From NCBI RefSeq assembly GCF_003721565.1, contig NZ_RJJE01000009.1:434001-498000 (forward strand): a stretch of DNA of 64,000 nucleotides, in the 5' to 3' direction. Shown in pieces: positions 1 to 64,000 of the stretch (position 1 is the first letter of the stretch; every line of letters starts with the position of its first letter). The stretch comes from Rufibacter immobilis. Its GTDB lineage: Bacteria; Bacteroidota; Bacteroidia; Cytophagales; Hymenobacteraceae. The translations under genes and the position numbers were made by a program. The notes under the pieces are model-generated. The model saw nothing but the letters and a program-made list of their open reading frames with translations. It was not told the origin of the DNA and did not search any database.

Positions 1-422
1 AGGTAATCCTGCTCCAGGTTCTTCACCTCCGTATGCATTTCAGACACGGTTTTCTCGGCCTGCTGATAGGCGTTCTCCAGCACCCCGTGGGCTTTCTGGC
101 GGGCGGCTTCCAGCAGTTGGTCGGCTTTGAGCTGGGCTTCCCTAATCTGCAGATCGGCGGCTTTGGAGGCTTGTTCCACCATGCTGTTGCTGGTGTCTTC
201 GGCGGTCTTGAGGGTTTTGTAGAGCGATGATTCCACCTCACGCAGTTTTTGGACTTCGCGGTTCGCCACTTCCAACTTCACTTTCAGGTCTTTGTTCTCG
301 TCCTGCAACTTCTCCCACTGCTGCGAAAGCGTAAGCAGAAACGCCTGTACCTCATCTTTGTCCAAGCCCCTAAACGCTTTCTCAAACGTTTTCTGTCTGA
401 TTTCTAACGGTGTAATCTTCAT
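1..422 (-). CDS. DivIVA-domain coiled-coil protein (C-terminus beyond the window)
   Basis: The first 140 codons are visible and the gene runs off the left edge. The product begins MKITPLEIRQKTFEKAFRG and continues LDKDEVQAFL, which matches the N-terminal membrane-binding motif of the DivIVA/GpsB family. A long charged heptad-rich coiled coil rich in Ala, Glu, Lys and Gln follows. DivIVA proteins sense membrane curvature and act as scaffolds for division or cell-wall enzymes; the role in Bacteroidota is poorly defined. The ATG overlaps the stop of the upstream WD40 gene in an ATGA arrangement, so the two are probably translationally coupled. Family assignment is fairly sure; function is inferred. 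Confidence 0.85.
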   Translation of the reverse strand, partial: MKITPLEIRQKTFEKAFRGLDKDEVQAFLLTLSQQWEKLQDENKDLKVKLEVANREVQKLREVESSLYKTLKTAEDTSNSMVEQASKAADLQIREAQLKADQLLEAARQKAHGVLENAYQQAEKTVSEMHTEVKNLEQDY

Positions 423-1351
423 ATTTCCTTCAAGGTTAACGCCCAAACCGCAATGCTGCGGTCATCACTACACGAAACTAACTGATTCCAATGACCCGAC
501 CAAAACAATTTGTTCACGGAGGTGCCGTGCCCCGCGTGCCGGGCTTTGTCTATCACTTTTAAGAGTTTGAAGGTTTGGGCATCCCATACCTTCACAGATT
601 TATCCATGCTGCAGGTGGCAAACAGCCGCCCGTTGGGGCTGAACGTGATGTGGTTTAGGGTAAACAGGTGGGCAATGACGCTGGTATGCTCTTGGTAGTG
701 TTGGGTTACGTCCCAGACGCGTAAATGGGCATCGCGGCTGCCGCTGAGCAGGTAGTTTCTGTCTGGCGTGTAAGCCACCGTGAACACAGAACCGGTGTGC
801 CCGGCCAAGGTCTGCTTTACTGCCAGAGTCTCCAGGTCCAGCACCAGAATCCTATGGTCGCTCAGGCCAACGGCCATCTCTTTTCCAGACGGGTGCAGCG
901 CCAGGCAACGGACGCTTTTCTCAGAGAACCGCACCACTTTCTGCACGTCCAGCTTCTCTAACCCCACCACCGCCAACGTTCCGTCACCTAGCGCTAAAAA
1001 GATTTGCCGCCGTTCCCAGGAATAATGGATATCAAAAATGGCGGCAGCAGCGGGCAGCGGAATGGTTTTCACAATGGCTTTCGCGGCTAAATCCAATACC
1101 TCCAGACTGTTGTGGTTGTGCCCAATGAGCAGCCAGTTCTGTTCTGGCACGTATTTGAGCGCGTACACGCTGCTACTCACGCGAGCTACCAGCTCACCAT
1201 TCTCGGGTTGGCTCAGATCCCATTGCACTACGAGGCCATCGGCCCCGGCCGAGAAGAACTTCTGGGGTTCAGGAGCCCGCTCCAGCGTGTAAACGCAGTC
1301 GCGGTGACCGGTGAGCGTGGTGATTTTCTGAACCTGAAACGGGCTGGCCAT
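419..1351 (-). CDS. WD40-repeat beta-propeller protein
   Basis: This 310-residue protein has no signal peptide or membrane segment. About seven WD-like repeats can be read, ending in motifs such as VVQWDL, LEVLDL, ILVLDL, LRVWDV, VKVWDA and IAVWAL, which is the number expected for one closed seven-bladed propeller. Such cytosolic propellers act as protein-interaction platforms and have no catalytic residues. Its TGA overlaps the ATG of the DivIVA-like gene, so the two products probably act together, perhaps at the cell pole or divisome; that is inference from the overlap. The start is the ATG just inside the gap shared with the divergent phosphopantetheinyl transferase gene. Confidence 0.85.
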   Translation of the reverse strand: MASPFQVQKITTLTGHRDCVYTLERAPEPQKFFSAGADGLVVQWDLSQPENGELVARVSSSVYALKYVPEQNWLLIGHNHNSLEVLDLAAKAIVKTIPLPAAAAIFDIHYSWERRQIFLALGDGTLAVVGLEKLDVQKVVRFSEKSVRCLALHPSGKEMAVGLSDHRILVLDLETLAVKQTLAGHTGSVFTVAYTPDRNYLLSGSRDAHLRVWDVTQHYQEHTSVIAHLFTLNHITFSPNGRLFATCSMDKSVKVWDAQTFKLLKVIDKARHAGHGTSVNKLFWSGHWNQLVSCSDDRSIAVWALTLKEI

Positions 1352-1376
1352 GGCGTATAGAAAAGTGGTGGGAACC

Positions 1377-1384
1377 TATTTTTG
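1377..1384 (+). promoter_or_regulatory. Possible -7 promoter element for the phosphopantetheinyl transferase gene
   Basis: TATTTTTG matches the Bacteroidota -7 consensus TAnnTTTG and lies about 50 bases upstream of the start codon. No clear TTTG is seen at the -33 position, so this is a weak call. Confidence 0.3.
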
Positions 1385-1435
1385 CCTAAATTTACCAAAA
1401 ACAGCTCATAAACCCGTTTCCCTAGGTTCTGCCGT

Positions 1436-2095
1436 ATGCCGCTTCACCTGCTAAAGCCTCTTCCATCTGGTTCACTTTTAGGTCTTTGGCGGGCAGAAGA
1501 AACGGTTGAGCAACTTCAGGCACAGTTACTATCGCTGCGCCCAGGCCACCAGATTCCCGCCTTCAAAGCCGAATCGCGCACCCATGAGTGGCTGGCGGCC
1601 CGCGTGCTGGCCTACACCCTGCTGGACCAACTGCAAGCTCCTTCCGTTAACCTGGAGACGCTGGAAACCGGAGAGCCGGTGTGTTCTGACCAGCGCTGGC
1701 AGGTTTCCCTCACGCACTCGGGAGCATGGGTGGGCGCGCTCGTCTCCAGTTCGCACAAGGTTGGCATAGATCTTGAACTAAAAGGAGAAAAGGTGCCGAA
1801 GCTGGCGCACCGGTTCCTGAACGAAAATGAACTGGCCTCGGCGGCCGGTCATCCAGACAAACTCCATCTGTACTGGAGCGCCAAGGAGACCCTGTATAAA
1901 GTATACCGGCAACGGCAGCTTTTCTTCAGGGAGAACCTGTTGCTGGAAGACTTCTACCTACAAGCGGCGGGCACTTTTGGGGGCCAGATTAGCACTCCTG
2001 ACTTTGCCCAACAGTACCAGATCCATTATGAAAATTACCCTGAGTACGTGCTTACGTATGTATTGGCACCGGCTCAGGTAACGTTAGAACCTTAG
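1436..2095 (+). CDS. 4'-phosphopantetheinyl transferase superfamily protein
   Basis: The 219-residue product should transfer the phosphopantetheine arm of CoA to a serine of a carrier protein. The family's core motifs are present: SLTHS at residues 91-95, GIDLE at 110-114 (Asp112 a Mg ligand) and WSAKETLYK at 147-155 (Glu151 a metal ligand, Lys next to it). The length fits the Sfp/Gsp-type two-domain enzymes rather than the short AcpS type. No carrier-protein or synthase gene is adjacent, so the substrate is unknown; it may be the general activator of fatty-acid or secondary-metabolite carriers. The gene is divergent from the WD40 gene and precedes a redoxin gene in the same direction. Confidence 0.88.
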   Translation: MPLHLLKPLPSGSLLGLWRAEETVEQLQAQLLSLRPGHQIPAFKAESRTHEWLAARVLAYTLLDQLQAPSVNLETLETGEPVCSDQRWQVSLTHSGAWVGALVSSSHKVGIDLELKGEKVPKLAHRFLNENELASAAGHPDKLHLYWSAKETLYKVYRQRQLFFRENLLLEDFYLQAAGTFGGQISTPDFAQQYQIHYENYPEYVLTYVLAPAQVTLEP

Positions 2096-2122
2096 CCTAC
2101 GCTCACGCTATCCACAGAACCT

Positions 2123-2716
2123 ATGAAACAAGCTACTACCCTCCTGCTGGCCCTTCTTTTCTCCAGCCTGGCCTTTGCCCAGAGCGGTTACCGCATTGGC
2201 GCCAAAGTGAACAGTTTCACCCTAAAAGACGGCCAGAACCAATCTGTGGAGCTGGCTAACTTCAAAGATGCCCAGGTACTGGTGGTGGTGTTCACCAGTG
2301 TGAACTGTCCTTACGCCAAACTCTACGAGAACCGCTTACAGGACCTGGCGCAAACGTACACAGGCAAAGGTGCGCGCTTTGTGTACGTGAATACCGCCAT
2401 TGGCCTGGAGGAAGGCGGCCAGGCCCCCAAAGCCCAGCCCGACCGGCCCAGCACCCAGAACTTCCCCTTCCTGATTGACGAGGGCCAGCAACTGAGCAAA
2501 CAGTTTGGCGCCACCAAAGCCCCCGAGGTTTTTGTGCTCCAGAACTCTGCCGACGGCTTCTACCTCCGCTACAAAGGCGCCATAGATGATAATCCGCAGG
2601 CTGAGGCTTACGTGAAGCAGCGGTACCTGGCCAATGCCCTGGAGGCGCTCCTGGCGGGCCGTTCCGTGCCAGCGGCTGAGCTCAGAGCTACCGGCTGCTT
2701 GATTAAGCGGTTCTAA
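2123..2716 (+). CDS. Exported thioredoxin-like (AhpC/TSA-type redoxin) protein
   Basis: This protein of 197 residues has a clear signal peptide (Lys, Leu/Ala-rich core, LAFAQS cleavage region near residue 20), so it acts outside the inner membrane. A redoxin fold follows, with VVVFTSVNCPYAK around Cys62. The usual CxxC is reduced to CPYA, so only one active-site cysteine is in the loop. A second cysteine is at Cys192 in the C-terminal TGCLIKRF tail, an ending I know from this peroxiredoxin-like group. A peroxidase or thiol-oxidoreductase role is likely, perhaps using Cys62 and Cys192 as partners (inference). It starts 27 bases after the preceding gene and may be cotranscribed with it. Confidence 0.8.
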   Translation: MKQATTLLLALLFSSLAFAQSGYRIGAKVNSFTLKDGQNQSVELANFKDAQVLVVVFTSVNCPYAKLYENRLQDLAQTYTGKGARFVYVNTAIGLEEGGQAPKAQPDRPSTQNFPFLIDEGQQLSKQFGATKAPEVFVLQNSADGFYLRYKGAIDDNPQAEAYVKQRYLANALEALLAGRSVPAAELRATGCLIKRF

Positions 2717-2724
2717 GGAATCTG

Positions 2725-2763
2725 CGTTTAGGGGCTCTTTTTCCTGAATTTGCCCAAAACCAG
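2725..2763. repeat. Degenerate copy of the 3'-end palindrome
   Basis: The left half (GCGTTTAGGGGCTCTTTTTC) fits the palindrome family seen throughout the window. The right half has decayed to a TTTGCCCAAAACCAGC form. It starts nine bases after the redoxin stop. Confidence 0.5.
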
Positions 2764-2887
2764 CACAAGCCTGTGGCGGAAGCGGCATGCTTGTTTTTTT
2801 TCATGCATTCTTGCGGTTGATACTTGATCTCTGCTGCTGCTGTTTCTGTAATTGCCAGTAGCTGGGAATACTGCCTTTGCCAACGCA

Positions 2888-2924
2888 GATTCTCCCTTTG
2901 AAGGGGGTAGGAGGATATTTACAC
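2888..2924. repeat. Single G-rich repeat of the CCCTTTGAAGGGGGTAGG family
   Basis: CTCCCTTTGAAGGGGGTAGG followed by AGGATATTTACAC matches the arms of the paired elements at 36039-36326 and 38630-38772. Here only one arm is present, in a gene-free stretch (2717-3668) that otherwise holds nothing but other repeats. Confidence 0.55.
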
Positions 2925-3148
2925 ATGCTGATTCATCTTCTGCTCTTAGCGGTGATGTCTTGCAGCTACTCTCCATTACCTTCCTAGCCGAACCTCGGGC
3001 TATATTACCTTCCGCCCGCGTCTGTCACTCTCGCCGTTGTTGGTGTTCTCACCGACAACCAAGACTGCCGCTCCGGTTAGCTCTATCCGTCTTTGCTTTC
3101 CATTGCCGTTCCTGCCGAACCTCTTATCATTTTACTTTCTGTCAACGT

Positions 3149-3217
3149 CTGTCACTTTTCTCCTTGATGAGAAAAGTAACCATCTGTCACTTTTCTCCTT
3201 GATGAGAAAAGTAACCA
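3149..3217. repeat. Two tandem copies of a 35-base hairpin unit
   Basis: CTGTCACTTTTCTCCTTGAT followed by GAGAAAAGTAACCA occurs at 3149 and again at 3184, exactly 35 bases later and identical. Within each unit ACTTTTCTC pairs with GAGAAAAGT. Two copies are too few for a CRISPR array. Confidence 0.8.
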
Positions 3218-3228
3218 AAAGAATCAAG

Positions 3229-3268
3229 AAGCTCCGGACTCGCTGACGCTCGGACAGGCGGAGCTTCG
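3229..3268. repeat. Intergenic hairpin GAAGCTCCG / CGGAGCTTC
   Basis: An inverted repeat with the arms GAAGCTCC and GGAGCTTC surrounds an inner GACTCGCTGACGC stretch. It directly follows the tandem 35-base units and may be part of one larger intergenic repeat. Confidence 0.5.
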
Positions 3269-3512
3269 GTTCTGTACCACCGGGCACCGTCCTCTGTTCC
3301 ATAGGGAACGTGGGCCATTGCTGAGTTTTTAAGGTCTAAGCGTGCTCCCGCTAAGCGCCTCGGGGCGTACCGCCCCTGCGTTGCCCGCTCCCGCAGGCAA
3401 ACCTACTGCCTGGGGAATTGCTTTGAGGCCTTTTGCATGCCTTCACCGTCCTGCGGAGGTGGCTGGAGTGGAGCTCAGGAGTTCAAGGTACTCCGTGTTG
3501 CCCCTTGACTGC

Positions 3513-3545
3513 GGGACTCCCCTCTTGGGAGGGGTAGGGGTGGGT
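3513..3545. repeat. G-rich repeat CTCCCCTCTTGGGAGGGG
   Basis: A short hairpin (CCCCTC / GAGGGG) is followed by TAGGGGTGGGTT. It is closely related to the pair at 58794-58944, but unpaired here. Confidence 0.5.
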
Positions 3546-3609
3546 TCCCGTTTAGCGGCTCTTTTTTCAAAAACAGGGTCAAAACAGCGCTTCCTTCCCG
3601 TCCCTCCTG

Positions 3610-3617
3610 TACCTTTG
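3610..3617 (+). promoter_or_regulatory. -7 promoter element for the O-methyltransferase gene
   Basis: TACCTTTG is an exact match to the TAnnTTTG -7 consensus, about 50 bases before the chosen GTG start. No good -33 TTTG is visible. It follows a degenerate palindrome at 3550-3588. Confidence 0.45.
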
Positions 3618-3668
3618 CCGCAGGAACAAACTCCTAATTCTTTTACCAATTCTAAATTCCCTCACGCC

Positions 3669-4313
3669 GTGGATTTCCTGGACCCAGACCTTCATGCCTA
3701 CGCAGAGGCACACACCTCGCCCGAAACGCCGCTCCTGCACCGCCTCAACCGCGAGACGCACCTGAACGTGATGAAACCGCGCATGCTCTCGGGGCATTTG
3801 CAGGGACGAACCCTGGCCATGTTTTCCCAGATGCTGCGGCCGCGCCGAGTCCTGGAGATTGGCACCTACACCGGCTACTCGGCGCTTTGCCTGGCCGAGG
3901 GTTTAACCGAAGACGGCGTTTTGCACACCATTGACGTGAACGACGAGCTGGAAGACATGGTGCGCCGCTATATCTCTGAGGCCGGTTTAGCACAGAAAAT
4001 CCAACTCCACATTGGCCAGGCCGCCAACGTGATTCCTACCCTGGAGGAACAATGGGACCTGGTCTTCATTGACGCCGACAAGAAAAGCAACGGCCTGTAC
4101 TTTGACCTGATCATTGACCAGGTGCGCCCCGGCGGCTTCATCCTCACCGACAACGTGCTCTGGAGCGGCAAAGTGGTGGAGAAATTCCGGCCCAAGCTGG
4201 ACAAAGACACTGAGCTGGTACTGGACTTCAACCGCAAAGTGCACGAAGACCCGCGGGTAGAAAATCTGCTGCTGCCCATCCGGGACGGGATTCTGGTGGC
4301 CCGGAAAAAGTAA
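3669..4313 (+). CDS. SAM-dependent O-methyltransferase (catechol/caffeoyl-CoA type)
   Basis: The frame is open far upstream, but homology begins at the GTG at 3669, giving 214 residues, the usual length for this bacterial family; a TAnnTTTG promoter element also lies just upstream of it. The SAM-binding motif VLEIGTYTGYSA is at residues 61-72. FIDADKK (133-139) and TDNVLWSG (160-167) carry the acidic and Asn residues that bind the divalent metal in family-3 O-methyltransferases. The substrate is probably a small catechol-like or similar hydroxylated compound, but the sequence does not say which. It stands alone between repeats upstream and the lytic transglycosylase downstream. Confidence 0.85.
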   Translation: MDFLDPDLHAYAEAHTSPETPLLHRLNRETHLNVMKPRMLSGHLQGRTLAMFSQMLRPRRVLEIGTYTGYSALCLAEGLTEDGVLHTIDVNDELEDMVRRYISEAGLAQKIQLHIGQAANVIPTLEEQWDLVFIDADKKSNGLYFDLIIDQVRPGGFILTDNVLWSGKVVEKFRPKLDKDTELVLDFNRKVHEDPRVENLLLPIRDGILVARKK

Positions 4314-4519
4314 TCCACATTCTGTGGATAAGCCCGTGGATAACCGGGTGGAAAAATTTTTACTCCCTCTCTGCTTCCTTTGCCCTCCCAAAATCGCCTA
4401 CTTTGTAAATAAGCCTTCTGTACAACTCTTTACACATTAGCTATTTAGCGCGTGGTAATTCCAGTGTTACAAGAACATAGGCTTTTTACTATTCTTTTAC
4501 CCTTTGCCACGATAATTAG

Positions 4520-6700
4520 ATGAAAAAATCTTTATCGCTCCTGTTACTCAGCCTGTTGTGCTGGGTAGCGCAAGCCCAGACTCCCGTAGTTCCCAACAAC
4601 ATGTACTTTGCAGACATCCACCTGCAGATACAGGAAGGTGCCCGGGCCGACATCCAGAAACTGGTGGACGCCCTTACCAAACACCCGGGGTACTTCCAGA
4701 AGAAAGTAGAGTTAGCCGATGCCTATTTCCCGTTTATAGAAAAAGCGTTTAAAGAAGAAGGCGTTCCCACCGATTTCAAATACCTGGTGCTGCAGGAAAG
4801 CGGTTTGGTTTCTGATGCCGTTTCTACCTCCAATGCCGTAGGTTTCTGGCAGTTCAAAGAAGGTTCTGCCACAGAACTGGGCATTAAGGTGAACAGCCAG
4901 GTAGATGAGCGCAAGCACATTATTGAGTCTAGCCGCGGCGCCGCCCGTTACATGCTCCGCAGCAACGCCTACTACAAAAACTGGTTCAATACGCTGCTTT
5001 CCTATTACCAAGGACTTACCGGCACCAAAGCCCTCACCAAAACATCAGACATTGGGGCTAAGAAAATGGAGGTGACCAGCCAGACGAACAAGTACCTGCT
5101 CACGTTCCTGGCGCACAAAGTGGCCTATGAAAACGCCATTGGCAAGAACCCAAACCCTACTATTACCCTCCAGCCGGTAAAAGCGGCCCCAGGGCAGTCT
5201 TTAACGGAGATTGCGATGGCCGCCCAAGCCGATGCCGCCGAGGTAGAGCGCTATAACAAATGGCTCATGGCCTCCACCGTTCCCTCAGACAAGGAATATA
5301 CCGTGATGGTGCCGTATGTGTCTGGCGCGTCGCGGCCGGTTTTGGCGCAGGCAGGATCCCCTACCAGAACAACTTCCGCTGCCAGCGCTAAAGGCCAGGT
5401 GGCGAAGCCCCAGGACAGCATTGGCCGCATCAAAGGCTTCTTCGCCACGCTCAAGGCTAAACTGAACAATACCTATGAGCCTGCATCTGTGGTAGCCCAA
5501 CCCGGCGACACCAAAGACATGCTGGCCCTGCAAGGAAATATCTCCACGAGCAAATTCGCCCGCGTGAATGATTTGCAAGCCAACCAGGAGGTGGTAGCCG
5601 GTAAAACGTACTACCTGCAAGGCAAGCGCGCTAAATCTAAAACCGAGGAATTCCACGTGGCCCAGCGCGGCGAGACCATGCATGACATCTCCCAGCAATA
5701 CGCCATTAAGCTGAACAAGCTCCTGGCCAAGAACCGCATGGAGAAAACCGAAAGCCTGCAACCCGGCCGCGTCGTTTGGCTGAAGGAAACCAGACCCACC
5801 AGCATTCCAGTGGAGATCAGACCATTGGAGGAGGAAGAAACCGCACCGGCCGCCACTGAGATACTGGCACAGAAACCAGCCCCGGCCGCCCAGCCATCGG
5901 CGCCAGTCGCCGCCGCCAAACCCACCGCAGCGCCTAAGCAAGGTTCTATCAGTGTTGAAGTAGAAGACACCACCGCTCCCCCGTACGTGCGCAAGATCCC
6001 AGAGAAAGAAGAGACAGTGGCTCCTTCGGCCTCTTACCCGGTAAAAAACACGACCGCTGTTGCCGCCAAGCCTGCCACTGCGGTGACCGCATCGGCTCCC
6101 GCCGCACAACCGGCTGCGGTATCTGCTACGGGCAAGCACGTGGTGGAGAAAGGCGAGACCCTGTACTCTATCTCTAAAAAGTACGGCACCACCGTGAATG
6201 ATCTGCTGGCCTGGAACGGCATGGAAGAAGGCGCTCCTCTCTCCCTTGGCAAAGAATTGGTAGTTTCCGGCTCCGCTTCTACCCAAGCCGCTGCCCCGGC
6301 AACTACGGCGGCTCCCGCACCGGTTACGGCCGCAGCACCTGCCGCCACCGCTTCTACCGTTGAGCATACAGTAGCCACCGGCGAGACGCTTTACGCCATC
6401 TCCCGCAAATACGGCGTTACCCTGGCAGACCTGCAGAAGTGGAATAATATGGCAGAAAACACGGGCATCTCCATTGGGCAGAAACTGATTGTTGCCGCTC
6501 CGGCAGCAGCTCCAGCCGCGCAACCGGCCGCCAGCCCAACCACTGCCGCAGATCTTACCCACACAGTGCTTACCGGCGAAACCATGTACGCCATCTCCCG
6601 CAAATACGGTGTTACCCCTGAGCAGATCATGGAATGGAACCGTAAAACCGATACCAGTGTCCGCGTGGGCGAAAGCTTAGTGATCAAGCCAAAACAATAA
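4520..6700 (+). CDS. LysM-containing membrane-bound lytic murein transglycosylase (MltD-like)
   Basis: The 726-residue exported protein has a signal peptide ending near residue 19 (WVAQAQ). A family-23 transglycosylase domain follows at about residues 40-170. LVLQESG places the catalytic glutamate at Glu93, and SNAVGFWQF is the typical second motif. Four LysM modules bind peptidoglycan: about 377-420, 539-583, 614-659 and 680-725, each with a GET(L/M) start and an Asn-rich helix. They are separated by Ala/Pro/Thr-rich linkers, the last three modules being closest to each other. The enzyme would cleave glycan strands to 1,6-anhydro-muropeptides in the periplasm. A strong hairpin terminator follows, so it is probably monocistronic. 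Confidence 0.92.
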   Translation: MKKSLSLLLLSLLCWVAQAQTPVVPNNMYFADIHLQIQEGARADIQKLVDALTKHPGYFQKKVELADAYFPFIEKAFKEEGVPTDFKYLVLQESGLVSDAVSTSNAVGFWQFKEGSATELGIKVNSQVDERKHIIESSRGAARYMLRSNAYYKNWFNTLLSYYQGLTGTKALTKTSDIGAKKMEVTSQTNKYLLTFLAHKVAYENAIGKNPNPTITLQPVKAAPGQSLTEIAMAAQADAAEVERYNKWLMASTVPSDKEYTVMVPYVSGASRPVLAQAGSPTRTTSAASAKGQVAKPQDSIGRIKGFFATLKAKLNNTYEPASVVAQPGDTKDMLALQGNISTSKFARVNDLQANQEVVAGKTYYLQGKRAKSKTEEFHVAQRGETMHDISQQYAIKLNKLLAKNRMEKTESLQPGRVVWLKETRPTSIPVEIRPLEEEETAPAATEILAQKPAPAAQPSAPVAAAKPTAAPKQGSISVEVEDTTAPPYVRKIPEKEETVAPSASYPVKNTTAVAAKPATAVTASAPAAQPAAVSATGKHVVEKGETLYSISKKYGTTVNDLLAWNGMEEGAPLSLGKELVVSGSASTQAAAPATTAAPAPVTAAAPAATASTVEHTVATGETLYAISRKYGVTLADLQKWNNMAENTGISIGQKLIVAAPAAAPAAQPAASPTTAADLTHTVLTGETMYAISRKYGVTPEQIMEWNRKTDTSVRVGESLVIKPKQ

Positions 6701-6726
6701 TCACGTCCTTTTCCAGGAACTACAAA

Positions 6727-6758
6727 CAGCAAAGCCGGCCCCACAGCCGGCTTTGCTG
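6727..6758 (+). terminator. Hairpin terminator of the lytic transglycosylase gene
   Basis: A perfect 13-base inverted repeat (CAGCAAAGCCGGC / GCCGGCTTTGCTG) has a 6-base loop, 26 bases after the stop. Its last bases are also the first bases of the palindrome at 6758-6795. Confidence 0.8.
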
Positions 6759-6795
6759 TTTAGGGCCCCTTTTCCGAAAAACAGCCCCTAAACGG
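6758..6795. repeat. 3'-end palindrome, imperfect
   Basis: GTTTAGGGCCCC, a T/A-rich centre, then CAGCCCCTAAAC. It overlaps the right arm of the preceding terminator hairpin. Confidence 0.75.
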
Positions 6796-6854
6796 AAACA
6801 AGGTTCCTTCTCATGTTTTCTACTTACCCGGTTTCGCTGCACGGCAGGGAGGAG

Positions 6855-6901
6855 AGTCTGGAGACTTCCCTCTCATCCAAAGGCACGAGTCTGGAGACTC
6901 G
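6855..6901. repeat. Two short palindromes AGTCTGGAGACT
   Basis: AGTCTGGAGACT at 6855-6866 and CGAGTCTGGAGACTCG at 6886-6901 share one core and lie 19 bases apart. They resemble small REP-like hairpins. The surrounding gap 6701-7227 contains only repeats. Confidence 0.6.
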
Positions 6902-6999
6902 CGCCAGCCTTGAATGATTCGTTTCTCTTCATGAGAAAACTAGATTAGTCTCCCATAAGAACCGCCCATGTTAAACGCACCATTTCCGGTCTTTCCCTA

Positions 7000-7106
7000 G
7001 AGCGCCTCGCTTGTGGCCAGGTAAGAAAGAAGCTAAGAACCAACCACCGCTACCTGGCCGCAAGGGCTTGCGAGAGGGGAAGACGGGGCCCCGCGGCCGT
7101 GAGCGC
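7000..7106. repeat. Dispersed intergenic repeat, copy 1 (inverted copy at 30383-30490)
   Basis: Two blocks recur in reverse orientation at 30383-30490. Block 7000-7019 (GAGCGCCTCGCTTGTGGCCA) matches 30490-30471 with one mismatch. Block 7055-7106, from TGGCCGCAAGGGCTTGCGAG on, matches 30434-30383 with about one mismatch in 52. The sequence between the blocks differs in the two copies. Confidence 0.75.
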
Positions 7107-7186
7107 TTACCAGAAAAGATGGAATAGTAAAGTTTATGAACCCACGCGGCAAGTGGTACTCCAAGGAAACAACCAACTAAACATCA

Positions 7187-7224
7187 CGTTTAGAGCCTCT
7201 TTTTCTAAAATCAGCCCCTAAACG
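7187..7224. repeat. 3'-end palindrome after the MFS gene
   Basis: CGTTTAGAGCCTC, a T/A centre, then CAGCCCCTAAACG. It starts only a few bases beyond the stop of the minus-strand MFS gene. Confidence 0.7.
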
Positions 7225-7227
7225 CCC

Positions 7228-8571
7228 TCACATTTTTCCTCCCTCTGGCGGCGATGTTAAATTGGAAGCAACCTGCAACCCTGACGCAATCTCGGGTAGA
7301 ATGCCTAAGCGCTGGTAAATGGGCCTCACCTGCTCCCTGGCCTTGGGCAAGCCCAACACGAACGGGATAATACTGAGCAGGCAGATCACCCCGCAGCCCA
7401 GCAAGGTGTAACCCACACCAATCCGTTCGGCCACCCAACCGGCCAGAAGGCTGCCAATGGGAGCCATACCCATAAAGGCCATGGAGTAAAAGCTCATGAC
7501 GCGGCCCCGCTTGTCTTCGTCTACAATAGTCTGGATGAGGGTGTTGCTGGAGGCCATGCGCAGAATCATCCCCAAGCCTACCACAAAAATACTCAGCATG
7601 GCCAGCACCAAAGTCTGGGCGAAGGAAAAGGCCATAAGTCCCAAACCAAACAGCACCGAGGCCACCACAATCACCCGGGCCAGCCCAATGACCGTTTTGC
7701 GGGAGGCCAGGTACAGCGCACCCAGCAAGGCACCCACGCCTGACGCGCCCATGAGCAGACCCAAGGTACTGGCATCGCCGCCCAGCACGTCGCGGGCGAA
7801 GGCGGGCATGAGCACCGTGAACGGCATCCCGAAGAGGCTGAGTGTGGCAATGAGCACCAGAATATCGCGGATGGGCGCAAACCCAAAGGCATAACGGAAG
7901 CCCTCGCTCAGTGATTTCAGGATTTGGGTATCCTGCACTTTCCGTTCCACTTTAGGCAGGCGCATGAGCAACAGGGAGGCCAGCACGGCAAAATAACTGA
8001 TGGCGTTGATCAGGAAACAAATCCCTTCGCCCACGGCGGCAATGAGCCCACCGGCCACCGAAGGCCCCACCAGCCGCGCCATATTGAACATTGAGGAATT
8101 GAGCGCGATGGCGTTGCTCATGTCTTCGCGCTTTTCTACCAGTTGCACCACAAAAGACTGGCGGGCGCTCATGTCAAAGGCATTAATGATGCCCGCAAAC
8201 ACGCCCAGCCCCAGAATGTAGTAAATGTTGACGGTGTTGGTGAGCACCAGCGCGGCCAGCGTGCTTGCCTCTATTAAGAACAGGAACTGGGTAAGCAGCA
8301 ACAGGCGGTGCCGGTTAAACCTATCTGAGATAACCCCGGCAAAGGGGCCAAGCAAGAAAGCCGGAATCTGGTTCGCGAAGCTGACCATGCCCAGCAGAAA
8401 AACAGAATCTGTGAGGCGGTACACCAGCCAGCTCATGGCTATCTGCTGCATCCAGGTACCAATGAGCGAAATGCTCTGCCCCATAAAGAACAGGCGGTAA
8501 TTGCGGTAGTTCAAGGCCCGAAACATGCCGCCCAGTTTTGACGGTTTATTGGTGGTGAGAGTCTCTTCCAT
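7228..8571 (-). CDS. MFS transporter (MFS_3 / EntS-like exporter family)
   Basis: This 447-residue inner-membrane protein has the hydrophobic periodicity of a 12-helix major facilitator. The region around residues 20-60 (NYRLFFMGQSISLIGTW, then a Trp/Leu-rich helix) and the loop motif GVISDRFNRHR after the second helix are typical of the MFS_3 group that includes EntS. Members usually export small molecules such as siderophores or drugs by proton antiport; the substrate here cannot be read from sequence. It is transcribed away from the cyanophycinase gene across a 295-base gap, and a palindrome lies immediately after its stop. Confidence 0.85.
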   Translation of the reverse strand: MEETLTTNKPSKLGGMFRALNYRNYRLFFMGQSISLIGTWMQQIAMSWLVYRLTDSVFLLGMVSFANQIPAFLLGPFAGVISDRFNRHRLLLLTQFLFLIEASTLAALVLTNTVNIYYILGLGVFAGIINAFDMSARQSFVVQLVEKREDMSNAIALNSSMFNMARLVGPSVAGGLIAAVGEGICFLINAISYFAVLASLLLMRLPKVERKVQDTQILKSLSEGFRYAFGFAPIRDILVLIATLSLFGMPFTVLMPAFARDVLGGDASTLGLLMGASGVGALLGALYLASRKTVIGLARVIVVASVLFGLGLMAFSFAQTLVLAMLSIFVVGLGMILRMASSNTLIQTIVDEDKRGRVMSFYSMAFMGMAPIGSLLAGWVAERIGVGYTLLGCGVICLLSIIPFVLGLPKAREQVRPIYQRLGILPEIASGLQVASNLTSPPEGGKM

Positions 8572-8866
8572 GTGGGTGAAGCCCTTTTGAGCGTATTATG
8601 TGTACGTGGAGTTCCTGCCCTTGTGTTCTGCAGACGGTTTCCCTCCCAAGCCGCGCACAGCACTACCCACCCCACCTTTTTCTATCGGCTTGCCCTGCCA
8701 CTTTGCCCTTCAAGGCTACTTTAGGCCATTATGCTTGAAAATAATTATCTTATTATCAATAAATTATACCATATTTAGTTTTGTAACACCTTTCCGCGCC
8801 CCACTCCGTACTTATACGGGTTATTTCTTTCCATTTCGTACTTACTTTATCTCTACAGATCATTAC

Positions 8867-9763
8867 ATGACCGAGAAAACAGCACAGAAGATGCCGCAAC
8901 CCAAGGGCGGAAGGATGATCCCCAAGGGAAAACTGCTGGCTATTGGCGGAAAAGAGAGCAAAGACCTAGATGATAAATCAGAGGGCAAAGGCAAGAACAT
9001 TAATTTCATCAGTGAGCAGATTCTGAAGCGCTTTGTGGCCGAACTAAAAGGCGAAAACCCACTGGTGGCCGTGATCCCGACGGCTTCGCAGGAGCCCGAG
9101 TTGTCTGCCCAAGATTACGTGAAGGTCTTCTCTGAGCTGGGAGTTAAAAATATTCAGGTACTGGACATCCGCAACCGTCAGGACGCCGCGCAACCAGATC
9201 ATTTGGAGGTCATTAAGCAAGCCGCGGGCATCATGTTCACCGGAGGAGACCAGTTGCGCCTGACGGCCATCTTTGGGGGCACGGAGATCCTGAACCTCAT
9301 GAAAGAGCGTTACGCGTTCTCAGACATCATCATTGCCGGTACCAGCGCTGGGGCGGCCGCCTTATCTACCCCCATGATCTACGAGGGCGAATCACAGGGC
9401 GGCTATATCAAAGGCGATGTCCGGATCACGACCGGCCTTGAATTTCTGAAAGACGTAGCCATTGACACCCATTTCCTTACCCGCGGCCGCATTGTACGCA
9501 TGACGCAGGCCATCGCCACCAACCCAGAATGTATTGGCATTGGCCTGGAGGAAGACACCGCCATTTTAGTTACTCTGGGCGGGAATGTGGAAGTGGTAGG
9601 CAGCGGCCTGATTACCGTGGTAGACGGAATGGGCATCACGGAGACCAATATCTATGACATCCAGAACGGTGAGCCGTTCACCACCAAAGGCCTGCGGGTG
9701 CACCTATTAGGCGACGCAGACGAATACCTCATCCCCACCTACGCCCGCCTGCAGTTAAAATAA
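8867..9763 (+). CDS. cphB: Cyanophycinase (peptidase family S51)
   Basis: The start is taken as the ATG at 8867 (MTEKTAQKMPQPKGG), although the frame is open to 8600; this gives 298 residues, normal for cyanophycinase. The enzyme hydrolyses the arginine-aspartate storage polymer to beta-Asp-Arg dipeptides. The serine-nucleophile motif GTSAGAAAL has Ser160. Other family signatures are GGKESKD near residue 28, FTGGDQ (124-129), THFLTRGR (201-208) and GIGLEEDTA (224-232). No signal peptide is present, so it is cytosolic. No cyanophycin synthetase gene is in the window. An isoaspartyl peptidase that could finish the degradation is 14 kb away, but it carries a signal peptide. Confidence 0.92.
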   Translation: MTEKTAQKMPQPKGGRMIPKGKLLAIGGKESKDLDDKSEGKGKNINFISEQILKRFVAELKGENPLVAVIPTASQEPELSAQDYVKVFSELGVKNIQVLDIRNRQDAAQPDHLEVIKQAAGIMFTGGDQLRLTAIFGGTEILNLMKERYAFSDIIIAGTSAGAAALSTPMIYEGESQGGYIKGDVRITTGLEFLKDVAIDTHFLTRGRIVRMTQAIATNPECIGIGLEEDTAILVTLGGNVEVVGSGLITVVDGMGITETNIYDIQNGEPFTTKGLRVHLLGDADEYLIPTYARLQLK

Positions 9764-9814
9764 ACTTCCCGTTTAGGGGCTGTTTTTGGAAAAACAGCCC
9801 CTAAACGGGAAGTT
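9763..9814. repeat. Perfect 3'-end palindrome (25-base arms)
   Basis: AACTTCCCGTTTAGGGGCTG plus TTTTT, then GG, then the exact reverse complement. It starts on the last base of the cyanophycinase stop codon and ends about 20 bases from the stop of the convergent bestrophin gene, so both genes share it. Confidence 0.9.
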
Positions 9815-9834
9815 CGTCTCTGGGAAACCTACCG

Positions 9835-10761
9835 TTAGAGAATATAGAAGCTGGCTACTTTCTGCACAGCTGGCTTAGGTTGTTCCACTTCCTGCGGGTA
9901 CTCCCGCATCATCTGTTTCAGGTCGCGCTCAATGGTTTGGGCAATGGTGGTCACGGGGGTGTCAGTGGGTTTGTTCTCAAACGGGTCTTGCAGATGAATG
10001 GCCATCTTCTCAATAAGCAGGAAAGACGCCGCAATGGCCACTACCAAGGGCACCATCATCACTCCAAACACATCTATCACGCCAAATGGCAGCATCAGGA
10101 TGAAAAGGATTAAGGCCAGGTGGGTATAAAGGCTGTAGGTAGCCGGGAAAACCGTGTTCTTGATACGCTCGCAGCCTCCCATGGCGTCACAGAGGCGCGT
10201 AAGGGTACGGTCTATCTCCACCTGCTGGTATTTGTTTATCCAGCCTTCTTTGTACGCCTTCCGCAGGCTCTGCCCATGCAATTCCAGAAGTCCCACGGGC
10301 TTGTTGGTGTACTCCATGAGGTACATTTTCTGCTCACCAGGCATAAGTTTCTCAGCGTTTTGCCAAGGATCTACGCCCCGCAGGGACTGCCCCAAGGTGT
10401 AACACCAGGCAATCTGCCGCTTCACGAAGGTTTCTTTAAAGTACAGCGCCTCCACTGAATTATAGGGCGTCTCCACGAAGTTGAGAATCTGGCGGGCCAG
10501 GGTTCGGGAGTCATTCACAATAGCTCCCCACAGCGTACGGGCCTCCCACCAGCGGTCATACGCCTGGTTGGACCTGAACGCCAGCAACAACGACAAGATA
10601 GTTCCCAGCATGGCGGGCACCGCGATAGGAATAGAGATTCTGGTGAAATGGAAATTCACGTAGGCCACCGCCACCAGCACAGCGTATACCGCTACCAGCA
10701 TCACCTCTACTTTGATCTTTCCAAACACATATTTGATAGGGATATTCTTCTTCAGTAACAT
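9835..10761 (-). CDS. Bestrophin-like anion channel family protein (UPF0187)
   Basis: The 308-residue membrane protein has hydrophobic helices near residues 18-36, 43-62 and 210-250. Family signatures are SLLLAFRSNQAYDRWWEAR at about 57-75 and WGAIVNDSRT just after it. Bacterial bestrophin homologues form pentameric channels for monovalent ions. The C-terminal tail is hydrophilic and Pro/Gln-rich. It follows the small USP-like gene (10801-11262) on the same strand with a 39-base gap and is probably cotranscribed with it, so the small protein may regulate the channel or respond to the same stress (inference). Confidence 0.88.
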   Translation of the reverse strand: MLLKKNIPIKYVFGKIKVEVMLVAVYAVLVAVAYVNFHFTRISIPIAVPAMLGTILSLLLAFRSNQAYDRWWEARTLWGAIVNDSRTLARQILNFVETPYNSVEALYFKETFVKRQIAWCYTLGQSLRGVDPWQNAEKLMPGEQKMYLMEYTNKPVGLLELHGQSLRKAYKEGWINKYQQVEIDRTLTRLCDAMGGCERIKNTVFPATYSLYTHLALILFILMLPFGVIDVFGVMMVPLVVAIAASFLLIEKMAIHLQDPFENKPTDTPVTTIAQTIERDLKQMMREYPQEVEQPKPAVQKVASFYIL

Positions 10762-10800
10762 AGCCTTCTAGAATAATGGGTAAAAAATGAACCGGAACCA

Positions 10801-11262
10801 CTACAGCAGTTGCGCCATAGCTGGCTGGGGCTGGGGCACGCGGGGTGAGACAGAAATAAGAGGCAGGCCACACTTCTCCAGAAATGGCAAAGGGTCCTGG
10901 CTCAGGCGATCAATGGCCTCATGTTTGTAGTTGGCGGGCCACACAATGAATTCAGTCTTATTGGCTTTCAGGAAATTGCGGAAGGCCGCCATGGTAGTGC
11001 CGTAAAAGAAACAGTGCTCCACAGAGGCAATCTCGTCCAGCTCCTGTTTCAGCTGCGCACACTCCTGTAAGAAATGCCTGGACACCAGCTTCTTCTCCTG
11101 TCCCTCTCTAGGCAGCATGAGTAGGTCTGTGATGGAACCAGACAACCCCATAGCATGGAACAGCGTCACGTTCACCTGCAGCCCGGGGAAAGTTTGGGTT
11201 ACTTCGCGCAAGCAGCCCAGTGTGTCTTCTTTGAAATTGGAAGGGATCAAAATATGGGTCAT
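10801..11262 (-). CDS. Small universal-stress-protein-like protein
   Basis: The product has 153 residues. Its start MTHILIPSNFKEDTLGCL resembles the first strand of the UspA fold, and the middle region ending FIVWPANYKHEAIDRLSQDPLPFLEKCGLPLISVSP has the usual order of a helix followed by a last strand. The ATP-binding G-x2-G-x9-G-S/T motif of UspA is not evident, so it is probably a non-nucleotide-binding relative or a short divergent member. It lies directly upstream of the bestrophin gene on the same strand. A TAAGTTTG promoter element precedes it. Function is unknown. Confidence 0.65.
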   Translation of the reverse strand: MTHILIPSNFKEDTLGCLREVTQTFPGLQVNVTLFHAMGLSGSITDLLMLPREGQEKKLVSRHFLQECAQLKQELDEIASVEHCFFYGTTMAAFRNFLKANKTEFIVWPANYKHEAIDRLSQDPLPFLEKCGLPLISVSPRVPQPQPAMAQLL

Positions 11263-11728
11263 AGCATTTACTCAACTGATATAAGCAAACTTACGCCACG
11301 CCCATTAAGCCCATTTAAGAGCCGAATTAAAATCTAATTAGAATCAATCACAGGCTTTTAACACAATATTTATCTAACTAACTATCAAGAACTTAAATTT
11401 AATTAACACCTTATTATCTTATAAAACAATTGTTTTTGCCCCTGAATTAGAGCGAAATTCCCCTTAGAAAACCTAGCAGCAACTGCGTTTTAATCTGCTT
11501 TTAAGGAAAACGGTTAAACCGAATGGCAAAAAATACTTTTAAAGATGAGAATGGAGAAAGGAATCATGGCTTTTCTAACAAAACCTATCCTTCTTAGCTA
11601 AGGACGGCTTCCTTAAAACAGGACGAACTGGAACGGAAACTCTCCCTTCCCTACTCACACAATTGTTACGTCTTGAGACAGATTTTTAATCCTGGCGGAT
11701 TATAGGAGGAAGACTTTGGAACGAGCGA
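11263..11728. other. AT-rich gene-free stretch
   Basis: I see no gene here. It is more AT-rich than its surroundings and contains many TTAA/TTAATT runs. It holds the promoter of the USP-like gene at its left end, and the histidine kinase stop is at its right end. No palindrome of the common family occurs in it. Confidence 0.6.
11286..11293 (-). promoter_or_regulatory. -7 promoter element for the USP-like gene
   Basis: Read on the minus strand, TAAGTTTG is an exact TAnnTTTG match about 24 bases upstream of the ATG. A TTTG at -33 is not seen. Confidence 0.45.
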
Positions 11729-13102
11729 TCAAACTAAACTCGCTTGCGCGGTTGGCAGCAGGACCCGTATCTCTGTTCCCGCGCCCTCCCGGGTATTAAT
11801 GCCAATGCTTCCTTTGTGCAGCCGGATAATATTGAGCGACAGCGGCAAACCTACACCGTGGCCCTCAAAGTTTGAAGTGTTGGAGGCCCTGAAGAAGGGC
11901 ACGAAGATGTAAGACAGTTCCTGCTCCGGAATCCCGATTCCCTTGTCCTGCACTACAATCACCAACATGTCTTTCTCGCTCTGCAACCCAATCACCACTT
12001 CCTGGTTGTTAGAGTATTTGCAGGCGTTCATGACAATGTTACTGATGGCCAGTTTGAGCAGATTGATATTGCCCAGCACCTGCAATTGCGCCTCTTCGGT
12101 GGGCAATTGGCTGAAATCCATCCGGATGTTGCTTTCGGGGTACAGCTGATCAGTAGATTCCTTTACCAGCCACAGAAGCTCATCAATCCGGACCACCTCC
12201 CAGTTCTGCTTTTTGCCATCAAACCCGCTCTGGGCCATCCCCAGGAGGCTGGTCAGGATGTCTTTCAGGACATCGGCCTCATGCAAAATCACCTCCAAAG
12301 CTTTCCGCTGGGTAGCCGACAAGCCTTCGCTGGCTAAGGTCAACTCTGCCTCTCCTTTGATGATGGTGAGCGGGGTGCGCAGCTCATGTGAGGCATTGCT
12401 CACAAAATTGTTCTGGGTTTCAAAGGCGGTCTCCAGACGCGTGAGCATGTCGTTGAAGGTCTGTTCTAACTCAGCCAGCTCATCATTGCCTTTGCGGGGC
12501 GGCAGCCTCTGGTTCAGGTTCTCTACTGAAATTCCCCGCACCTCCCTAATCATATCCCGCACCGGTTTGAACGTATGTCGCGTGAACCGGAGCCCAATGA
12601 CATAGACAACGCCAATGGAGAGAATGAACCCAATGAGAAGAATCTTGGAAAGGCGGTTCAATTCATCCAGCCAATATGGGTCTTGGGCAGACACCACTAC
12701 CAGATACGCCTTGCCCTTGACCTTTTGCAACTGCCCCACATAGAATGTATGGTCTTCCCTATAACGCCCCTTTCCGTTTTGAAGGATGTCTGTGATGAGC
12801 GCCTGCGGAAGGTGGCTGTTTTTCAGTTTTTCCTGCCGACTTTGGTCCGGCACTTCCAGCAGGTATTCTCTCTCGGCGGGCAGTTTCTCCAGATAGGCCT
12901 GCCGCATTTGGCGCACCAAGGCAGCGTCTCGGGTAAAATTGAGGTGCAGGTCAGAAGCAATGTTCACCCGCGTCTCCAGCCGTTGGTAGAAATCTTCAAA
13001 GGCGTAGTGGTTGGTGAAGAAATAGATAAAACCACTGAATACCAGAATCACCAGTGAGGTAAGCGCAGAGAAAAGCAGGGTGGCCCTGGTCTGGATTTTC
13101 AT
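11729..13102 (-). CDS. Two-component sensor histidine kinase (HAMP, HisKA, HATPase_c)
   Basis: The 457-residue inner-membrane kinase has transmembrane helices at about residues 8-30 and 153-171 enclosing a ~120-residue periplasmic sensor region. A HAMP linker follows (about 175-226). The dimerisation box ASHELRTP has the phospho-acceptor His239, and the ATPase domain is marked by NACKYS, DKGIGIP and GHGVGLPLS. All catalytic motifs look intact. Its ATG overlaps the end of the response regulator gene (ATGA), so the pair is one operon. The ligand is unknown. Regulators of this layout (CusS/ArlS-like) often handle metal or envelope stress, but nothing nearby proves that. Confidence 0.93.
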   Translation of the reverse strand: MKIQTRATLLFSALTSLVILVFSGFIYFFTNHYAFEDFYQRLETRVNIASDLHLNFTRDAALVRQMRQAYLEKLPAEREYLLEVPDQSRQEKLKNSHLPQALITDILQNGKGRYREDHTFYVGQLQKVKGKAYLVVVSAQDPYWLDELNRLSKILLIGFILSIGVVYVIGLRFTRHTFKPVRDMIREVRGISVENLNQRLPPRKGNDELAELEQTFNDMLTRLETAFETQNNFVSNASHELRTPLTIIKGEAELTLASEGLSATQRKALEVILHEADVLKDILTSLLGMAQSGFDGKKQNWEVVRIDELLWLVKESTDQLYPESNIRMDFSQLPTEEAQLQVLGNINLLKLAISNIVMNACKYSNNQEVVIGLQSEKDMLVIVVQDKGIGIPEQELSYIFVPFFRASNTSNFEGHGVGLPLSLNIIRLHKGSIGINTREGAGTEIRVLLPTAQASLV

Positions 13103-13794
13103 GCGGCCTCCCCATTTTTAAGCACGTACCCCATGCCAATGACGGTATGGATCAGCTTAGGTTGAAAATCACGGTCCAGTTTCTTCCGTAGATAATTGAT
13201 GTACACATCTACCACATTGGTGCCCATGTTGAAGTCAATGTTCCAGACATGCTCCAGAATCTCAATTCTGGAAAGCACCAGGTTAGTGCGCTGAGCTAAA
13301 AACTCCAACAGCCTGAACTCTGTGGCGGTAAGCGTAATGGATTGGCCGCTGCGGGTCACAGTCTTGCTCTGGGTGTTGATTTCCAAATCAGCGATGGTAA
13401 TGAGGTGTTTGGGGGAAACTGGTACGTTCTGGAGCCTGCGCGCCATCGTTCTGATGCGGGCACTCAGTTCAGCGAAATTGAAGGGTTTACTTAGATAACC
13501 GTCTGCCCCGCTGTCTAGCCCCATCACTATGTTCTCCGGCGAATCCAGCGCCGTAAGCATGAGAATGGGGGTTTTGCTATCCTGTTCCCGCAGTTTTTTA
13601 CAAACCTCCAACCCGCTCATCTCCGGCAGCATGATGTCCAGAATGATTACGTCAAAGCCGAAGGCCAGCGCCATCTCCAGCCCCATGGGGCCGCTCATGG
13701 CCACACTCACCTGATAACCTTCTTCCTTCAGGCCGCGCTGCAGCATGGCCGCCAAAGAAGGTTCGTCTTCCACCAAAAGTATCTTCAGCCCCAT
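13099..13794 (-). CDS. OmpR/PhoB-family response regulator
   Basis: The protein of 231 residues has a receiver domain (1-120) with the acidic pair Glu9/Asp10, phospho-acceptor Asp53 in VIILDIMLPEMSG and the conserved Lys in YLSKPF. A winged-helix DNA-binding domain follows (about 130-228; TATEFRLLEFLAQ, NVVDVYINYLRKK). It is transcribed first, followed with a 4-base overlap by its histidine kinase. A good Bacteroidota promoter lies upstream (13817-13848). Target genes are not identifiable. Confidence in the family is very high. Confidence 0.95.
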   Translation of the reverse strand: MGLKILLVEDEPSLAAMLQRGLKEEGYQVSVAMSGPMGLEMALAFGFDVIILDIMLPEMSGLEVCKKLREQDSKTPILMLTALDSPENIVMGLDSGADGYLSKPFNFAELSARIRTMARRLQNVPVSPKHLITIADLEINTQSKTVTRSGQSITLTATEFRLLEFLAQRTNLVLSRIEILEHVWNIDFNMGTNVVDVYINYLRKKLDRDFQPKLIHTVIGMGYVLKNGEAA

Positions 13795-13816
13795 AGGAAT
13801 TGCTTAGTCCGTGTGT

Positions 13817-13848
13817 CAAAAATAGTTGCTGAAGAACAACAAGCCAAA
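13817..13848 (-). promoter_or_regulatory. Promoter of the two-component operon
   Basis: On the minus strand TTTG (13848-13845), a 20-base spacer and TATTTTTG (13824-13817) fit the Bacteroidota -33/-7 pattern. The -7 element is about 23 bases before the response regulator ATG. Confidence 0.55.
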
Positions 13849-13994
13849 GCAGCCTTTGTTTGCCCGTCCCTTTCTACCCCTCAAAAAGCAAATTTGATGT
13901 ACGTACGCAGACAAAATAAAATCAGCTTTCGGCTTGCCAGTGGCAGTACCGCTGCCGGACCAGTTACTGATGAAGGTTGTTGGTTGTGGAATGA

Positions 13995-14033
13995 CGTTTA
14001 GGGGCTGTTTTTCTAAAAACGGCCCCTAAACAG
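13995..14033. repeat. 3'-end palindrome after the DUF3817 gene
   Basis: CGTTTAGGGGCTGTTTTT, CT, then AAAAACGGCCCCTAAACAG, with one mismatch in the stem. It ends a few bases from the DUF3817 stop codon. Confidence 0.8.
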
Positions 14034-14036
14034 ATT

Positions 14037-14345
14037 TTACCGGGCAGGCTTGTCGTTGGCTATTTTCTTGTCAAAGTAGAACGACCCGAAAGGGATCAAG
14101 GACCAGAAGAAGGCCGCGGCCGCTTTCTTGAAAGACCAACGGTACTCCACCCACACCTGCAGCAACAGGAACGCGAACAGCACAAACAACACGCCGTGGG
14201 CCATGCCTGGGTAACGCACCGCTTTCTCCATACCTCCCAGGTACTTCATGGGCATGGCAATGAACAACAGAATGAGATAGGAAATACCTTCAATAAAGGC
14301 GATGAGCCGGAAGCGGCCCAGGGAAGTATTCAACGGGAAACTCAT
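14037..14345 (-). CDS. DUF3817 small membrane protein
   Basis: The product is 102 residues. It starts MSFPLNTSLGRFRLIAFIEG and has three hydrophobic helices (about 12-32, 46-64, 76-92). The family signature EGISYLILLFIAMPMKY and the PGMAHGVLF motif are present. DUF3817 proteins are small inner-membrane proteins of unknown biochemical role. It is a lone gene between a palindrome and the divergent dnaE gene. The family call is firm; no function is offered. Confidence 0.85.
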   Translation of the reverse strand: MSFPLNTSLGRFRLIAFIEGISYLILLFIAMPMKYLGGMEKAVRYPGMAHGVLFVLFAFLLLQVWVEYRWSFKKAAAAFFWSLIPFGSFYFDKKIANDKPAR

Positions 14346-14545
14346 AAAAATTTGATTAGCTGATGCAAAGGTACGCCACCGGCTTAAATTACTTCCCTTC
14401 TAACGCAAGAACCTGCTAACATAGTGTAAACCCTATTTTAACACATGCTTCCCCGCGTTTCTGGTTTGGGCCTGATTTACAGAAAACAAGCGCTAAACGC
14501 CCTTTACAGGCGCAACTTTTAGTCCTGCTTCCGGTGTTTTCTTCG

Positions 14546-14553
14546 TATCTTCG
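14546..14553 (+). promoter_or_regulatory. Likely -7 element of the dnaE promoter
   Basis: TATCTTCG differs from TAnnTTTG at one base and lies 80 bases before the GTG start. The same TATCTTCG octamer precedes the minus-strand gene at 20069-22009, which supports it as a local variant of the -7 element. Confidence 0.4.
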
Positions 14554-14632
14554 TAGTCCGTTTCGGCGGGAATTTGGGGTGGCTTTCTGGTCATTCCTCA
14601 TTCATAATTCTCAATTCTTAATTACCGCTTCC

Positions 14633-17600
14633 GTGCCAGATTTTTCCCACCTCCATACCCACACCCAGTACTCCTTGCTAGACGGGGCCGCCAGCATTGG
14701 CGCGCTCATGAAAAAGGCCCAGGCCGACGGCATGAAAGCCGTGGCCATGACCGACCACGGCAACATGTTCGGGGCGTTCAACTTCGTGGCCGAGGCCAAC
14801 AAGTACAACGTGAAACCCATTGTGGGCTGCGAGTTTTACCTGGTGGAAGACCGGCACCAGAAGAGTTTCTCTAAAGAACAGAAAGATGTACGCCACCACC
14901 AGTTGCTCTTGGCCAAAGACCAGGAAGGCTACCAGAACCTGGCCAAGCTCTGCTCCTACTCCTATATTGACGGCCTCTACAGCAAATGGCCCCGCATTGA
15001 CAAGGAACTGCTGGTGAAATACCACAAAGGCCTCATTGCCACCAGTTGCTGCATTGGCGCCGAGTTGCCGCAGGCCATTCTGTGGAAAGGCGAAGAAGAA
15101 GCCGAAAAGCTGTTGAAGTGGTGGCTGGATTTATTCGGCGACGATTTCTACATTGAGATTCAGCGCCACGGCCTCATGAACATTGACGGCACCGGCATGT
15201 CTCAGGAAGACGTGAACCAGGTGCTGCTCAAGTGGGCCATCAAGTATAACGTGAAAGTCATTTGTACCAATGACTCGCACTACGTAGACCAAACCGACTG
15301 GAGCGCGCATGATATTCTGTTGTGCGTAAATACCGGTGAGCAGCAGAGCGTGCCTGTGGGCGACTTCAGGACGAACTACTTCCGGTTGATGAGCGGCCGC
15401 GGCGAAGTGATTTATGACACCTTAGATAATATTCGGCAGAGTTACAGCCACGACGAGAACGTGCGCCGCATGCTTTACCGCATTGACGAAGAACTGCAGA
15501 AACCACGCCCGGCTGACCGCTTCGGCTTCCCCAACGACCAGTTCTATTTCAAGTCTCAGGCCGAAATGAACGAGCTGTTCAAGGACGTTCCTTTTGCCGT
15601 AGACAACACCAACGAGATTGTAGACAAAATCACGCCACCCAAGCTGCAGCGCGATATCCTGTTGCCCAACTTCCCGCTCCCTCCGGAGCACCCTACCGCC
15701 GATTTATTCCTGCGCCACCTCACCTTTGAGGGCGCTAAGAAGCGGTACATTGACATTACCCCTGAGGTAGAGGAACGCCTGAACTACGAGCTGGGCATCA
15801 TTGAGACCATGGGTTTTGCCGGGTATTTCTTGATCGTACAGGACTTCATCAACAAAGGCCGTGACATGGGGGTGGCCGTAGGTCCGGGCCGGGGTTCGGC
15901 GGCGGGTTCTGCCGTGGCGTACTGCGTGGGGATCACCAACATTGACCCCATCAAGTACTCGCTGCTGTTCGAGCGTTTCCTGAATCCGGAGCGGGTATCC
16001 ATGCCCGATATTGATATTGACTTTGATGACGTGAACCGCCAGCGCGTGATTGACTACGTGGTAGACAAGTACGGCAAAACGCAGGTGGCCCAGATCATCA
16101 CCTTCGGTACCATGGCTGCCAAATCGTCTATCAAAGACGTAGCCCGCGCCCTTGATTTACCGTTGTCAGAAGCGAACGAACTGGCAAAACTGGTCCCCGA
16201 AGTACCGGGCACTACGCTAGCCAAGGCCTTTATGGAGTCTCCGGAACTGGCTGCGTTTAGAGAAGGGAACGACCTGAAAGGTGAAACCCTTCGGCTCGCT
16301 GAAAAACTGGAAGGCTCCGTGCGGAACACCGGTATTCACGCGGCGGGCGTGATCATCGCGCCAGATGACATCACCAACTACATACCGGTGTCTACCTCCA
16401 AGGACTCTGACTTGTTGGTGACGCAGTTTGACGGGAAGGTGATTGAGAGCGCGGGCATGCTGAAGATGGACTTTTTGGGCCTGAAAACCCTCTCCATACT
16501 GAAAGACGCCATGGCCCTCATCAAGCGGAATCACGGGGTGGAGATTGACATTGACAACATTCCGCTGGACGATGAGAAAACCTACGCCCTCTACCAGCGC
16601 GGCGATACCATCGGGACGTTCCAGTTCGAGTCTGAGGGCATGCGCATGTACCTCAAAGACCTGAAACCCACCAATATTGAGGACTTAATTGCCATGAACG
16701 CCTTGTACCGTCCGGGCCCGATGCAGTTCATCCCGAACTTCATTAACCGGAAGCAAGGCAAGGAGGAAGTGGAATACCCGCATGACCTGCTGGAACCTAT
16801 CCTGAAGAATACCTACGGAATCATGGTGTACCAGGAGCAGATTATGCAAACGGCCCAAATTCTGGCGGGCTACTCTCTGGGTGGTGCCGACTTGCTGCGC
16901 CGTGCGATGGGTAAGAAGGACATGAAGAAGATGGCTCAGGAGCGCGAGAAATTCGTGGCCGGTGCCAAAGAGATTCATAACATTCCGGCCAAGCACGCCT
17001 CTGAGGTGTTTGACGTGATGGAGAAGTTCGCGCAGTACGGCTTCAACCGCTCGCACTCCGCCGCTTACTCCGTAGTCGCTTACCAGACCGGTTACCTCAA
17101 GGCGCACTACCCTGCGGAATACATGGCCGCGGTGCTCACCCACAACATGAACGACATCAAAAAGGTGACGTTCTTTATTGAGGAGGCGCGCAAGCAGCAG
17201 ATTCAGGTATTGGGGCCCGATGTGAACGAATCCATCCACCAGTTCAACGTGAACCAGCAGGGGCAAATCCGTTTCGGGATGGGCGCTGTGAAAGGCACTG
17301 GTGAAGCCGCCGTGGAAGCCATCATTGAGGAACGCGAAAAGAACGGCCCGTACACCGATATTTTTGACTTCGCGAAGCGCGTGAACCTGCGCGCCGTGAA
17401 CAAAAAGACATTTGAAAGTCTTGCCCAAGCCGGTGCTTTTGATTCGTTTGAACGCTACCACCGCGCCCAATATCTGGAAACCCCAGAAGGTGAAAGCATC
17501 AACCTGATTGAAAAGGCCGTTCGCTTCGGGAACCAGTTCCAGGCCGAGAAAAATGCTGCCCAGCAGTCGCTCTTCGGAGGAGGCGGAGCCGTGGACATGC

Positions 17601-18268
17601 CGCTGCCCAAAGTACCAGACGTGCAGCCCTGGACCCTGACGGAAATGCTGCGCCGCGAGAAGGAAGTAATTGGTTTCTACCTCTCCGGACATCCACTAGA
17701 CCAGTTCAAGCTGGAGATTGACTCTTATTGCACCTGTAGTCTGGACCGCATTGCCGAATTCAAGAACCGCGATGTGAATGTGGCCGGCATTGTGAGCAAC
17801 GTGGTGGTACGCACCGGTAAAAATGGCAACCCGTTCATGCTCTTCTCTTTTGAAGACTATGACAATACCATGGGTTTGGCGCTGTTCGGCGAAGACTTCG
17901 TGAAGTTCTCACCGTACATCAAAGAAGGCATGTACCTGTTCATCCGGGCAAAAGTAACCCTGCGCTATAAGTCTGAAGACCAGTGGGAATTGAAGCCTGT
18001 CTCTATGCAACTACTCAGTGACGTGGCCGATAAAATGGCCAAAGGCGTGCGCATGGACATTGACATCCGGAACATCAACGCCCTGCTCATTGACCGCCTG
18101 GAGGAAGCCGCCATCAACAGCCCCGGCCAGAAGAAACTGGAACTGGTCTTAACCGAACCCGGCGAACGATTAACGGTGGAACTGTTCTCCCGCCGTTACC
18201 GCATTGACCCAAAGGCGTTCTTGCAGAACGTGAAGGATTTGGAGGTGGCTACTTGCCAGTTGATATAG
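14633..18268 (+). CDS. dnaE: DNA polymerase III subunit alpha
   Basis: The replicative polymerase subunit starts at a GTG (VPDFSHLHTHTQYSLLDG), where homology begins; upstream in-frame codons are not conserved-looking. The length is 1211 residues, normal for DnaE. The N-terminal PHP domain shows HTHTQYS and MTDHGNMFG. The catalytic palm carries PDIDIDFDD at about residues 457-465. GRGSAAGSAVAY, the finger region ending RRAMGKKD, and a C-terminal OB-fold region (VNVAGIVSNV and following) are also present. It is a lone gene with its own promoter; degenerate repeats and hairpins follow the stop. Confidence 0.97.
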   Translation: MPDFSHLHTHTQYSLLDGAASIGALMKKAQADGMKAVAMTDHGNMFGAFNFVAEANKYNVKPIVGCEFYLVEDRHQKSFSKEQKDVRHHQLLLAKDQEGYQNLAKLCSYSYIDGLYSKWPRIDKELLVKYHKGLIATSCCIGAELPQAILWKGEEEAEKLLKWWLDLFGDDFYIEIQRHGLMNIDGTGMSQEDVNQVLLKWAIKYNVKVICTNDSHYVDQTDWSAHDILLCVNTGEQQSVPVGDFRTNYFRLMSGRGEVIYDTLDNIRQSYSHDENVRRMLYRIDEELQKPRPADRFGFPNDQFYFKSQAEMNELFKDVPFAVDNTNEIVDKITPPKLQRDILLPNFPLPPEHPTADLFLRHLTFEGAKKRYIDITPEVEERLNYELGIIETMGFAGYFLIVQDFINKGRDMGVAVGPGRGSAAGSAVAYCVGITNIDPIKYSLLFERFLNPERVSMPDIDIDFDDVNRQRVIDYVVDKYGKTQVAQIITFGTMAAKSSIKDVARALDLPLSEANELAKLVPEVPGTTLAKAFMESPELAAFREGNDLKGETLRLAEKLEGSVRNTGIHAAGVIIAPDDITNYIPVSTSKDSDLLVTQFDGKVIESAGMLKMDFLGLKTLSILKDAMALIKRNHGVEIDIDNIPLDDEKTYALYQRGDTIGTFQFESEGMRMYLKDLKPTNIEDLIAMNALYRPGPMQFIPNFINRKQGKEEVEYPHDLLEPILKNTYGIMVYQEQIMQTAQILAGYSLGGADLLRRAMGKKDMKKMAQEREKFVAGAKEIHNIPAKHASEVFDVMEKFAQYGFNRSHSAAYSVVAYQTGYLKAHYPAEYMAAVLTHNMNDIKKVTFFIEEARKQQIQVLGPDVNESIHQFNVNQQGQIRFGMGAVKGTGEAAVEAIIEEREKNGPYTDIFDFAKRVNLRAVNKKTFESLAQAGAFDSFERYHRAQYLETPEGESINLIEKAVRFGNQFQAEKNAAQQSLFGGGGAVDMPLPKVPDVQPWTLTEMLRREKEVIGFYLSGHPLDQFKLEIDSYCTCSLDRIAEFKNRDVNVAGIVSNVVVRTGKNGNPFMLFSFEDYDNTMGLALFGEDFVKFSPYIKEGMYLFIRAKVTLRYKSEDQWELKPVSMQLLSDVADKMAKGVRMDIDIRNINALLIDRLEEAAINSPGQKKLELVLTEPGERLTVELFSRRYRIDPKAFLQNVKDLEVATCQLI

Positions 18269-18276
18269 CTTCGCGG

Positions 18277-18308
18277 TATCAGGTAGCACGTATCAAGTAG
18301 CAAGACTT
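18277..18308. repeat. Degenerate TATCAGGTAGC / TATCAAGTAGC repeat
   Basis: Imperfect tandem words of the type TATCAGGTAGCACG and TATCAAGTAGC occur immediately after dnaE. A reverse-oriented relative lies at 54731-54773 across the end of the radical SAM gene. Confidence 0.5.
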
Positions 18309-18348
18309 CTGAAAGCTCAGCTGAGGACATTGGTTCTTTGGCTGGGCT

Positions 18349-18393
18349 TTTCTGTTTTTGGGCTGTTTTTGTAAAAAGAGGCTGAAAACGGAA
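18349..18393. repeat. Imperfect 3'-end palindrome after dnaE
   Basis: CTGTTTTTGGGCTGTTTTTG, then TAAAAAGAGGCTGAAAACGG. It is an imperfect member of the family, about 80 bases after dnaE. The rest of the gap 18269-18654 is filled by the four-hairpin element. Confidence 0.5.
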
Positions 18394-18452
18394 TGGACAA
18401 AACGACATCAGCCATTTCCCGCTCTTCCGGACTTATTCCCGCTCTTTCTGCT

Positions 18453-18586
18453 CTTCCGGATTTACTAATCCGGAAGTTCTCTGTCAGGGATTTATCAATC
18501 CCCGTGCCCACACTTTCTCAATTGGTCAGCAACGGGAATTAGGAAATCCCCGACAGAGTGATTCGGGATTGGTAAATCCCTGACAG
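18453..18586. repeat. Four-hairpin GGATTT element next to RAYT1
   Basis: CTTCCGGATT/AATCCGGAAG (18453-18476) and GGGATTTATCAATCCC (18487-18502) come first. The opposite-facing AAATCCCCGACAG (18544-18556) and GGGATTGGTAAATCCC (18565-18580) follow. The same layout occurs at 36110-36239 and 41464-41591. It lies about 70 bases before the RAYT start, as REP elements do near their transposase. Confidence 0.75.
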
Positions 18587-18654
18587 CAAATAGCAACACC
18601 TGAACTAGTACGCCAAATAGAAACAGGAATGACAGAGGTGACGTACTTTTCTGC

Positions 18655-19200
18655 ATGAGCGTCAAGAACAAAATCCATGAAGGTTATCTGTATTATTTGA
18701 CCTTGACGGTGGTTGATTGGGTTGATGTTTTCACCAGACCCGTGTATCGCCACATCATTCTAGATTCACTTAAGTTTTGCCAGGAAAAGAAAGGCTTAGA
18801 ACTGTACGCGTGGTGCCTCATGAGCAACCACCTACATCTAATTGCTTCGGCCAAAGAAGGATTCCACTTGTCAGACATTCTGCGGGATTTTAAGAAGTTT
18901 ACCAGCCGAAGCATAGTGGAGGCCATTCAGCAAGAACATGAAAGTCGGAGGGAATGGATGTTGCACCGGTTTCGGTTCCCGGCCAACGTGCACAGCAAAG
19001 TGACCAACCATAAATTCTGGCAAGACGGCAACGAGGCGAAGGAGATTCACTCCAACGAGTTTCTACAACAGAAAATAGAGTACATTCACCAGAATCCGGT
19101 TTGGGCAGAACTAGTACAGGAACCAGCACATTATCTGTACAGTTCAGCGCTTGATTATACGGGCAGCAAAGGGCTGCTAAAAATCTTACCCGTTGAGTAA
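18655..19200 (+). CDS. REP-associated tyrosine transposase (RAYT, Y1/IS200-like), copy 1
   Basis: This 181-residue protein is of the IS200-like Y1 transposase fold. The HUH metal-binding motif is intact (MSNHLHL, His59 and His61), and the likely nucleophile is Tyr143 in KIEYIHQNPV. RAYTs cut and move single-stranded REP hairpins. The upstream four-hairpin element is the obvious candidate substrate, and two further copies of that element are in the window. No flanking IS ends or target duplications are visible, so this is a domesticated, single-copy type gene rather than a complete IS. It is distinct from copy 2 at 45601, which has damaged motifs. Confidence 0.9.
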   Translation: MSVKNKIHEGYLYYLTLTVVDWVDVFTRPVYRHIILDSLKFCQEKKGLELYAWCLMSNHLHLIASAKEGFHLSDILRDFKKFTSRSIVEAIQQEHESRREWMLHRFRFPANVHSKVTNHKFWQDGNEAKEIHSNEFLQQKIEYIHQNPVWAELVQEPAHYLYSSALDYTGSKGLLKILPVE

Positions 19201-19618
19201 GTCTATACAACGTAGTCTCGCCAATCCTTTGGCCCTTCCACAAACTTTCCCTACCTTTGTAACAAACCTTCGGGTTCTTGGCTTTTCCGGTTTAAAGTTG
19301 GCTTCCACCTCTTTTTACTAGAAAAGCCAAGTTTTTTATAGCCTCTCCCTGGGACTGGAGCAATAGCGGCATCACCTGAGCACAGCAGTTGACATTCTGT
19401 CATAGGTGATCTTCTTTGGTCTGTCTAACCTTTTAGAATTAAATCAGTAGATATACTGACGTTTCAGGCCCTGTTTCAGAAAAACGGCCGCTAAACGGTA
19501 TCCTTAAGGATATTGACAAACCTGACACAAAAGCGTTATTTTACTTGTTCTTTGGCTTTGGTTCTATTTTTGAACAGAGCCTTTACTCAAATTAGATACT
19601 TATATAAACCAGACGATT
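19201..19618. other. Gene-free stretch upstream of thioredoxin
   Basis: I see no gene. It contains an imperfect palindrome (19460-19498; CGTTTCAGGCCCTG ... CGGCCGCTAAACG) and the trxA promoter. The remainder shows nothing recognisable. Confidence 0.6.
19545..19572 (+). promoter_or_regulatory. Promoter of the thioredoxin gene
   Basis: TTG (19545-19547), a 17-base spacer and TATTTTTG (19565-19572) fit the Bacteroidota -33/-7 pattern. The start codon is about 47 bases further on. Confidence 0.5.
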
Positions 19619-19945
19619 ATGGCACATAAAGCAATCGAGATCACCGATGCCAACTTTGAGGAGATCATCAATTCAGATAAACCCGTTCTTGTAGACTTCT
19701 GGGCCGAGTGGTGCGGTCCGTGCCGCATGGTAGGTCCGGTAGTGGAAGAACTAGCCGGCGACTATGAAGGCCGCGTGGTAGTAGGGAAAGTAGACGTAGA
19801 TGCCAATCCGCAGACTTCTGCCAAATTCGGTATCCGCAGCATTCCTACGCTGTTGGTTTTCAAAAACGGACAGGTGGTAGACAAACAAGTGGGCGCCGTT
19901 CCTAAGAACGTACTGGCTCAGAAATTAGACGGTCAGTTAGCCTAA
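19619..19945 (+). CDS. trxA: Thioredoxin
   Basis: The 108-residue cytosolic thioredoxin has the canonical active site [10 protein letters not shown] (Cys32, Cys35), the buried Asp in LVDFWAE and the cis-proline in RSIPTLLVF. It reduces protein disulfides and is itself reduced by thioredoxin reductase, which is not in the window. The gene stands alone between its own promoter and a strong hairpin terminator. Nothing is unusual in the protein. Confidence 0.96.
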
Positions 19946-19965
19946 GCATAGCTGCTCCGCTGTAA

Positions 19966-20002
19966 CAGAAAAGCCCCTCCTTTCTCAGGAGGGGCTTTTC
20001 TG
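19966..20002 (+). terminator. Hairpin terminator of trxA
   Basis: A perfect 15-base inverted repeat (CAGAAAAGCCCCTCC / GGAGGGGCTTTTCTG) with a 7-base loop, 21 bases after the stop. Its right arm runs straight into the palindrome that starts at 20002. Confidence 0.85.
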
Positions 20003-20037
20003 TTTAGGGGCTGTTTTTGGAAAAACAGCCCCTAAAC
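20002..20037. repeat. Perfect 3'-end palindrome (17-base arms)
   Basis: GTTTAGGGGCTGTTTTT, GG, then the exact reverse complement. It is shared by the convergent genes trxA and the 20069-22009 gene. Confidence 0.9.
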
Positions 20038-20068
20038 GCAACTGGGCCAGTTGAAAAAGCTGACTCTT

Positions 20069-22009
20069 CTACTCACACCCGCAGAGGTTCTTTTCGGCGG
20101 TGCAAATATCGGCGTAGGCTTGGTCCAGGCGGCGCATGAAACCGTTGAGGCGCTGGTTGTGCTCCCGCACCGTCTCCAGTTTCAGTTCTTTGGGCGGGGT
20201 TTTGTACAGGGTATCCAGTTCGGCCACGTGCTTCTTCAGTTCCACTTTCTTCTCATAAAGGCGCTGCACGTACTCGGGCAGAGCTTCCGAAGGGTACTGG
20301 GTTTTAAAGGCATTGTCCATGCAGTCGTCCTGCTTGAGATAGGCTAGGATTTTTCGTTCCGCCTGAAGATTGAGTTCCTGCAAACGTACTTTCTCTTTTT
20401 CCAACTGCTGCTCTTCCAGGCGCTGGTTGAACTGACGGGCGGCTAGCTTCACCTCTTCGCGGCAACTGCGGCATTTGGTGGAGTTTGCTTTCTCCAAAAG
20501 GGTATTCCGCAAGGTGATGTTCTCCTCGGTGGGGGCGGCATCGCGCAGGCGGGTTACCTCTTTGGCGTATACGTCATTGAACTGGGCAGACTCCAGCCGG
20601 TTCAGGTGCCGGTAGATGCCCTCGCCTTCCAGGGTACTGGCCAAAAACTCCGGGGTAGGTAATTCCACCGCGTAGAGTTTGCTCAGGTACTGCTCGCGTT
20701 GGGCCACAGAATAGGAACGGGTTTGCTCCTGCTCCAGATCCAGTACGGTGTTCACCAGCTCTTTTCCGTTCTTGAGGTTGTAATCGGTTTCCAGGTAGCT
20801 GTCGGCGGCGGCCAGAATAGTGCTGTACTCGTTCTTGAACACCCGTTGGTAAGTGTAATTGCGGGAGAACTCGCGGTCGCGCTGCCCGGCAAGGGCGCGC
20901 AAGCGTTTGTATTCCTGAATGACGGTGAACAGCGTTTTGGCGTTTACCTCGGGGCTGTTGTTCTTGTAGTTGAGGCGGTAGTTGTTGAGGTTCTGCTTCA
21001 GGTCAGAGAAGTTGCGGAGGAACTCAATGAACAGCTTTTCCTGCTTGTAGGCATCTTCGGTGACCAGACCGGCCGTGAACGCCTGCTCAATTCTGATGCG
21101 GCGGCGCTCAATGGTCTCAGAGGTGATGTCGCTGCCCGAGAGGGCATCCATGCGGTATAGTGACTTGTAGTTGGCCACCACCAGTACCGGGTAGTCTTTG
21201 TAGTTGAGGGCCGCCTCCAGCTTCTGGCGCTCAAACCCCTGCGGGCTGTTGCTCAGCAACTCGGTGAGCCGGGGCGTGCGCAGCGCGGGCAGTTTGGCAA
21301 ACGACGGCACAAAGATATACACCCGCACTGAGTGCAGCCGGGTATCAAAATTCTGGCCTTCATACAGCCTGATGGTGGAGCTGAATTTGTATTCTTTGCG
21401 CTGGGCGCTGTTCCGGATCAGGTTCCCAAACTCCCCCACCAGCGAAAGCATGGCCGCCTGCGGAGTTACCTGCTTGGCTATATTGGTGAGCTGGTTGGCA
21501 ATGATGTTGAAGAAAAGCTCGCGGCTGTCTGAGGTAAACAGTTTGGCTTCTACCGTAGCGTCAATGTTGCGTTCATCGGCGGCCAGAGGGAGTTTGTCAA
21601 TAATCCGGATGGCGTCAATGTTGTCTGAGATGCGGGTGGAGTAGTTTTTCTTGTCGTTGGCGGGCTCCAGCGCGAAGTTATACAGCGGGTACACCACCGG
21701 TTCCTGCCCAAATAGCTTCGCGTTCTTGAGCTGCGCCGAGATAAACAGAGACTCCAGGTTAATGTAATCGCGCCGGCGGGCCTTGGTGGTGCCCTGCTCC
21801 AGTTCGTTGATCACTTTGGTGAACTGCCCGGCATTGAACAGGTACATGTCAGTGGTGAGGTACTGCCACTCGTCTGTGAACTCAAACTTGTCCAGATAAT
21901 TATACCCTAGCCGGGTTTCTATCATGACCTGCGCCCGCGTGTTGAAAGAGCACAGCAACAGAAACAGCAAGCAGATTCGTCCAATATTCCCTAACCTCAT
22001 GAAAAACAC
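20069..22009 (-). CDS. Exported protein of unknown function with C-terminal coiled coil and cysteines
   Basis: I do not recognise the family. The product has 646 residues with a signal peptide (hydrophobic core ICLLFLLLCSF, cleavage near TRAQ). The mature part starts VMIETRLGYNYLDKFEFTDEW and is mixed alpha/beta to about residue 330, then strongly helical and charged. Cysteines are clustered late: a CRSC pair at about residue 521, a DDC near 568 and CTAEKNLCGCE at the very end, which could bind a metal or form disulfides in the periplasm (inference). It is monocistronic, convergent with trxA, with a promoter-like TTTG-N17-TATCTTCG upstream. It is likely a lineage-specific envelope protein. 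Confidence 0.7.
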   Translation of the reverse strand: MFFMRLGNIGRICLLFLLLCSFNTRAQVMIETRLGYNYLDKFEFTDEWQYLTTDMYLFNAGQFTKVINELEQGTTKARRRDYINLESLFISAQLKNAKLFGQEPVVYPLYNFALEPANDKKNYSTRISDNIDAIRIIDKLPLAADERNIDATVEAKLFTSDSRELFFNIIANQLTNIAKQVTPQAAMLSLVGEFGNLIRNSAQRKEYKFSSTIRLYEGQNFDTRLHSVRVYIFVPSFAKLPALRTPRLTELLSNSPQGFERQKLEAALNYKDYPVLVVANYKSLYRMDALSGSDITSETIERRRIRIEQAFTAGLVTEDAYKQEKLFIEFLRNFSDLKQNLNNYRLNYKNNSPEVNAKTLFTVIQEYKRLRALAGQRDREFSRNYTYQRVFKNEYSTILAAADSYLETDYNLKNGKELVNTVLDLEQEQTRSYSVAQREQYLSKLYAVELPTPEFLASTLEGEGIYRHLNRLESAQFNDVYAKEVTRLRDAAPTEENITLRNTLLEKANSTKCRSCREEVKLAARQFNQRLEEQQLEKEKVRLQELNLQAERKILAYLKQDDCMDNAFKTQYPSEALPEYVQRLYEKKVELKKHVAELDTLYKTPPKELKLETVREHNQRLNGFMRRLDQAYADICTAEKNLCGCE

Positions 22010-22033
22010 TGATTTTTATGATTATTCCTCTAA

Positions 22034-22062
22034 CGAAGATACTACCCAACCCAGTATGCAAA
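22034..22062 (-). promoter_or_regulatory. Promoter of the 646-residue exported protein gene
   Basis: On the minus strand TTTG (22062-22059), a 17-base spacer and TATCTTCG (22041-22034) lie about 25 bases before the ATG. The octamer is identical to that upstream of dnaE. Confidence 0.45.
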
Positions 22063-22157
22063 TGCAAAGTTCGCTGAAAGTGAGAGCATTCCAAAGAAGA
22101 GTTTGTTGCAAAGCGCAGGCCTTTTGCTGAACTTACCGCTTAAATTAACAGAATCCT

Positions 22158-23789
22158 GTGCATTCTTTTTTACAGAACATTCGCCGCACCGGCCAAAGCC
22201 CGCTTTTCTGGCTTCTATTTGTCTGTGGTTTCACTTTGCTGTACTTTTTCGCGGAGCATGAAGGCTTTTACTTCGGAGACGATTACTCCTATAGCCTGTA
22301 CGCCCACCAATTGCTGCACGGCGGCTTCCATTTTGACAATTATTCTTTCTGCCACCGGTTTATGGTGTTTGTGCCCACGTCTCTGTTTTACTGGCTATGG
22401 GGCATGAACATCTATACCACTACCCTATGGCCGCTGCTATGCACCCTGGGCACTCTTTTGCTGCTGTACGCGGGGCTGCACCGGAAGCACCCCGCAGCTA
22501 CGGCCTGGGCTTTGGTGCTGCTGGGCCTGTACTACTTCCAGCTAAACACGGCAAACTACCTGTACCCAGACAACATTGTGCTGTTCTTCACTACGGCCTG
22601 CCTCATGGTACTCTACAAGGCCCGGCAACCGTTTCCGTCTTCCACACAGGAGGTGTTCTGGGGAGTTACTTTTGCGGCCCTGAACCTGCTGGCGTTTCTC
22701 ACCAAGGAAACCATTGTCTATACCGTGCCTTTTTACCTGTGTGTGCTTCTGTACCATCTGAAACGGCGGGAGAATTGGCGGTTCTGGGCAGCGGCCCTGC
22801 TGGCGGGCGCTTTGCTGCTGGCGGCCTATTTTCTCCTGTACAAAATCTTCTCCGGCGATGCTCTGCAACGGCTCTATGACATCAAGGCCACCAATACCCT
22901 TGAAACCAAACAGGAATACCTAGACTCCCGGGCAACTACGCTGCTGCCACGCCTCACCTATAAACCGCTGCTCTTCTTCATTGGGTCTGGTTTGGCAATT
23001 CCCTTGGCTTTTGCCGCGCTTTCCTTTTTCCGCACAGGCCGGACTGCGTTGCTGCACCTGCGCCGGTCGCACAGTTTCTGGCTGGTGGCGCTGCTGAGCA
23101 TGCTCTTGCCTATCTGGTTCGGGACGGCCACGGTAGATTTCTACAAACCCATGCCCCTGCTGCCCCGCATGTTCCACCCGCTGCTGCCCACGTTCTGCTT
23201 AGCCGCCGGACTGGCGCTGGAAAAAGTTTGGCCCCAACGCGCTGCTTTTCTTGTGCTGGTCTTGCTGTTTGGCTTGTGTGCCGGGCTGGGTGAGAAGAAT
23301 CTGGCGGTTATGTATGCGCCGCTGGTGGTTTTCTTTATGGGGCTGTTTCTTTACAGAAAGCCGGTGCCTTTTGCTCTGGGGCTGGCCGTGGTGGCGCTGG
23401 TGCTGTGCATTAGACCCGTCTATTTCATCTTTAAGCCCACGGTTTCTTACTACGCAGAACAGAAAGAAATCATTGACCGGCACCTCAAGCATCCCGCAGG
23501 GAATTATATAGTCTTAACCGATTCTATCATGCTGCGGCGGCACCCCTATTTCTATGGGTTTGATACCCCTCAGAATTATACCTATCAGAAATATTCGGCT
23601 TACTTGCCCTCCATGGCCCAGAGAACGGACACGGTGTTTCTGCTCATCAACAACGGCGTGCTGGAACACCCTGAACTGATGGCCCGCGAGAAAGAGAAAA
23701 CCATTCTGCCCCAGTTCCCTTCGGCACGGCTGCTTGCCCGGCGGGGGAAGGTGAAGCTCTTCGTGCTCCCCAAAGACAGCACCCGGTAA
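22158..23789 (+). CDS. Polytopic membrane glycosyltransferase-like protein (GT-C / family 39 type)
   Basis: The protein of 543 residues has about 11-12 hydrophobic segments from residue 17 to 430 and a soluble C-terminal domain of about 110 residues. After the first helix the loop EGFYFGDDYSYSLYAHQLL carries the acidic pair typical of GT-C enzymes (PMT/ArnT-like), which use polyprenyl-linked sugars on the outer face of the inner membrane. Acceptor and donor cannot be told from sequence. It is a lone gene followed by a strong terminator. A wholly different membrane protein family with a similar topology cannot be excluded. Confidence 0.7.
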   Translation: MHSFLQNIRRTGQSPLFWLLFVCGFTLLYFFAEHEGFYFGDDYSYSLYAHQLLHGGFHFDNYSFCHRFMVFVPTSLFYWLWGMNIYTTTLWPLLCTLGTLLLLYAGLHRKHPAATAWALVLLGLYYFQLNTANYLYPDNIVLFFTTACLMVLYKARQPFPSSTQEVFWGVTFAALNLLAFLTKETIVYTVPFYLCVLLYHLKRRENWRFWAAALLAGALLLAAYFLLYKIFSGDALQRLYDIKATNTLETKQEYLDSRATTLLPRLTYKPLLFFIGSGLAIPLAFAALSFFRTGRTALLHLRRSHSFWLVALLSMLLPIWFGTATVDFYKPMPLLPRMFHPLLPTFCLAAGLALEKVWPQRAAFLVLVLLFGLCAGLGEKNLAVMYAPLVVFFMGLFLYRKPVPFALGLAVVALVLCIRPVYFIFKPTVSYYAEQKEIIDRHLKHPAGNYIVLTDSIMLRRHPYFYGFDTPQNYTYQKYSAYLPSMAQRTDTVFLLINNGVLEHPELMAREKEKTILPQFPSARLLARRGKVKLFVLPKDSTR

Positions 23790-23792
23790 AAG

Positions 23793-23821
23793 AAAGAGGC
23801 CGGAGCGTTTCCGGCCTCTTT
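23793..23821 (+). terminator. Intrinsic terminator of the GT-C-like gene
   Basis: An 11-base perfect hairpin (AAAGAGGCCGG / CCGGCCTCTTT) with a 7-base loop is followed by more T. It merges into a half palindrome (TTTTTGAAAAAACAGCCCC, then TAAACGG) at 23815-23843. Confidence 0.85.
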
Positions 23822-23853
23822 TTGAAAAAACAGCCCCTAAACGGAAACTGGCG

Positions 23854-24897
23854 TTAGTCTTTGTAGATGAGCACTTCGCTTTTCTTATTGTTGATGTAGC
23901 CGCGGTACATGCCCTCTGAGTTGAAAGGCATGGCGAAGTTTCCGTTTTTGTCAAGGGCAATGACCCCGCCTTCGCCGCCAAACTTCACCAGTTTGTCCAT
24001 AACCACCTCATCGGCGGCTTTTTTCACAGAGGCACCTTTGTAGCGCATGATGGCGGCAATGTCATAGGCTACCACCGCGCGGATGAAAAACTCCCCGTGC
24101 CCCGTAGCCGATACCGCGCAGGTGGCGTTGTCGGCGTAGGTGCCGGAACCAATGATGGGCGCATCGCCCACGCGGCCGTAGCGCTTGTTGGTCATGCCAC
24201 CGGTGGAGGTAGCGGCGGCCAAGTTTCCGTTGGCATCCAAGGCTACGGCGCCCACAGTCCCGAATTTCCGGCCTTCAGTGAAGATGTTCTCGCTCTTGAT
24301 GATGCTGCTGGTAGTGTCTGTATGGTCTAGTTGCACCTTTTCATTGGCTTTGGCTTTCTGGAGCTGCTGGAAACGGGTCTCGGTACGAAAGTAAGACGGA
24401 TCTACGATAGTCTGACCCTGCTCTTTCGCGAATTTCTCGGCGCCGGAACCAATCATCATCACGTGTTCAGACTTTTCCATGACGGCGCGGGCCGTGGAAA
24501 TGGGATTCCGGATGGTGGTCACGCTGGCAATGGCCCCGGCTTTGCGGGTTTTCCCGTCCATGATGGCGGCATCCAGTTCATTCTTGCCTTCATTGGTGAA
24601 CACCGCGCCCTTACCGGCGTTGAACAGCGGCGAATCTTCCATGACCCGCACGGTAGCCTCCACGGCATCCAGGCTGGAGCCGCCTTTCTTCAGGATGGCA
24701 TAACCCGTCTGCAAGGCTTGGTTCAGGACCTCCTGATAGGCTTTCTCCCGCTCTGGGGTCATGTTTTTGCGGGTGATGGTACCTGCCCCGCCATGGATGA
24801 CCAGGGTAATCTTACTGAAGTCCTGCTTGGCTTGCTGGGCCCACCCTGTGGCCACTAGGCAAAGGCAGAACCAGGCGAAAAGAAACGGCTTTTTCAT
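23854..24897 (-). CDS. Isoaspartyl peptidase / plant-type L-asparaginase (Ntn hydrolase)
   Basis: The 347-residue precursor has a signal peptide (MKKPFLFAWFCLCLVATGWAQ), so it acts in the periplasm. IHGGAG near residue 34, LDAVEATVRVMEDSPLFNAG and DAAIMDG belong to the alpha half. The autocleavage site and N-terminal nucleophile is the Thr in FGTVGAVALD, followed by STGGMTNKR and IGSGTYAD. The enzyme removes N-terminal beta-aspartyl residues and hydrolyses asparagine. It could digest beta-Asp-Arg from cyanophycin, but its export separates it from the cytosolic cyanophycinase at 8867, so general peptide scavenging is as likely. It is monocistronic. Confidence 0.9.
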   Translation of the reverse strand: MKKPFLFAWFCLCLVATGWAQQAKQDFSKITLVIHGGAGTITRKNMTPEREKAYQEVLNQALQTGYAILKKGGSSLDAVEATVRVMEDSPLFNAGKGAVFTNEGKNELDAAIMDGKTRKAGAIASVTTIRNPISTARAVMEKSEHVMMIGSGAEKFAKEQGQTIVDPSYFRTETRFQQLQKAKANEKVQLDHTDTTSSIIKSENIFTEGRKFGTVGAVALDANGNLAAATSTGGMTNKRYGRVGDAPIIGSGTYADNATCAVSATGHGEFFIRAVVAYDIAAIMRYKGASVKKAADEVVMDKLVKFGGEGGVIALDKNGNFAMPFNSEGMYRGYINNKKSEVLIYKD

Positions 24898-25070
24898 TGA
24901 CGTGTTGTGCTTGTTGAGCGGTGTGAAGATGTGCTAATGTAAGCAAAATTCAGGTGACTGGGAGCGGCACCGCCGCAGCTGGAATTTCAAAACCCTGAAA
25001 TTGGCATGTGGATGGTTGAAGCGCAAACAGAAAGACCCGCCGCCGCACTACAGCCCCTTCAGGTCATGCC

Positions 25071-25109
25071 AGTTTTTGCCTGTTTCTGGAAAAAGAGCCC
25101 CTAAACGGA
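25071..25109. repeat. Imperfect 3'-end palindrome
   Basis: AGTTTTTGCCTGTTTCTGG, then AAAAAGAGCCCCTAAACGG. It lies in the 294-base gap upstream of the isoaspartyl peptidase gene and downstream of the lipoprotein gene. Confidence 0.55.
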
Positions 25110-25110
25110 A

Positions 25111-25136
25111 AAAGCACCGGCCACCGCCCGTGCTTT
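25111..25136 (-). terminator. Probable terminator of the lipoprotein gene
   Basis: AAAGCAC / GTGCTTT arms enclose a GC-rich inner stem. It is 56 bases beyond the stop of the minus-strand gene. Confidence 0.5.
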
Positions 25137-25191
25137 CCTATGGTAAAACGTTATGCCCAACTGCACCTCAGCGGCGTTGGACATGCGGACT

Positions 25192-25749
25192 CTATTCTCC
25201 TTTCTTGATACGCTGGTAATCTTGAAGATCGGCGCGGTTCTCTAGGGCTACGTACTCGGCCTGCAGGGCTTTTATTTTGGTGGCGTGCCGAAGGATGATG
25301 TCGTCATGCAGGGCTCGCTCGCGTTCGTTCAGCCGTTTGTAGATGGCGTTGGCGTAGTCCCAGTCTTCGGCGGTCCAGACGTTCTTACGGTCACGTACCT
25401 GCTGCAGGAAGTGCACGTAGGCATCGCGCAGGTTTTGGGCCGTCACGTCAGACAGGTTTTGGTAATCGCCCAGGAGTTCTCTCTCCATTTGGGCCTGCTT
25501 GCCGGGAACTGGTCCGCGGGCTTCCCGCTTTTTCCGTTCTTCCCGCTGCCTGGCTAAGGCCCGGCCCGCCTCTTTGAGTTCTTCCTTAGACTTGGTGGCA
25601 GCCTGGCTGGCTTTTTCATCTAGTTTCTCCAGTTCGTTGGCCGCCATCTCTTTCCGCTCCCGGGGAGTGGTGTCACAGGAAACCGTGCAGAGCAGAATGG
25701 CCGTGAACAAAACCAAAACGGCAATTGGAAACAGGTGTGCTTGTTTCAT
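25192..25749 (-). CDS. Charged helical lipoprotein of unknown function
   Basis: The frame is open upstream, but the ATG at 25749 gives a proper lipoprotein signal (MKQAHLFPIAVLVLFTAILL, then CTVSC as lipobox), leaving 185 residues. After the lipid-anchored Cys the protein is almost wholly helical and charged, Lys/Glu/Ala/Arg-rich at residues 28-80, which suggests a coiled coil. A second helical part contains the motif RDRKNVWTAEDWDYANAIYKRL. I do not recognise a named family. It is divergent from the DUF4385 gene, with only 68 bases between the start codons, so the two share a regulatory region. Confidence 0.7.
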   Translation of the reverse strand: MKQAHLFPIAVLVLFTAILLCTVSCDTTPRERKEMAANELEKLDEKASQAATKSKEELKEAGRALARQREERKKREARGPVPGKQAQMERELLGDYQNLSDVTAQNLRDAYVHFLQQVRDRKNVWTAEDWDYANAIYKRLNERERALHDDIILRHATKIKALQAEYVALENRADLQDYQRIKKGE

Positions 25750-25817
25750 AGTATAAACAAAAGATAACACCCCCCATACGTACAGATGCCCCGCTTGGGT
25801 ACCATTTCTCCGCAACT

Positions 25818-26348
25818 ATGACCAAGAACGGTTTCAACTACACCCTTGACTTTACCTCCACCAATTTCAGGCTACAGCCCCATCTGTACCGGATAGGCGT
25901 GGGCGAGCAGGGAGTATTGCTGGTGGAGCCGTACAAAAGTGAGATTCTGCCGCACTGGCGCTTCAAGACCGCTGAGGTGGCGCTGGCTTCAGCCCAGAAA
26001 ATCTACAGCTTGTTTGAGGAGTACCTTGCGCAGCAGGATTTTGTGGGCGCAGACATGGGCCGCAAGTTTTTGCAGATGGGATTTACCCGCGCCCGCCGCT
26101 ACGCCAACCACAAGGGAGGCCGCAAGTACCAAACCTCAGGCACAGACCATTCGGCGGATAAGCCTTACCCCTATTCCTCGGGCAGCGCCCATAAAGGCAA
26201 TGCTATTCTCCCGCAGGAAGACGATGCCCTCACGAACGAGAAGGCGCAGGCGGCGGCGGTGTTCAAGGAGTTCTGGTTCAGGGCCAAAGATCACCCGGAG
26301 TACCTCAGGCAGAAACAGGCGTTCAAAGAGCAGTATTATGAGAAGTAG
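25818..26348 (+). CDS. DUF4385 family protein
   Basis: The product is 176 residues and soluble. It begins MTKNGFNYTLDFTSTNFR and has the family features LYRIGVGEQGVLLVEPYKSE, VGADMGRKFLQMGFTRARRY and the late FKEFWFRAKDHPEY. DUF4385 proteins occur sporadically in bacteria and have no assigned function. The Arg-rich helix around MGFTRARRYANHKGG could contact nucleic acid, but this is only suggestive. A palindrome begins two bases after its stop codon. Confidence 0.8.
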   Translation: MTKNGFNYTLDFTSTNFRLQPHLYRIGVGEQGVLLVEPYKSEILPHWRFKTAEVALASAQKIYSLFEEYLAQQDFVGADMGRKFLQMGFTRARRYANHKGGRKYQTSGTDHSADKPYPYSSGSAHKGNAILPQEDDALTNEKAQAAAVFKEFWFRAKDHPEYLRQKQAFKEQYYEK

Positions 26349-26349
26349 C

Positions 26350-26387
26350 GTTTAGCGGCTCTTTTGGGAAAAACGGCCCCTAAACGG
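26350..26387. repeat. 3'-end palindrome between convergent genes
   Basis: CGTTTAGCGGCTC, a T/A centre, then CGGCCCCTAAACG. It begins two bases after the DUF4385 stop and also lies beyond the DsbD-like gene. Confidence 0.7.
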
Positions 26388-26436
26388 AAAAAGCCCCGGT
26401 TCCCCGAGGCTCTGGTTTGGTGCACTGTATCTATTT

Positions 26437-28653
26437 TTATTGCGCTTGTTTTCTGGCTTGGTAAGCGGCCACGCCGGCATCCAGGAACTGAATAAATTTC
26501 TGCACGTCTTTCTCATACGCCACCGGGGTCACCAAGGAGTTCTCGTTTTCGTCCATGAGCACATAGTAGGGTTGGGCGTTCACGTTGAACTTGGTGATCT
26601 GGTAATCGGCGTATTTCTTACCCAAGGTGGTTTTCTGCTTTTGGTCGTAGGTGCTGGTGTACCATTCGCTCTGCGGAAGTTCGGTTTTGTCATCTACGTA
26701 GAGGGCGGCAATCACGAAATTTTCCTTCAGGCGCTTCAGCACCTCTGGGTGGGACCATACGTTGGCTTCCATCTCGCGGCAGTTCACGCAGCCGTGCCCG
26801 GTAAAGTCAATGAAAATGGGTTTGCCCTGCTCCTTGGCGCAACGCTTGGCCTGCTCCAGGTCAAAGTACCCTTGCAGCCCGTGGGGCAGGTGCAGGAACT
26901 CACTGTATTTTGGGGTGTCACAAAGGGTGTTGGGGGCAGATGCCACGGCACCTCTGCTGGCCGTTAAATCAAAATCATGGGTAGACTGCGGCGGCAGGTA
27001 ACCGGCCATGGCCTTGAGGGGCGCACCAAACATGCCTGGTATCAGGTACACCACAAATGAAAACGTGGCAACCGCCAGAAGCAAACGGGGCACGCTCAGG
27101 TACGGCAGGTCTGAGTCATGGGAGAATTTGAGCTTCCCCAGCAGGTACACGCCCATCAGCCCGAAGATCACGATCCACAGGGCCAGGTAAATCTCCCGGT
27201 CCAGCAAACGCCAGTGGTACACTTGGTCGGCCACGCTCAGGAACTTGAGGGCCAGCGCTAGTTCAATAAACCCCAGACACACCTTCACCGAGTTCAGCCA
27301 GCCTCCGGATTTAGGCAAACTGCTGAGCCAGTTGGGGAAAATGGCGAACAAAGTGAACGGCAGCGCGAAGGCCAGGGAATAGGCGAACATCCCGGCAATG
27401 GGTTTCAACGTCTCCCCGCCCGCCGACATCACCAGCAGCGATCCTACAATGGGACCGGTACAGGAAAAGGACACCAGCGCCAGGGTAAGAGCCATGAAGA
27501 AAACGCCGTAATAGCCGCCTTTGTCTGCCTGTGCATCGGCTTTGTTCACCAGCCAGTGCGGCAGCGTGATCTCAAACATGCCCAGAAAAGACATGGCGAA
27601 CAGCAGAAAAATAAAGAAGAAGAAAAGGTTAGGCGCCCAGTGCGTACTCAAGAAGTTGGCGGCCTCCGGACCAAATACCTTCGCAAAAATAGTCCCGATC
27701 AGCGTGTAAATAGCAATGATGGACAAACCATACACCAAGGCCTTGAAGATGCCCTGAGCCCTACTGGCGCTGCCGCCGGTGAAAAAGGTCACCGTCATAG
27801 GCACCATGGGAAACACGCAGGGGGTCAGGAGCGCCACCACTCCAGAAAGGAAAGCGCCCAGCATAAATTCCCAGAGGGTTTCGGTAGGTACGCCCGCCGC
27901 TAGGCCGGCAGTAGCAGGAGCCACGGTGGCCGTATTAGACGCCGTGGTCAGAGAAGAGTCTCCGGCAGCCAAACCGGCGGCGGCAGAAGAATCATCCGCG
28001 GCCTTGGCTGTGCTTAAGGCAGTATCTGCGGCGGTTCCCGTTAAACCCGTGGCGGCCTGCGTGGTGCCCAACATAGGGGCCACGGCGCCGGTGGTAGCCG
28101 AAGGTGCGTCATTGGCACTGCCGCCGGTGGTACCCGTGGCAGGCATAGGTGTGGCGGCAGGGACACCCCCTCCCGGCACTACCTTGATTTGGTTGAACTG
28201 GAAATCGTCTTCACCAGGGATGCATTGCCCGTTAATCTCAGAACACACCTGATACTCATAGCTTCCTTTGATCACCAGCGTGGGCTGCAACACTTTCACG
28301 CGCTGCCTGAACTGAGCGGTTTTAGTGAAATAGGTGTACTCCCCGCCCCACATCTCATCATACTTCTTCTTGGGGTTTACGGGTTTTATTTTGCCTACCA
28401 GCGCGTAAGAAGGGTGCTTCTGGAAGGTGAAGGTGGTGACAATGGGCCCCAGATCAGGGTCAAAGTCTGAGGAATACAAATACCACTCTGGGATAATCTT
28501 CGCGTTAAAGATGAGGTCCACCTCTTCGCCCACTTTCACCTCGGTGGAGGAGACGTCGTAGCTCCAGGAGGCGGGTTTCAGTACCTGCGCCTGCCCCACG
28601 GTTCCTAGCAGCAAGAGGGGCAGCAGCAGTATCCAAAGGCGTTTTATTGCCAT
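26437..28653 (-). CDS. Thiol:disulfide interchange protein of the DsbD/CcdA type
   Basis: Using the ATG that yields a normal signal peptide (MAIKRLWILLLPLLLLGTVG), the protein has 738 residues; codons further upstream are not needed. The order is: a periplasmic N-terminal domain to about residue 170, which includes cysteines in VCSEINGQCIPGED; an Ala/Thr/Gly-rich linker of about 110 residues; a CcdA-like membrane region (LTPCVFPMVP, CTGPIVGSLL); and a C-terminal thioredoxin domain with FTGHGCVNCREME near residue 620. It carries electrons from cytosolic thioredoxin to periplasmic thiol proteins such as the redoxin at 2123. It is monocistronic, with a palindrome downstream. Confidence 0.9.
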   Translation of the reverse strand: MAIKRLWILLLPLLLLGTVGQAQVLKPASWSYDVSSTEVKVGEEVDLIFNAKIIPEWYLYSSDFDPDLGPIVTTFTFQKHPSYALVGKIKPVNPKKKYDEMWGGEYTYFTKTAQFRQRVKVLQPTLVIKGSYEYQVCSEINGQCIPGEDDFQFNQIKVVPGGGVPAATPMPATGTTGGSANDAPSATTGAVAPMLGTTQAATGLTGTAADTALSTAKAADDSSAAAGLAAGDSSLTTASNTATVAPATAGLAAGVPTETLWEFMLGAFLSGVVALLTPCVFPMVPMTVTFFTGGSASRAQGIFKALVYGLSIIAIYTLIGTIFAKVFGPEAANFLSTHWAPNLFFFFIFLLFAMSFLGMFEITLPHWLVNKADAQADKGGYYGVFFMALTLALVSFSCTGPIVGSLLVMSAGGETLKPIAGMFAYSLAFALPFTLFAIFPNWLSSLPKSGGWLNSVKVCLGFIELALALKFLSVADQVYHWRLLDREIYLALWIVIFGLMGVYLLGKLKFSHDSDLPYLSVPRLLLAVATFSFVVYLIPGMFGAPLKAMAGYLPPQSTHDFDLTASRGAVASAPNTLCDTPKYSEFLHLPHGLQGYFDLEQAKRCAKEQGKPIFIDFTGHGCVNCREMEANVWSHPEVLKRLKENFVIAALYVDDKTELPQSEWYTSTYDQKQKTTLGKKYADYQITKFNVNAQPYYVLMDENENSLVTPVAYEKDVQKFIQFLDAGVAAYQARKQAQ

Positions 28654-28804
28654 GTTTGTCTTAAATTTTTGTCTGTAATAAAGGGGCAAATTACTACAAA
28701 TACCCCACATAGCAGCATAGTTACGAGCAAAGCCCCAGACGCAGATTGCGCTTTGGGCATTTACTTTCTACGGCCATCTTCGTAGACCAAACGCACCTGA
28801 ACTG

Positions 28805-28834
28805 TTTGATAGTGCCAATAAACCACTAAATTTG
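28805..28834 (+). promoter_or_regulatory. Promoter of the CNNM-type gene
   Basis: TTTG (28805-28808), an 18-base spacer and TAAATTTG (28827-28834) form the best -33/-7 match in the window. It is 41 bases before the ATG. Confidence 0.65.
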
Positions 28835-28875
28835 ACTCTAACTGGTCTCTTGTACCTAGAGAGCTGGTATACCCT

Positions 28876-30186
28876 ATGATCCTAAATATCTTATTTACCA
28901 TTCTACTGGTAGCACTTAATGGTTTCTTCGTAGCCGCTGAATTTGCGCTTGTCAAAGTAAGGGCCTCCCAGATTGAGCTCCGGGCGCAGGCCGGAAACCA
29001 ACTGGCCAAAGTGGCCCACCACATGATTGGGCACCTGGACGCTTACCTTTCGGCCACCCAGTTGGGCATTACCCTGGCTTCTCTGGGCCTGGGTTGGATT
29101 GGCGAAGGCGTGGTCTCTGAAATCATCATTGAAATCATGCACGCCATGAACGTGGCCGCCGATCCGGAGCTGGCCCATCAGATTGCGTTGCCCATCTCGT
29201 TTGCCGTGATCACGGTGCTGCACATTGTATTTGGGGAGCTGGCACCTAAGTCCCTGGCCATTCAGCGCCCCGAGTCTACCACCCTGGCAGTGGCCATTCC
29301 GCTTAGAATTGTTTATTACGTGCTGTTGCCGTTCATCTGGATTTTGAACGGTTTCTCCAACTTCATCTTAAAGCGCGTAGGCATCACGCCCATGCACGGC
29401 TCTGAGGTGCACACCGCCGAGGAGCTCCGCCTTCTGTTTGAGCAGAGCGCCGAGAGCGGCGAGATTGGCGGCAGCCAGCAGGAGCTTATTGAGAACGTGT
29501 TTGAGTTCAATGAGCGCATGGTCAAGCAGATCATGGTGCCCCGCACCAAATTGGTGGCCCTGGACCTGGAGTCTACCGAGCAGGAAATTTTTGACGTGGT
29601 TTTCAACGAAGGCTACACCCGCATGCCCGTTTACCGCGACTCCATTGACAACATTGTGGGCATCCTGTACGTGAAGGACCTCTTGGTGGTGCTGCGCGCC
29701 GGCGAGCAGGTGAACCTGGAGAAGCTCATGCGCCAAGCCTACTTTGTGCCGGAGACCAAGAAGATCAGCCGCCTGCTCAAAGATTTCCAGCGCAACCGCA
29801 TGCACATTGCCGTAGTGTCAGATGAATTTGGCGGCACCTCGGGTATTGTCACCATTGAAGACATCATTGAGGAACTGGTAGGCGAAATCCAGGACGAGTA
29901 CGATGAGGAAGTACCGCTCATTGAGAAAACCGGTGATTTTGAGTACAAGGTAAACACCTCCGTCTCCGTTCAGGATGCCAACGACGACCTGCCTTATCCG
30001 CTCCCCGAGGGCGAGGACTATGAAACAGTGGGCGGGTACCTCAACATGATTTACGGCCGCATTCCGGAGATAGGCGAAACCGTAGTGCACGGCGTCTATG
30101 AGTTCCGGATTCTGGAGAAAACCGAACGGAATGTAGAATCGGTGTTGTTGACGGTAACGGAAGACAAACGCGACGACATCTTGTAG
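28876..30186 (+). CDS. Hemolysin/CNNM/CorC-type transport protein (DUF21-CBS-CorC_HlyC)
   Basis: The 436-residue inner-membrane protein has a DUF21 membrane domain (residues 1-190, with helices at the start and EFALVKVRASQIE), two CBS domains (about 205-330, starting after MVKQIMVPRTKLVALD) and a C-terminal CorC_HlyC domain (about 345-430). Relatives (CNNM, CorC/YfjD/YtfL) move Mg, Na or other cations, and the CBS pair binds ATP-Mg. The haemolysin name is historical. The strong promoter and the palindrome at 30216 mark it as a single transcription unit. Confidence 0.92.
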   Translation: MILNILFTILLVALNGFFVAAEFALVKVRASQIELRAQAGNQLAKVAHHMIGHLDAYLSATQLGITLASLGLGWIGEGVVSEIIIEIMHAMNVAADPELAHQIALPISFAVITVLHIVFGELAPKSLAIQRPESTTLAVAIPLRIVYYVLLPFIWILNGFSNFILKRVGITPMHGSEVHTAEELRLLFEQSAESGEIGGSQQELIENVFEFNERMVKQIMVPRTKLVALDLESTEQEIFDVVFNEGYTRMPVYRDSIDNIVGILYVKDLLVVLRAGEQVNLEKLMRQAYFVPETKKISRLLKDFQRNRMHIAVVSDEFGGTSGIVTIEDIIEELVGEIQDEYDEEVPLIEKTGDFEYKVNTSVSVQDANDDLPYPLPEGEDYETVGGYLNMIYGRIPEIGETVVHGVYEFRILEKTERNVESVLLTVTEDKRDDIL

Positions 30187-30215
30187 TACACCTCATTTTA
30201 GATTAGGAAATCTTT

Positions 30216-30259
30216 AAGCGTTTAAGGGCTGTTTTTGGAAAAACAGCCCCTAAACGCTT
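30216..30259. repeat. 3'-end palindrome after the CNNM-type gene
   Basis: AAGCGTTTAAGGGCTGTTTT, a short centre, then CAGCCCCTAAACGCTT, with one mismatch. It is 30 bases after the stop. Confidence 0.8.
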
Positions 30260-30382
30260 TTATTGTTTTATATGGGTCTTGATCTCAGCCGGAGGCCTTG
30301 TTGTGCACGCATTCCGCTAATGCTATTGGAATGCTGGCTTGTCTAGGCTTTATAAGCTTTGTTGTTCCATAGTTTCCGCTAT

Positions 30383-30490
30383 GCGCTCACGGCCGCGGGG
30401 CCTCGTCTTCCCCTCTCGCAAGCCCTTGCGGCCAAGCCAATGCAGTTGGCCTTTATTTTCTGCTATCCTTTGGCCACTAGCGAGGCGCTC
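30383..30490. repeat. Dispersed intergenic repeat, copy 2
   Basis: This is the reverse-oriented copy of the element at 7000-7106, with the blocks 30383-30434 and 30471-30490 conserved. Its middle part (30435-30470) is not shared. Confidence 0.75.
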
Positions 30491-31022
30491 GATGGGAAGA
30501 CTGGAAGAGTTGCGGCTAGCAAAGGCTGTTACAGCTTGAGGCAAAACATGGCGTGAGTCTCCGGCTAGCAGAGATAATAGGGGAAGGGAAAGATTAGCCA
30601 CATGATTAAGTGCGTTTAGAGGCTCTTTTTCCAGAATCGGACGTAAAGCAATGAAAGCGGCTTTTACTTTTTTTCAGCCTTTTTTGAGCTTCTTCTTCTA
30701 TGACTTCTTCCTTTCAGCAGGTTTGGGGCGTGTTTTAACACATCCCATTATTTTACTATAGCCCTTTCTGTAACGCACGGGTAAACTTTTCACCAAGATT
30801 CAATTCATCAATTAGTTAACAACCACCTTCAGCCAAAATCTCAATACTACAATTCAAGCAAAATCCTACTCATCATCCTCTTAAAAGACAGAGAAAAGAT
30901 GAACAGGTACTCTTTCTGCTGCTCTACAGAATTACTTGTGGCATAACCTTCAAGGGCTTTTTCCCGTTTCCTGTCATTAAAAAGTAAAAAAACTATATAG
31001 GAATTTATCAGCATCTTCTTCT

Positions 31023-31736
31023 ATGACTGTTCCTCCTTCCCATACTCAGACTCCCATTGCCCTGGTAAGTGGCGGAGCGTCTGGAATTGGGAAAGCTATC
31101 GCGGAGAAACTGGCCGCAGCAGGCATGAACGTCATTACAGCCGATGTGGCGGCTGGCCCAACAGGCACAAGAGTTGATCATGTCACCTGTGATGTCACCC
31201 AACCAGAGGACATTGACGCGCTCTATGCCCACGTGACCCAGACCTACGGTCACCCAGATGTACTGGTATGCTGCGCCGGGCAAGGCATTCATGAGAAACT
31301 TACGGAGGGCGATCCCGCCAAATGGCAGAAGGTGCTGGACCTGAACATCATGGGTACGCTGCGGCTCATCAGGGCCTTTACGCCCGGTATGCTGGAGAAA
31401 GGAGCCTGCGATGTGGTCATCATGAGTTCCGTTTCGGCGGGACAGGCATACCCGTACGGTGGCATTTACGCGGCCAGCAAGAGCGCCCTCAACATCATTG
31501 CCGAGACGCTCCGGCAGGAGACGCTGCCCAAACTGCGGGTCACCACCATCGCCCCGGGTGTCACGGATACCTCCTTCTTTGAAAACACCATTTCTGGATA
31601 TAACACTGTTGAATCTATCGGGTATGGCGCGTTGAGCCCTGCGGAGGTAGCCGAGACCGTGCTGTTTGCGTTGCAGCAACCCCGGCACGTCTCGCTGAAC
31701 TACCTCACCCTTCGGCCCACGCCACAACCTTTTTAA
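31023..31736 (+). CDS. Short-chain dehydrogenase/reductase (classical SDR)
   Basis: The protein of 237 residues has the nucleotide-binding turn SGGASGIGKA near residue 17, the CCAGQG position of the NNAG motif (a deviation), Ser in IMSSVSAG and the catalytic YAASK in GGIYAASKSAL. It oxidises or reduces an alcohol/ketone with NAD(P). It is the first gene of the carbohydrate region, 21 bases before the epimerase gene and in the same direction, so a sugar or sugar-derived substrate is likely (inference). No signal peptide is present. Confidence 0.88.
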   Translation: MTVPPSHTQTPIALVSGGASGIGKAIAEKLAAAGMNVITADVAAGPTGTRVDHVTCDVTQPEDIDALYAHVTQTYGHPDVLVCCAGQGIHEKLTEGDPAKWQKVLDLNIMGTLRLIRAFTPGMLEKGACDVVIMSSVSAGQAYPYGGIYAASKSALNIIAETLRQETLPKLRVTTIAPGVTDTSFFENTISGYNTVESIGYGALSPAEVAETVLFALQQPRHVSLNYLTLRPTPQPF

Positions 31737-31757
31737 CCCCCTAAAAAACACCCACGA

Positions 31758-32882
31758 ATGACGATGAAAAAGAAAGTATTGATTACGGGCGGTGCAGGCT
31801 TCATTGGCTCGCACCTGGCAGATGAACTGATCAACTTTGGGTATGAAGTTCGCGCGCTGGACAACCTTTCTGAGCAGGTGCACGGCAAAGACTGTGAGCG
31901 CCCCGAGTACCTGAATCCGGCCGTTGAACTACAAATTGGCGACGTGCGCGACAAAGCCGCCGTCATGAAAGCCCTGGACGGGGTAGATGCGGTGTTCCAC
32001 TTCGCGGCCATGGTGGGTGTGGGCCAGAGCATGTATGAAATCAAGGAGTACACAGACGTGAACAACATCGGCACCGCCGTTCTGTTGGAATGCCTCATTG
32101 AGAAACCCGTAAGCAAACTGGTGGTGGCCTCCAGCATGAGCATCTACGGTGAGGGCCTATATAAATCAGCTTCCGGCGAGACCGTCACTGCCGTTGAACG
32201 CGGCTTGGAGCAACTGAAAGCCGGCAACTGGGAGCTACAGGACGGCCAAGGCGGAACCTTGCAGCCCGTACCTACGCCAGAGTCTAAAATCCCGTCACTT
32301 TCGTCGGTGTACGCGCTGTCTAAGTATGACCAGGAGCGCCTTTGCCTCATGGTAGGCCGCGCTTATAACATCCCCACCGTAGCCATGCGTTTCTTCAACG
32401 TGTATGGTACGCGGCAGGCGCTTTCCAACCCGTACACGGGCGTGCTGGCCATCTTCGCGTCGCGCTTCCTCAACAACAATGCTCCTATGATTTTTGAGGA
32501 CGGAAACCAGCAGCGCGACTTCGTGCACGTGCGCGATGTGGCATTGGCCTGCCGTCTGGCCATGGAGAAAGAAGAAGCCAATGGGCAGGTCTTCAACGTG
32601 GGCAGCGGCAACAACTACACCATTAGAGAGATTGGCGAGCGTCTGGCCGAGGTAATGGGCAAGCAAGACTTGATGCCAGAGATTACGGGCAAGTACCGCG
32701 TAGGCGACATCCGGCACTGCTACGCCGACATCAGCCTGGCCAATAAAGTGCTCGGTTTCTACCCGCAGGTTGAGTTCAACAGCGGCTTAACCGAGCTGGC
32801 CGACTGGCTGGAGGGACAGATTGCGTACGACCGCGTGAATGAGGCCAGCGCCGAACTGGCGGCCAGAGGCTTAACCGTTTAA
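31758..32882 (+). CDS. NAD-dependent sugar-nucleotide epimerase/dehydratase (extended SDR)
   Basis: This 374-residue extended SDR has the Rossmann motif ITGGAGFIGSH at about residues 8-18, the FHFAAM motif, Ser in VVASSMSIYGEG and the catalytic Tyr-x3-Lys in VYALSKYDQ. Substrate-side motifs RFFNVYGTRQ and DGNQQRDFVHVRD are typical of sugar-nucleotide enzymes, closest in my memory to the dTDP-rhamnose 4-epimerase (WbiB-like) group. The substrate is therefore probably an NDP-hexose, but which one is open. It lies between the SDR and the hydrolase-epimerase fusion, all in one direction with short gaps. Confidence 0.9.
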   Translation: MTMKKKVLITGGAGFIGSHLADELINFGYEVRALDNLSEQVHGKDCERPEYLNPAVELQIGDVRDKAAVMKALDGVDAVFHFAAMVGVGQSMYEIKEYTDVNNIGTAVLLECLIEKPVSKLVVASSMSIYGEGLYKSASGETVTAVERGLEQLKAGNWELQDGQGGTLQPVPTPESKIPSLSSVYALSKYDQERLCLMVGRAYNIPTVAMRFFNVYGTRQALSNPYTGVLAIFASRFLNNNAPMIFEDGNQQRDFVHVRDVALACRLAMEKEEANGQVFNVGSGNNYTIREIGERLAEVMGKQDLMPEITGKYRVGDIRHCYADISLANKVLGFYPQVEFNSGLTELADWLEGQIAYDRVNEASAELAARGLTV

Positions 32883-32927
32883 CGCTGCGTTTCTGACCTG
32901 TTTTTCCCAAAAGAAGCTAAAAACGCT
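32882..32927. repeat. Degenerate 3'-end palindrome inside the operon
   Basis: AACGCTGCGTTTCTGACCTG, a T/A centre, then GAAGCTAAAAACGCT. It fills the whole gap between the epimerase stop and the ATG of the fusion gene. Confidence 0.5.
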
Positions 32928-34997
32928 ATGACTAAAATCGCTAAAACTCAACCTATACATACTCCCCTCGCCGCCCCTACCATCGGCTTGGTTGAATGGT
33001 TCCAGCCCAACGAGCACGCCCGCGTGGAGAAAGTGCTCGCGGAACTGAAGGAACTGGGCGTGACCGAGCTGCGAACCGGCATCTCCTGGGCTGACTATTA
33101 CACCCCCAGCGGCAAAGACTGGTACGCCTGGTTAATCCCCACCCTCGCCCAACAGGTGAAGGTGCTGCCATGTTTCCTGTACACGCCACCATCTCTAGGC
33201 GAGGTTGCCAAAACCTCTTCCCCACCCAGAGACCTAAAGGCCTTCGCCGATTTCCTGGACGTGATCATCACCGACCTGGGCCAGCACTTTGAGTGGGTAG
33301 AACTCTGGAACGAACCCAACAACAAAGTAGAATACGACTACACCCTGGACCATAGCTGGGACAAGTTTGCGGAGATGATTGGCGGCGCGGCCTACTGGGC
33401 GAAGCACCGTGGCAAGAAAACCGTGCTGGGCGGCATGAGCCCCATAGACCCTAACTGGCTGCAACTCATGTTTGATCGTGGCGTGATGCAATACATTGAT
33501 GCCGTGGGCATCCATGGCTTCCCCGATGTCTTCGATCAGATGTGGGAAGGCTGGGAAACCAACATCAGCCGCGTGCGCGAAGTCCTGGACCGCAACGGAA
33601 GCAAGGCCGAACTCTGGATTACCGAGGCTGGTTTCTCCACCTGGCAGCACGATGAATTCAAGCAACTGCAGGAGTTCCGGAACGTGTGCCAGACACCGGT
33701 AAATAAAGTATTCTGGTACAGCCTGCATGACCTTGATCTGGAGCGTTCTACCGTGGGCGGCTTTCACGTAGATGACCGCGAATATTACTTCGGGCTGAAG
33801 CAAACCGACGGCTCGCCTAAACTCCTGTACCGCCTCTGGGCCGAGAACGGATTGGAAGGCTTAAACAAATTCAACTTCATCCGCCGCAAAACGGATTTCT
33901 CCAACCAGGAGCGCTATTCCGTAGTAACCGGTGGAGCCGGGTTTGTGGGCACTAACCTGGCTAAGCGCCTCTTGGAGCAAGGCAAGCGTGTGCTCATTTT
34001 TGACAATCTCTCCCGCACCGGCGTAGAGCGCAACCTGCAATGGCTGCACGAAAACTACGGCGACAAGCTGGAAGTCTATGTAGGCGATATCCGTGATTTG
34101 CAGTCAGTGAAGCGGGTGATGAAGTATGCCAATGAGGTGTTCCATTTCGCGGCACAAGTTGCCGTGACCACTTCGCTCACGGGCCCTATCCAGGACTTTG
34201 AAATCAACGCCCGCGGCGTGGTGAACGTGCTAGAAGCCATCAGAGCCCAGGACAATCCGCCGCCACTGGTGTTCACTTCCACCAATAAGGTATATGGCGG
34301 CCTGGAAGATTTACAGTTTCTGCCAGACAAAACCCGGTATAACCCGTCAGATAAAAACATTCTGGCCAGCGGTATCTCTGAGGCCCGTCCGCTGGATTTT
34401 CACAGCCCCTACGGTTGCTCAAAAGGCGCCGCCGACCAATACGTGGTGGATTATGCCAGAACCTATGGCATTCCTGCCGTGGTGTTCAGAATGAGCTGCA
34501 TCTACGGTCCGCACCAGTACGGCAACGAAGACCAGGGTTGGGTAGCCCACTTCGCCATACGCGCCATTGAAAACAAACCCATCAGCATTTACGGCGACGG
34601 TAAACAGGTCCGCGACATCCTGTTCGTGGAAGATCTGGTAGATGCGTTCTTGCTGGCACAGGAGAACATGAAAGACCTGTCGGGGCAGGCGTTCAACATT
34701 GGCGGCGGCGTAAAAAACACCACCAGCCTATTAGAACTGTTAGACCTGATTGGCACCTACCGCGGCAAGAAAGTGAACCTGAGCTTCGGTGATTGGCGTC
34801 CCGGCGACCAGCACTACTATGTGTCTGACATCCGCAAGTTCCACGAGGCTACCGGTTGGTACCCTAAAAATAGTGTGCAGGAAGGCGTGGCCAAACTGTA
34901 CCAGTGGCTCTGCGAAACCAGAGGCATTGAAGTGTCTTTGCCCGCCCCCGTTGCCACCGCCGTTGAACAAGAAACCGATAACGTAGCCGTCGCTTAG
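32928..34997 (+). CDS. Fusion of a glycoside hydrolase domain with a CDP-tyvelose 2-epimerase-like SDR
   Basis: The 689-residue protein has two complete domains. Residues 18-310 are a (beta/alpha)8 glycoside hydrolase of the GH5/GH39 type: VELWNEPNN gives the acid/base Glu129, ITEAGFS the nucleophile Glu233, and IHGFPD and FWYSLHD are further barrel motifs. After a short linker, residues 330-670 form an extended SDR: VTGGAGFVGTN at 333-343, DNLSRTG, and SPYGCSKGAADQY with catalytic Tyr and Lys near 494/498. The stretch FRMSCIYGPHQYGNEDQGW (19 residues) is typical of CDP-tyvelose/paratose 2-epimerases. No signal peptide is present, so both act in the cytosol. The product may couple sugar release to epimerisation (inference). 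The reading frame is continuous, with no sign of a frameshift. Confidence 0.88.
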   Translation: MTKIAKTQPIHTPLAAPTIGLVEWFQPNEHARVEKVLAELKELGVTELRTGISWADYYTPSGKDWYAWLIPTLAQQVKVLPCFLYTPPSLGEVAKTSSPPRDLKAFADFLDVIITDLGQHFEWVELWNEPNNKVEYDYTLDHSWDKFAEMIGGAAYWAKHRGKKTVLGGMSPIDPNWLQLMFDRGVMQYIDAVGIHGFPDVFDQMWEGWETNISRVREVLDRNGSKAELWITEAGFSTWQHDEFKQLQEFRNVCQTPVNKVFWYSLHDLDLERSTVGGFHVDDREYYFGLKQTDGSPKLLYRLWAENGLEGLNKFNFIRRKTDFSNQERYSVVTGGAGFVGTNLAKRLLEQGKRVLIFDNLSRTGVERNLQWLHENYGDKLEVYVGDIRDLQSVKRVMKYANEVFHFAAQVAVTTSLTGPIQDFEINARGVVNVLEAIRAQDNPPPLVFTSTNKVYGGLEDLQFLPDKTRYNPSDKNILASGISEARPLDFHSPYGCSKGAADQYVVDYARTYGIPAVVFRMSCIYGPHQYGNEDQGWVAHFAIRAIENKPISIYGDGKQVRDILFVEDLVDAFLLAQENMKDLSGQAFNIGGGVKNTTSLLELLDLIGTYRGKKVNLSFGDWRPGDQHYYVSDIRKFHEATGWYPKNSVQEGVAKLYQWLCETRGIEVSLPAPVATAVEQETDNVAVA

Positions 34998-35001
34998 TTT
35001 T

Positions 35002-36006
35002 ATGCAGACTGATCTTTTCCAAGACACCCCAACCACCGCCGTCGCCACCTCCATGGCTGCGGCGGTGCTGACTGCGCCCAAGCAAGTTGAAATACAAGAA
35101 GTAGCCCTGCCCGAGCCTACCGCCACGCAAGTGCGCATTAAGCTGGAAGGCTGTGGCCTCTGCGCCTCCAACATTCCCGTGTGGGAAGGCCGTGACTGGT
35201 TCACTTACCCCATTTCCGCCGGAAACCCGGGCCACGAAGGCTGGGGAATCATTGATGCCGTGGGCGAAGAAGTGAAAGAGCTGAAAGTAGGTGACCGTGT
35301 GGCGGCTCTTTCTTACAACTCTTACGCCGCCTATGACGTGGCCGAGGCTACTTCTGTGGTAAAATTGCCAGCCTCCTTGGCAGGCAAACCGTTCCCAGGT
35401 GAACCTCTAGGCTGCGCGATGAACATCTTCAAACGTTCCGACATCAAAGCGGGCCAGACCGTGGCCATTTTGGGCATCGGGTTTCTGGGCGCTTTACTGG
35501 TTCAATTGGCCAAAGAGGCGGGCGCCAGGGTTATTGCCATTTCCCAGCGTCCGTTCTCTCTGGACATTGCCCAGCAATGCGGAGCCGATGAACTCATTCC
35601 TATGAATGACCACTACCAAATCATTGAGCAGGTGAAAGACCTCACCGGCGGCGTTTTCTGCGACCGCGCGATTGAGTGCACCGGCAAGGAATGGCCCCTG
35701 AACCTAGCAGGTGAATTGTGTAAAGAGCGCGGCAGATTGATCATTGCCGGTTTCCACCAAGACGGCATGCGCCAGGTAAACATCCAGCTCTGGAACTGGC
35801 GCGGCCTGGACGTCATCAACGCCCATGAGCGCGACCCGCAGATGTACCTTGACGGCATACAAGAAGCGGTGGAAGCCTTAGAAAGCGGCCGCCTGAAACC
35901 AGACCTACTCTACACCCACACCTTCCCGCTGGAAAACATGGAAGAGGCGTTTCAAGCCTTGACCAATAGACCTGACGGATTCATGAAGGCGTTGGTGACG
36001 ATGTAA
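35002..36006 (+). CDS. Medium-chain (zinc-type) alcohol/polyol dehydrogenase
   Basis: The protein of 334 residues starts 4 bases after the fusion gene's stop and is surely cotranscribed. The MDR catalytic zinc ligands appear as Cys in GCGLCASN and His-Glu in PGHEGWG. The NAD-binding turn is AILGIGFLGALLVQLA. The four-cysteine structural zinc loop of ordinary alcohol dehydrogenases is missing, which puts it with the shorter sorbitol/threonine-dehydrogenase-like or BchC-like members. It would oxidise a sugar or polyol hydroxyl in the cytosol. The actual substrate is unknown. Confidence 0.85.
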   Translation: MQTDLFQDTPTTAVATSMAAAVLTAPKQVEIQEVALPEPTATQVRIKLEGCGLCASNIPVWEGRDWFTYPISAGNPGHEGWGIIDAVGEEVKELKVGDRVAALSYNSYAAYDVAEATSVVKLPASLAGKPFPGEPLGCAMNIFKRSDIKAGQTVAILGIGFLGALLVQLAKEAGARVIAISQRPFSLDIAQQCGADELIPMNDHYQIIEQVKDLTGGVFCDRAIECTGKEWPLNLAGELCKERGRLIIAGFHQDGMRQVNIQLWNWRGLDVINAHERDPQMYLDGIQEAVEALESGRLKPDLLYTHTFPLENMEEAFQALTNRPDGFMKALVTM

Positions 36007-36038
36007 TTGTCACGTTTTGTAGAAATATACAAATTCCC

Positions 36039-36326
36039 GATACTCCCCCTTTGAAGGGGGTAGGGGGATGTTTACACCAGCAGGTCATGGCGTTCCCATA
36101 AGAACCGCTCTTCTGGATTTATAATCCAGAAGTTATTACTCGTCGGATTTGCAATCCGACACGCATGGCAGAAGTGATTCAGCAAAAGAAGGGGATTACA
36201 AATCCCCAGCCACAAAAGTTCGGGATTGCAAATCCCGAACAGCATAGAGGGCCAATATTAAGGTTCAGCAATGCGTGGCTCTCCTGTGTAAACATCCCCC
36301 TTCGCCCCCTTCAAAGGGGGAGTATC
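36039..36326. mobile_element. MITE-like element with ~40-base inverted terminal repeats enclosing a four-hairpin element
   Basis: The left end 36039-36077 (GATACTCCCCCTTTGAAGGG, then GGTAGGGGGATGTTTACAC) is an almost exact reverse complement of the right end 36286-36326. About 208 bases lie between, containing the four-hairpin element and a block CAGCAATGCGTGG (36266-36278) also seen at 38711 and 38878. No ORF is inside. It sits between the MDR and Idh genes. Confidence 0.7.
36110..36239. repeat. Four-hairpin GGATTT element, second locus
   Basis: CTTCTGGATT/AATCCAGAAG, GTCGGATTTGCAATCCGAC, GGGGATTACAAATCCCC and TTCGGGATTGCAAATCCCGA(A) occur in that order. The first two and last two face opposite ways, as at 18453 and 41464. 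Confidence 0.8.
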
Positions 36327-36357
36327 GGGTAGAGTAGCAACAGAAAAAATAACTCCC

Positions 36358-36393
36358 GTTTTTGGCCTGTTTTTAGAAAAACAGGCCAAAAAC
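36358..36393. repeat. Perfect palindrome with covaried arms (GTTTTTGGCCTG)
   Basis: GTTTTTGGCCTGTTTTT, AG, then the exact reverse complement. The same architecture as the GTTTAGGGGCTG type, but with several stem bases changed on both sides together. Confidence 0.9.
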
Positions 36394-36440
36394 AGCTTCC
36401 AACAAGAAGCACCAAACATACCATCTTAACCCTTTACACT

Positions 36441-37487
36441 ATGGCGGAAGAGACTGTACTAGAACCTACCAAAGCCGCAGCGGCCCCTACCGTTGCTCCT
36501 ACTGATACTTTAAAACTCGGCTTTCTGGGCATTGGCTGGATTGGCCGTAACCGCATGGAAGCCATTGCCAATTCGGGCGTGGGCGAAGTAACCGCCGTGG
36601 CCGACCCTGTACCGCAAAACGTGGAGGAGGCCCAGAAAACCGCGCCTAACACTAAAGTCTGCCAAACCATCAATGAATTGTTAGAGGAAGACATTGAGGG
36701 CGTGGTCATCGCCACTCCCAGCGCCTTTCACGCCGAGCAATCCATCATTGCGTTAGAGAGCGGCAAAGCCGTTTTCTGCCAGAAGCCGCTGGGCCGCTAC
36801 GCCGAGGAAACCAAGCGCGTGGTAGAGGCCGCCCGCCAGGCCAATACCTTACTGGGCGTGGACCTTTCCTACCGCAGCACCGTGGCCATGCGCAAAGTCT
36901 ATGAACTGGTAAAATCGGGGGAGTTGGGCGACATCTACGGCGTGGAGCTAGTCTTCCACAACGCCTATGGCCCCGACAAGGCCTGGTTCTATGACCCCAA
37001 ACTGTCGGGCGGCGGCTGCGTGATTGACCTGGGTGTACACTTAGTTGATTTAGCCCTCTGGACATTGGATTTCCCTGAAGTGGAAAACGTGACCAGCAGC
37101 CTCTTCTCCAAAGGCAAACGCGTTACGCCCGCCGATGGCAAGGTAGAAGACTACGCCACCGCCAGCATTCACTTGGCCACGGGTCCGCACGTGCAGTTGA
37201 GCTGTTCCTGGAATCTACCCGCGGGACAGGAAGCCCTCATCAGTGCCACCTTCTACGGTACCAATGGCGGTGCCTCATTCAAGAACGTGAACGGCTCTTT
37301 CTATGATTTCGTGGCCGAGCGGTTCTGGGGCACCAAGACCGAAACGCTGGTTTCACCTCCAGACACCTGGGGCGGACGTGCCGCCGTAGAGTGGGCGCAA
37401 CGCGTAGCCAACGGTGAGAAATTCAATGAAGAAGCAGAGCAGTTTGTAAAAGTAGCCACCGTTTTAGACCGCATCTATGGTAGATAA
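36441..37487 (+). CDS. Gfo/Idh/MocA family oxidoreductase
   Basis: The 348-residue protein has an N-terminal Rossmann motif (GFLGIGWIGRN near residue 28) and a C-terminal alpha/beta domain (GGGCVIDLGVHLVDL near 192-206, with the usual Asp and His). The EKP motif at the active site reads QKP here (FCQKPLGRYAEE); the Lys is kept. These enzymes oxidise or reduce sugars, inositols and sugar nucleotides with NAD(P). Its end overlaps the start of the GT4 gene by 11 bases, so the products are made together. An acidic/Ala-rich leader of about 25 residues precedes the fold. Confidence 0.88.
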   Translation: MAEETVLEPTKAAAAPTVAPTDTLKLGFLGIGWIGRNRMEAIANSGVGEVTAVADPVPQNVEEAQKTAPNTKVCQTINELLEEDIEGVVIATPSAFHAEQSIIALESGKAVFCQKPLGRYAEETKRVVEAARQANTLLGVDLSYRSTVAMRKVYELVKSGELGDIYGVELVFHNAYGPDKAWFYDPKLSGGGCVIDLGVHLVDLALWTLDFPEVENVTSSLFSKGKRVTPADGKVEDYATASIHLATGPHVQLSCSWNLPAGQEALISATFYGTNGGASFKNVNGSFYDFVAERFWGTKTETLVSPPDTWGGRAAVEWAQRVANGEKFNEEAEQFVKVATVLDRIYGR

Positions 37488-38598
37488 GCAGCACAGAACC
37501 GTTCTCATGACCACCGACACCGTGGGCGGCGTCTGGACGTACAGCCTGGAGCTCATCCGGGCTATGGCGCCGCACCACGTGCACTTTTACCTGGCCACCA
37601 TGGGTGCCGCCATTACCCTGCAGCAACGCCAGGAACTGACCGCCCTTTCTAACGTGACGGTGTACGAAAGTGAATATCAGCTGGAATGGATGGATTACCC
37701 CTGGGACGATGTGGACGCCGCGGGCGAGTGGCTCCTGGAACTCAGCCGCGAACTCAATCCAGACCTCATCCACCTGAACAACTTCTGCCACGGCCAACTG
37801 CCCTGGAACAAACCCGTGCTCATGGTCATCCACTCGTGCGTGCAGACCTGGTGGCGCGCCGTGAAAAACGAGAAAGCCCCCGCAGGCCGAGACTATTACT
37901 TTGAGCGCGTACGCGAAGGCCTGCATGCCGCCGATGTGGTAGTAGCCCCTACCCAAGCCATGCTCACCGAGGCCGAAGCCGTTTATGGCACGTTTTCGCA
38001 AAAACAGGTCATAAACAACGGCCGCGACCCACATGCCTTCCGCTTCGGGCGAAAGGAACCGTTCATCTTCAGCATGGGCCGCGTCTGGGACGAGGCCAAG
38101 AACATCGCCCTTCTCACCCAGGTGGCCGATGCCGTGGACTGGCCTATTTACATTGCCGGTGACGCCACCCACCCCGCCACAGGCGAAAACAAGCTTTTCA
38201 AGAACGTGCACTTCCTGGGCAAACTTTCCCAAAGGGAAATTTCTGATTGGCTTTCCCGCGCCTCTTTGTATGTGCTGCCCGCCAAATACGAGCCGTTCGG
38301 ATTATCCATTCTGGAGGCCGCGTTTTCGGGTTGCGCGTTGGTGCTGGGCAAGATTGACAGCCTCAAGGAAGTCTGGGACCGTTCCGCAGAGTTCGTGGAA
38401 ACAAACGATGTAGAAGGCCTCACCGCCATTTTGCAGAAACTGATTGATGATGAATTCCTCCGCAACATCATGGCCTGCCGTGCCGTGAAGAAAGCCCAGG
38501 ATTACACCGCCGCCCTCATGGCGCAGGAGTACCTGCAAGCCTACGCTGATTTGCCCAAACGCGTGAATACCAAAAAGGCAAAGCCTGTGGAGACTTAA
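37477..38598 (+). CDS. Glycosyltransferase family 4 (GT-B)
   Basis: The cytosolic protein has 373 residues. The N-terminal acceptor domain contains TVGGVWTYSLELI, and the C-terminal donor domain contains FSMGRVWDEAKN and the E-x7-E motif EPFGLSILEAA, typical of retaining GT4 enzymes. It begins inside the last codons of the Idh gene (ATGGTAGATAA). The sugar donor is unknown. No membrane segment is present, so its acceptor may be soluble or membrane-attached through other partners. It is the first of four glycosyltransferases in the region. Confidence 0.88.
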   Translation: MVDKQHRTVLMTTDTVGGVWTYSLELIRAMAPHHVHFYLATMGAAITLQQRQELTALSNVTVYESEYQLEWMDYPWDDVDAAGEWLLELSRELNPDLIHLNNFCHGQLPWNKPVLMVIHSCVQTWWRAVKNEKAPAGRDYYFERVREGLHAADVVVAPTQAMLTEAEAVYGTFSQKQVINNGRDPHAFRFGRKEPFIFSMGRVWDEAKNIALLTQVADAVDWPIYIAGDATHPATGENKLFKNVHFLGKLSQREISDWLSRASLYVLPAKYEPFGLSILEAAFSGCALVLGKIDSLKEVWDRSAEFVETNDVEGLTAILQKLIDDEFLRNIMACRAVKKAQDYTAALMAQEYLQAYADLPKRVNTKKAKPVET

Positions 38599-38629
38599 AG
38601 TTGTAACGAGAGAACTGCGTGTATCTCGT

Positions 38630-38772
38630 CCCCCTTTGGAGGGGGTAGGGGGAGGATAAAGACGGATGCTGATAGGAGCAGCTCTTGTTAAGAACAAAAC
38701 AGGGAAACATCAGCAATGCGTGGACCTGCAGGTGTAAACATCCCCCTTCGCCCCCTTCAAAGGGGGAGTATC
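38630..38772. mobile_element. Paired G/C-rich inverted repeats (MITE-like)
   Basis: The left arm 38630-38663 (CCCCCTTTGGAGGGGGTAGG and onward) and the right arm 38732-38772 (GTGTAAACATCCCCCTTCGC and onward) are inverted relatives. They enclose the block CAGCAATGCGTGG at 38711-38723. The right arm is nearly identical to that of the 36039-36326 element. Confidence 0.65.
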
Positions 38773-38825
38773 AGAAAGGCACAGAAGTAAATCCGCGTCT
38801 TAGTAAGTGAACGTTTGAAGAAGCA

Positions 38826-38935
38826 GATTCTCCCCTTGTGGGGAGATAAAGAGGGATGTTTACAATTGAAAAAGAATCAGCAATGTCTGGCTCTCCTGTG
38901 TAATCCTCCCCCTACCCCCCTCCAAAGGGGGACCA
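38826..38935. mobile_element. Second, diverged paired element
   Basis: The arms GATTCTCCCCTTGTGGGGAG (38826 on) and GTGTAATCCTCCCCCTACCC (38898 on) enclose CAGCAATGTCTGG. It is a more decayed relative of the preceding element. Together with other hairpins it fills the gap 38599-39065. Confidence 0.55.
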
Positions 38936-38950
38936 CCAGCAAAAGAAATT

Positions 38951-39012
38951 TGAGGCTGTGGCCTCAGGAAGTTGAAAACTTCCTGCCATTTTAGGTCCAA
39001 GTCCCAGACTTG
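38951..39012. repeat. Three small palindromes in tandem
   Basis: TGAGGCTGTGGCCTCA, CAGGAAGTTGAAAACTTCCT(G) and CAAGTCCCAGACTTG follow one another. They look like REP-type hairpins of another family, reminiscent of those at 6855-6901. Confidence 0.55.
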
Positions 39013-39038
39013 AACCAGAATAAAAATTAGAAACCAAG

Positions 39039-39070
39039 AGTCTTAAGTCTTACATCTTGAGTCTTATGTC
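39039..39070. repeat. Degenerate GTCTTA repeat at the start of a glycosyltransferase gene
   Basis: AGTCTTAAGTCTTACATCTT, then GAGTCTTATGTC. It runs into the ATG at 39066. A very similar stretch precedes the other CgeB-like gene at 41864. Confidence 0.5.
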
Positions 39071-40223
39071 CCAAAAAATGCCTATGAAACTTGTCTTATT
39101 CTACCACTCCCTCCTATCAGACTGGAACCATGGCAACGCCCACTTCCTGCGCGGCGTGGTGACGGAACTGAAATCCAGAGGCCATGACGTGCAGGTCTAT
39201 GAACCCAAAAACGGCTGGAGCCTGAGCAACTTGATTGGCCAATACGGCGAGCAAAAACTGGAGGAACTGCAACAGTATTATCCGGATCTGGAAACAAATT
39301 TTTATGAGCTGGATTCGCTCAATTTAGACGAAGTTCTGGCGGGTGCCGATTTGGTGCTCATGCACGAGTGGAACGACCATGAACTAGTGCGCCGCGTGGG
39401 TGAGCACAGAACGCAGAACAATTACCGCCTGCTATTCCATGACACCCACCACCGCGCCGTGACGGAGCGCGAAAGCATGGCCGCCTATGATTTGACTCAT
39501 TATGACGGGGTGCTGGCCTTCGGCGAAGTTATCAAAGAACTGTACCTCAAAGAAGGCTGGACTCAAAAAGCCTGGACCTGGCACGAGGCCGCCGATACCC
39601 GCGTTTTTTACCCCCACACCAAAGATTCCTTTGACGGCGACCTGGTCTGGATTGGCAACTGGGGCGACGAAGAGCGTACCGCTGAATTGCACGAATTCCT
39701 TTTAAATCCAGTGAAAGAACTCGGCCTGAAGGCCAAAGTGTATGGCGTACGTTACCCAGACCACGCCATTAAATCCTTAGCCGAAGCCGGCATTGAGTAT
39801 GGTGAGTGGCTGCCCAATTACAAAGCGCCCGAGGTATTTGCCAGGTACAAAGTAACGGTGCACGTGCCGCGCAGACCGTACGTAGAGGCGCTGCCCGGCA
39901 TTCCTACCATCCGTCCGTTTGAGGCCATGGCCTGCGGGATTCCGCTTATTTCAGCGCCGTGGGAAGACGCTGAGAACCTGTTCACCCCGGGTAAAGATTT
40001 TCTGGTGGCCCGCAACGGCGAAGAAATGAAACAGCACCTGCAAACCGTGCTCACCGACCAGCGCCGCGCCATGGATTTGATGTGCAACGGCCTGCGCGTC
40101 ATCAACCGCCGCCATTCCTGCGCCCACCGGGTCAATGAACTGGAAGCCATCTGCGCAGAACTGGGCATTGCCCCCACTAAAATTTCCTCCACGTCTAATT
40201 CCCCCGTAGCATATGCAGAATAA
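39066..40223 (+). CDS. CgeB-like GT-B glycosyltransferase, copy 1
   Basis: The ATG at 39066 (MSQKMPMKLVLFYHS) is preferred over an in-frame TTG nine bases upstream; this gives 385 residues. GT-B fold features are HGNAHFLRGVVTELKSRGHDV at the start, LVWIGNWGDEER at the donor-domain start, and PTIRPFEAMACGIPLIS near the C-terminal domain, with the acidic position expected for nucleotide-sugar binding. The start resembles the CgeB / DUF3880-type family. It overlaps the next gene by 11 bases. Acceptor and donor are unknown. All three CgeB-like proteins here probably act on one glycan (inference). Confidence 0.82.
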   Translation: MSQKMPMKLVLFYHSLLSDWNHGNAHFLRGVVTELKSRGHDVQVYEPKNGWSLSNLIGQYGEQKLEELQQYYPDLETNFYELDSLNLDEVLAGADLVLMHEWNDHELVRRVGEHRTQNNYRLLFHDTHHRAVTERESMAAYDLTHYDGVLAFGEVIKELYLKEGWTQKAWTWHEAADTRVFYPHTKDSFDGDLVWIGNWGDEERTAELHEFLLNPVKELGLKAKVYGVRYPDHAIKSLAEAGIEYGEWLPNYKAPEVFARYKVTVHVPRRPYVEALPGIPTIRPFEAMACGIPLISAPWEDAENLFTPGKDFLVARNGEEMKQHLQTVLTDQRRAMDLMCNGLRVINRRHSCAHRVNELEAICAELGIAPTKISSTSNSPVAYAE

Positions 40224-41343
40224 AAAGCTCAACATCGCCTTCTTCGGATCAAGTTTAGTATCAGCGTACTGGAACGGGGCCGCCACCTATTACCGCGGTA
40301 TTGTGCGGGCCCTGCATGCCCGCGGCCACCAGGTTACTTTCTATGAGCCAGATGCCTACCAGCGCCAGGAAAACCGCGACATCCCAGACCCTGAGTACGC
40401 CAAAGTAGTGGTGTACCAAGCCACCGAGGAAGCAGTTTATAATGCCTTGGAAGACGCGGCTACCGCCGATGTGGTAGTGAAAGCCAGCGGCGTAGGCGTG
40501 TTTGACGAACTGCTGGAGGCCGAGGTGCTGAAACTGCAAAGCAAAGACCGCCTCGTGATTTTTTGGGACGTGGACGCCCCCGCTACCCTGGACCGCGTGG
40601 AAAGCGACCCCGCCGATCCGTTCCGCCCCTGCATTCCGCAGTATGACTTAATCCTGACCTATGGCGGCGGCGACCCCGTGGTAAATGCCTACACCAAACT
40701 AGGAGCGAAGAAATGTGTGCCCATCTACAACGCCCTGGACACCGCCACCCATTACCCCGTTGCGCCAGAGGCGAAGTTTGCCTGTGACCTCGCGTTTTTA
40801 GGTAACCGCCTACCCGACCGTGAAACCCGCGTAGAGCAGTTCTTCTTAGACGTGGCCGCCAAATTACCAGAACAGAAATTCATCATAGGAGGCAGCGGCT
40901 GGGGCGATAAACCTATGAGTGCCAACGTGAACTACATCGGGCACGTGTACACCAACGAGCACAACGCCTTCAACTGCACCCCCAAAGCTGTTTTAAACAT
41001 CAGCCGCGAGAGCATGGCCCGCTACGGCTTCTCCCCCGCTACCCGCGTGTTTGAGGCCGCCGGCGCCGGAGCTTGCCTCATCACTGATTACTGGGAGGGC
41101 ATTGACTTCTTCTTCGAACCAGACACGGAAATTTTAGTAGCCAAAGACGGCGAAGAAGTGGCAAAGTTGCTGCAAGGCTTAACTCCGGAACGCGCCAAAG
41201 CCATCGGCGAAGCCGCTTACAAAAAAGTGTTGGCTAAGCACACCTACGGGCACCGCGCCGATGAACTGGAGCAACTGCTCCTGACCACTCCGCGCACCGC
41301 TGCTGCTCCATCGGCAGCCGAGGCAGGCGCCGTGGTTTCCTAG
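40213..41343 (+). CDS. CgeB-like GT-B glycosyltransferase, copy 2
   Basis: The protein has 376 residues. It opens KLNIAFFGSSLVSAYWNGAA and has FWDVDAPATLDRV in the middle, DLAFLGNRLPDRE at the second domain, and SPATRVFEAAGAGACLITDYW followed by DTEILVAKDGEE, all characteristic of the CgeB-type family. It is clearly paralogous to the 41864 gene (SPSVRLFEAAACGTPIISDYW). Its ATG lies inside the end of copy 1 (ATGCAGAATAA), so translation is coupled. The C-terminus has a short Ala-rich tail. A perfect-looking palindrome follows its stop after a few bases. Confidence 0.85.
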   Translation: MQNKKLNIAFFGSSLVSAYWNGAATYYRGIVRALHARGHQVTFYEPDAYQRQENRDIPDPEYAKVVVYQATEEAVYNALEDAATADVVVKASGVGVFDELLEAEVLKLQSKDRLVIFWDVDAPATLDRVESDPADPFRPCIPQYDLILTYGGGDPVVNAYTKLGAKKCVPIYNALDTATHYPVAPEAKFACDLAFLGNRLPDRETRVEQFFLDVAAKLPEQKFIIGGSGWGDKPMSANVNYIGHVYTNEHNAFNCTPKAVLNISRESMARYGFSPATRVFEAAGAGACLITDYWEGIDFFFEPDTEILVAKDGEEVAKLLQGLTPERAKAIGEAAYKKVLAKHTYGHRADELEQLLLTTPRTAAAPSAAEAGAVVS

Positions 41344-41345
41344 TA

Positions 41346-41393
41346 TTTTCCGTTTAGGGGCTATTTTTTGAAAAACAGCCCCTAAACGGAAAA
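41346..41393. repeat. 3'-end palindrome after CgeB-like copy 2
   Basis: TTTTCCGTTTAGGGGCTATT, a T/A centre, then AAAAACAGCCCCTAAACGGA(AAA). One mismatch in 20-plus base pairs. Confidence 0.85.
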
Positions 41394-41463
41394 AGAATCG
41401 CTAGCAGAGGCTGTTTGGATGCACACCGCTGGCGCGAACATACAGCTCGTGTCCTTTTTTGCT

Positions 41464-41591
41464 GTTCGGGATTTGCAATCCCGAACCACTTTGTCGCGGA
41501 TTTATCAATCCGCCGTGAACCACGAGCAGAATTGGCAGGCACGGGGATTACAAATCCCCGACAGAGGACTTTCGGATTGATAAATCCGAAA
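41464..41591. repeat. Four-hairpin GGATTT element, third locus
   Basis: GTTCGGGATT/AATCCCGAAC, GCGGATTTATCAATCCGC, CGGGGATTACAAATCCCCG and TTTCGGATTGATAAATCCGA(AA) occur in the same order and orientation as the other two loci. The spacer sequences differ. Confidence 0.8.
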
Positions 41592-41650
41592 GAGTGAAGT
41601 AAATCTTATAGGAAAAAGTAAGAGTGAATTGAGCAAAAGCAGTTTTCTAC

Positions 41651-41694
41651 TTCCGTTTAGGGGCTGTTTTTCAGAAAACAGCCCCTAAACGGAA
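41651..41694. repeat. Perfect palindrome (20-base arms)
   Basis: TTCCGTTTAGGGGCTGTTTT, TCAG, then the exact reverse complement. This copy is not next to a stop codon, being about 310 bases after CgeB-like copy 2. Confidence 0.9.
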
Positions 41695-41701
41695 AACATC
41701 A

Positions 41702-41812
41702 CTCGCTCGCGTCCCGCGAGTGTGAGTTCCTGGCGGCGTCCCGCCGCTGGAAATAGTAGCCTTAACTCGGCCAGAGGCCGAAGGTATCCCACACTCGCGG
41801 GACGCGAGCGAG
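41702..41812. mobile_element. MITE-like element with perfect 23-base inverted ends
   Basis: CTCGCTCGCGTCCCGCGAGT + GTG at 41702-41724 is the exact reverse complement of 41790-41812. Inside are two further small palindromes (GGCGGCGTCCCGCC and TCGGCCAGAGGCCGA). No ORF is present. The gap 41344-41863 consists entirely of such repeats. Confidence 0.75.
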
Positions 41813-41823
41813 AGCAATAGAAA

Positions 41824-41857
41824 AGTCTTGTGTCTTACGTCTTGATACTTGTGTCTT
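41824..41857. repeat. Degenerate GTCTTA/GATACTT repeat before CgeB-like copy 3
   Basis: AGTCTTGTGTCTTACGTCTT, then GATACTTGTGTCTT, ends six bases before the ATG. It is related to 39039-39070. Confidence 0.5.
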
Positions 41858-41863
41858 AAAAAT

Positions 41864-42991
41864 ATGTCTCAAAAACCATTGAACATCGTCATCCTAGGTT
41901 TGTCCATCACCTCCAGTTGGGGGAACGGGCACGCCACCACGTTTAGAGGGCTGGTGCGCGAGTTGCGGAACCGCGGCCACCACATCCTGTTCCTGGAGCG
42001 CGACGTGCCGTGGTACGCCTCTAACCGCGATTTACCCAATCCTGAATACTGCCAACTGGAGCTGTACCAATCCTTAGATGATTTGCAGGCCCGCTTCACG
42101 GAGCAGGTGCGCGACGCGGATTTTGTGATGGTTGGGTCTTACGTGCCCGAGGGCGTGGCCGTGGGTGAGTGGGCCATCAATACCGCGCAGGGCGTGACAG
42201 GCTTCTATGACATTGACACGCCGGTGACCCTGGCCAAATTGGCCCGTGAAGATTACGAGTACCTGCACCCGCGCCTCATCCCGATGTATGACCTATACCT
42301 GTCGTTCACGGGCGGCCCTACGCTGGAGAAACTGGAGAAGGAATTCGGGTCGCCTATGGCGCGGCCACTGTACTGCTCTTTTGACCCGGAGCTGTACTTC
42401 CCCGAACCCAACGAGGAGAAACTATGGGACTTAGGCTACCTGGGCACCTACTCAGATGACCGCCAGCCGCCGCTGGAGGAACTCATGCTGGATGCCGCGC
42501 GCCAATGGCCGTTGGGCAGCTTTGTAGTGGCCGGTCCGCAGTACCCAGACACCATCCAGTGGCCCGAGAACTGCGAGTACATCCACCACCTTCCGCCCGC
42601 TGAGCACCGCCAATTCTACAACCGCCAGCGTTTCACACAGAACATCACCCGCGGCGATATGATCAAGGCCGGTTACTCGCCCAGCGTGCGCCTCTTTGAA
42701 GCCGCCGCCTGCGGTACGCCCATCATCTCCGACTACTGGGACGGGCTGGATGAAATATTTGAGTTTGGAAAAGAGATTCTGGTCTCCTACTCGGCTGAGG
42801 ACACCCTGAACTTCCTGATAGATTTACCCGAGGAAGAACGCCTCGCCATTGGGGAACGCGCCCGCCAGAAAGTGCTCACCCAACACACCGCCGCCCACCG
42901 CGCGCAGGAGCTGGAGAGCTATGTAATGGAAGTCCTGAGTTCTGAGTCTAGCGTTCTAAGTGCCAATGAGGAAGTGGAGCTGGGGAGTTGA
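41864..42991 (+). CDS. CgeB-like GT-B glycosyltransferase, copy 3
   Basis: The ATG at 41864 (MSQKPLNIVILGLSITSSWG) gives 375 residues; the upstream in-frame TTG belongs to a repeat. It shares with copy 2 the start layout, VTGFYDIDTPVTLAKL, LGYLGTYSDDRQPPLE and SPSVRLFEAAACGTPIISDYW (20 or fewer shared-pattern residues each). It also shares its first residues, MSQK, with copy 1. Like the others it is soluble and lacks a signal peptide. Its sugar specificity is unknown. It is the last gene before the AT-rich insertion; a perfect palindrome follows. Confidence 0.85.
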   Translation: MSQKPLNIVILGLSITSSWGNGHATTFRGLVRELRNRGHHILFLERDVPWYASNRDLPNPEYCQLELYQSLDDLQARFTEQVRDADFVMVGSYVPEGVAVGEWAINTAQGVTGFYDIDTPVTLAKLAREDYEYLHPRLIPMYDLYLSFTGGPTLEKLEKEFGSPMARPLYCSFDPELYFPEPNEEKLWDLGYLGTYSDDRQPPLEELMLDAARQWPLGSFVVAGPQYPDTIQWPENCEYIHHLPPAEHRQFYNRQRFTQNITRGDMIKAGYSPSVRLFEAAACGTPIISDYWDGLDEIFEFGKEILVSYSAEDTLNFLIDLPEEERLAIGERARQKVLTQHTAAHRAQELESYVMEVLSSESSVLSANEEVELGS

Positions 42992-43017
42992 TTGTAGTTG
43001 AACGTATTTGTGATTTC

Positions 43018-43055
43018 CGTTTTCGGCCTGTTTTTCTCAAAACAGGCCGAAAACG
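43018..43055. repeat. Perfect palindrome with covaried arms (CGTTTTCGGCCTG)
   Basis: CGTTTTCGGCCTGTTTT, TCTC, then the exact reverse complement. It marks the left border of the AT-rich segment. Confidence 0.9.
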
Positions 43056-43150
43056 TTTAAAAGAAATACTTATATTAAAGTTTTTATATTTAATTTAAAT
43101 ATCTAGCTTCGCAAAATAAGTATTCATCTATAAAACAATTAATTAAAAAA

Positions 43151-44608
43151 ATGACACAAATTAGATTGTCCGATATTTATTTAGGAGTTAATGATGGAAA
43201 GAAAGAAGCTCTTTACAGAAACGACTTTGAGAAGTTCTTTGTTGATTACAACAATAATTATGCTGATATTTTAAAACCACAAAAGTACATTATATTAGGA
43301 AGAAAAGGCTCTGGAAAGACAATACTTGCAGAATTTATAAAGAAACAATCTGAAAGTGACCCAATTTGGTTTTGTGAAATAAAATCCTATAAAGACTTTA
43401 GATTTCATGAATTAGTAAATTTTAAAACAAATGACATATCTCCAAATGAATATACTTCAATTTGGCGTTGGATTGTTCTTATAGATTTTGCTAAATTAAT
43501 TATTGAAGATAATGGTATTCAGGATACTGAAAACAAAAGGAAATTAGAAAAGTTCTTTAGAGAAAATTACTATTCTTTAGATATAGACGCAAAAAAGGTA
43601 ATTGAAATAACTAAGGGAGGAAAAATAAACGGCAAAATACTTAAAGAAATTTTAGATGTCGGTGCTGAAGTAAACAAACAAACTAAATTTACTGAAAGTA
43701 GTTACTTGACTTACCTAGAAGATTTAGAAAAAGTCGTAATTAAGCTATTAAACAATTCAAATAGTAACTATACTCTGATTTATGACGAATTAGATGACAG
43801 GTTCCAAAATGATAGTTTTTATAAGAATTCAATAATTAGCCTAATAAAAACTGCAGACTCATTAAATTGCGCTATACTTGAAAAAAGAATCAAAGCAAAA
43901 GTCATTCTACTAATTCGTTCAGATATATTTTCAATACTTAATGATACAGATTTAAACAAGATTAAACTCACTAATACAGTATCAATAAATTGGGGAGACA
44001 AAGTTAGCCCAGACTCTCCATTGATTCATCTAATTGTACAAAAAGCAAAGCGCTCTACGCAATATTTGAATCAATTTTCTGACAAAGAAATATTTGAAAC
44101 ATTATTTCCTCAAAATATCAAAGGTGTTTCTCCAGACAGATTCATTTTAGAAAGAACCCTATTTAGACCTAGAGATATAATAACGTTTTTAAATTTGATT
44201 ATAGAAAAATACCCTTTTTCAAATTACTTTGGCTGGAAAGGTTTTGTAGAACTTAAAGCAAAATATTCAGAATATTTTTATGATGAAATAAGAAATGAAA
44301 TGCTTGGACATATTTCACAAGAAGAAATTGACCAAGGCCTAAGGTTACTAAAAAACTTCAATAAACACTTTTTCCATTTCGACGAACTCAATACTTATTA
44401 CGAAAGGCAAAAAAAGCATTACCCTAACATAGACTTAGAAAAATTATTAATTTCATTCTTCAAATTTAATGTCATTGGAAATAAGTGGCATAACTCCTTT
44501 AAAAATAAAGAATATTACACTTGGTCTCATCGAGACACAAAAGCTGAAATAGACTTTGACAAACAAATAGTAGTTCACTTAGCACTAAGAGAGCAATTAT
44601 CAATGTAA
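43151..44608 (+). CDS. AT-rich P-loop ATPase gene (Sll1717-type family), probable defence or accessory ATPase
   Basis: The 485-residue protein has a Walker A motif GRKGSGKT (residues 50-57) and a Walker B-like stretch LIYDELDD near 208-215. A helical C-terminal half has FRPRDIITFLNLI. I believe it matches the group annotated as P-loop ATPase, Sll1717 family, which I recall as often found near defence genes; that link is memory, not shown here. Base composition is the outstanding feature: by eye about 30% GC, with A/T-ending codons, against mid-50s around it. It clearly came from elsewhere. It stands alone, with no partner toxin, nuclease or methylase. The gap before it is AT-rich too. Confidence 0.8.
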   Translation: MTQIRLSDIYLGVNDGKKEALYRNDFEKFFVDYNNNYADILKPQKYIILGRKGSGKTILAEFIKKQSESDPIWFCEIKSYKDFRFHELVNFKTNDISPNEYTSIWRWIVLIDFAKLIIEDNGIQDTENKRKLEKFFRENYYSLDIDAKKVIEITKGGKINGKILKEILDVGAEVNKQTKFTESSYLTYLEDLEKVVIKLLNNSNSNYTLIYDELDDRFQNDSFYKNSIISLIKTADSLNCAILEKRIKAKVILLIRSDIFSILNDTDLNKIKLTNTVSINWGDKVSPDSPLIHLIVQKAKRSTQYLNQFSDKEIFETLFPQNIKGVSPDRFILERTLFRPRDIITFLNLIIEKYPFSNYFGWKGFVELKAKYSEYFYDEIRNEMLGHISQEEIDQGLRLLKNFNKHFFHFDELNTYYERQKKHYPNIDLEKLLISFFKFNVIGNKWHNSFKNKEYYTWSHRDTKAEIDFDKQIVVHLALREQLSM

Positions 44609-44628
44609 GTCTTTAGACCTAATTCCAA

Positions 44629-45504
44629 ATGAAAATCAAACTTATAATTGTTTTTTGCACGTCTATCCTTTACTTCGCCCTCACCTCCTTCCTCCCCAAA
44701 CCAGAATGGACGCCCCTGCTGGATAAGAACCTCTCGCAGTGGGAAACCTATCTCAGCTACCGCCACCAAGTGGGTTACAACGGGAAGGTACCTACAGATG
44801 CGCAGGGCAAGGAGATAGCGCCACTGGGCTACAACGTGAAGGGGCAGCAGGTATTCACGGTGCTGGAGGAAAAAGGCGAGCCCATACTCAAAGTGAGCGG
44901 CGAGGTCTATGGCTGTGTGTTCACCAAGCAGGAGTACCAGAACTACCACCTCAAACTCAAATACAAGTGGGGCGAGAAAAAGTTTGATCCCCGTAAAAAC
45001 CTCTTGAAAGACTCGGGGGTGCTGTACCATAGCATAGGCAAGGCGGGCGTAGATTACTGGCGCGCCTGGATGCTCTCGCAGGAGTTCCAGATCATGGAAG
45101 GCCACACGGGAGACTACTGGAACATCGCCAACGCCGCCATGGACATCAGGGCGTTTCTGCCCGAGGGAATGATGAACTCCGTGGCCGACCACGGGCAGCC
45201 GTTCCTGCCCATTGGCACCGGCTCGGGCCGTGACGGGTTCTGCCTGCGCACCGAGAACCGTGAAAGCAAAAACAACGACTGGACAGAAATAGAATTAATC
45301 ACGTTCGGAGACAAAAGCCTGCACATTGTGAACGGCCACGTGGTCATGGTGCTGCAGAATTCGCGCTACGTGGAGAACGGCAAAGCCACGCCTCTTACCA
45401 AAGGCAAAATCCAGATACAGAGCGAAGCCGCCGAGACGTACTTCAAAGACATCATGATCAAACCCGTTTCGGCCATGCCGAAGGAGTATAGCAAGTACTT
45501 CTGA
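44629..45504 (+). CDS. DUF1080 protein (3-keto-disaccharide hydrolase-like, LamG-type fold)
   Basis: The 291-residue product has an N-terminal hydrophobic segment (IKLIIVFCTSILYFALTSF) acting as a signal peptide or anchor. The DUF1080 signatures WTPLLDKNLSQWETYLSY, LKYKWGEKKFDPRKN, SGVLYHSIG and EFQIMEGHTGDYWNI are present. DUF1080 enzymes bind or cleave sugars; some members hydrolyse 3-keto-glycosides made by Gfo/Idh/MocA enzymes. One such enzyme is in this region (36441), but this protein appears to be exported, so they may not meet. It lies immediately after the AT-rich ATPase gene. Confidence 0.85.
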   Translation: MKIKLIIVFCTSILYFALTSFLPKPEWTPLLDKNLSQWETYLSYRHQVGYNGKVPTDAQGKEIAPLGYNVKGQQVFTVLEEKGEPILKVSGEVYGCVFTKQEYQNYHLKLKYKWGEKKFDPRKNLLKDSGVLYHSIGKAGVDYWRAWMLSQEFQIMEGHTGDYWNIANAAMDIRAFLPEGMMNSVADHGQPFLPIGTGSGRDGFCLRTENRESKNNDWTEIELITFGDKSLHIVNGHVVMVLQNSRYVENGKATPLTKGKIQIQSEAAETYFKDIMIKPVSAMPKEYSKYF

Positions 45505-45520
45505 AACGCGTAACGATTTG

Positions 45521-45592
45521 TAGGGGCAATCCCTTGTGGTTGCCTAAGGCGGCAGCAAGCGTATAAAGGGCAACCACAAGGATTGCCCCTAT
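45521..45592. repeat. Inverted pair of GGGGCAATCCCTTG hairpin arms before RAYT2
   Basis: TAGGGGCAATCCCTTGTGGT (45521 on) and the inverted arm ending AAGGATTGCCCCTAT (to 45592) face each other across about 23 bases. A closely related pair lies inside the RAYT2 reading frame at 45866-45972. Confidence 0.8.
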
Positions 45593-45600
45593 ACCGGAAT

Positions 45601-46170
45601 ATGACTTACGATCCGCTACAACATCATAGAAGATCCATCAGGCTCAGAGGCTTTGACTATAGGCAGGCGGGCTTCTATTTCATCACTCTTTGCACGCAAG
45701 GGAAGGAATATCTCTTTGGGAGAATTATAGAATCCAAAATGGTGCTAAATGCAGCAGGTAAAATGGTGGAAAAAGAATGGATAGCTCTACCTATGCGTTT
45801 CCCTAATATTAAGCTACATGACTATATCATCATGCCCAACCTTTTCCATGGCATTATTGAGATTGTAGGGGCAACCCTTGTGGTTGCCCAAAACGCGGTA
45901 GAGATGGCAGCGGCTAACGAGCAAGCTAAGGACAGTTTGCCAGCGCAAGGGCAACCACAAGGGTTGCCCCTACTCATCAGCGCTTTTAAGTCTATCTCAA
46001 CGTTGAAATATACGCACGGGGTGACGACACAAAATTGGCCTCCTTTCAACCAGAGACTATGGCAGCGTAATTATTGGGAGCGTATCATCAGAGATGAAAA
46101 GGAGTACCATCACCTTGCAGATTACATCCAAAACAATCCGCTGAACTGGGATACTGATAGGCTCAAATAA
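45601..46170 (+). CDS. REP-associated transposase (Y1/IS200-like), copy 2, with internal REP pair and altered HUH motif
   Basis: From the ATG at 45601 the protein has 189 residues. It starts HHRRSIRLRGFDYRQAGFYF and ends with the family's NYWERIIRDEKEYHH / YIQNNPLNW region, where the Tyr of ADYIQNNP is the likely nucleophile. The HUH motif should read MPNHFHG but is MPNLFHG (Leu81, codon CTT at 45841), so metal binding and activity are doubtful. Residues 89-124 (GATLVVAQ ... GQPQGLPLL) are encoded by an inverted pair of the same REP arms that lie upstream; the frame is kept. It may be a decaying transposase that has absorbed its own element. Confidence 0.85.
   Translation: MTYDPLQHHRRSIRLRGFDYRQAGFYFITLCTQGKEYLFGRIIESKMVLNAAGKMVEKEWIALPMRFPNIKLHDYIIMPNLFHGIIEIVGATLVVAQNAVEMAAANEQAKDSLPAQGQPQGLPLLISAFKSISTLKYTHGVTTQNWPPFNQRLWQRNYWERIIRDEKEYHHLADYIQNNPLNWDTDRLK
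45866..45972. repeat. REP pair inside the RAYT2 coding sequence
   Basis: TAGGGGCAACCCTTGTGGTT (45866 on) and the inverted arm GGGCAACCACAAGGGTTGCC (45949 on) are separated by 59 bases. Compared with the upstream pair, only one or two bases differ in each arm. It contributes about 36 codons without breaking the frame. Confidence 0.85.
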
Positions 46171-46182
46171 GAAATAGTACCA

Positions 46183-46228
46183 CTTCCGTTTTTGGCCTGT
46201 TTTTCCAAAAAGAGGCCAAAAACGGAAG
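46183..46228. repeat. Palindrome with covaried arms (CTTCCGTTTTTGGCCTG)
   Basis: CTTCCGTTTTTGGCCTGTTT, a T/A centre, then AGAGGCCAAAAACGGAAG. It is shared by the convergent RAYT2 and deacetylase genes. Confidence 0.85.
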
Positions 46229-46243
46229 CGCTGAAAACAGGCG

Positions 46244-47035
46244 TTACTTCTTAGCAGTCCCTTTCGCTTTCACATATTGGGCGGCCTCCAGAAACGTGGG
46301 GTTCCAGATGTCTTTCTCGTGCTGCTTCAGGTACTGCAACAGTTGGCGGTGGGCCTCCAGCGAAACATTGAGGCCATGCTCCCCACCCACGCCGTGAAAC
46401 AGAAACACGATCATGCGGTTGGTTTCCATGGCTTGTTTTACCAGGGCAATCAACTCGTCACCGGTTTGGCCGTTCACGCCGTAGCACCCAATTAAGTGTA
46501 GATTAGTGGGGGTTTGCAGAGAGACCATCTCGGTCTGTACGCCGCGGGCCGCTACAAAGTCATTTTGCAGACCCTCAAGATAAGACACGCCGCCGGCTTT
46601 GGTATCACCGCAGGGGTAGGCAAAGGTACGCTCCTTCTTTCCGTCCAGGGCTTCCAGCGCGGTATTGGTCATTTTTATCTCGTCCATGATGCGGCGCACA
46701 GAATAGGTGGCTAGGTTGTAATCTTCGGTCACAAATTCGCGGCCGGGCCGGTTGCCTTCACAGGGGTGGAACAGCGTGTGGTTGGCCAGTTCATGCTTGG
46801 CGGCTACTTTCTTCCACTCAGGCAGGCGTTTGGCAAAAGCCGGTGCGGCGGCAGTTAGAAAGAACGTTCCCTTCAGTTTGAGTGAGTCCAGCGCGGGCAC
46901 CACGTTGTTCAAATGCACATGGAGGGCATCGTCATAGGTTAACACCACGGCGCATTTCTTTTTATTCCAATCTTGCGCGGACAAAGACAAGCTCCACAAA
47001 CAGAGCAAAAGGACAGGTATTCGTTTCAGGAGCAT
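46244..47035 (-). CDS. Exported polysaccharide deacetylase (NodB domain)
   Basis: The 263-residue protein has a signal peptide (KRIPVLLLCLWSLSLSAQ). The NodB motifs are VVLTYDDALHVH (two Asp), the metal-binding ANHTLFHPC (H-x3-H) and FAYPCGD. FLFHGVGGEHG carries the late His. Such enzymes remove N-acetyl (or other acyl) groups from polysaccharides outside the inner membrane. It is the only minus-strand gene in the carbohydrate region, so it may be unrelated to the cytosolic pathway. It ends close to a palindrome. Confidence 0.87.
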   Translation of the reverse strand: MLLKRIPVLLLCLWSLSLSAQDWNKKKCAVVLTYDDALHVHLNNVVPALDSLKLKGTFFLTAAAPAFAKRLPEWKKVAAKHELANHTLFHPCEGNRPGREFVTEDYNLATYSVRRIMDEIKMTNTALEALDGKKERTFAYPCGDTKAGGVSYLEGLQNDFVAARGVQTEMVSLQTPTNLHLIGCYGVNGQTGDELIALVKQAMETNRMIVFLFHGVGGEHGLNVSLEAHRQLLQYLKQHEKDIWNPTFLEAAQYVKAKGTAKK

Positions 47036-47275
47036 TTGCAGGCATTTTTGCTAAGTACAATCTCCACTAAAGTAACTATTTTTAACATCATTTAGACAGA
47101 AGCCTCCAAGTTAGTCAAGGCCACCATCACAGGTATGTGGTTCTTTAAAAAACTGCCTAGCTTGCATAAAAGCTCTTGCCATGGGTAGCTCATAACTAAC
47201 CTTCCTCTTGTTTATCTCAGGCTTCCGGAGTTTTAGTGGCATGAAATGGCAATTGACTTGTAACACAGCTCCGGC

Positions 47276-48079
47276 ATGAAAAAAGGACAGATTTCTAATT
47301 TATTGCGACGGTTTGGGTTAATGTACCTCACAGATTGGGTACGTTTTTACATGCAGGCATACCAGAACCGGAAAAGCAATCAGGAGTTCAAAAAGGCATA
47401 TCCCCAGATACCCCTTCCGCCCGACTACCTGATTTATGAGTCCTTTCAGATAGACTACCAGAAATACTATTTTGGTGGTCAAGAAACAGCAAAATGGTTG
47501 ACGGACCATTTGCAACGGCATGTTGACCTGAGCGATAAAAAGATTTTAGACTGGGGCTGCGGTCCAGGGAGAATCATCCGTCACTTGCCGGAGATCATGA
47601 ACCATATTTGTGAATTTTTCGGCACTGACTACAACAAGAAATCTATTGAATGGTGCACCAGACATTTGCCCGGTATCCACTTCAATCATAACTCATTATC
47701 GGCTCAACTGCCTTACCAGAATCACTTCTTTGACGTGATCTATGGGATTTCTATTTTCACGCACCTCTCTGAGCCCCTGCACCACGAATGGTTTGCGGAG
47801 CTTTATCGCGTATTGAAACCTGGCGGTATCCTGTTCCTGACCACTCAGGGGAATAACTTCAAAAGCAAACTTACCCAACCTGAACTAGCCAACTTTGAGG
47901 CGGGGAAGCTGGTGGTGAGAGGCCAGGTAAAGGAAGGGCACAGAACCTTTTCGGCGTTCCAGCCGGCAGGTTTCATGCACCGGTTATTCGCGCCAGCAGA
48001 AATACTGGAACACCTGGAGCCACTTCCTCAACCAGGCAAAGGCATTCCGCAGGACATTTGGATAATCAAAAAGCAATAA
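47276..48079 (+). CDS. Class I SAM-dependent methyltransferase
   Basis: The product has 267 residues, without signal peptide. The SAM-binding motif I is ILDWGCGPGRIIRHLP at about residues 86-101. FDVIYGISIFTHLS is motif II/III, and LYRVLKPGGILFLT is the usual post-motif III strand. The 70-residue N-terminal region is basic and tyrosine-rich and probably contributes to substrate binding. Small-molecule, sugar or lipid methylation is possible; its place near glycosyltransferases suggests a sugar. It is about 240 bases from the divergent deacetylase gene and is followed after 202 bases by another methyltransferase. Confidence 0.85.
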   Translation: MKKGQISNLLRRFGLMYLTDWVRFYMQAYQNRKSNQEFKKAYPQIPLPPDYLIYESFQIDYQKYYFGGQETAKWLTDHLQRHVDLSDKKILDWGCGPGRIIRHLPEIMNHICEFFGTDYNKKSIEWCTRHLPGIHFNHNSLSAQLPYQNHFFDVIYGISIFTHLSEPLHHEWFAELYRVLKPGGILFLTTQGNNFKSKLTQPELANFEAGKLVVRGQVKEGHRTFSAFQPAGFMHRLFAPAEILEHLEPLPQPGKGIPQDIWIIKKQ

Positions 48080-48281
48080 CCTCCTCTTTACCTCGGGAAT
48101 TGTTTGTCTTACTCCAAAATTCTACAAAAACCGTTCTGATTTAGCCCAATGAACGAGTCAGAGCTTTCTTCTTTCTTCTGAATCTGCTGCATGGCAAGCC
48201 TTCTCTCTTCCGCAGAAACATATAACTTTTCCTATCCTGTTTTCCGTACAAGCGCATGAACCTTAACACAAGCGCTACCAC

Positions 48282-49097
48282 ATGGACTTAACACAGGAAA
48301 TTGCCAATCTTGGCCCCTGGTTTCATAACCTGCACCTTCCAGACGGCACCCAAACTGCCCCTAACCATACACTAGGTGATTTTCCTGCCTTCAAATGGCA
48401 ACAGATAGAAAGTTACATTCCGCAGGATCTAAGTGGCTGGCGCGTGCTGGACGTGGGGTGCAACGCCGGTTTCTATACCGTGGAGCTGGCCAAGCGGGGC
48501 GCTACCGTGTTGGGCATTGACGTAGACCCACATTACCTGAAGCAGGCCCAGTGGGTGGCTCAGCAATTCGGGCTGGAAGACAAAGTGGAGTTCCGGCAGA
48601 TACAGGTCTACGATGTGGCGCACCTACAGGAGAAGTTTGACCTGATCTGGTACATGGGCGTGCTCTACCACCTGCGTTACCCGCTGCTGTCGCTAGACAT
48701 CCTGTCACAGAAAGTGACGCGCCTCCTGGTGTTCCAGACCCTGACCATGCCCGGTGAAGAAGTAACCCAGCTACCCGAAGACATTCATTTTCACGGCCGC
48801 GAGATCATGCTGGAGAACGGCTACCCTAAGATGGCGTTTATTGAAAACAAACTGGCCGGCGATGTCACCAATTGGTGGGCCCCCAACCATGCCTGTATTG
48901 AAGCCATGCTGCGCTCCTGCGGTCTTAAGGTAACCCAGAAACCCGGCCATGAAGTCTATCTCTGCGAGCCAGACCCCAGCAATCTAAGCAACCACCACCT
49001 TTGGAACAAGTCAGAGTTATTGTCTGCCACCGGTCAGGCCTGGCAAGAAGCCGTGGCGGCCAAAGTAAGTGATAAAAACCGGACCCTTACCCAGTAA
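48282..49097 (+). CDS. SAM-dependent methyltransferase (TIGR04290-like)
   Basis: The protein has 271 residues. It begins MDLTQEIANLGPWFHNLHLP and has motif I VLDVGCNAGFYTVELAKRGA at about residues 56-75. FDLIWYMGVLYHLRYPLLSL and FHGREIMLENGYPKMAF follow. I associate this start and these motifs with the family named TIGR04290 (Rta_06860), which occurs in sugar-metabolism clusters with glycosyltransferases and hydrolases; the assignment is from memory. The GC-rich composition matches the genome. A strong terminator directly follows. Confidence 0.82.
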   Translation: MDLTQEIANLGPWFHNLHLPDGTQTAPNHTLGDFPAFKWQQIESYIPQDLSGWRVLDVGCNAGFYTVELAKRGATVLGIDVDPHYLKQAQWVAQQFGLEDKVEFRQIQVYDVAHLQEKFDLIWYMGVLYHLRYPLLSLDILSQKVTRLLVFQTLTMPGEEVTQLPEDIHFHGREIMLENGYPKMAFIENKLAGDVTNWWAPNHACIEAMLRSCGLKVTQKPGHEVYLCEPDPSNLSNHHLWNKSELLSATGQAWQEAVAAKVSDKNRTLTQ

Positions 49098-49104
49098 GCC
49101 TTAG

Positions 49105-49143
49105 AGGCAGGGCAGGAGAGAAATCACTTCTCCTGCCCTGCCT
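49105..49143 (+). terminator. Terminator of the second methyltransferase gene
   Basis: A perfect 15-base inverted repeat (AGGCAGGGCAGGAGA / TCTCCTGCCCTGCCT) with a 9-base loop, eight bases after the stop. Confidence 0.8.
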
Positions 49144-49152
49144 TCCCCTAAA

Positions 49153-49209
49153 AAAGATGCTGCCGTTTAGCGGCTGTTTTTTCAAAAACAGGCCAAAAAC
49201 AGCATCTTT
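49153..49209. repeat. 3'-end palindrome with an extended outer stem
   Basis: AAAGATGCTG (49153-49162) pairs with CAGCATCTTT (49200-49209). It encloses an imperfect GCCGTTTAGCGGCTG / CAGGCCAAAAAC core. Its right end also forms a CATCTTTG promoter-like word for the NUDIX gene. Confidence 0.65.
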
Positions 49210-49231
49210 GCCGTACACTATTTTTACAACC

Positions 49232-49789
49232 ATGTCCTCTCCCCGTCACTGGCGTTTAGTGCGCTCCAACATTGCCTTCAAACATAAGTGGTACACGCTG
49301 CGCCGCGATGAAGTAGAGCTGCCCAACGGACACCAGGTGGATGACTTCTTTGTGAGTGAGCGGCCAGACGGGGCTTTGGTATTCCCTATCACAGAGCAGA
49401 ACGAAGTACTGTTTGTGCGCCAGTACAAGCATGCTGCCCAAAATGTATTTCTGGAATTACCGGCCGGCTCCTTTTTCCCAGACCAGGAACAAGCCAAAGA
49501 TGCTGCCCAAAGAGAACTGCTGGAAGAAACGGGTGCCGTGCTTACCCAAGATCTTATTCCGCTGGGAGTACTGCATGACAACCCCGCCAAAGACACCAAC
49601 CGGCTGCACCTGTTCCTGGCCCAGAACGTGCGGGTAGAGCAGGCACAGGTATTAGACATCACCGAAGACATTGAAGTGGTGCGTGTTCCTTTGGATCAGG
49701 TACTGCCTCGTGTACTGAACGGCGAGATTTGTGTGTCTGGCTCAGTGGCACTGTGCTTTCTGGCCTTGCGCCACCTGCAGAGCAACTAA
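49232..49789 (+). CDS. NUDIX hydrolase (ADP-ribose pyrophosphatase-like)
   Basis: The ATG at 49232 gives 185 residues; the 25 in-frame codons upstream fall in the palindrome. The Nudix box is read in ELPAGSFFPDQEQAKDAAQR followed by ELLEETGA. The catalytic REL-x-EE-x-G part is exact, while the spacing from the first Gly to the first Glu is one residue longer than the consensus. The upstream part (FVRQYKHAAQ) resembles ADP-ribose/sugar-nucleotide pyrophosphatases. It probably removes toxic or surplus nucleoside diphosphate sugars in the cytosol. Confidence 0.88.
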   Translation: MSSPRHWRLVRSNIAFKHKWYTLRRDEVELPNGHQVDDFFVSERPDGALVFPITEQNEVLFVRQYKHAAQNVFLELPAGSFFPDQEQAKDAAQRELLEETGAVLTQDLIPLGVLHDNPAKDTNRLHLFLAQNVRVEQAQVLDITEDIEVVRVPLDQVLPRVLNGEICVSGSVALCFLALRHLQSN

Positions 49790-49959
49790 GAGAATAAGAC
49801 ATAGGCAGGGAGAGTTGTTCTCTTGGAAAGAAAATGCTGCCAGACCTCAACCACGGCGCCAAAAGTAAGTATAGGAGAGGTAACTGCTAAACGGGCTTCC
49901 TCATCTTCCGTAGAAACCGCAGGCACTACCATTCCATTACTTTTAAATGCAACAGCGCA

Positions 49960-50544
49960 ATGGCTGACGTGAACGCAGGGCAATACCCTGAGGAGATAAA
50001 GAAGAAAGAGAAATCTGACAAGTCCAGAAAAGGCGTGGAAACCATGTTCAGGATCACGGCGGCCAACCAGATGCGGCTCAGTGACATGGCAGACAACAAA
50101 GCCCACATTCTGCTTACCATCAATTCCATCATTGTTTCTATTCTGCTTTCTGTGCTGTTCCGGAAACTGGACTCAGAACCCAAGTTACTGGTCCCCAGCA
50201 TTCTGTTTCTGTTCACTTCTCTGAGCACCATGGTACTGGCCATTCTGGTGACCATGCCGCGCATCAAGAAGAACCCACCAGTTCGCAAAGACCCCGCCGC
50301 CGAGAAGCTCAACCTTATGTTTTTCGGAGACTATCATAGCATGACGCTACTGGAATATGAAGCCGGTATCACAGAACTGATGTCTGACTCTAAGACCTTG
50401 TATGGGAGCATGATCAAAGACAATTACCACCTGGGCCTGGTGCTGCAGAAAAAATACACCAGCCTTCGGTTTGCCTACATGTTCTTCATGGTAGGCTTTA
50501 TCATCTCCGTTATTTCCTTCGTGATTACGCAGCTCTTCTTTTAG
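49960..50544 (+). CDS. Pycsar-effector-like membrane protein (DUF5706/PycTM family), no cyclase partner
   Basis: The 194-residue protein has a hydrophilic N-terminus (Lys/Glu-rich), then the motif TMFRITAANQMRLSDMADNK and hydrophobic helices at about 49-66, 76-97 and 170-192. The sequence around SDMADNKAHILLTINSII is, as far as I recognise, typical of the effector membrane family of the Pycsar (cyclic-CMP/UMP) anti-phage system. A PycC pyrimidine cyclase should be adjacent in such systems; none is seen here, and many Bacteroidota carry the family with an HD domain, also absent here. It is therefore an orphan, perhaps with a housekeeping role. Confidence 0.78.
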   Translation: MADVNAGQYPEEIKKKEKSDKSRKGVETMFRITAANQMRLSDMADNKAHILLTINSIIVSILLSVLFRKLDSEPKLLVPSILFLFTSLSTMVLAILVTMPRIKKNPPVRKDPAAEKLNLMFFGDYHSMTLLEYEAGITELMSDSKTLYGSMIKDNYHLGLVLQKKYTSLRFAYMFFMVGFIISVISFVITQLFF

Positions 50545-50740
50545 ACCCTACTTTCTTATTCAAAAAAGCATTGGCACGCCAGTACCTGAACGGGGCGTTC
50601 AAGTATGGGCGTGCCTAATTGTTTGCGGAATGGTGAAAAATACCCATTATGTGCCTTTCCTGATTTACAGTATTAATTCATCATCCACGCCCGCATACTT
50701 TACGTTTAGGCTTGCAGGACAACCACTACCTGCCGGGTTC

Positions 50741-52078
50741 ATGAACAAGATCTATAAGAGGCTCAACCAGCTCTACCTTTCCCTTACCGGCAGCATTGCT
50801 CTTTGGCCTTCAGTTATTGCTTTAGGGTTTCTGTCTCTGGGCTTCTTCGCGCTTTATTTTGAGCGCACCGCATGGGGTATTTACCTGGAGAGGCACTTCC
50901 TTTCCCAGTTAAACAGCGAGCCGGAGAATGCCCGTATTGTCTTAACCACCATTGCCTCTGGCACCATCACATTAATGGTATTCAGTTTTTCAATGGTGAT
51001 GATTGTGTTAAGCCAAGCCACCTCAAACCTCACCCCCAGGGTAGTGCCTGGTCTTATCTCAGATAAAATGAACCAGGTAGTGCTGGGGGTGAATATAGGA
51101 ACCATTCTGTACACCCTCATTCTTCTCCTGAGCTTCAAACCGGGCGAAGATAACGCCAGCGTACCCATGATAGGTATTCTGCTGGGAGTATTGTTCTCCA
51201 TTTCATGCGTGGGCCTCTTTGTCTATTTTATCCATTCCATTTCCCGCGCTATAAAGCCAGATACTATTCTTACCCGTATTTACGGCATTACCCTGGCGGC
51301 CTTGGAGAAGGAAACCAAAGCCACTCAGGAAAATGAGGCTCTAAAACACTTCAAAGGCTCAGAGAGCTGGTTTGATGTGCAAAGCAAAGAAGGAGGCTAT
51401 CTGCGCCTGCTAGAACTGGAAAGCCTGAGCAAACTGGCGCAGAGAGAAGACCTTATTTTTGAGGTGGTGGTAACAATTGGGAAATTCATTGTGCCCGGTT
51501 TTCCGTTTTTACGCTCGAACCGCGATATACAGGACCAAGAGGCACTGCTGGACGAAATACAGGATTGTTTTGTGTTCTCTTTGGAGGAAGTGGTAAGTTC
51601 TGACTTTGAAAACGGACTTCGGCAAATAAGCGAGGTAGGGATAAAAGCCTTGAGTCCCGGCATTAATGATCCTGGCACCGCCATGGGTGCTCTTGACTTC
51701 CTTACCTTGCTCCTTATCCAGCGCATGAAGAGCATTACGCCTAGCTGTCTCTTAGACGAAAAACAGGAACTGCGAATCATCAAGCGCCCTACTCCCCTTG
51801 CGAAATTGCTCTACCAGTTCCTCACACCCATTCGGACCTATGGCAAAGGAGACGTGATGGTAGTGCGTAAGTTGCTCATGAGCCTTCAATACATGTTATA
51901 TGCAGATCAGCTTCAGAAAGCACACACCAACAGCTTACTGCAGCAGGTCCAGGTAATCAGAGATGATGCACACAGCACCGTTCAGAATCCAGCTGATAGG
52001 GCAGAAATAAACCATGTCCTCTCCGCCATCAATGCCTTGATTCCAGATCAGGCCAGTGGTATTACGCTTTTAACATAA
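50741..52078 (+). CDS. DUF2254 membrane protein
   Basis: Starting at the ATG at 50741 (MNKIYKRLNQLYLSLTGS) the protein has 445 residues. Four hydrophobic segments occupy residues 15-190, including IVLTTIASGTITLMVFSFSMVMIVLS with the family's well-kept LTTIASG motif. A soluble C-terminal part carries QISEVGIKALSPGINDPGTA, also typical. DUF2254 proteins are inner-membrane proteins of unknown function. It lies between the PycTM-like gene and the glycoside hydrolase gene, 18 bases before the latter, so cotranscription with the hydrolase is possible. Confidence 0.85.
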   Translation: MNKIYKRLNQLYLSLTGSIALWPSVIALGFLSLGFFALYFERTAWGIYLERHFLSQLNSEPENARIVLTTIASGTITLMVFSFSMVMIVLSQATSNLTPRVVPGLISDKMNQVVLGVNIGTILYTLILLLSFKPGEDNASVPMIGILLGVLFSISCVGLFVYFIHSISRAIKPDTILTRIYGITLAALEKETKATQENEALKHFKGSESWFDVQSKEGGYLRLLELESLSKLAQREDLIFEVVVTIGKFIVPGFPFLRSNRDIQDQEALLDEIQDCFVFSLEEVVSSDFENGLRQISEVGIKALSPGINDPGTAMGALDFLTLLLIQRMKSITPSCLLDEKQELRIIKRPTPLAKLLYQFLTPIRTYGKGDVMVVRKLLMSLQYMLYADQLQKAHTNSLLQQVQVIRDDAHSTVQNPADRAEINHVLSAINALIPDQASGITLLT

Positions 52079-52096
52079 TTCCTTTCTCCATTTACC

Positions 52097-53506
52097 ATGT
52101 CTTTCTCGCTCCCCTGGGTGCAAGTGGCCCCCAATGCTCCTTATTTCATGACCGAAGATGGTCTGCCCTGGACACCTGTTGGGCAGAATGACGCCATTAC
52201 CTGGCCCGAGCTGGAGGGCTTGTTCCGAAGGAAAAACCTGGCTGCCGTAGAAGAATACCTGGCGTACCTTTCCCAGCATGGGGTTACTTGCCTGCGCCTC
52301 ATGCTGGAGTATGCCCAGGTGGAGAATAGGTATTTTGAGAAACCAGTAGGAAAGTTTCAGCCTAACATGGTACGGCTCTGGGATGACCTCTTCGCCCTCT
52401 GCGCCAAACATGGGCTGCGCATCCTACTCACGCCCTTTGACACGTTCTGGATGTGGATACGCTGGAAACACCACCCCTACAACAAGAACCTGGGGGGTCC
52501 CTGTGCCGCGCGCGGCCAGTGGCTTCTCTGCCCAGACACCATGGCCGCCATTAAAGCGAGGCTCAGCTTTGTGGTAGAACGTTGGGGTGGCAGCGGCGTA
52601 CTCTTTGCCTGGGACCTCTGGAACGAGATGCACCCCGCCCACATGGGCAACAGCTCGGTGCGTTTCTCTGAAGTGGCCACTGAGTTAAGCCAGCACGTGC
52701 GTGAATTGGAACTACGCTTGTACGGGCGTTCCCATCCGCAGACGGTGTCTATCTTCGGGCCCATCCTGCACACGCACCCAGACGTGGCCGACACCATTTT
52801 CCGGCATCCGTCGCTGGATTTTGCCAGTACGCACTTCTATGATGCCACCACCATTGATTATCCTAAAAACACCATTGACTCGGCCATAAAAGTGGGGGAA
52901 CTGGTACGGGAAGCACTGGAACACGCCCCCCAGAACCGTCCTTTCTTTGACAGTGAGCATGGCCCCATCCATCTGTTCAAAGACCGAAAGCACACCTTGG
53001 CCCCAGCGTTTGACGATGAATATTTCAGGCACATCCAGTGGGCGCACCTGGCCTCCGGCGGGGCCGGCGGTGGTATGCGATGGCCTAACCGTCACCCGCA
53101 CACCTTAACGTCCGGCATGCGGATGGCCCAAAAGAACATGGCAGGCTTTCTGGAATTGATTCACTGGCCCAACTTTCGGCGTAAAAACCTGAACTATGAA
53201 ATAAAAGTCTCTGAACCGGCTTTCGCGGTTTTCGGCTCCGCCGATGACCAGCAGGCTGTGGTGTGGCTCTTACGCACCGATGCGCTTTACCAGCGGAAAC
53301 GGCTCATGAACCCTGCTGCCTCGCCGCTCTGGGTAGAGGTACAGATTCCCGGCCTGGCGGCAGGACGCTACCGCGTGACCACCTGGAACACATTGCTAGG
53401 GAATCAGCAGGAACAGTTTGAAACTCAAGCAACCGAGGCAATCTGCCGCTTTACGGTAAAAGAAGTAACAACAGACCTGGCCATGGCCGTGAGCAAGCTC
53501 CCTTGA
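52097..53506 (+). CDS. Cytosolic glycoside hydrolase (GH5/cellulase-superfamily type)
   Basis: The 469-residue protein lacks a signal peptide. A (beta/alpha)8 hydrolase domain covers about residues 20-370: LRLMLEYAQ, LTPFDTFWMW, LFAWDLWNEMHP with the acid/base Glu177, STHFYDATTID and RPFFDSEHGP with the nucleophile Glu near 288. A beta-rich C-terminal domain (about 380-469) follows. This layout resembles GH5-type mannanases or glucanases. A cytosolic location next to glycosyltransferases argues for trimming or recycling of an internally made glycoside rather than for plant polymer digestion (inference). It is the last gene of the region. Confidence 0.82.
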   Translation: MSFSLPWVQVAPNAPYFMTEDGLPWTPVGQNDAITWPELEGLFRRKNLAAVEEYLAYLSQHGVTCLRLMLEYAQVENRYFEKPVGKFQPNMVRLWDDLFALCAKHGLRILLTPFDTFWMWIRWKHHPYNKNLGGPCAARGQWLLCPDTMAAIKARLSFVVERWGGSGVLFAWDLWNEMHPAHMGNSSVRFSEVATELSQHVRELELRLYGRSHPQTVSIFGPILHTHPDVADTIFRHPSLDFASTHFYDATTIDYPKNTIDSAIKVGELVREALEHAPQNRPFFDSEHGPIHLFKDRKHTLAPAFDDEYFRHIQWAHLASGGAGGGMRWPNRHPHTLTSGMRMAQKNMAGFLELIHWPNFRRKNLNYEIKVSEPAFAVFGSADDQQAVVWLLRTDALYQRKRLMNPAASPLWVEVQIPGLAAGRYRVTTWNTLLGNQQEQFETQATEAICRFTVKEVTTDLAMAVSKLP

Positions 53507-53553
53507 GGCGTAGGTGGTTGAACGCTTGGCGGTGAAACTTGAAGAAGGAAAGG

Positions 53554-53838
53554 TTACAGAAAAGCATGGACCAACTCCTCCCATTCGGCCTGCAAAGAAA
53601 CAGAAGGTCTGGTTTTACCGGCGCGCCTGTACCAGTAATCTGCATTCCAGAGGTCGCCTTCTTTGCGGTGCAGGTAAGCGTGAATCCAGGCGGCGTTTGT
53701 ATCTGGCAAATCCTGAATAAGTTCATGGGCTTTCTCCCATTGCCCCCGGGCCTCCTGCCACAAAGCCTGCAGATAAACCGAAGCCTCCTGAGGAAGTGTC
53801 TGCTTGTTAATGCTCTTTTGAAAAGCGGCAAAATCCAT
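53554..53838 (-). CDS. Small conserved protein of unknown function
   Basis: The product has 94 residues. It starts MDFAAFQKSINKQTLPQEAS and contains WIHAYLHRKEGDLWNADYWY, a motif I know from small Bacteroidota proteins of unknown role. The sequence looks all-helical (LQALWQEARGQWEKAHELI), similar to a single TPR-like repeat pair. It has no signal peptide. It stands alone on the minus strand, with a degenerate palindrome (53867-53906) upstream. Confidence 0.7.
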   Translation of the reverse strand: MDFAAFQKSINKQTLPQEASVYLQALWQEARGQWEKAHELIQDLPDTNAAWIHAYLHRKEGDLWNADYWYRRAGKTRPSVSLQAEWEELVHAFL

Positions 53839-53962
53839 AACCCATATACGCTGAAGAACGGCAAAACTGTTTTGGGGCTGTTTTCAGAAAAACGGCTCCT
53901 AAACGCAATAGAGGCTTTAAAAAAGAAGGTAGCTGCAATGAACCTTCCTTTTACAAATATTA

Positions 53963-54490
53963 CTATTCTTCCTTTTCCCCTTCCTGAAACCAGCTGGCGT
54001 ACATCACGTAATTGTCGGCGGTTTTGGCCATTCCGGCGATTTGTTCTGGTGTGAGGGCTTTTACTTTCTTGGCAGGCACACCCGCGTAGATGTGGCCGCT
54101 CTCGCAGACGGTATTTTCCAGCACCACCGCCCCGGCCGCCACAATGCAATGCTGTTGCACCACCGCGTTGTCCATGACAATGGCACCCATGCCAATGAGC
54201 ACGTTGTCTTCTACGGTGCAGCCGTGTACCAGCGCGTTGTGCCCAATGCTCACATTACTGCCAATGGTGGTGGGTGCTTTCTGGTACGTGCAGTGAATGA
54301 CCGCCCCATCCTGAATATTGGTCTTGTTCCCGATGCGGATGCGGTGCACATCTCCCCTGATCACGGCATTGAACCACACAGTACACTGGTCGCCCAGCAC
54401 CACATCACCCACAATGGTAGCATTGGGCGCCACAAAACAATCTTGGCCAATGGTGGGGTGAATACCTTTCACAGGAAGTAATAGCGCCAT
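53963..54490 (-). CDS. Gamma-class carbonic anhydrase family protein
   Basis: The protein of 175 residues is built of left-handed beta-helix hexapeptide repeats: VAPNATIVGDVVLGDQCTVW, IRIGNKTNIQDGAVIHCTYQ, VSIGHNALVHGCTVEDNVLI and so on. Histidines at DGAVIHC, IGHNALVHG fit the trimeric zinc/iron site. The family includes carbonic anhydrases, YrdA and acetyltransferase relatives, so enzymatic activity is likely but not certain. It is monocistronic. Confidence 0.88.
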   Translation of the reverse strand: MALLLPVKGIHPTIGQDCFVAPNATIVGDVVLGDQCTVWFNAVIRGDVHRIRIGNKTNIQDGAVIHCTYQKAPTTIGSNVSIGHNALVHGCTVEDNVLIGMGAIVMDNAVVQQHCIVAAGAVVLENTVCESGHIYAGVPAKKVKALTPEQIAGMAKTADNYVMYASWFQEGEKEE

Positions 54491-54559
54491 AGTTTTTTAA
54501 TTAGGAATTAGGAATGAACCAAAGATAGGAAGTGTGGCGGAAAAGCTGTCTTTGCCGGG

Positions 54560-54605
54560 TTCCTGTTTCGGGCCTGTTTTTCTGAAAACAGGCCCGAAAC
54601 AGGAA
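54560..54605. repeat. Perfect palindrome with covaried arms (TCCTGTTTCGGGCCTG)
   Basis: TTCCTGTTTCGGGCCTGTTT(T), TCTG, then the exact reverse complement. It is about 70 bases upstream of the carbonic anhydrase start. Confidence 0.9.
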
Positions 54606-54730
54606 AGGATTCCTCCCCTCCTTCCGGATAGAAACCCCTTAAAGTTAAGTGAATGAAATCTGAAGTTCTGTTTTCGGCTTGATTTCAGAAAAACACCCTC
54701 TAAATGCAAACTTCGCCTTTTGAATTTGAG

Positions 54731-54773
54731 CTACGTGATACTTGATATGCGCTACCTGATACGACCTCAAGAC
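54731..54773. repeat. Degenerate CTACGTGATACTTGATATG repeat
   Basis: This is an inverted relative of the stretch after dnaE (18277-18308). It overlaps the stop codon of the radical SAM gene. Confidence 0.45.
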
Positions 54774-55747
54774 AGCATCTTCTTCCAGGTGCCTTTGCGG
54801 AGGTTGTATTTGAGGGTGCTGGGCAGGGCTTTCCACCAGTAAGAATTTAGCTCCACCGCAAAACTGGGTTGCATGTAGCAGTTGATGGTGCAGCCTTCGC
54901 AGGCGGGCAGGCGGCCTTCCAAGGCAATGAGTTGTTTTACTTCTTCAGATTTGTACAGCGCGTACAGCTTTCCGTTAATCGGGAATTTCTGTGCGCCCAA
55001 GTGGTAACAAGGTAGCACCAACTCATTCTCCGGGGATATCACCAGAGTGGTGCTGGCGGCTTTGCAGACCGGATTGTTTATGTGGTTGCCGCCGTCTTTC
55101 CGCAGCTGAATGAAAGCTTCGTTTAGGTACACCAATTTCTGTTTGCTGAACTTGACAAGATAATCCAGTTCTTCCGCTGAAAGCTGCTCGCCGGTCTCCA
55201 CCTGGTTGTACTCAAAGGCAGGGTTCAGAAGCAGCATCAGGTTGTTGGGCACACAGATCTCCTCATACACCCGCTCTATCTGGGACAGGTTGTGTTTGAA
55301 AACGGTGAAGAGGATATCGGGGCGCTCGCCTAGGCTTTTGGCCACTTCTATAGACTGCAGCACAAAATCAAAGCAGGCCACACCCCGGCCGGTGTCATGC
55401 TCAGTTTTATCGGCGGAGTCCAGCGAGAAGTGCAGCATGTCTACCTTGCCCTTCAGCCGCTCGGCCCACTTGGGGTACAACAGTCCGTTGGTGGTGAGGG
55501 TGGTGATGAAGCCCAATTCCTGCGCCACTTCCAGAAACTGGTCTATCTGCCGGTGCAGCAGGGGTTCGCCGCCCGTAAAGTCAATCACATTCACGCCCAG
55601 CTTGCGCAAATCCGTGAGGTTCTGCCGCACGTCTTCCAGCTGAATATACGGCGATGGCTTCTCCCAAATGTCACAGAACGAGCATTTTGCGTTGCAGCGG
55701 TACGTCACGTAGTAATTGGCCAGAACGGGATGATGGATTAAGCGCAT
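54767..55747 (-). CDS. Radical SAM protein with SPASM-like C-terminal cysteines
   Basis: The 326-residue protein has the radical-SAM cluster motif CNAKCSFC near residues 18-25, followed by the GGEP motif in IDFTGGEPLLHR and the beta-strand motif TTNGLLYP. A cysteine set at the C-terminus (VCKAAS, PCYHLG, CEGCTINCYM) suggests an auxiliary iron-sulfur cluster of the SPASM/Twitch type. The last 30 residues are basic. No peptide precursor or partner is next to it, so the substrate is unknown. Its start ATG is near a gap that holds only repeats. Confidence 0.87.
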   Translation of the reverse strand: MRLIHHPVLANYYVTYRCNAKCSFCDIWEKPSPYIQLEDVRQNLTDLRKLGVNVIDFTGGEPLLHRQIDQFLEVAQELGFITTLTTNGLLYPKWAERLKGKVDMLHFSLDSADKTEHDTGRGVACFDFVLQSIEVAKSLGERPDILFTVFKHNLSQIERVYEEICVPNNLMLLLNPAFEYNQVETGEQLSAEELDYLVKFSKQKLVYLNEAFIQLRKDGGNHINNPVCKAASTTLVISPENELVLPCYHLGAQKFPINGKLYALYKSEEVKQLIALEGRLPACEGCTINCYMQPSFAVELNSYWWKALPSTLKYNLRKGTWKKMLS

Positions 55748-55915
55748 GCGAATTTTCTAAACGGAATGCCTCGGCTCCTGCAAGGTACGCATTGCTTACG
55801 GAATTAAGGCGAAGCGGATGGTACACCTGTTATAATAGCGCACCTGTTTTTAGCCTGTTTTCAGAAAAATAGCCCCTAAATGCCTTCAACAGTTAAAACC
55901 AGCAGGAGCTTCTGC

Positions 55916-56056
55916 GTCCCCCATTGAAGGGGGTAGGGGGATGATAAAGACGGTTGAACAACTATCAGCTTCAACTAAGGGGAATAGAAAAAATGATCCT
56001 CGGGAATGTTTAACTCTGCACGAGTAGTCATCCCCCTACCCCCTTCAAAGGGGGAC
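55916..56056. mobile_element. Paired G/C-rich inverted repeats (MITE-like)
   Basis: The left arm GTCCCCCATTGAAGGGGGTA (55916 on, continuing GGGGGATGATAAAGAC) and the right arm CATCCCCCTACCCCCTTCAA (56029 on) are inverted relatives with about 77 bases between. The gap 55748-56191 also contains imperfect palindromes at about 55850 and 56082 and nothing else that I can see. Confidence 0.65.
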
Positions 56057-56148
56057 GGAATGCGTGAAATCTGTTTTCCGTTTTAAACCTATTTTTAAAA
56101 CACCAGCCTAAAAACGCATTAGCAGAATATCCCCTCTCCGAAGCAAGG

Positions 56149-56186
56149 CGTTTAGGGGCTGATTTCGGAAAAACAGCCCCTAAACG
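56149..56186. repeat. 3'-end palindrome after the TonB receptor gene
   Basis: CGTTTAGGGGCTGATTTCGG, then AAAAACAGCCCCTAAACG. It ends six bases from the stop codon. Confidence 0.85.
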
Positions 56187-56191
56187 GTAAC

Positions 56192-58639
56192 TTAAAACTC
56201 CAGCACAAACCCAATGGTAGGCAAAAACGTCACGTCATCCTCGTCCAAAATCAATGGAATGGCGTTGCTGCCGTTGGGTTGCAGCGGCTGGCCGTCTGTA
56301 GTGGCGAAACCGGTGTTATCTGCGGTGCGCTTGAACGTGTACTGCGGTAAGGACGGACCTTTGAACCGGAAGATGTTCTGGATGTCTACATACAGGTCCA
56401 GGGTGGTGCGTTTGTAGTTCCATTTCTTGTCCAGGCGTACGTCCAGCTGCTGGAAGGAGCGCAGCCGAAGCGTGTTCAGGCGGTCATAGTCCAGCAGACC
56501 GGTGCCCAGCGAGGCGTAGTTCTGTTGCGAGGCCTCCAGGTCAAACGGCGTGTAGGGCGAGCCTCCGGCGAAGCGGTATTTCCCGCCCAGTTCCCAGTTT
56601 TTACCGAACTGCCAGCCCAGCAACGCCGACACCAGATGCCGGTTGTCCCACGCCGAGGCGATGTAGTTGTCATTATTCAGGCCGGTAAACTCACTGCGCA
56701 CCAAGGTGTAGGAGAACAGCCCATACAGACCGCGGGTGAGCTTCTGCTGGAAAAAGAATTCGGCCCCGTAAGCCCGACCTTTGCCTAAGCTCGCCACGGC
56801 CTCGTTCCCAATCGCCCCGAACTCAATGCCCTGATTCGCCAGAGAAACGCCGTCACGCAAAGAAACCGGGTAATTGCCGTAGCGTTTGTAGAAACCTTCC
56901 ACGGTGAGGCGGTTGGCAATGGACGGCAAAAACTCCACGCCGGCCACGTAGTGCGTGGACTTGATGTAGTCGCTGTTTTTATTGGCGTAGGCACCGGCGG
57001 CATCTTTGTAGCCCAGCACCGTGTAAATAGGCAGCCGGTAATACGTGCCCACCGAGGCGTTCAGTTTCCAGCGTTCGGCAAGGGCGTAAGAGGCAGACGC
57101 CCGCGGCGAAAGCGTCTCCAGTGGGTTGTTGCCATCGGTGGTGAACGAGTTCATATCGGAGCGCACGCCCAAGGAAAGGCTCAGCTTGTCCTGCCAAAAG
57201 CTCCTAGAGGCCTGCCCGTACACGCCGTAGCGGAAGAAATTTAAATCGGTGTCGAAATCCAGCACCACGCGGGGCTGCACCACGGCACCGTTCTGGTCCC
57301 GCACTTCCTGCCGTATCTGGCTGAAGAAGTCATTGGTATAGCCCACGTACTGGCCAATGGCACCGTACGAGAACTTCCAACTGCCCACAAACTTGTTCAC
57401 GTCTACCCGCAGCTTGTTCTCCTTTTCCTGCGACCGCGCCTTGAGCACCCTCCTGGATTCATCCCCGTACTGCGCGTCCTCAAAGCGGTCCAGGCGGTTC
57501 TCAAACACGTTTCGGCTGAGAGACACTTGCACAAAACCGTTCTCCAAAGAGCGTTTCAAACTCGCCCCCACCGTGTAATTCCACTGGTTAATGAGCGGGT
57601 TAGACCGCAGCGCGTATTCTTTCTCCGGCGAAGACTCTTTGGGCACCGCGAAACTGAAATCGTCAATAGCGCCAATACCCAAGGCCGTGAGGGTGGTTTT
57701 AGAATCCAACTGGTGCGTGACCTTGTACTGGAAATCCCAGTAATTAGGCCTGATGGGTAAATCGATGGCTTTGAACAGCAACTGCAAATAAGAACGGCGC
57801 GCCGAAGCCAGGAACGTGGTCTTAGGCGCGAGCGGACCTTCCAGCGTAGCGGCCAACTCCGTCGCGCTCAGGCGCACGTTGCCCTGCAGGCGGTCGGGGT
57901 TGCCGTCACGCTGCCTAAACTGGAACACGCTGGAGAGGGCATTGTCATAGCGGGCATCAAAGGCGCTGGTGCTCAGGGTCACGTCCTCAATAAACGACAC
58001 GTTCAAGATACCCTGCGGACCGCCGCTGCTGCCCTGCGTGGAGAAGTGGTTGATGACCGGAATCTCAATTCCATCCAGGAAAAAGACGTTCTCGCCGGGC
58101 CCGCCGCCCCTGATCACGATGTCGTTTCTAAAACCGGCTCCCGTGCTGCCCGCCCCGGCCACGCCCGGCAACGTCTGAATTACGCGGGAAATATCAAAAT
58201 TCCCGCCGGGGTTGCTCTTGATTTCCTCGCTGCTCAGACTTTGAATGGATAAAGGGGTTTCAATGGAAGCCGCCCTGATGGAACGGTCTACGGTAATGTT
58301 CACTTCCTGCAACCGGTTCTGGCTGGGCGTAAGCTCCAGGTTCAGGGTGAGGGCGTTGCCCGAAGTCACCGGCACATTATACCGGGTCACCGGCTCGTAA
58401 CCCAGAAAAGAAGCCCTGATGTTGTAACTGCCGGTGGGCACATTCTCCAGCCGGTAACGGCCCTGCGCGTCGGTAGCGGCGGCAATGGTGGTAGCCTCCA
58501 GCGCCACAGTAGCGCCAATGACCGGTTCCTGGGTATTTCTATCGCGCACTACACCCGTGATTCTACCCGTGCTCTGGGCCTGCACCTGAAATGACACGAA
58601 GAAAAGCAGTGTGTAGAAAAGCGTATAAAATTTAGCCAT
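56192..58639 (-). CDS. TonB-dependent outer-membrane receptor with carboxypeptidase-like N-terminal domain
   Basis: The 815-residue protein has a signal peptide (KFYTLFYTLLFFVSFQVQAQ). A carboxypeptidase-regulatory-like domain follows (about 24-110: GRITGVVRDRNTQEPVIGAT), then a plug domain (RVIQTLPGVAGAGSTGAGFR, VIRGGGPGENVFFLDG) and a beta barrel to the C-terminal FVLEF. It imports a large nutrient such as a siderophore or peptide across the outer membrane, driven by TonB. It is not a SusC/RagA type and has no SusD neighbour. The substrate is not revealed. It is monocistronic. Confidence 0.92.
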   Translation of the reverse strand: MAKFYTLFYTLLFFVSFQVQAQSTGRITGVVRDRNTQEPVIGATVALEATTIAAATDAQGRYRLENVPTGSYNIRASFLGYEPVTRYNVPVTSGNALTLNLELTPSQNRLQEVNITVDRSIRAASIETPLSIQSLSSEEIKSNPGGNFDISRVIQTLPGVAGAGSTGAGFRNDIVIRGGGPGENVFFLDGIEIPVINHFSTQGSSGGPQGILNVSFIEDVTLSTSAFDARYDNALSSVFQFRQRDGNPDRLQGNVRLSATELAATLEGPLAPKTTFLASARRSYLQLLFKAIDLPIRPNYWDFQYKVTHQLDSKTTLTALGIGAIDDFSFAVPKESSPEKEYALRSNPLINQWNYTVGASLKRSLENGFVQVSLSRNVFENRLDRFEDAQYGDESRRVLKARSQEKENKLRVDVNKFVGSWKFSYGAIGQYVGYTNDFFSQIRQEVRDQNGAVVQPRVVLDFDTDLNFFRYGVYGQASRSFWQDKLSLSLGVRSDMNSFTTDGNNPLETLSPRASASYALAERWKLNASVGTYYRLPIYTVLGYKDAAGAYANKNSDYIKSTHYVAGVEFLPSIANRLTVEGFYKRYGNYPVSLRDGVSLANQGIEFGAIGNEAVASLGKGRAYGAEFFFQQKLTRGLYGLFSYTLVRSEFTGLNNDNYIASAWDNRHLVSALLGWQFGKNWELGGKYRFAGGSPYTPFDLEASQQNYASLGTGLLDYDRLNTLRLRSFQQLDVRLDKKWNYKRTTLDLYVDIQNIFRFKGPSLPQYTFKRTADNTGFATTDGQPLQPNGSNAIPLILDEDDVTFLPTIGFVLEF

Positions 58640-58717
58640 GTTACGGTAAAGAAAGGTCTTGACGTTTCAGGATGCAAACCAGCAACGCCTGGTTTTGTTT
58701 TACGAGGAAGAATGATT

Positions 58718-58759
58718 GCCGTTTTTGGCGTTAATTCTGAAAAGGACGCCAAAAACGGC
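58718..58759. repeat. Palindrome with covaried arms (GCCGTTTTTGGCGT)
   Basis: GCCGTTTTTGGCGT, a 14-base T/A-rich centre, then ACGCCAAAAACGGC. A further arm variant that keeps base pairing. Confidence 0.8.
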
Positions 58760-58793
58760 TGCCCTTATGCTCATATCTGCTCTGCTGATGTAG

Positions 58794-58944
58794 AACCCAC
58801 CCCTACCCCTCCCAGGAGGGGAATCCTGCACGAGTAATGTATAACGACCTTCTTCTTCATCCTACATCTAGAGGCGTTTTTACCGCATTCATTTCAAAGC
58901 GCATTACAGGAGAACTCCCCTCCTGGGAGGGGGTGGGGTGGGTT
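58794..58944. mobile_element. Paired G/C-rich inverted repeats (MITE-like)
   Basis: AACCCACCCCTACCCCTCCC (58794 on) and TCCCCTCCTGGGAGGGGGTG (58916 on, continuing GGGTGGGTT) are inverted relatives of the family, about 94 bases apart. The gap 58640-59047 otherwise holds only two palindromes (58718-58759 and 59005-59045). Confidence 0.6.
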
Positions 58945-59004
58945 TGCGCGCATTCAATTAGCACCATGACAGCTACCTCTATAATGCGGCTCCCAAGGCA
59001 ACTC

Positions 59005-59045
59005 CTGTTTTAGGTCTGTTTTCGCAAAAACGGCCGCTAAACGGA
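59005..59045. repeat. Imperfect 3'-end palindrome after the endonuclease III gene
   Basis: CCTGTTTTAGGTCTGTTTTC, then GCAAAAACGGCCGCTAAACG. It ends about three bases from the stop of the minus-strand gene. Confidence 0.65.
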
Positions 59046-59047
59046 AT

Positions 59048-59755
59048 TCATTGGTCAATCCCCTTGCTGCGTACCTCGGCATAATAATTACACAGGTTCT
59101 GCAGCACGCACACTTCGCACTTGGGGGCGCGCCAGGTGCAGATTTTCTGACCGTGTTTGAGCATATGGCGGTGCAGGTTGTAGAGCACCAGCGCGTCTTT
59201 GGGCAGCAGGTCCAGCAGAATCTGGTGGGCTTTCTCATGAGTGACTTTGGCCCCAATGAGCCCCACCCGCTGACTAATGCGGTGCACGTGCGTGTCTACC
59301 GGAAACACCGGTTTATGGAAGTTGAACAGCAGCACCAGCGTGGCAGTCTTCAGCCCCACCCCGGGCAGCGCCATGAGCCAGTCCATGGCTGTCTCCACCT
59401 CCATCTCCCGCAAAAAATCAAGATTGTAATCTGGGTGGTCGACCTGAATAATTTTTAAAGCTTTCTGGATGTTGAGCGCCTTGGCACCGGGGAACTCGGC
59501 CGGGGCCAGAGCTTCAGTCAGTTCGTCTACGGGGGCATTGATCACTTCTTCCCAGGTGGGGAACTTCTCCAGCATCTGGAAATACGCCTTCTCCTCGTTG
59601 GCGTGGGTGGTGCGGTGCGAGAGCATGGTGGAAATGAGCTCGCGCATGGGGTCGCGGCGCGGATGGCCCGAGAGATGACCGAAAACTTCATTTAACCGTA
59701 TATGAACTTGCCATATTTTTTCTGCCGGAGGAAGTTGCTGCTGAGCGTCAGCCAT
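59048..59755 (-). CDS. Endonuclease III family DNA glycosylase
   Basis: The 235-residue cytosolic enzyme has the helix-hairpin-helix motif LPGVGLKTATLVL with the catalytic Lys, and the catalytic Asp in PVDTHVHRIS. The iron-sulfur motif is present as C-x6-C-x2-C-x5-C near the end (CTWRAPKCEVCVLQNLC). Such enzymes remove oxidised pyrimidines and cleave abasic sites. The usual N-terminal start is short here (ADAQQQLPPAEK), so it may belong to a subgroup related to Nth rather than the main Nth. Confidence 0.88.
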   Translation of the reverse strand: MADAQQQLPPAEKIWQVHIRLNEVFGHLSGHPRRDPMRELISTMLSHRTTHANEEKAYFQMLEKFPTWEEVINAPVDELTEALAPAEFPGAKALNIQKALKIIQVDHPDYNLDFLREMEVETAMDWLMALPGVGLKTATLVLLFNFHKPVFPVDTHVHRISQRVGLIGAKVTHEKAHQILLDLLPKDALVLYNLHRHMLKHGQKICTWRAPKCEVCVLQNLCNYYAEVRSKGIDQ

Positions 59756-59861
59756 AGTCTGTGATTTTTCCTCTAAACGCGCCCCCCTTGGTAAAGTTTA
59801 CGCAAGAACGCTGTTTCAATCTTCGTGCATTAAGAATGGTTATAAGCCTTACCCCATTGCT

Positions 59862-60581
59862 ATGAAATTCACCTTTTTAGGGACTGGCGGAGCCTTTGAC
59901 GTAGCCTACGGCAACTCTGCTGCATTAGTAGAATTCAAGGGCCACACCCTGCTGCTGGACTGTGGCTTTACCGTTTACCCTACCCTGCGGGAGCACCAGC
60001 TTACCCGCGGCATAGATTACATCCTGCTCACGCACCTGCACAATGACCACACCGGCAGCCTGGCCAACGTGCTGCTGCATTGCCACTACTTCAACCCCAA
60101 CTGCCGGCCCACCATTCTGTACCCCGACGATGATTTCCGGGATGAACTGTACGAGTTTCTGCGGCTCCAGCTCCAGAAGCCCGAAAAATACGCTGAGTTC
60201 ATGCCGCTCTCTGAGCTACCCGGCATTACTGCCCTAGATACGTATGGCCTACACGCCGAACGTCTGCAAACCTACGCCTACATTTTTGAGGACCACGGAG
60301 AACGACTGGTTTACTCCGGCGACATTGGCCAACCCGAGGCGCTCTTCGCTTACCTGCGCGGCATGCCGCCCAAAGCCACCACAGTATTCCATGACATCAC
60401 GTTCTCCGAGCAGAATACAGCCCACACCTACTATAAAAAGTTGATTCCGCTGGCCCAGGATTACCACATTTATGGCTACCACTGTGACCCAACCAAAAGC
60501 CCTACAGACAACCCGTTCCCGTTGGTGTACCACCAGCCGGAACTCATGCTGTCTTCGCTGTTGCAGGAGGCCATGCATTAA
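59862..60581 (+). CDS. MBL-fold metallo-hydrolase
   Basis: The protein of 239 residues has the metal-binding motif THLHNDHTG near residues 56-64, the later GDIGQP (Asp ligand) and YHCDPTK (late His). The start MKFTFLGTGGAFDVAYGNSA is the usual first strand of small beta-lactamase-fold hydrolases that act on nucleotide or small-molecule esters, including RNase Z-like members. The substrate is unknown. It lies 107 bases from the divergent endonuclease III gene and has a likely hairpin terminator after it. Confidence 0.87.
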   Translation: MKFTFLGTGGAFDVAYGNSAALVEFKGHTLLLDCGFTVYPTLREHQLTRGIDYILLTHLHNDHTGSLANVLLHCHYFNPNCRPTILYPDDDFRDELYEFLRLQLQKPEKYAEFMPLSELPGITALDTYGLHAERLQTYAYIFEDHGERLVYSGDIGQPEALFAYLRGMPPKATTVFHDITFSEQNTAHTYYKKLIPLAQDYHIYGYHCDPTKSPTDNPFPLVYHQPELMLSSLLQEAMH

Positions 60582-60618
60582 ATCCATATTTTGAACCGGC
60601 ATCCTTTAGACAGGCAGT

Positions 60619-60648
60619 GCCTCCCTCATAGGGAGCAGGAGGCCTTTT
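60619..60648 (+). terminator. Likely terminator of the MBL-fold gene
   Basis: GCCTCC (60619-60624) and GGAGGC (60638-60643) form the outer stem, with an inner pairing, followed by TTTT. It is 38 bases after the stop. Confidence 0.55.
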
Positions 60649-60679
60649 CCCTTGCCAAGCCCTTAAGACCTACCCGTGT

Positions 60680-61327
60680 ATGGCCTTTTCTTTCGCAACA
60701 GATAAAACCCATGAGCATTTCCGTCAAAACCCGCTTCTCATTGCCTATGCCGTAATTTTTACCGCTTTCTGGGCTTATACCGGTTTCCACACGCCAGACC
60801 TCAAGAACTGGTGGCTGGAGAACACGCTTACTTTCTCGGCGGTTATTCTGCTGGTGGTGTTTTACCGGTATTACCGGTTCTCAGATTTCAGCTACACCTG
60901 CATGTTCCTGTTCATGCTGCTGCACACCTACGGCAGCCAGTACACGTACGCAGAGAACCCCTTCGGCTTCTGGGTGCAGGACCAGCTCAACCTGGAGCGC
61001 AACCACTATGACCGGCTGGTGCATTTCAGCTTCGGGTTTCTGCTGGCGTACCCCATGCACGAGCTTTTCTGGCGCCTCACCAACATGCGGCCTTTCTTCA
61101 GTTATGTGCTGCCGGTAGACTTGACCGTAAGCCTGGGCGCGTTCTATGAACTGATGGAATGGTCTGTAGCCGATGTTTTCTTTCCCGCCCAGGGCATGGC
61201 CTACTTGGGCACACAAGGCGATGTCTGGGATGCGCAGAAAGATATTGCCATCGCCCTGCTGGGCGCCATTCTTACCATGCTGGCCGTGGGTCTCACCAGA
61301 AAAGAGAAACGCCCGCTTCCCGTTTAG
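60680..61327 (+). CDS. DUF2238 membrane protein
   Basis: The 215-residue protein has about six hydrophobic helices and the family signatures FSDFSYTCMFLFMLLHTYGS, YDRLVHFSFGFLLAYP and YELMEWSVADVF, then WDAQKDI near the end. DUF2238 proteins (YjdF-like) are inner-membrane proteins of unknown role. The last codons and the TAG stop lie inside a palindrome (61311-61368), so the repeat defines the C-terminus. Confidence 0.85.
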   Translation: MAFSFATDKTHEHFRQNPLLIAYAVIFTAFWAYTGFHTPDLKNWWLENTLTFSAVILLVVFYRYYRFSDFSYTCMFLFMLLHTYGSQYTYAENPFGFWVQDQLNLERNHYDRLVHFSFGFLLAYPMHELFWRLTNMRPFFSYVLPVDLTVSLGAFYELMEWSVADVFFPAQGMAYLGTQGDVWDAQKDIAIALLGAILTMLAVGLTRKEKRPLPV

Positions 61328-61368
61328 AGGCTCTTTTTCTGAAAACAGGCTCTAAACGGAAAGCGGGC
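61311..61368. repeat. Palindrome that supplies the stop of the DUF2238 gene
   Basis: GCCCGCTTCCCGTTTAGAG (61311-61329) pairs with CTCTAAACGGAAAGCGGGC (61350-61368), with one mismatch. The GTTTAG within it provides the last Val codon and the TAG stop of the DUF2238 gene. Confidence 0.8.
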
Positions 61369-61395
61369 GCGCTGCACACACGGAGGCGGCAAGAT

Positions 61396-62004
61396 TTAAT
61401 CGTATTTCACTTTGATGTCATTGCCCTCAATCTTCACTTTGCCGCGGGCGGTTTCAATCTTGGTTTCCTCCGGTGAGATCTTGATCTTGGTGTCTCCGGA
61501 GACAAATTTCACTTCTTTGGTGGCCCGGCGGTAATAGTGCTGCCGCTTGAGCCAGTAGTTCTTCAGCTGCGGCAAATCCATTCTGGTAGAGCGGCGGGCA
61601 TCCTGTGCCAATGCGCTCTGCAACTGCCGCTGCGTGGGCCGCACATATTTCTTTTTGGCGGGAGCCACTTTCTTGGCCGGGGCCGGAGCCGCGGCAATAG
61701 GGGAATTGTCTACTTCCTGTGCCTGGCTCTCTGCGCCAGCGCTAGTTCCAGCGGTTCCCGAGGCCTCGCTTCCGTCTAGAGGTTGCGCATAGTCCCCGTC
61801 GTTCTCGTCACTGCCATAGGCGGCTAATTGCGCGTCTGTGAGCACGGTGTCAAGTTCTAGGGTATCTGGGGTGAGCACAAGGGTATCTTCCACGGATGTC
61901 TCCGGTAAATCGGCAACGGCTTCTTTATCTTTCACGCGTTCGCAGCTGCCCAGGGCCATTCCCCCTATCATCAGCCCGAAGAGCATTCTTGTCATTTTCT
62001 GCAT
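61396..62004 (-). CDS. Lipoprotein of unknown function
   Basis: The ATG at 62004 gives a lipoprotein signal with the lipobox LGSC (MQKMTRMLFGLMIGGMALGS, then CERVK); codons further upstream are not needed. The mature part is acidic at first (EDTLVLTPDTLELDTVLTDA), then Ala/Pro/Lys-rich with APAPAKKVAPAKKKYVRPTQ, which could be a periplasmic spacer. The C-terminal 50 residues are Lys/Thr-rich (KYD end) and may contact the cell wall. I do not recognise a family. Confidence 0.65.
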   Translation of the reverse strand: MQKMTRMLFGLMIGGMALGSCERVKDKEAVADLPETSVEDTLVLTPDTLELDTVLTDAQLAAYGSDENDGDYAQPLDGSEASGTAGTSAGAESQAQEVDNSPIAAAPAPAKKVAPAKKKYVRPTQRQLQSALAQDARRSTRMDLPQLKNYWLKRQHYYRRATKEVKFVSGDTKIKISPEETKIETARGKVKIEGNDIKVKYD

Positions 62005-62123
62005 TTGGTAATACGGTTGATTCAGCTTCCCTAAACGCAGGCCACGCCCAGAGGTTGAATTCCGGTGCTTGTTTCCCGTGTGCCAGGCACGTTTTCCCTT
62101 GCAATTTCCTGCTAATACCACCG

Positions 62124-62165
62124 CGCGTTTAGGGGCTGTTTTTCCAGAATTAGAGCAAAACCAGC
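62124..62165. repeat. Degenerate palindrome
   Basis: The left half GCGCGTTTAGGGGCTGTTTT is intact. The right half is decayed to TTAGAGCAAAACCAGC, similar to the copy at 2725-2763. Confidence 0.5.
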
Positions 62166-62194
62166 CTCAGTTTTCACAGCAGATTGAACATAAA

Positions 62195-62222
62195 AAAAGG
62201 CTAGCCTCACGGCTAGCCTTTT
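62195..62222 (-). terminator. Intrinsic terminator of the OmpA-family gene
   Basis: AAAAGGCTAGCC (62195-62206), TCAC, GGCTAGCCTTTT (62211-62222). Read on the minus strand, the hairpin is followed by a run of T. Confidence 0.85.
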
Positions 62223-62248
62223 GGTGGAGAGAAGCTACTCTCTAATGC

Positions 62249-62959
62249 TTAAAGTTCACCACGCTCAGCGGCTTTCTTCAGTTCCTCGCTGGCGAAGATG
62301 GCTACCTCTACCCGGCGGTTCTGCTGACGTCCGGCGGCAGTGGAGTTGTCGGCCACCGGCTGGGTAGAACCGTAACCACGGGTCTGGATGCGGTTAGGCT
62401 CTACTCCTAAAGAGATGGCGTAATTGGCCACAGACTGGGCTCTGCGCTCAGAAAGGGGCTGGTTGATGGCGTCGTTACCGGTGTTATCGGCGTGGCCTTC
62501 CACCAGCACGTTGGTACCGGGGTATTTCTTCAGCGTCTCGGCCAGTTTCTGGATATCTGCTCTGGAAGAAGCCTGCAAATCTGCGGAGTTGGTGGCAAAC
62601 AGAAGACCGGCGTCAAAAGTTACTTTGATCCCCTCGCCCACGCGCTCCACCTGGGCGTTCTTCATTTCACGCTCCAGCTCAGCGGCCTGCTTGTCCATCC
62701 GGCGACCGATCACCGCACCGGTGGCGCCTCCCACGGCTGCTCCAATGATAGCGCCGCGGGCAGTGTTACCAGTGGCTTTGCCAATGATACCGCCTAAAAC
62801 CGCTCCACCGCCAGCTCCGAAGATACCGCCTTTGGCTGTTTTGCTCATTCCTTTTTTCTGGGTTGTATCGCTAGTGCTGGCCGTCTGGCTTGATTGGCAG
62901 GAAGAGAAAAGCAAGCTTCCGGCTAACATGGCTGTCAATGTTCCTTTTAGAAATTTCAT
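62249..62959 (-). CDS. OmpA-family lipoprotein with glycine-zipper segment
   Basis: This protein of 236 residues has a lipoprotein signal (LLFSSC, Cys21). A Gly/Ala-rich zipper segment is at about residues 42-85 (GGIFGAGGGAVLGGIIGKAT and on), which may insert into a membrane. A C-terminal OmpA domain follows (about 110-222; VEGHADNTGND, QPLSERRAQSVANYAISLGV, RGYGSTQPVADN, NRRVEVAI) that binds diaminopimelate in peptidoglycan. It tethers the outer membrane to the cell wall. A strong intrinsic terminator follows. Confidence 0.92.
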   Translation of the reverse strand: MKFLKGTLTAMLAGSLLFSSCQSSQTASTSDTTQKKGMSKTAKGGIFGAGGGAVLGGIIGKATGNTARGAIIGAAVGGATGAVIGRRMDKQAAELEREMKNAQVERVGEGIKVTFDAGLLFATNSADLQASSRADIQKLAETLKKYPGTNVLVEGHADNTGNDAINQPLSERRAQSVANYAISLGVEPNRIQTRGYGSTQPVADNSTAAGRQQNRRVEVAIFASEELKKAAERGEL

Positions 62960-63093
62960 AGTTGTGTTTTTTGGTTAAAGTGTGCTTAAAAGGTTTAGTA
63001 ATTGGGGTTACATACTGATTTATACGCAAAATGTTCAGACATAGTCCTCAATCTATATTTACTGCAATAATAATCGTGCCAGAACAAAATTTA

Positions 63094-63124
63094 AAAGACC
63101 TGCTCTGGGTGAGAACAGGTCTTT
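63094..63124 (-). terminator. Terminator of accD
   Basis: AAAGACCTG (63094-63102) pairs with CAGGTCTTT (63116-63124) around a 13-base loop, about 52 bases beyond the accD stop. Confidence 0.7.
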
Positions 63125-63175
63125 AACGGTTATTTCGCGCTACTTATCAATAGCTATAGGTTGGTTTCCTAAGCA

Positions 63176-64000
63176 CTAGGCATTAGCAACGGTTACCTCT
63201 GGGCGCAGCAGGTTGAGCAAATCTGCCAAACGCTGCTTCAGCTCTTTACGGTGCACAATGAAATCAAGGAAGCCGTGCTCCAGCACGAACTCGGCGCTCT
63301 GGAAGCCTTTGGGCAGGTCTTTGCCAATGGTTTCTTTGATCACGCGCGGTCCGGCAAAGCCGATGAGCGCCCCCGGTTCAGAAATATTAAAATCGCCCAG
63401 CATGGCGAAGGAAGCGGTCACGCCTCCGGTGGTTGGGTCTGTGAGCAAAGAGATGTACGGGATTTTCTCCTCGGCCAGCAGGGCCAGCTTGGCAGAGGTT
63501 TTGGCCATCTGCATTAGAGAGTAACCGGCTTCCATCATGCGCGCTCCCCCAGATTTGGAGATCATCAGGAACGGGATTTTGTGGGCGCGGCTGTAGTCAA
63601 TGGCACGGGCAATCTTCTCGCCTACCACAGAACCCATAGAACCGCCAATGAAGTTGAAGTCCATACAGGCCACTACCAGATCTACCCCGTTCATGGTGCC
63701 GTGGGCGGTGCGTACGGCGTCTTTCAGGTTGGTTTTGCGCTGCGTGGCTACAATACGGTCTGGGTACGGTTTGGTATCCACGAAGTGGAGCGGATCTGAA
63801 GACGAGAGGTTCTCATCCAGTTCCTGGAATTGGTTTCCGTCAAACAAGATCTCAAAGTACTCATGAGAGTTGATGCGGTCATGGTGGTCGCATTTAGGGC
63901 AGGTGTACAGCTGTTGCCGGTGTTCTGCCGTGCTAATGACGGTTTTACACTCCGGGCACTTGTGCCACAGGCCGTCTGGGGTTTCTTTTTTCTGCTCCGT
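63176..64000 (-). CDS. accD: Acetyl-CoA carboxylase carboxyltransferase subunit beta (5' end beyond the window)
   Basis: 275 codons are visible, running off the right edge. The visible N-terminal part contains the zinc ribbon ([11 protein letters not shown] and [11 protein letters not shown]), then the carboxyltransferase fold with [36 protein letters not shown] and [12 protein letters not shown]. With the alpha subunit it transfers carboxyl from biotin to acetyl-CoA, the first step of fatty-acid synthesis. Nothing is unusual in the visible part; the terminator follows the stop. Confidence 0.95.

Follow-up and report, generated by a model that had tools for sequence, protein, structure and literature searches.

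A rigid 36-bp dyad at gene 3' ends in the genus Rufibacter, a possible site for a DNA-bending protein

Long-standing proposals for the repeats at gene ends known as REPs include selfish DNA, terminators, mRNA stabilizers, and gyrase sites. The DNA uptake sequences of Neisseria and the Pasteurellaceae occur in thousands of copies, with dialects and with inverted pairs near gene ends. REP elements are described as carrying a conserved tetranucleotide tag (GTAG or CGTC) at one end of the hairpin (PMC3733652), and the account of the Bacteroidetes TnpA-REP subclass 2.6 (RAYT group 5) places "atypical secondary structures" beside these genes (PMC6006769). Many bacteria are reported to have stable stem-loops, defined by their pairing, at the 3' ends of genes (PMC1590033), and DNA curvature in Escherichia coli is reported to peak downstream of genes as a diffuse composition signal (PMC516772).

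Here, we analyzed a window of 64,000 nt from Rufibacter immobilis (GCF_003721565.1, contig NZ_RJJE01000009.1, positions 434,001 to 498,000 of the forward strand), for which an original prediction had counted about 30 copies of an intergenic palindrome between 2725 and 62165. A half-site profile that was trained on two relatives and demands no arm pairing identified 34 copies in the window (Table 1). With 33 of these within 2724-62164, both the estimated number and the end points agree, and all six palindromes that had been listed as perfect are in place. As background, this profile gave 4 matches in a total of 100 kb from five other genera. A pairing scan (at least 13 of 17 arm bases paired, plus a T-rich center) gave 21 matches in the window versus 0 in each of five first-order Markov simulations, and an Rfam search of the window returned no family at its gathering score.

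Table 1. Element copies and adjoining hairpins in the window (positions count from its first nucleotide).
Position	Feature	Evidence
1376-1415	Element copy	Half-site profile, score 28.6
2724-2763	Asymmetric copy immediately past the stop codon of ORF 2123-2716; left arm of G000 type, right arm degenerate	Profile
3548-3587	Element copy	Profile score 41.1
6724-6761	Terminator-like hairpin adjoining element 6756-6795	16-bp perfect inverted repeat
6756-6795	Copy abutting hairpin 6724-6761	13/17 paired; score 43.3
7186-7225	Element copy	13/17 paired; profile
9763-9814	Perfect 25-bp palindrome in a convergent gap; locus-specific outer arms extend the core 9769-9808	Inverted repeat; profile
13994-14033	Element copy	16/17 paired; profile
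14461-14500	Element copy	Score 34.8
18352-18391	Copy after DNA polymerase III alpha gene (14534-18268)	13/17 paired; profile
19459-19498	Asymmetric copy	Profile
19964-20004	Terminator hairpin between thioredoxin gene and element 20000-20039	18-bp perfect inverted repeat
20000-20039	Copy, perfect 17-bp arms 20002-20037	Inverted repeat; profile
23791-23823	Terminator-like hairpin; 3' arm is left arm of element 23805-23844	Sequence inspection
23805-23844	Element copy	13/17 paired; profile
25069-25108	Asymmetric copy	Profile
26348-26387	Copy beginning at stop codon of 25818-26348	Profile
30218-30257	Copy, 21-bp arms 30216-30259	Inverted repeat; pairing scan; profile
30612-30651	Asymmetric copy	Profile
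32887-32926	Element copy	Score 36.5
36356-36395	Copy, perfect 17-bp GGCC-type arms 36358-36393	Pairing scan; profile
37979-38018	Element-like copy inside called gene 37477-38598	13/17 paired; profile
41350-41389	Copy, 23-bp arms 41346-41393, one mismatch	Pairing scan; profile
41653-41692	Copy, perfect 20-bp arms 41651-41694	Inverted repeat; profile
43017-43056	Copy, perfect 17-bp arms 43018-43055	Pairing scan; profile
46186-46225	Copy, 22-bp arms 46183-46228, one mismatch	Pairing scan; profile
49163-49202	Element copy	13/17 paired; profile
53867-53906	Element copy	13/17 paired; profile
54563-54602	Copy, perfect 21-bp arms 54560-54605	Inverted repeat; profile
54668-54707	Element copy	Score 36.0
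55844-55883	Asymmetric copy	Profile
56078-56117	Element copy	Score 34.0
56148-56187	Copy adjoining stop of 56192-58639	16/17 paired; profile
58719-58758	Copy with GGCGT arm	14/17 paired; profile
59005-59044	Copy adjoining stop of 59048-59755	Score 42.7
61320-61359	Copy in convergent gap, overlapping end of 60680-61327	15/17 paired; profile
62125-62164	Asymmetric copy	Profile

Strict copies were found in all 16 genomes of the genus, at 70 to 1334 per genome, and the 132 other genomes of the order (148 genomes in total) hold 0 to 2 each, with 1 or 2 copies in 4 of them. Rufibacter genomes carry a few thousand copies, mostly at gene ends, and the density in the five genomes sampled is 0.38 to 0.61 per kb. 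Strict counts are low in G008 (70) and G015 (97), which we list against the protein-site reading set out below.

The constant part of the element is a rigid 36-bp dyad, GTTT-N9-TTT-N4-AAA-N9-AAAC. In 864 kb of genome G000, the spacing register (9,4,9) had 242 matches and the registers (8,4,8) and (10,4,10) had none; the one-base-shorter (8,5,8) and one-base-longer (10,3,10) registers had 37 and 3, and registers of equal total length, arising from longer T runs, were also common. Relaxed matches to this skeleton outnumbered those to its reversed control by 633 to 1 in G004 and by 573 to 2 in G003. The N9 part has its own consensus in each species, here called a dialect. In three genomes, the arms have G/C-C-G as their outermost bases. 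A weak AT ripple, a descriptive observation in three genomes, reaches about 40 bp from the dyad. Each element holds four short A/T tracts spaced about one helical turn apart and should therefore be curved. An old curvature model, which is silent on function, predicts a bend of 58 to 62 degrees for copies from G000, G004, and G012, compared with 20 to 22 degrees for shuffled copies and 26 to 28 degrees for random intergenic DNA.

Placement at gene ends, as originally predicted, is not random. A home-made gene caller trained on G000 assigned about 80% of 464 kb of the window's genome to coding sequence. Of 129 symmetric copies whose stop codon could be used, 67% are no more than 50 bp away from it, and 4 of 146 symmetric copies fall inside called genes. 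Between divergent genes lie 5 of the 134 symmetric copies in classified gaps, versus 17.9% expected, a depletion that is weaker with a wider profile (26/337 versus 21.4% expected in G000, 12/133 versus 22.3% in G005, and 28/162 versus 27.7% in G012). The predicted preference for convergent gaps is likewise borne out: among gaps of 80 to 150 bp pooled from five genomes, a copy is present in 71 of 91 convergent, 74 of 195 tandem, and 3 of 29 divergent ones, and at 150 to 300 bp in 44 of 58 convergent and 27 of 90 divergent ones. Divergent gaps above 300 bp, where undetected genes may lie, hold copies in 44 of 87 cases, another observation that we list against the protein-site reading. Orthologous convergent gaps contain the element in 15/15 (the place of copy 20000-20039, in the other genomes), 14/14 (the gap of copy 26348-26387, which spans 1.1 to 1.7 kb in 3 genomes, where two copies could be chance; 29/29 for these first two gaps), and 2/2 comparable genomes, versus 0/12, 1/15, and 0/14 (1/41 in sum) for divergent gaps. 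In its high copy number and its extragenic, 3'-end location, the family is REP-like.

The positions of the elements are old, with 109 of 113 placed cases kept between two species. Over 83 aligned pairs among 102 covered in the G004/G014 comparison, divergence is 0.03 at T4, 0.04 at T5, 0.01 at T15, and 0.04 at T16; 0.13 at G2, 0.10 at T3, and 0.14 at T17; and 0.20 in the N9 part and 0.24 in the flanks. The GTTT..TTT bases therefore diverge by 1 to 14% depending on position, with a mean of 7%. These values support selection on the element, with the GTTT..TTT bases, not arm pairing, as its chief target. The original prediction was right about selection, but it placed that selection on a hairpin or cruciform rather than on the bases, and it is the bases that are conserved more than the pairing. 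Rigid spacing combined with position-specific purifying selection in both half-sites is the pattern of a protein-bound dyad; the rigid length could also stem from common descent. The retention of both place and A/T tracts between species points to recognition of the element by some cellular component.

The explanation that we favor, tentatively and at somewhat less than an even chance, is that the 36-bp dyad is the site of a putative dimeric, DNA-bending protein special to Rufibacter. This protein would occupy the element at the 3' ends of transcription units, where the bound element, perhaps through its bend, would contribute to terminating or insulating transcription or take up the supercoiling that it generates. 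Dialects, together with changes confined to single arms, suggest that an arm is occasionally replaced by sequence copied from another element or from its partner. Two further features count against this explanation: a protein reading only the skeleton leaves the N9 consensus of each species unexplained, and the conserved skeleton bases pair with each other, making a structural role possible. More doubtful is a genus-wide form of punctuation, in which a putative dedicated bending protein would mark most transcription-unit ends, at thousands of fixed sites, and the spacer bases would turn over together into dialects.

Placement at 3' ends would also suit RNA hairpins, acting as intrinsic terminators or 3'-end stabilizers and kept by compensatory change. 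Copies paired at 9/9 variable positions make up 2 to 18% of copies and exceed shuffled partners in all five genomes (67 versus 20.2, 28 versus 3.1, 31 versus 15.1, 3 versus 0.1, and 9 versus 0.1), an excess that we also list against the protein-site reading. Locus-specific outer stems accompany perfectly rather than poorly paired copies (37/67 versus 4/231 in G000, p = 2.5e-24; 10/28 versus 4/102 in G005; 10/31 versus 3/103 in G012; 2/3 versus 4/114 in G004; 5/9 versus 5/112 in G014). Among tandem copies with outer stems, a T run (at least 5 T within 8 bases) lies on the coding side in 9/29 in G000 and 3/5 in G005, and on the other side in 0/29 and 0/5. A minority of copies is the tip of such longer, fully paired, terminator-like stems, and those with an outer T run should also act as intrinsic terminators. 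The prediction that this is not the textbook terminator fails for some fully paired G000 copies, where a GC-rich stem is followed by a second T run outside it. However, the N9 parts of most copies pair poorly, and most copies are not perfect palindromes. Total paired bases over all copies exceed shuffles in G005 (906 versus 833 ± 14) but not in G000 (2143 versus 2133 ± 24) or G012 (1088 versus 1100 ± 15), and the claim of arms that differ yet stay paired is right only in part. Between G004 and G014, 11 of 18 paired cells changed on both sides are still paired, but G014 lacks the pairing in 86 of the 324 cells that pair in G004 and has it in 106 of the 423 that do not. Poorly paired copies show no T run above background (6/119 coding versus 8/119 other side), and the G012 outer-stem class, with 4 tandem copies, has no coding-side bias (1 versus 1). 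Coding-strand G-T is about as frequent as A-C (137 versus 125 in the better paired copies of five genomes), which shows no G-U preference and thus no sign of selection for RNA pairing. At the thioredoxin locus, the element lies beyond that gene's terminator, with a similar hairpin, by eye, at the same place in 15 other genomes of the genus. The hairpin reading fits a minority of copies, and we consider it rather unlikely for the family. Perfect palindromes could instead arise incidentally when template switching corrects imperfect ones (quasipalindrome correction), and their pairing would then have no function. Their pairing is all or none and continues into the flanks, and the 9 perfect G014 copies have 9 distinct arms. 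At locus e, the right arm and flank of G002 and G011 are an inverted copy of the left flank, unpaired in G003, with a mirror case in G014 versus G004; homogenization of inverted-repeat arms by template switching is described in PMC8604942. The coding-side T run of paired G000 copies points instead to terminator use, and perfect copies elsewhere draw on few arms (11 distinct among 67 in G000 and 6 among 31 in G012). This alternative, which we hold to be unlikely, accounts for pairing only, not for skeleton, number, or placement, and is therefore compatible with a protein-read site.

Thousands of copies with species dialects could also reflect a REP-like mobile family, now mostly fixed, that owes its spread to a RAYT (TnpA-REP) transposase like the one at 18655-19200. 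This gene matches NF047646 at 98.7 bits versus a cut-off of 80, carries the motifs NHLH, WQ, and YIHQNP, and has relatives in 15 of the 16 genus genomes. RAYT matches correlate weakly with strict copy number (Spearman 0.52, p 0.04, kinship ignored), element density is 0.67 per kb around 30 RAYT matches versus 0.47 in sampled DNA, and a copy lies within 400 bp upstream of 17/30 matches versus 38% of 1484 genes, a mild excess. The G000 center TTGGAA/TTCCAA tracks the GC-skew side (53:30 versus 7:19, p 0.0014), a dependence that single-strand transposition at forks could produce, but G012 and G005 lack this orientation bias. Copies lie within 400 bp downstream of 15/30 matches versus 51% of genes and on both sides of 7/30 versus 21%, closely so at loci L105 and L096; over these 30 matches, the element does not emerge as the cognate flanking repeat of RAYT. 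A RAYT-like partner had been proposed for checking, and a RAYT is indeed in the window, but it is probably not the partner. Other hairpins lie beside it and its orthologues, for example, GTTCGGGATT-GGTA-AATCCCGAAC (L084-L090, L099). These hairpins are rare, with 6 loose matches in 864 kb of sampled G000 DNA. No GTAG or CGTC tag was seen on the elements, nor any conserved tetranucleotide tag in the columns outside the arms of asymmetric G000 copies; no RAYT match was found in G006, which has 387 strict copies; and the age of the positions adds to the case against what we regard as an improbable origin. We judge it very unlikely that the elements are bound with high affinity by a topoisomerase II (gyrase or topo IV) that removes supercoils generated by transcription, on the model of E. 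coli REPs, described as gyrase targets in PMC3733652. The dyad with its 4-bp center, the phased A tracts, the descriptive AT ripple, and the preference for convergent gaps would suit such sites, but gyrase is widespread and the motif is confined, bar the few copies noted above, to one genus among the 148 genomes of the order.

Taken together, the family stays put between species, with a few T positions near-perfectly conserved while the rest drifts, and each species has a measurable dialect. What is read, and by what, becomes directly testable in environmental bacteria, and the family offers a natural case for separating site selection from copying and palindrome repair.

Like REP/BIME/REPIN systems with their RAYTs, the Rufibacter elements are short extragenic palindromes in hundreds to thousands of copies at 3' ends and in convergent gaps, in a genus that has RAYT genes; unlike them, they combine a fixed 36-bp dyad and A tracts with kept positions, lack the GTAG/CGTC tag and a G-T pairing bias, and differ from the hairpins that flank the window's RAYT clade. 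TnpA-REP subclass 2.6, compared by its description in PMC6006769, shares the phylum and the NHLH, WQ, and YIHQNP motifs, but short AATCC-type hairpins, and not the present element, lie beside the window's RAYT clade. Bidirectional intrinsic terminators resemble the minority of copies with a GC stem, outer A/T runs, and a convergent gap, whereas the element has its T run inside the 5' arm and a common core sequence, and most copies are poorly paired without an outer T run. DNA uptake sequences match in copy number, dialects, and inverted pairs by gene ends; unlike them, the element is rare in called genes (4/146), and unpartnered half-sites are a minority (49/268). The 3'-end stem-loops, as described in PMC1590033, likewise favor convergent gaps and the 50 bp after stop codons, but Rufibacter copies mostly pair poorly and conserve their bases. 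Finally, the curvature peaks of E. coli, by the account in PMC516772, also show phased AA/TT and curved DNA downstream of coding sequences, whereas the Rufibacter element is a discrete conserved site.

The six perfect palindromes listed in the original prediction are all present in the window (G000:C1:434001-498000, in a genome of 4.77 Mb). A scan that requires the arms to pair recovered 21 window copies versus none in five simulated sequences, and a half-site profile free of this requirement, trained on the congeneric genomes G004 and G014, recovered 34; the background of this profile is 4 matches in 100 kb drawn from five other genera. Across the genus, the constant part of the element is GTTT-N9-TTT-N4-AAA-N9-AAAC, with a spacing that is rigid by register comparison. 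The skeleton pattern occurs 633 times in G004 and 573 times in G003, versus 1 and 2 times for a reversed control. A stricter pattern has 70 to 1334 copies per genome across 16 genomes of the genus, versus 0 to 2 per genome across 132 others. When named genomes were scanned for the exact element, the matches listed comprised 64 stretches of Rufibacter and 1 of Sabulibacter, which places the window in Rufibacter or close to it. In viral contigs, 54 stretches carry a single match each, which we regard as chance. Densities by profiles are 0.44 (G000), 0.38 (G005), 0.43 (G012), 0.61 (G004), and 0.59 (G014) per kb, and the extrapolated copy number is about 1,800 to 3,500 per genome. Our literature search, confined largely to journals outside subscription, showed no description of this family among the records listed.

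To map copies relative to genes, we used a home-made hexamer gene caller trained on G000, which called about 80% of 464 kb as coding and because of which gap counts are approximate. A copy lies within 150 bp downstream of 325 of the 675 called gene ends of G000 and within 150 bp upstream of 164 gene starts. The same distance captured 132/319 ends versus 69/319 starts in G005 and 136/329 versus 73/329 in G012. Over five pooled genomes, copies are present in 71/91 of the convergent, 74/195 of the tandem, and 3/29 of the divergent gaps of 80 to 150 bp; at 150 to 300 bp, the counts are 44/58 for convergent and 27/90 for divergent gaps. Divergent gaps above 300 bp run counter to this 3'-end pattern, with copies in 44/87.

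These positions are old. Among the 15 other genus genomes, a copy is present at three orthologous convergent gaps in 15/15, 14/14, and 2/2 comparable genomes (the second gap spans 1.1 to 1.7 kb in three of the 14) and at a tandem gap in 3/4; the counts for three divergent gaps are 0/12, 1/15, and 0/14. After these comparisons of orthologous gaps, we dropped recent mobile insertion as the origin of the copies. Similarly, about 214 kb of G004 contains 131 copies, of which 127 were matched and 113 could be placed in G014, 109 of them with a copy there. We calculated divergence between these two genomes from 83 aligned pairs, after 19 of the 102 covered pairs were dropped (unequal spacer, offset, near end, or no copy). 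It is 0.03, 0.04, 0.01, and 0.04 at skeleton positions T4, T5, T15, and T16; and 0.13, 0.10, and 0.14 at G2, T3, and T17. The mean over N9 is 0.20, and the 10 flanking bases nearest the element reach 0.24. Ascertainment had limited influence, since 101 of the 102 covered segments exceeded a lowered threshold in G014. Judged from this position-wise divergence, purifying selection acts on the skeleton bases, and N9 is close to drifting.

Measured from the dyad, the four A/T tracts are centered at about 4.5 and 15 bases, and a wedge model predicts a bend of 58 to 62 degrees versus 20 to 22 degrees in shuffled copies in three genomes. Rigid geometry, dyad symmetry, conservation of the skeleton in both arms, and placement at 3' ends are what would be expected for the site of a dimeric bending protein. 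Such a protein may read the element and, by bending the DNA, would end, insulate, or relax transcription at gene 3' ends.

The original prediction held that the arms change in a compensatory manner. One part of this claim stands: copies paired at 9/9 N9 positions exceed the shuffled expectation in G000 (67/384; 20.2 expected), G005 (28/156; 3.1), G012 (31/177; 15.1), G004 (3/131; 0.1), and G014 (9/125; 0.1). Total N9 pairing also surpasses that of shuffled partners in G005 (906 versus 833 ± 14) and, for the first listed sites, in G004 (446 of 900 versus 380 ± 12) and G003 (216 of 450 versus 191 ± 9). We rejected compensatory selection across the family because the unbiased profile gave no total excess in G000 (2143 versus 2133 ± 24) or G012 (1088 versus 1100 ± 15) and because pairing is bimodally distributed across copies. 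Selection for RNA pairing is expected to favor G-T mismatches. On the coding strand, G-T and A-C mismatches number 52 and 54; over five genomes, the counts are 137 versus 125 for better paired copies and, for all other copies, 395 versus 428. One study (PMC3733652) argues that REPs function as RNA on the grounds that GT pairs are frequent in them.

In each of the five genomes, fully paired copies tend to extend into outer stems specific to the locus. For tandem gaps of G000, at least 5 T in the 8 bases after the outer stem were found on the coding side in 9/29 and on the other side in 0/29; the corresponding T runs number 3/5 versus 0/5 in G005 and 1/4 versus 1/4 in G012. On the strength of these stems and T runs, a minority of copies resemble terminators that carry the element at their tip. 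We also considered whether the element replaces terminators, which in G000 were found at 64/144 convergent ends with the element versus 28/38 without it. The other four genomes disagree (G005, 26/56 versus 4/14; G012, 36/64 versus 13/26; G004, 18/30 versus 2/4; G014, 18/30 versus 2/8), and this explanation was dropped. When relatives were searched for insertion into a terminator loop at the nested locus L127:605, the 5 of 15 loci covered had no clear empty terminator (9 were reversed and 1 lacked an upstream match).

Block changes at one locus, e, bear on how paired arms arise: in G002 and G011, AAGGTGTTTCGGGGC is matched by an inverted copy of itself, and G003 has the same left flank with the right side unmatched; G014 versus G004 provides the mirror case. 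The perfect copies of G014 have private arms (9 distinct among 9). Together, these block changes and private arms suggest template switching within a copy. The perfect copies of G000 (11 distinct arms among 67) and G012 (6 among 31) draw on a small common set of arms. Because 57 of 291 half-site matches in G000 combine one arm of new type with one degenerate arm, the two arms of a copy seem to change singly. The arm consensus of N9 is species specific (GCGTTTAGGGGCTGTTTTT in G000, CCGTTTTGGGCCTGTTTTC in G005, and CCGTTTTCGGGCTCATTTC in G012), and in G012 the match to its own dialect is graded rather than two-peaked. Reading by a bending protein does not account for dialects, which point to copying between sites or to co-evolution with the reader.

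In G000, TTGGAA/TTCCAA centers are oriented according to whether local GC skew is positive or negative (53:30 versus 7:19, p 0.0014). This strand bias is confined to one loop type of G000, and no such bias was found in G012 or G005. In two G000 stretches (L116 and L121), a repeat of approximately CCTCC(C/T)GGGAGGGGTAGGGGTGGGTT directly precedes three element copies.

Locations of the RAYT gene and of other repeats in the window and its genome
Location	Feature	Details
Window 3151-3215	30-bp sequence present twice, 5 bases apart	Each copy nearly palindromic
Window 18440-18600	Cluster of short AATCC-core hairpins upstream of RAYT	Similar hairpins beside orthologues in L085-L089
Window 18655-19200	ORF, REP-associated tyrosine transposase (RAYT)	NCBIfam, 98.7 bits (cut-off 80)
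Window about 30335-30565	Part of a ~200-bp dispersed repeat	Many copies, mostly 75-85% similar, in G000 and relatives
G000:C10:127902-128427	Broken gene related to the window RAYT	In pieces

A RAYT-like partner had also been suggested. The window does contain a RAYT gene, the sole Pfam Y1_Tnp match of its genome, and 15 of the 16 genus genomes carry relatives. The number of RAYT matches correlates with element copy number (0.52, p 0.04, uncorrected for kinship). But the hairpins adjoining this RAYT clade are of a different kind, with AATCC-type or ACTCC-type cores (L084-L090 and L099). Element density around 30 RAYT matches is 0.67 per kb versus 0.47 in sampled DNA. A copy lies within 400 bp downstream of 15/30 RAYT matches versus 51% of 1484 genes, within 400 bp upstream of 17/30 versus 38%, and on both sides of 7/30 versus 21%, at most a mild upstream excess. 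We therefore dropped RAYT as the partner of the element, which is not filed under REP/RAYT. By comparison with PMC6006769, the window RAYT carries motifs of TnpA-REP subclass 2.6. The AATCC-core hairpin cluster may be the actual REP that belongs to its clade.
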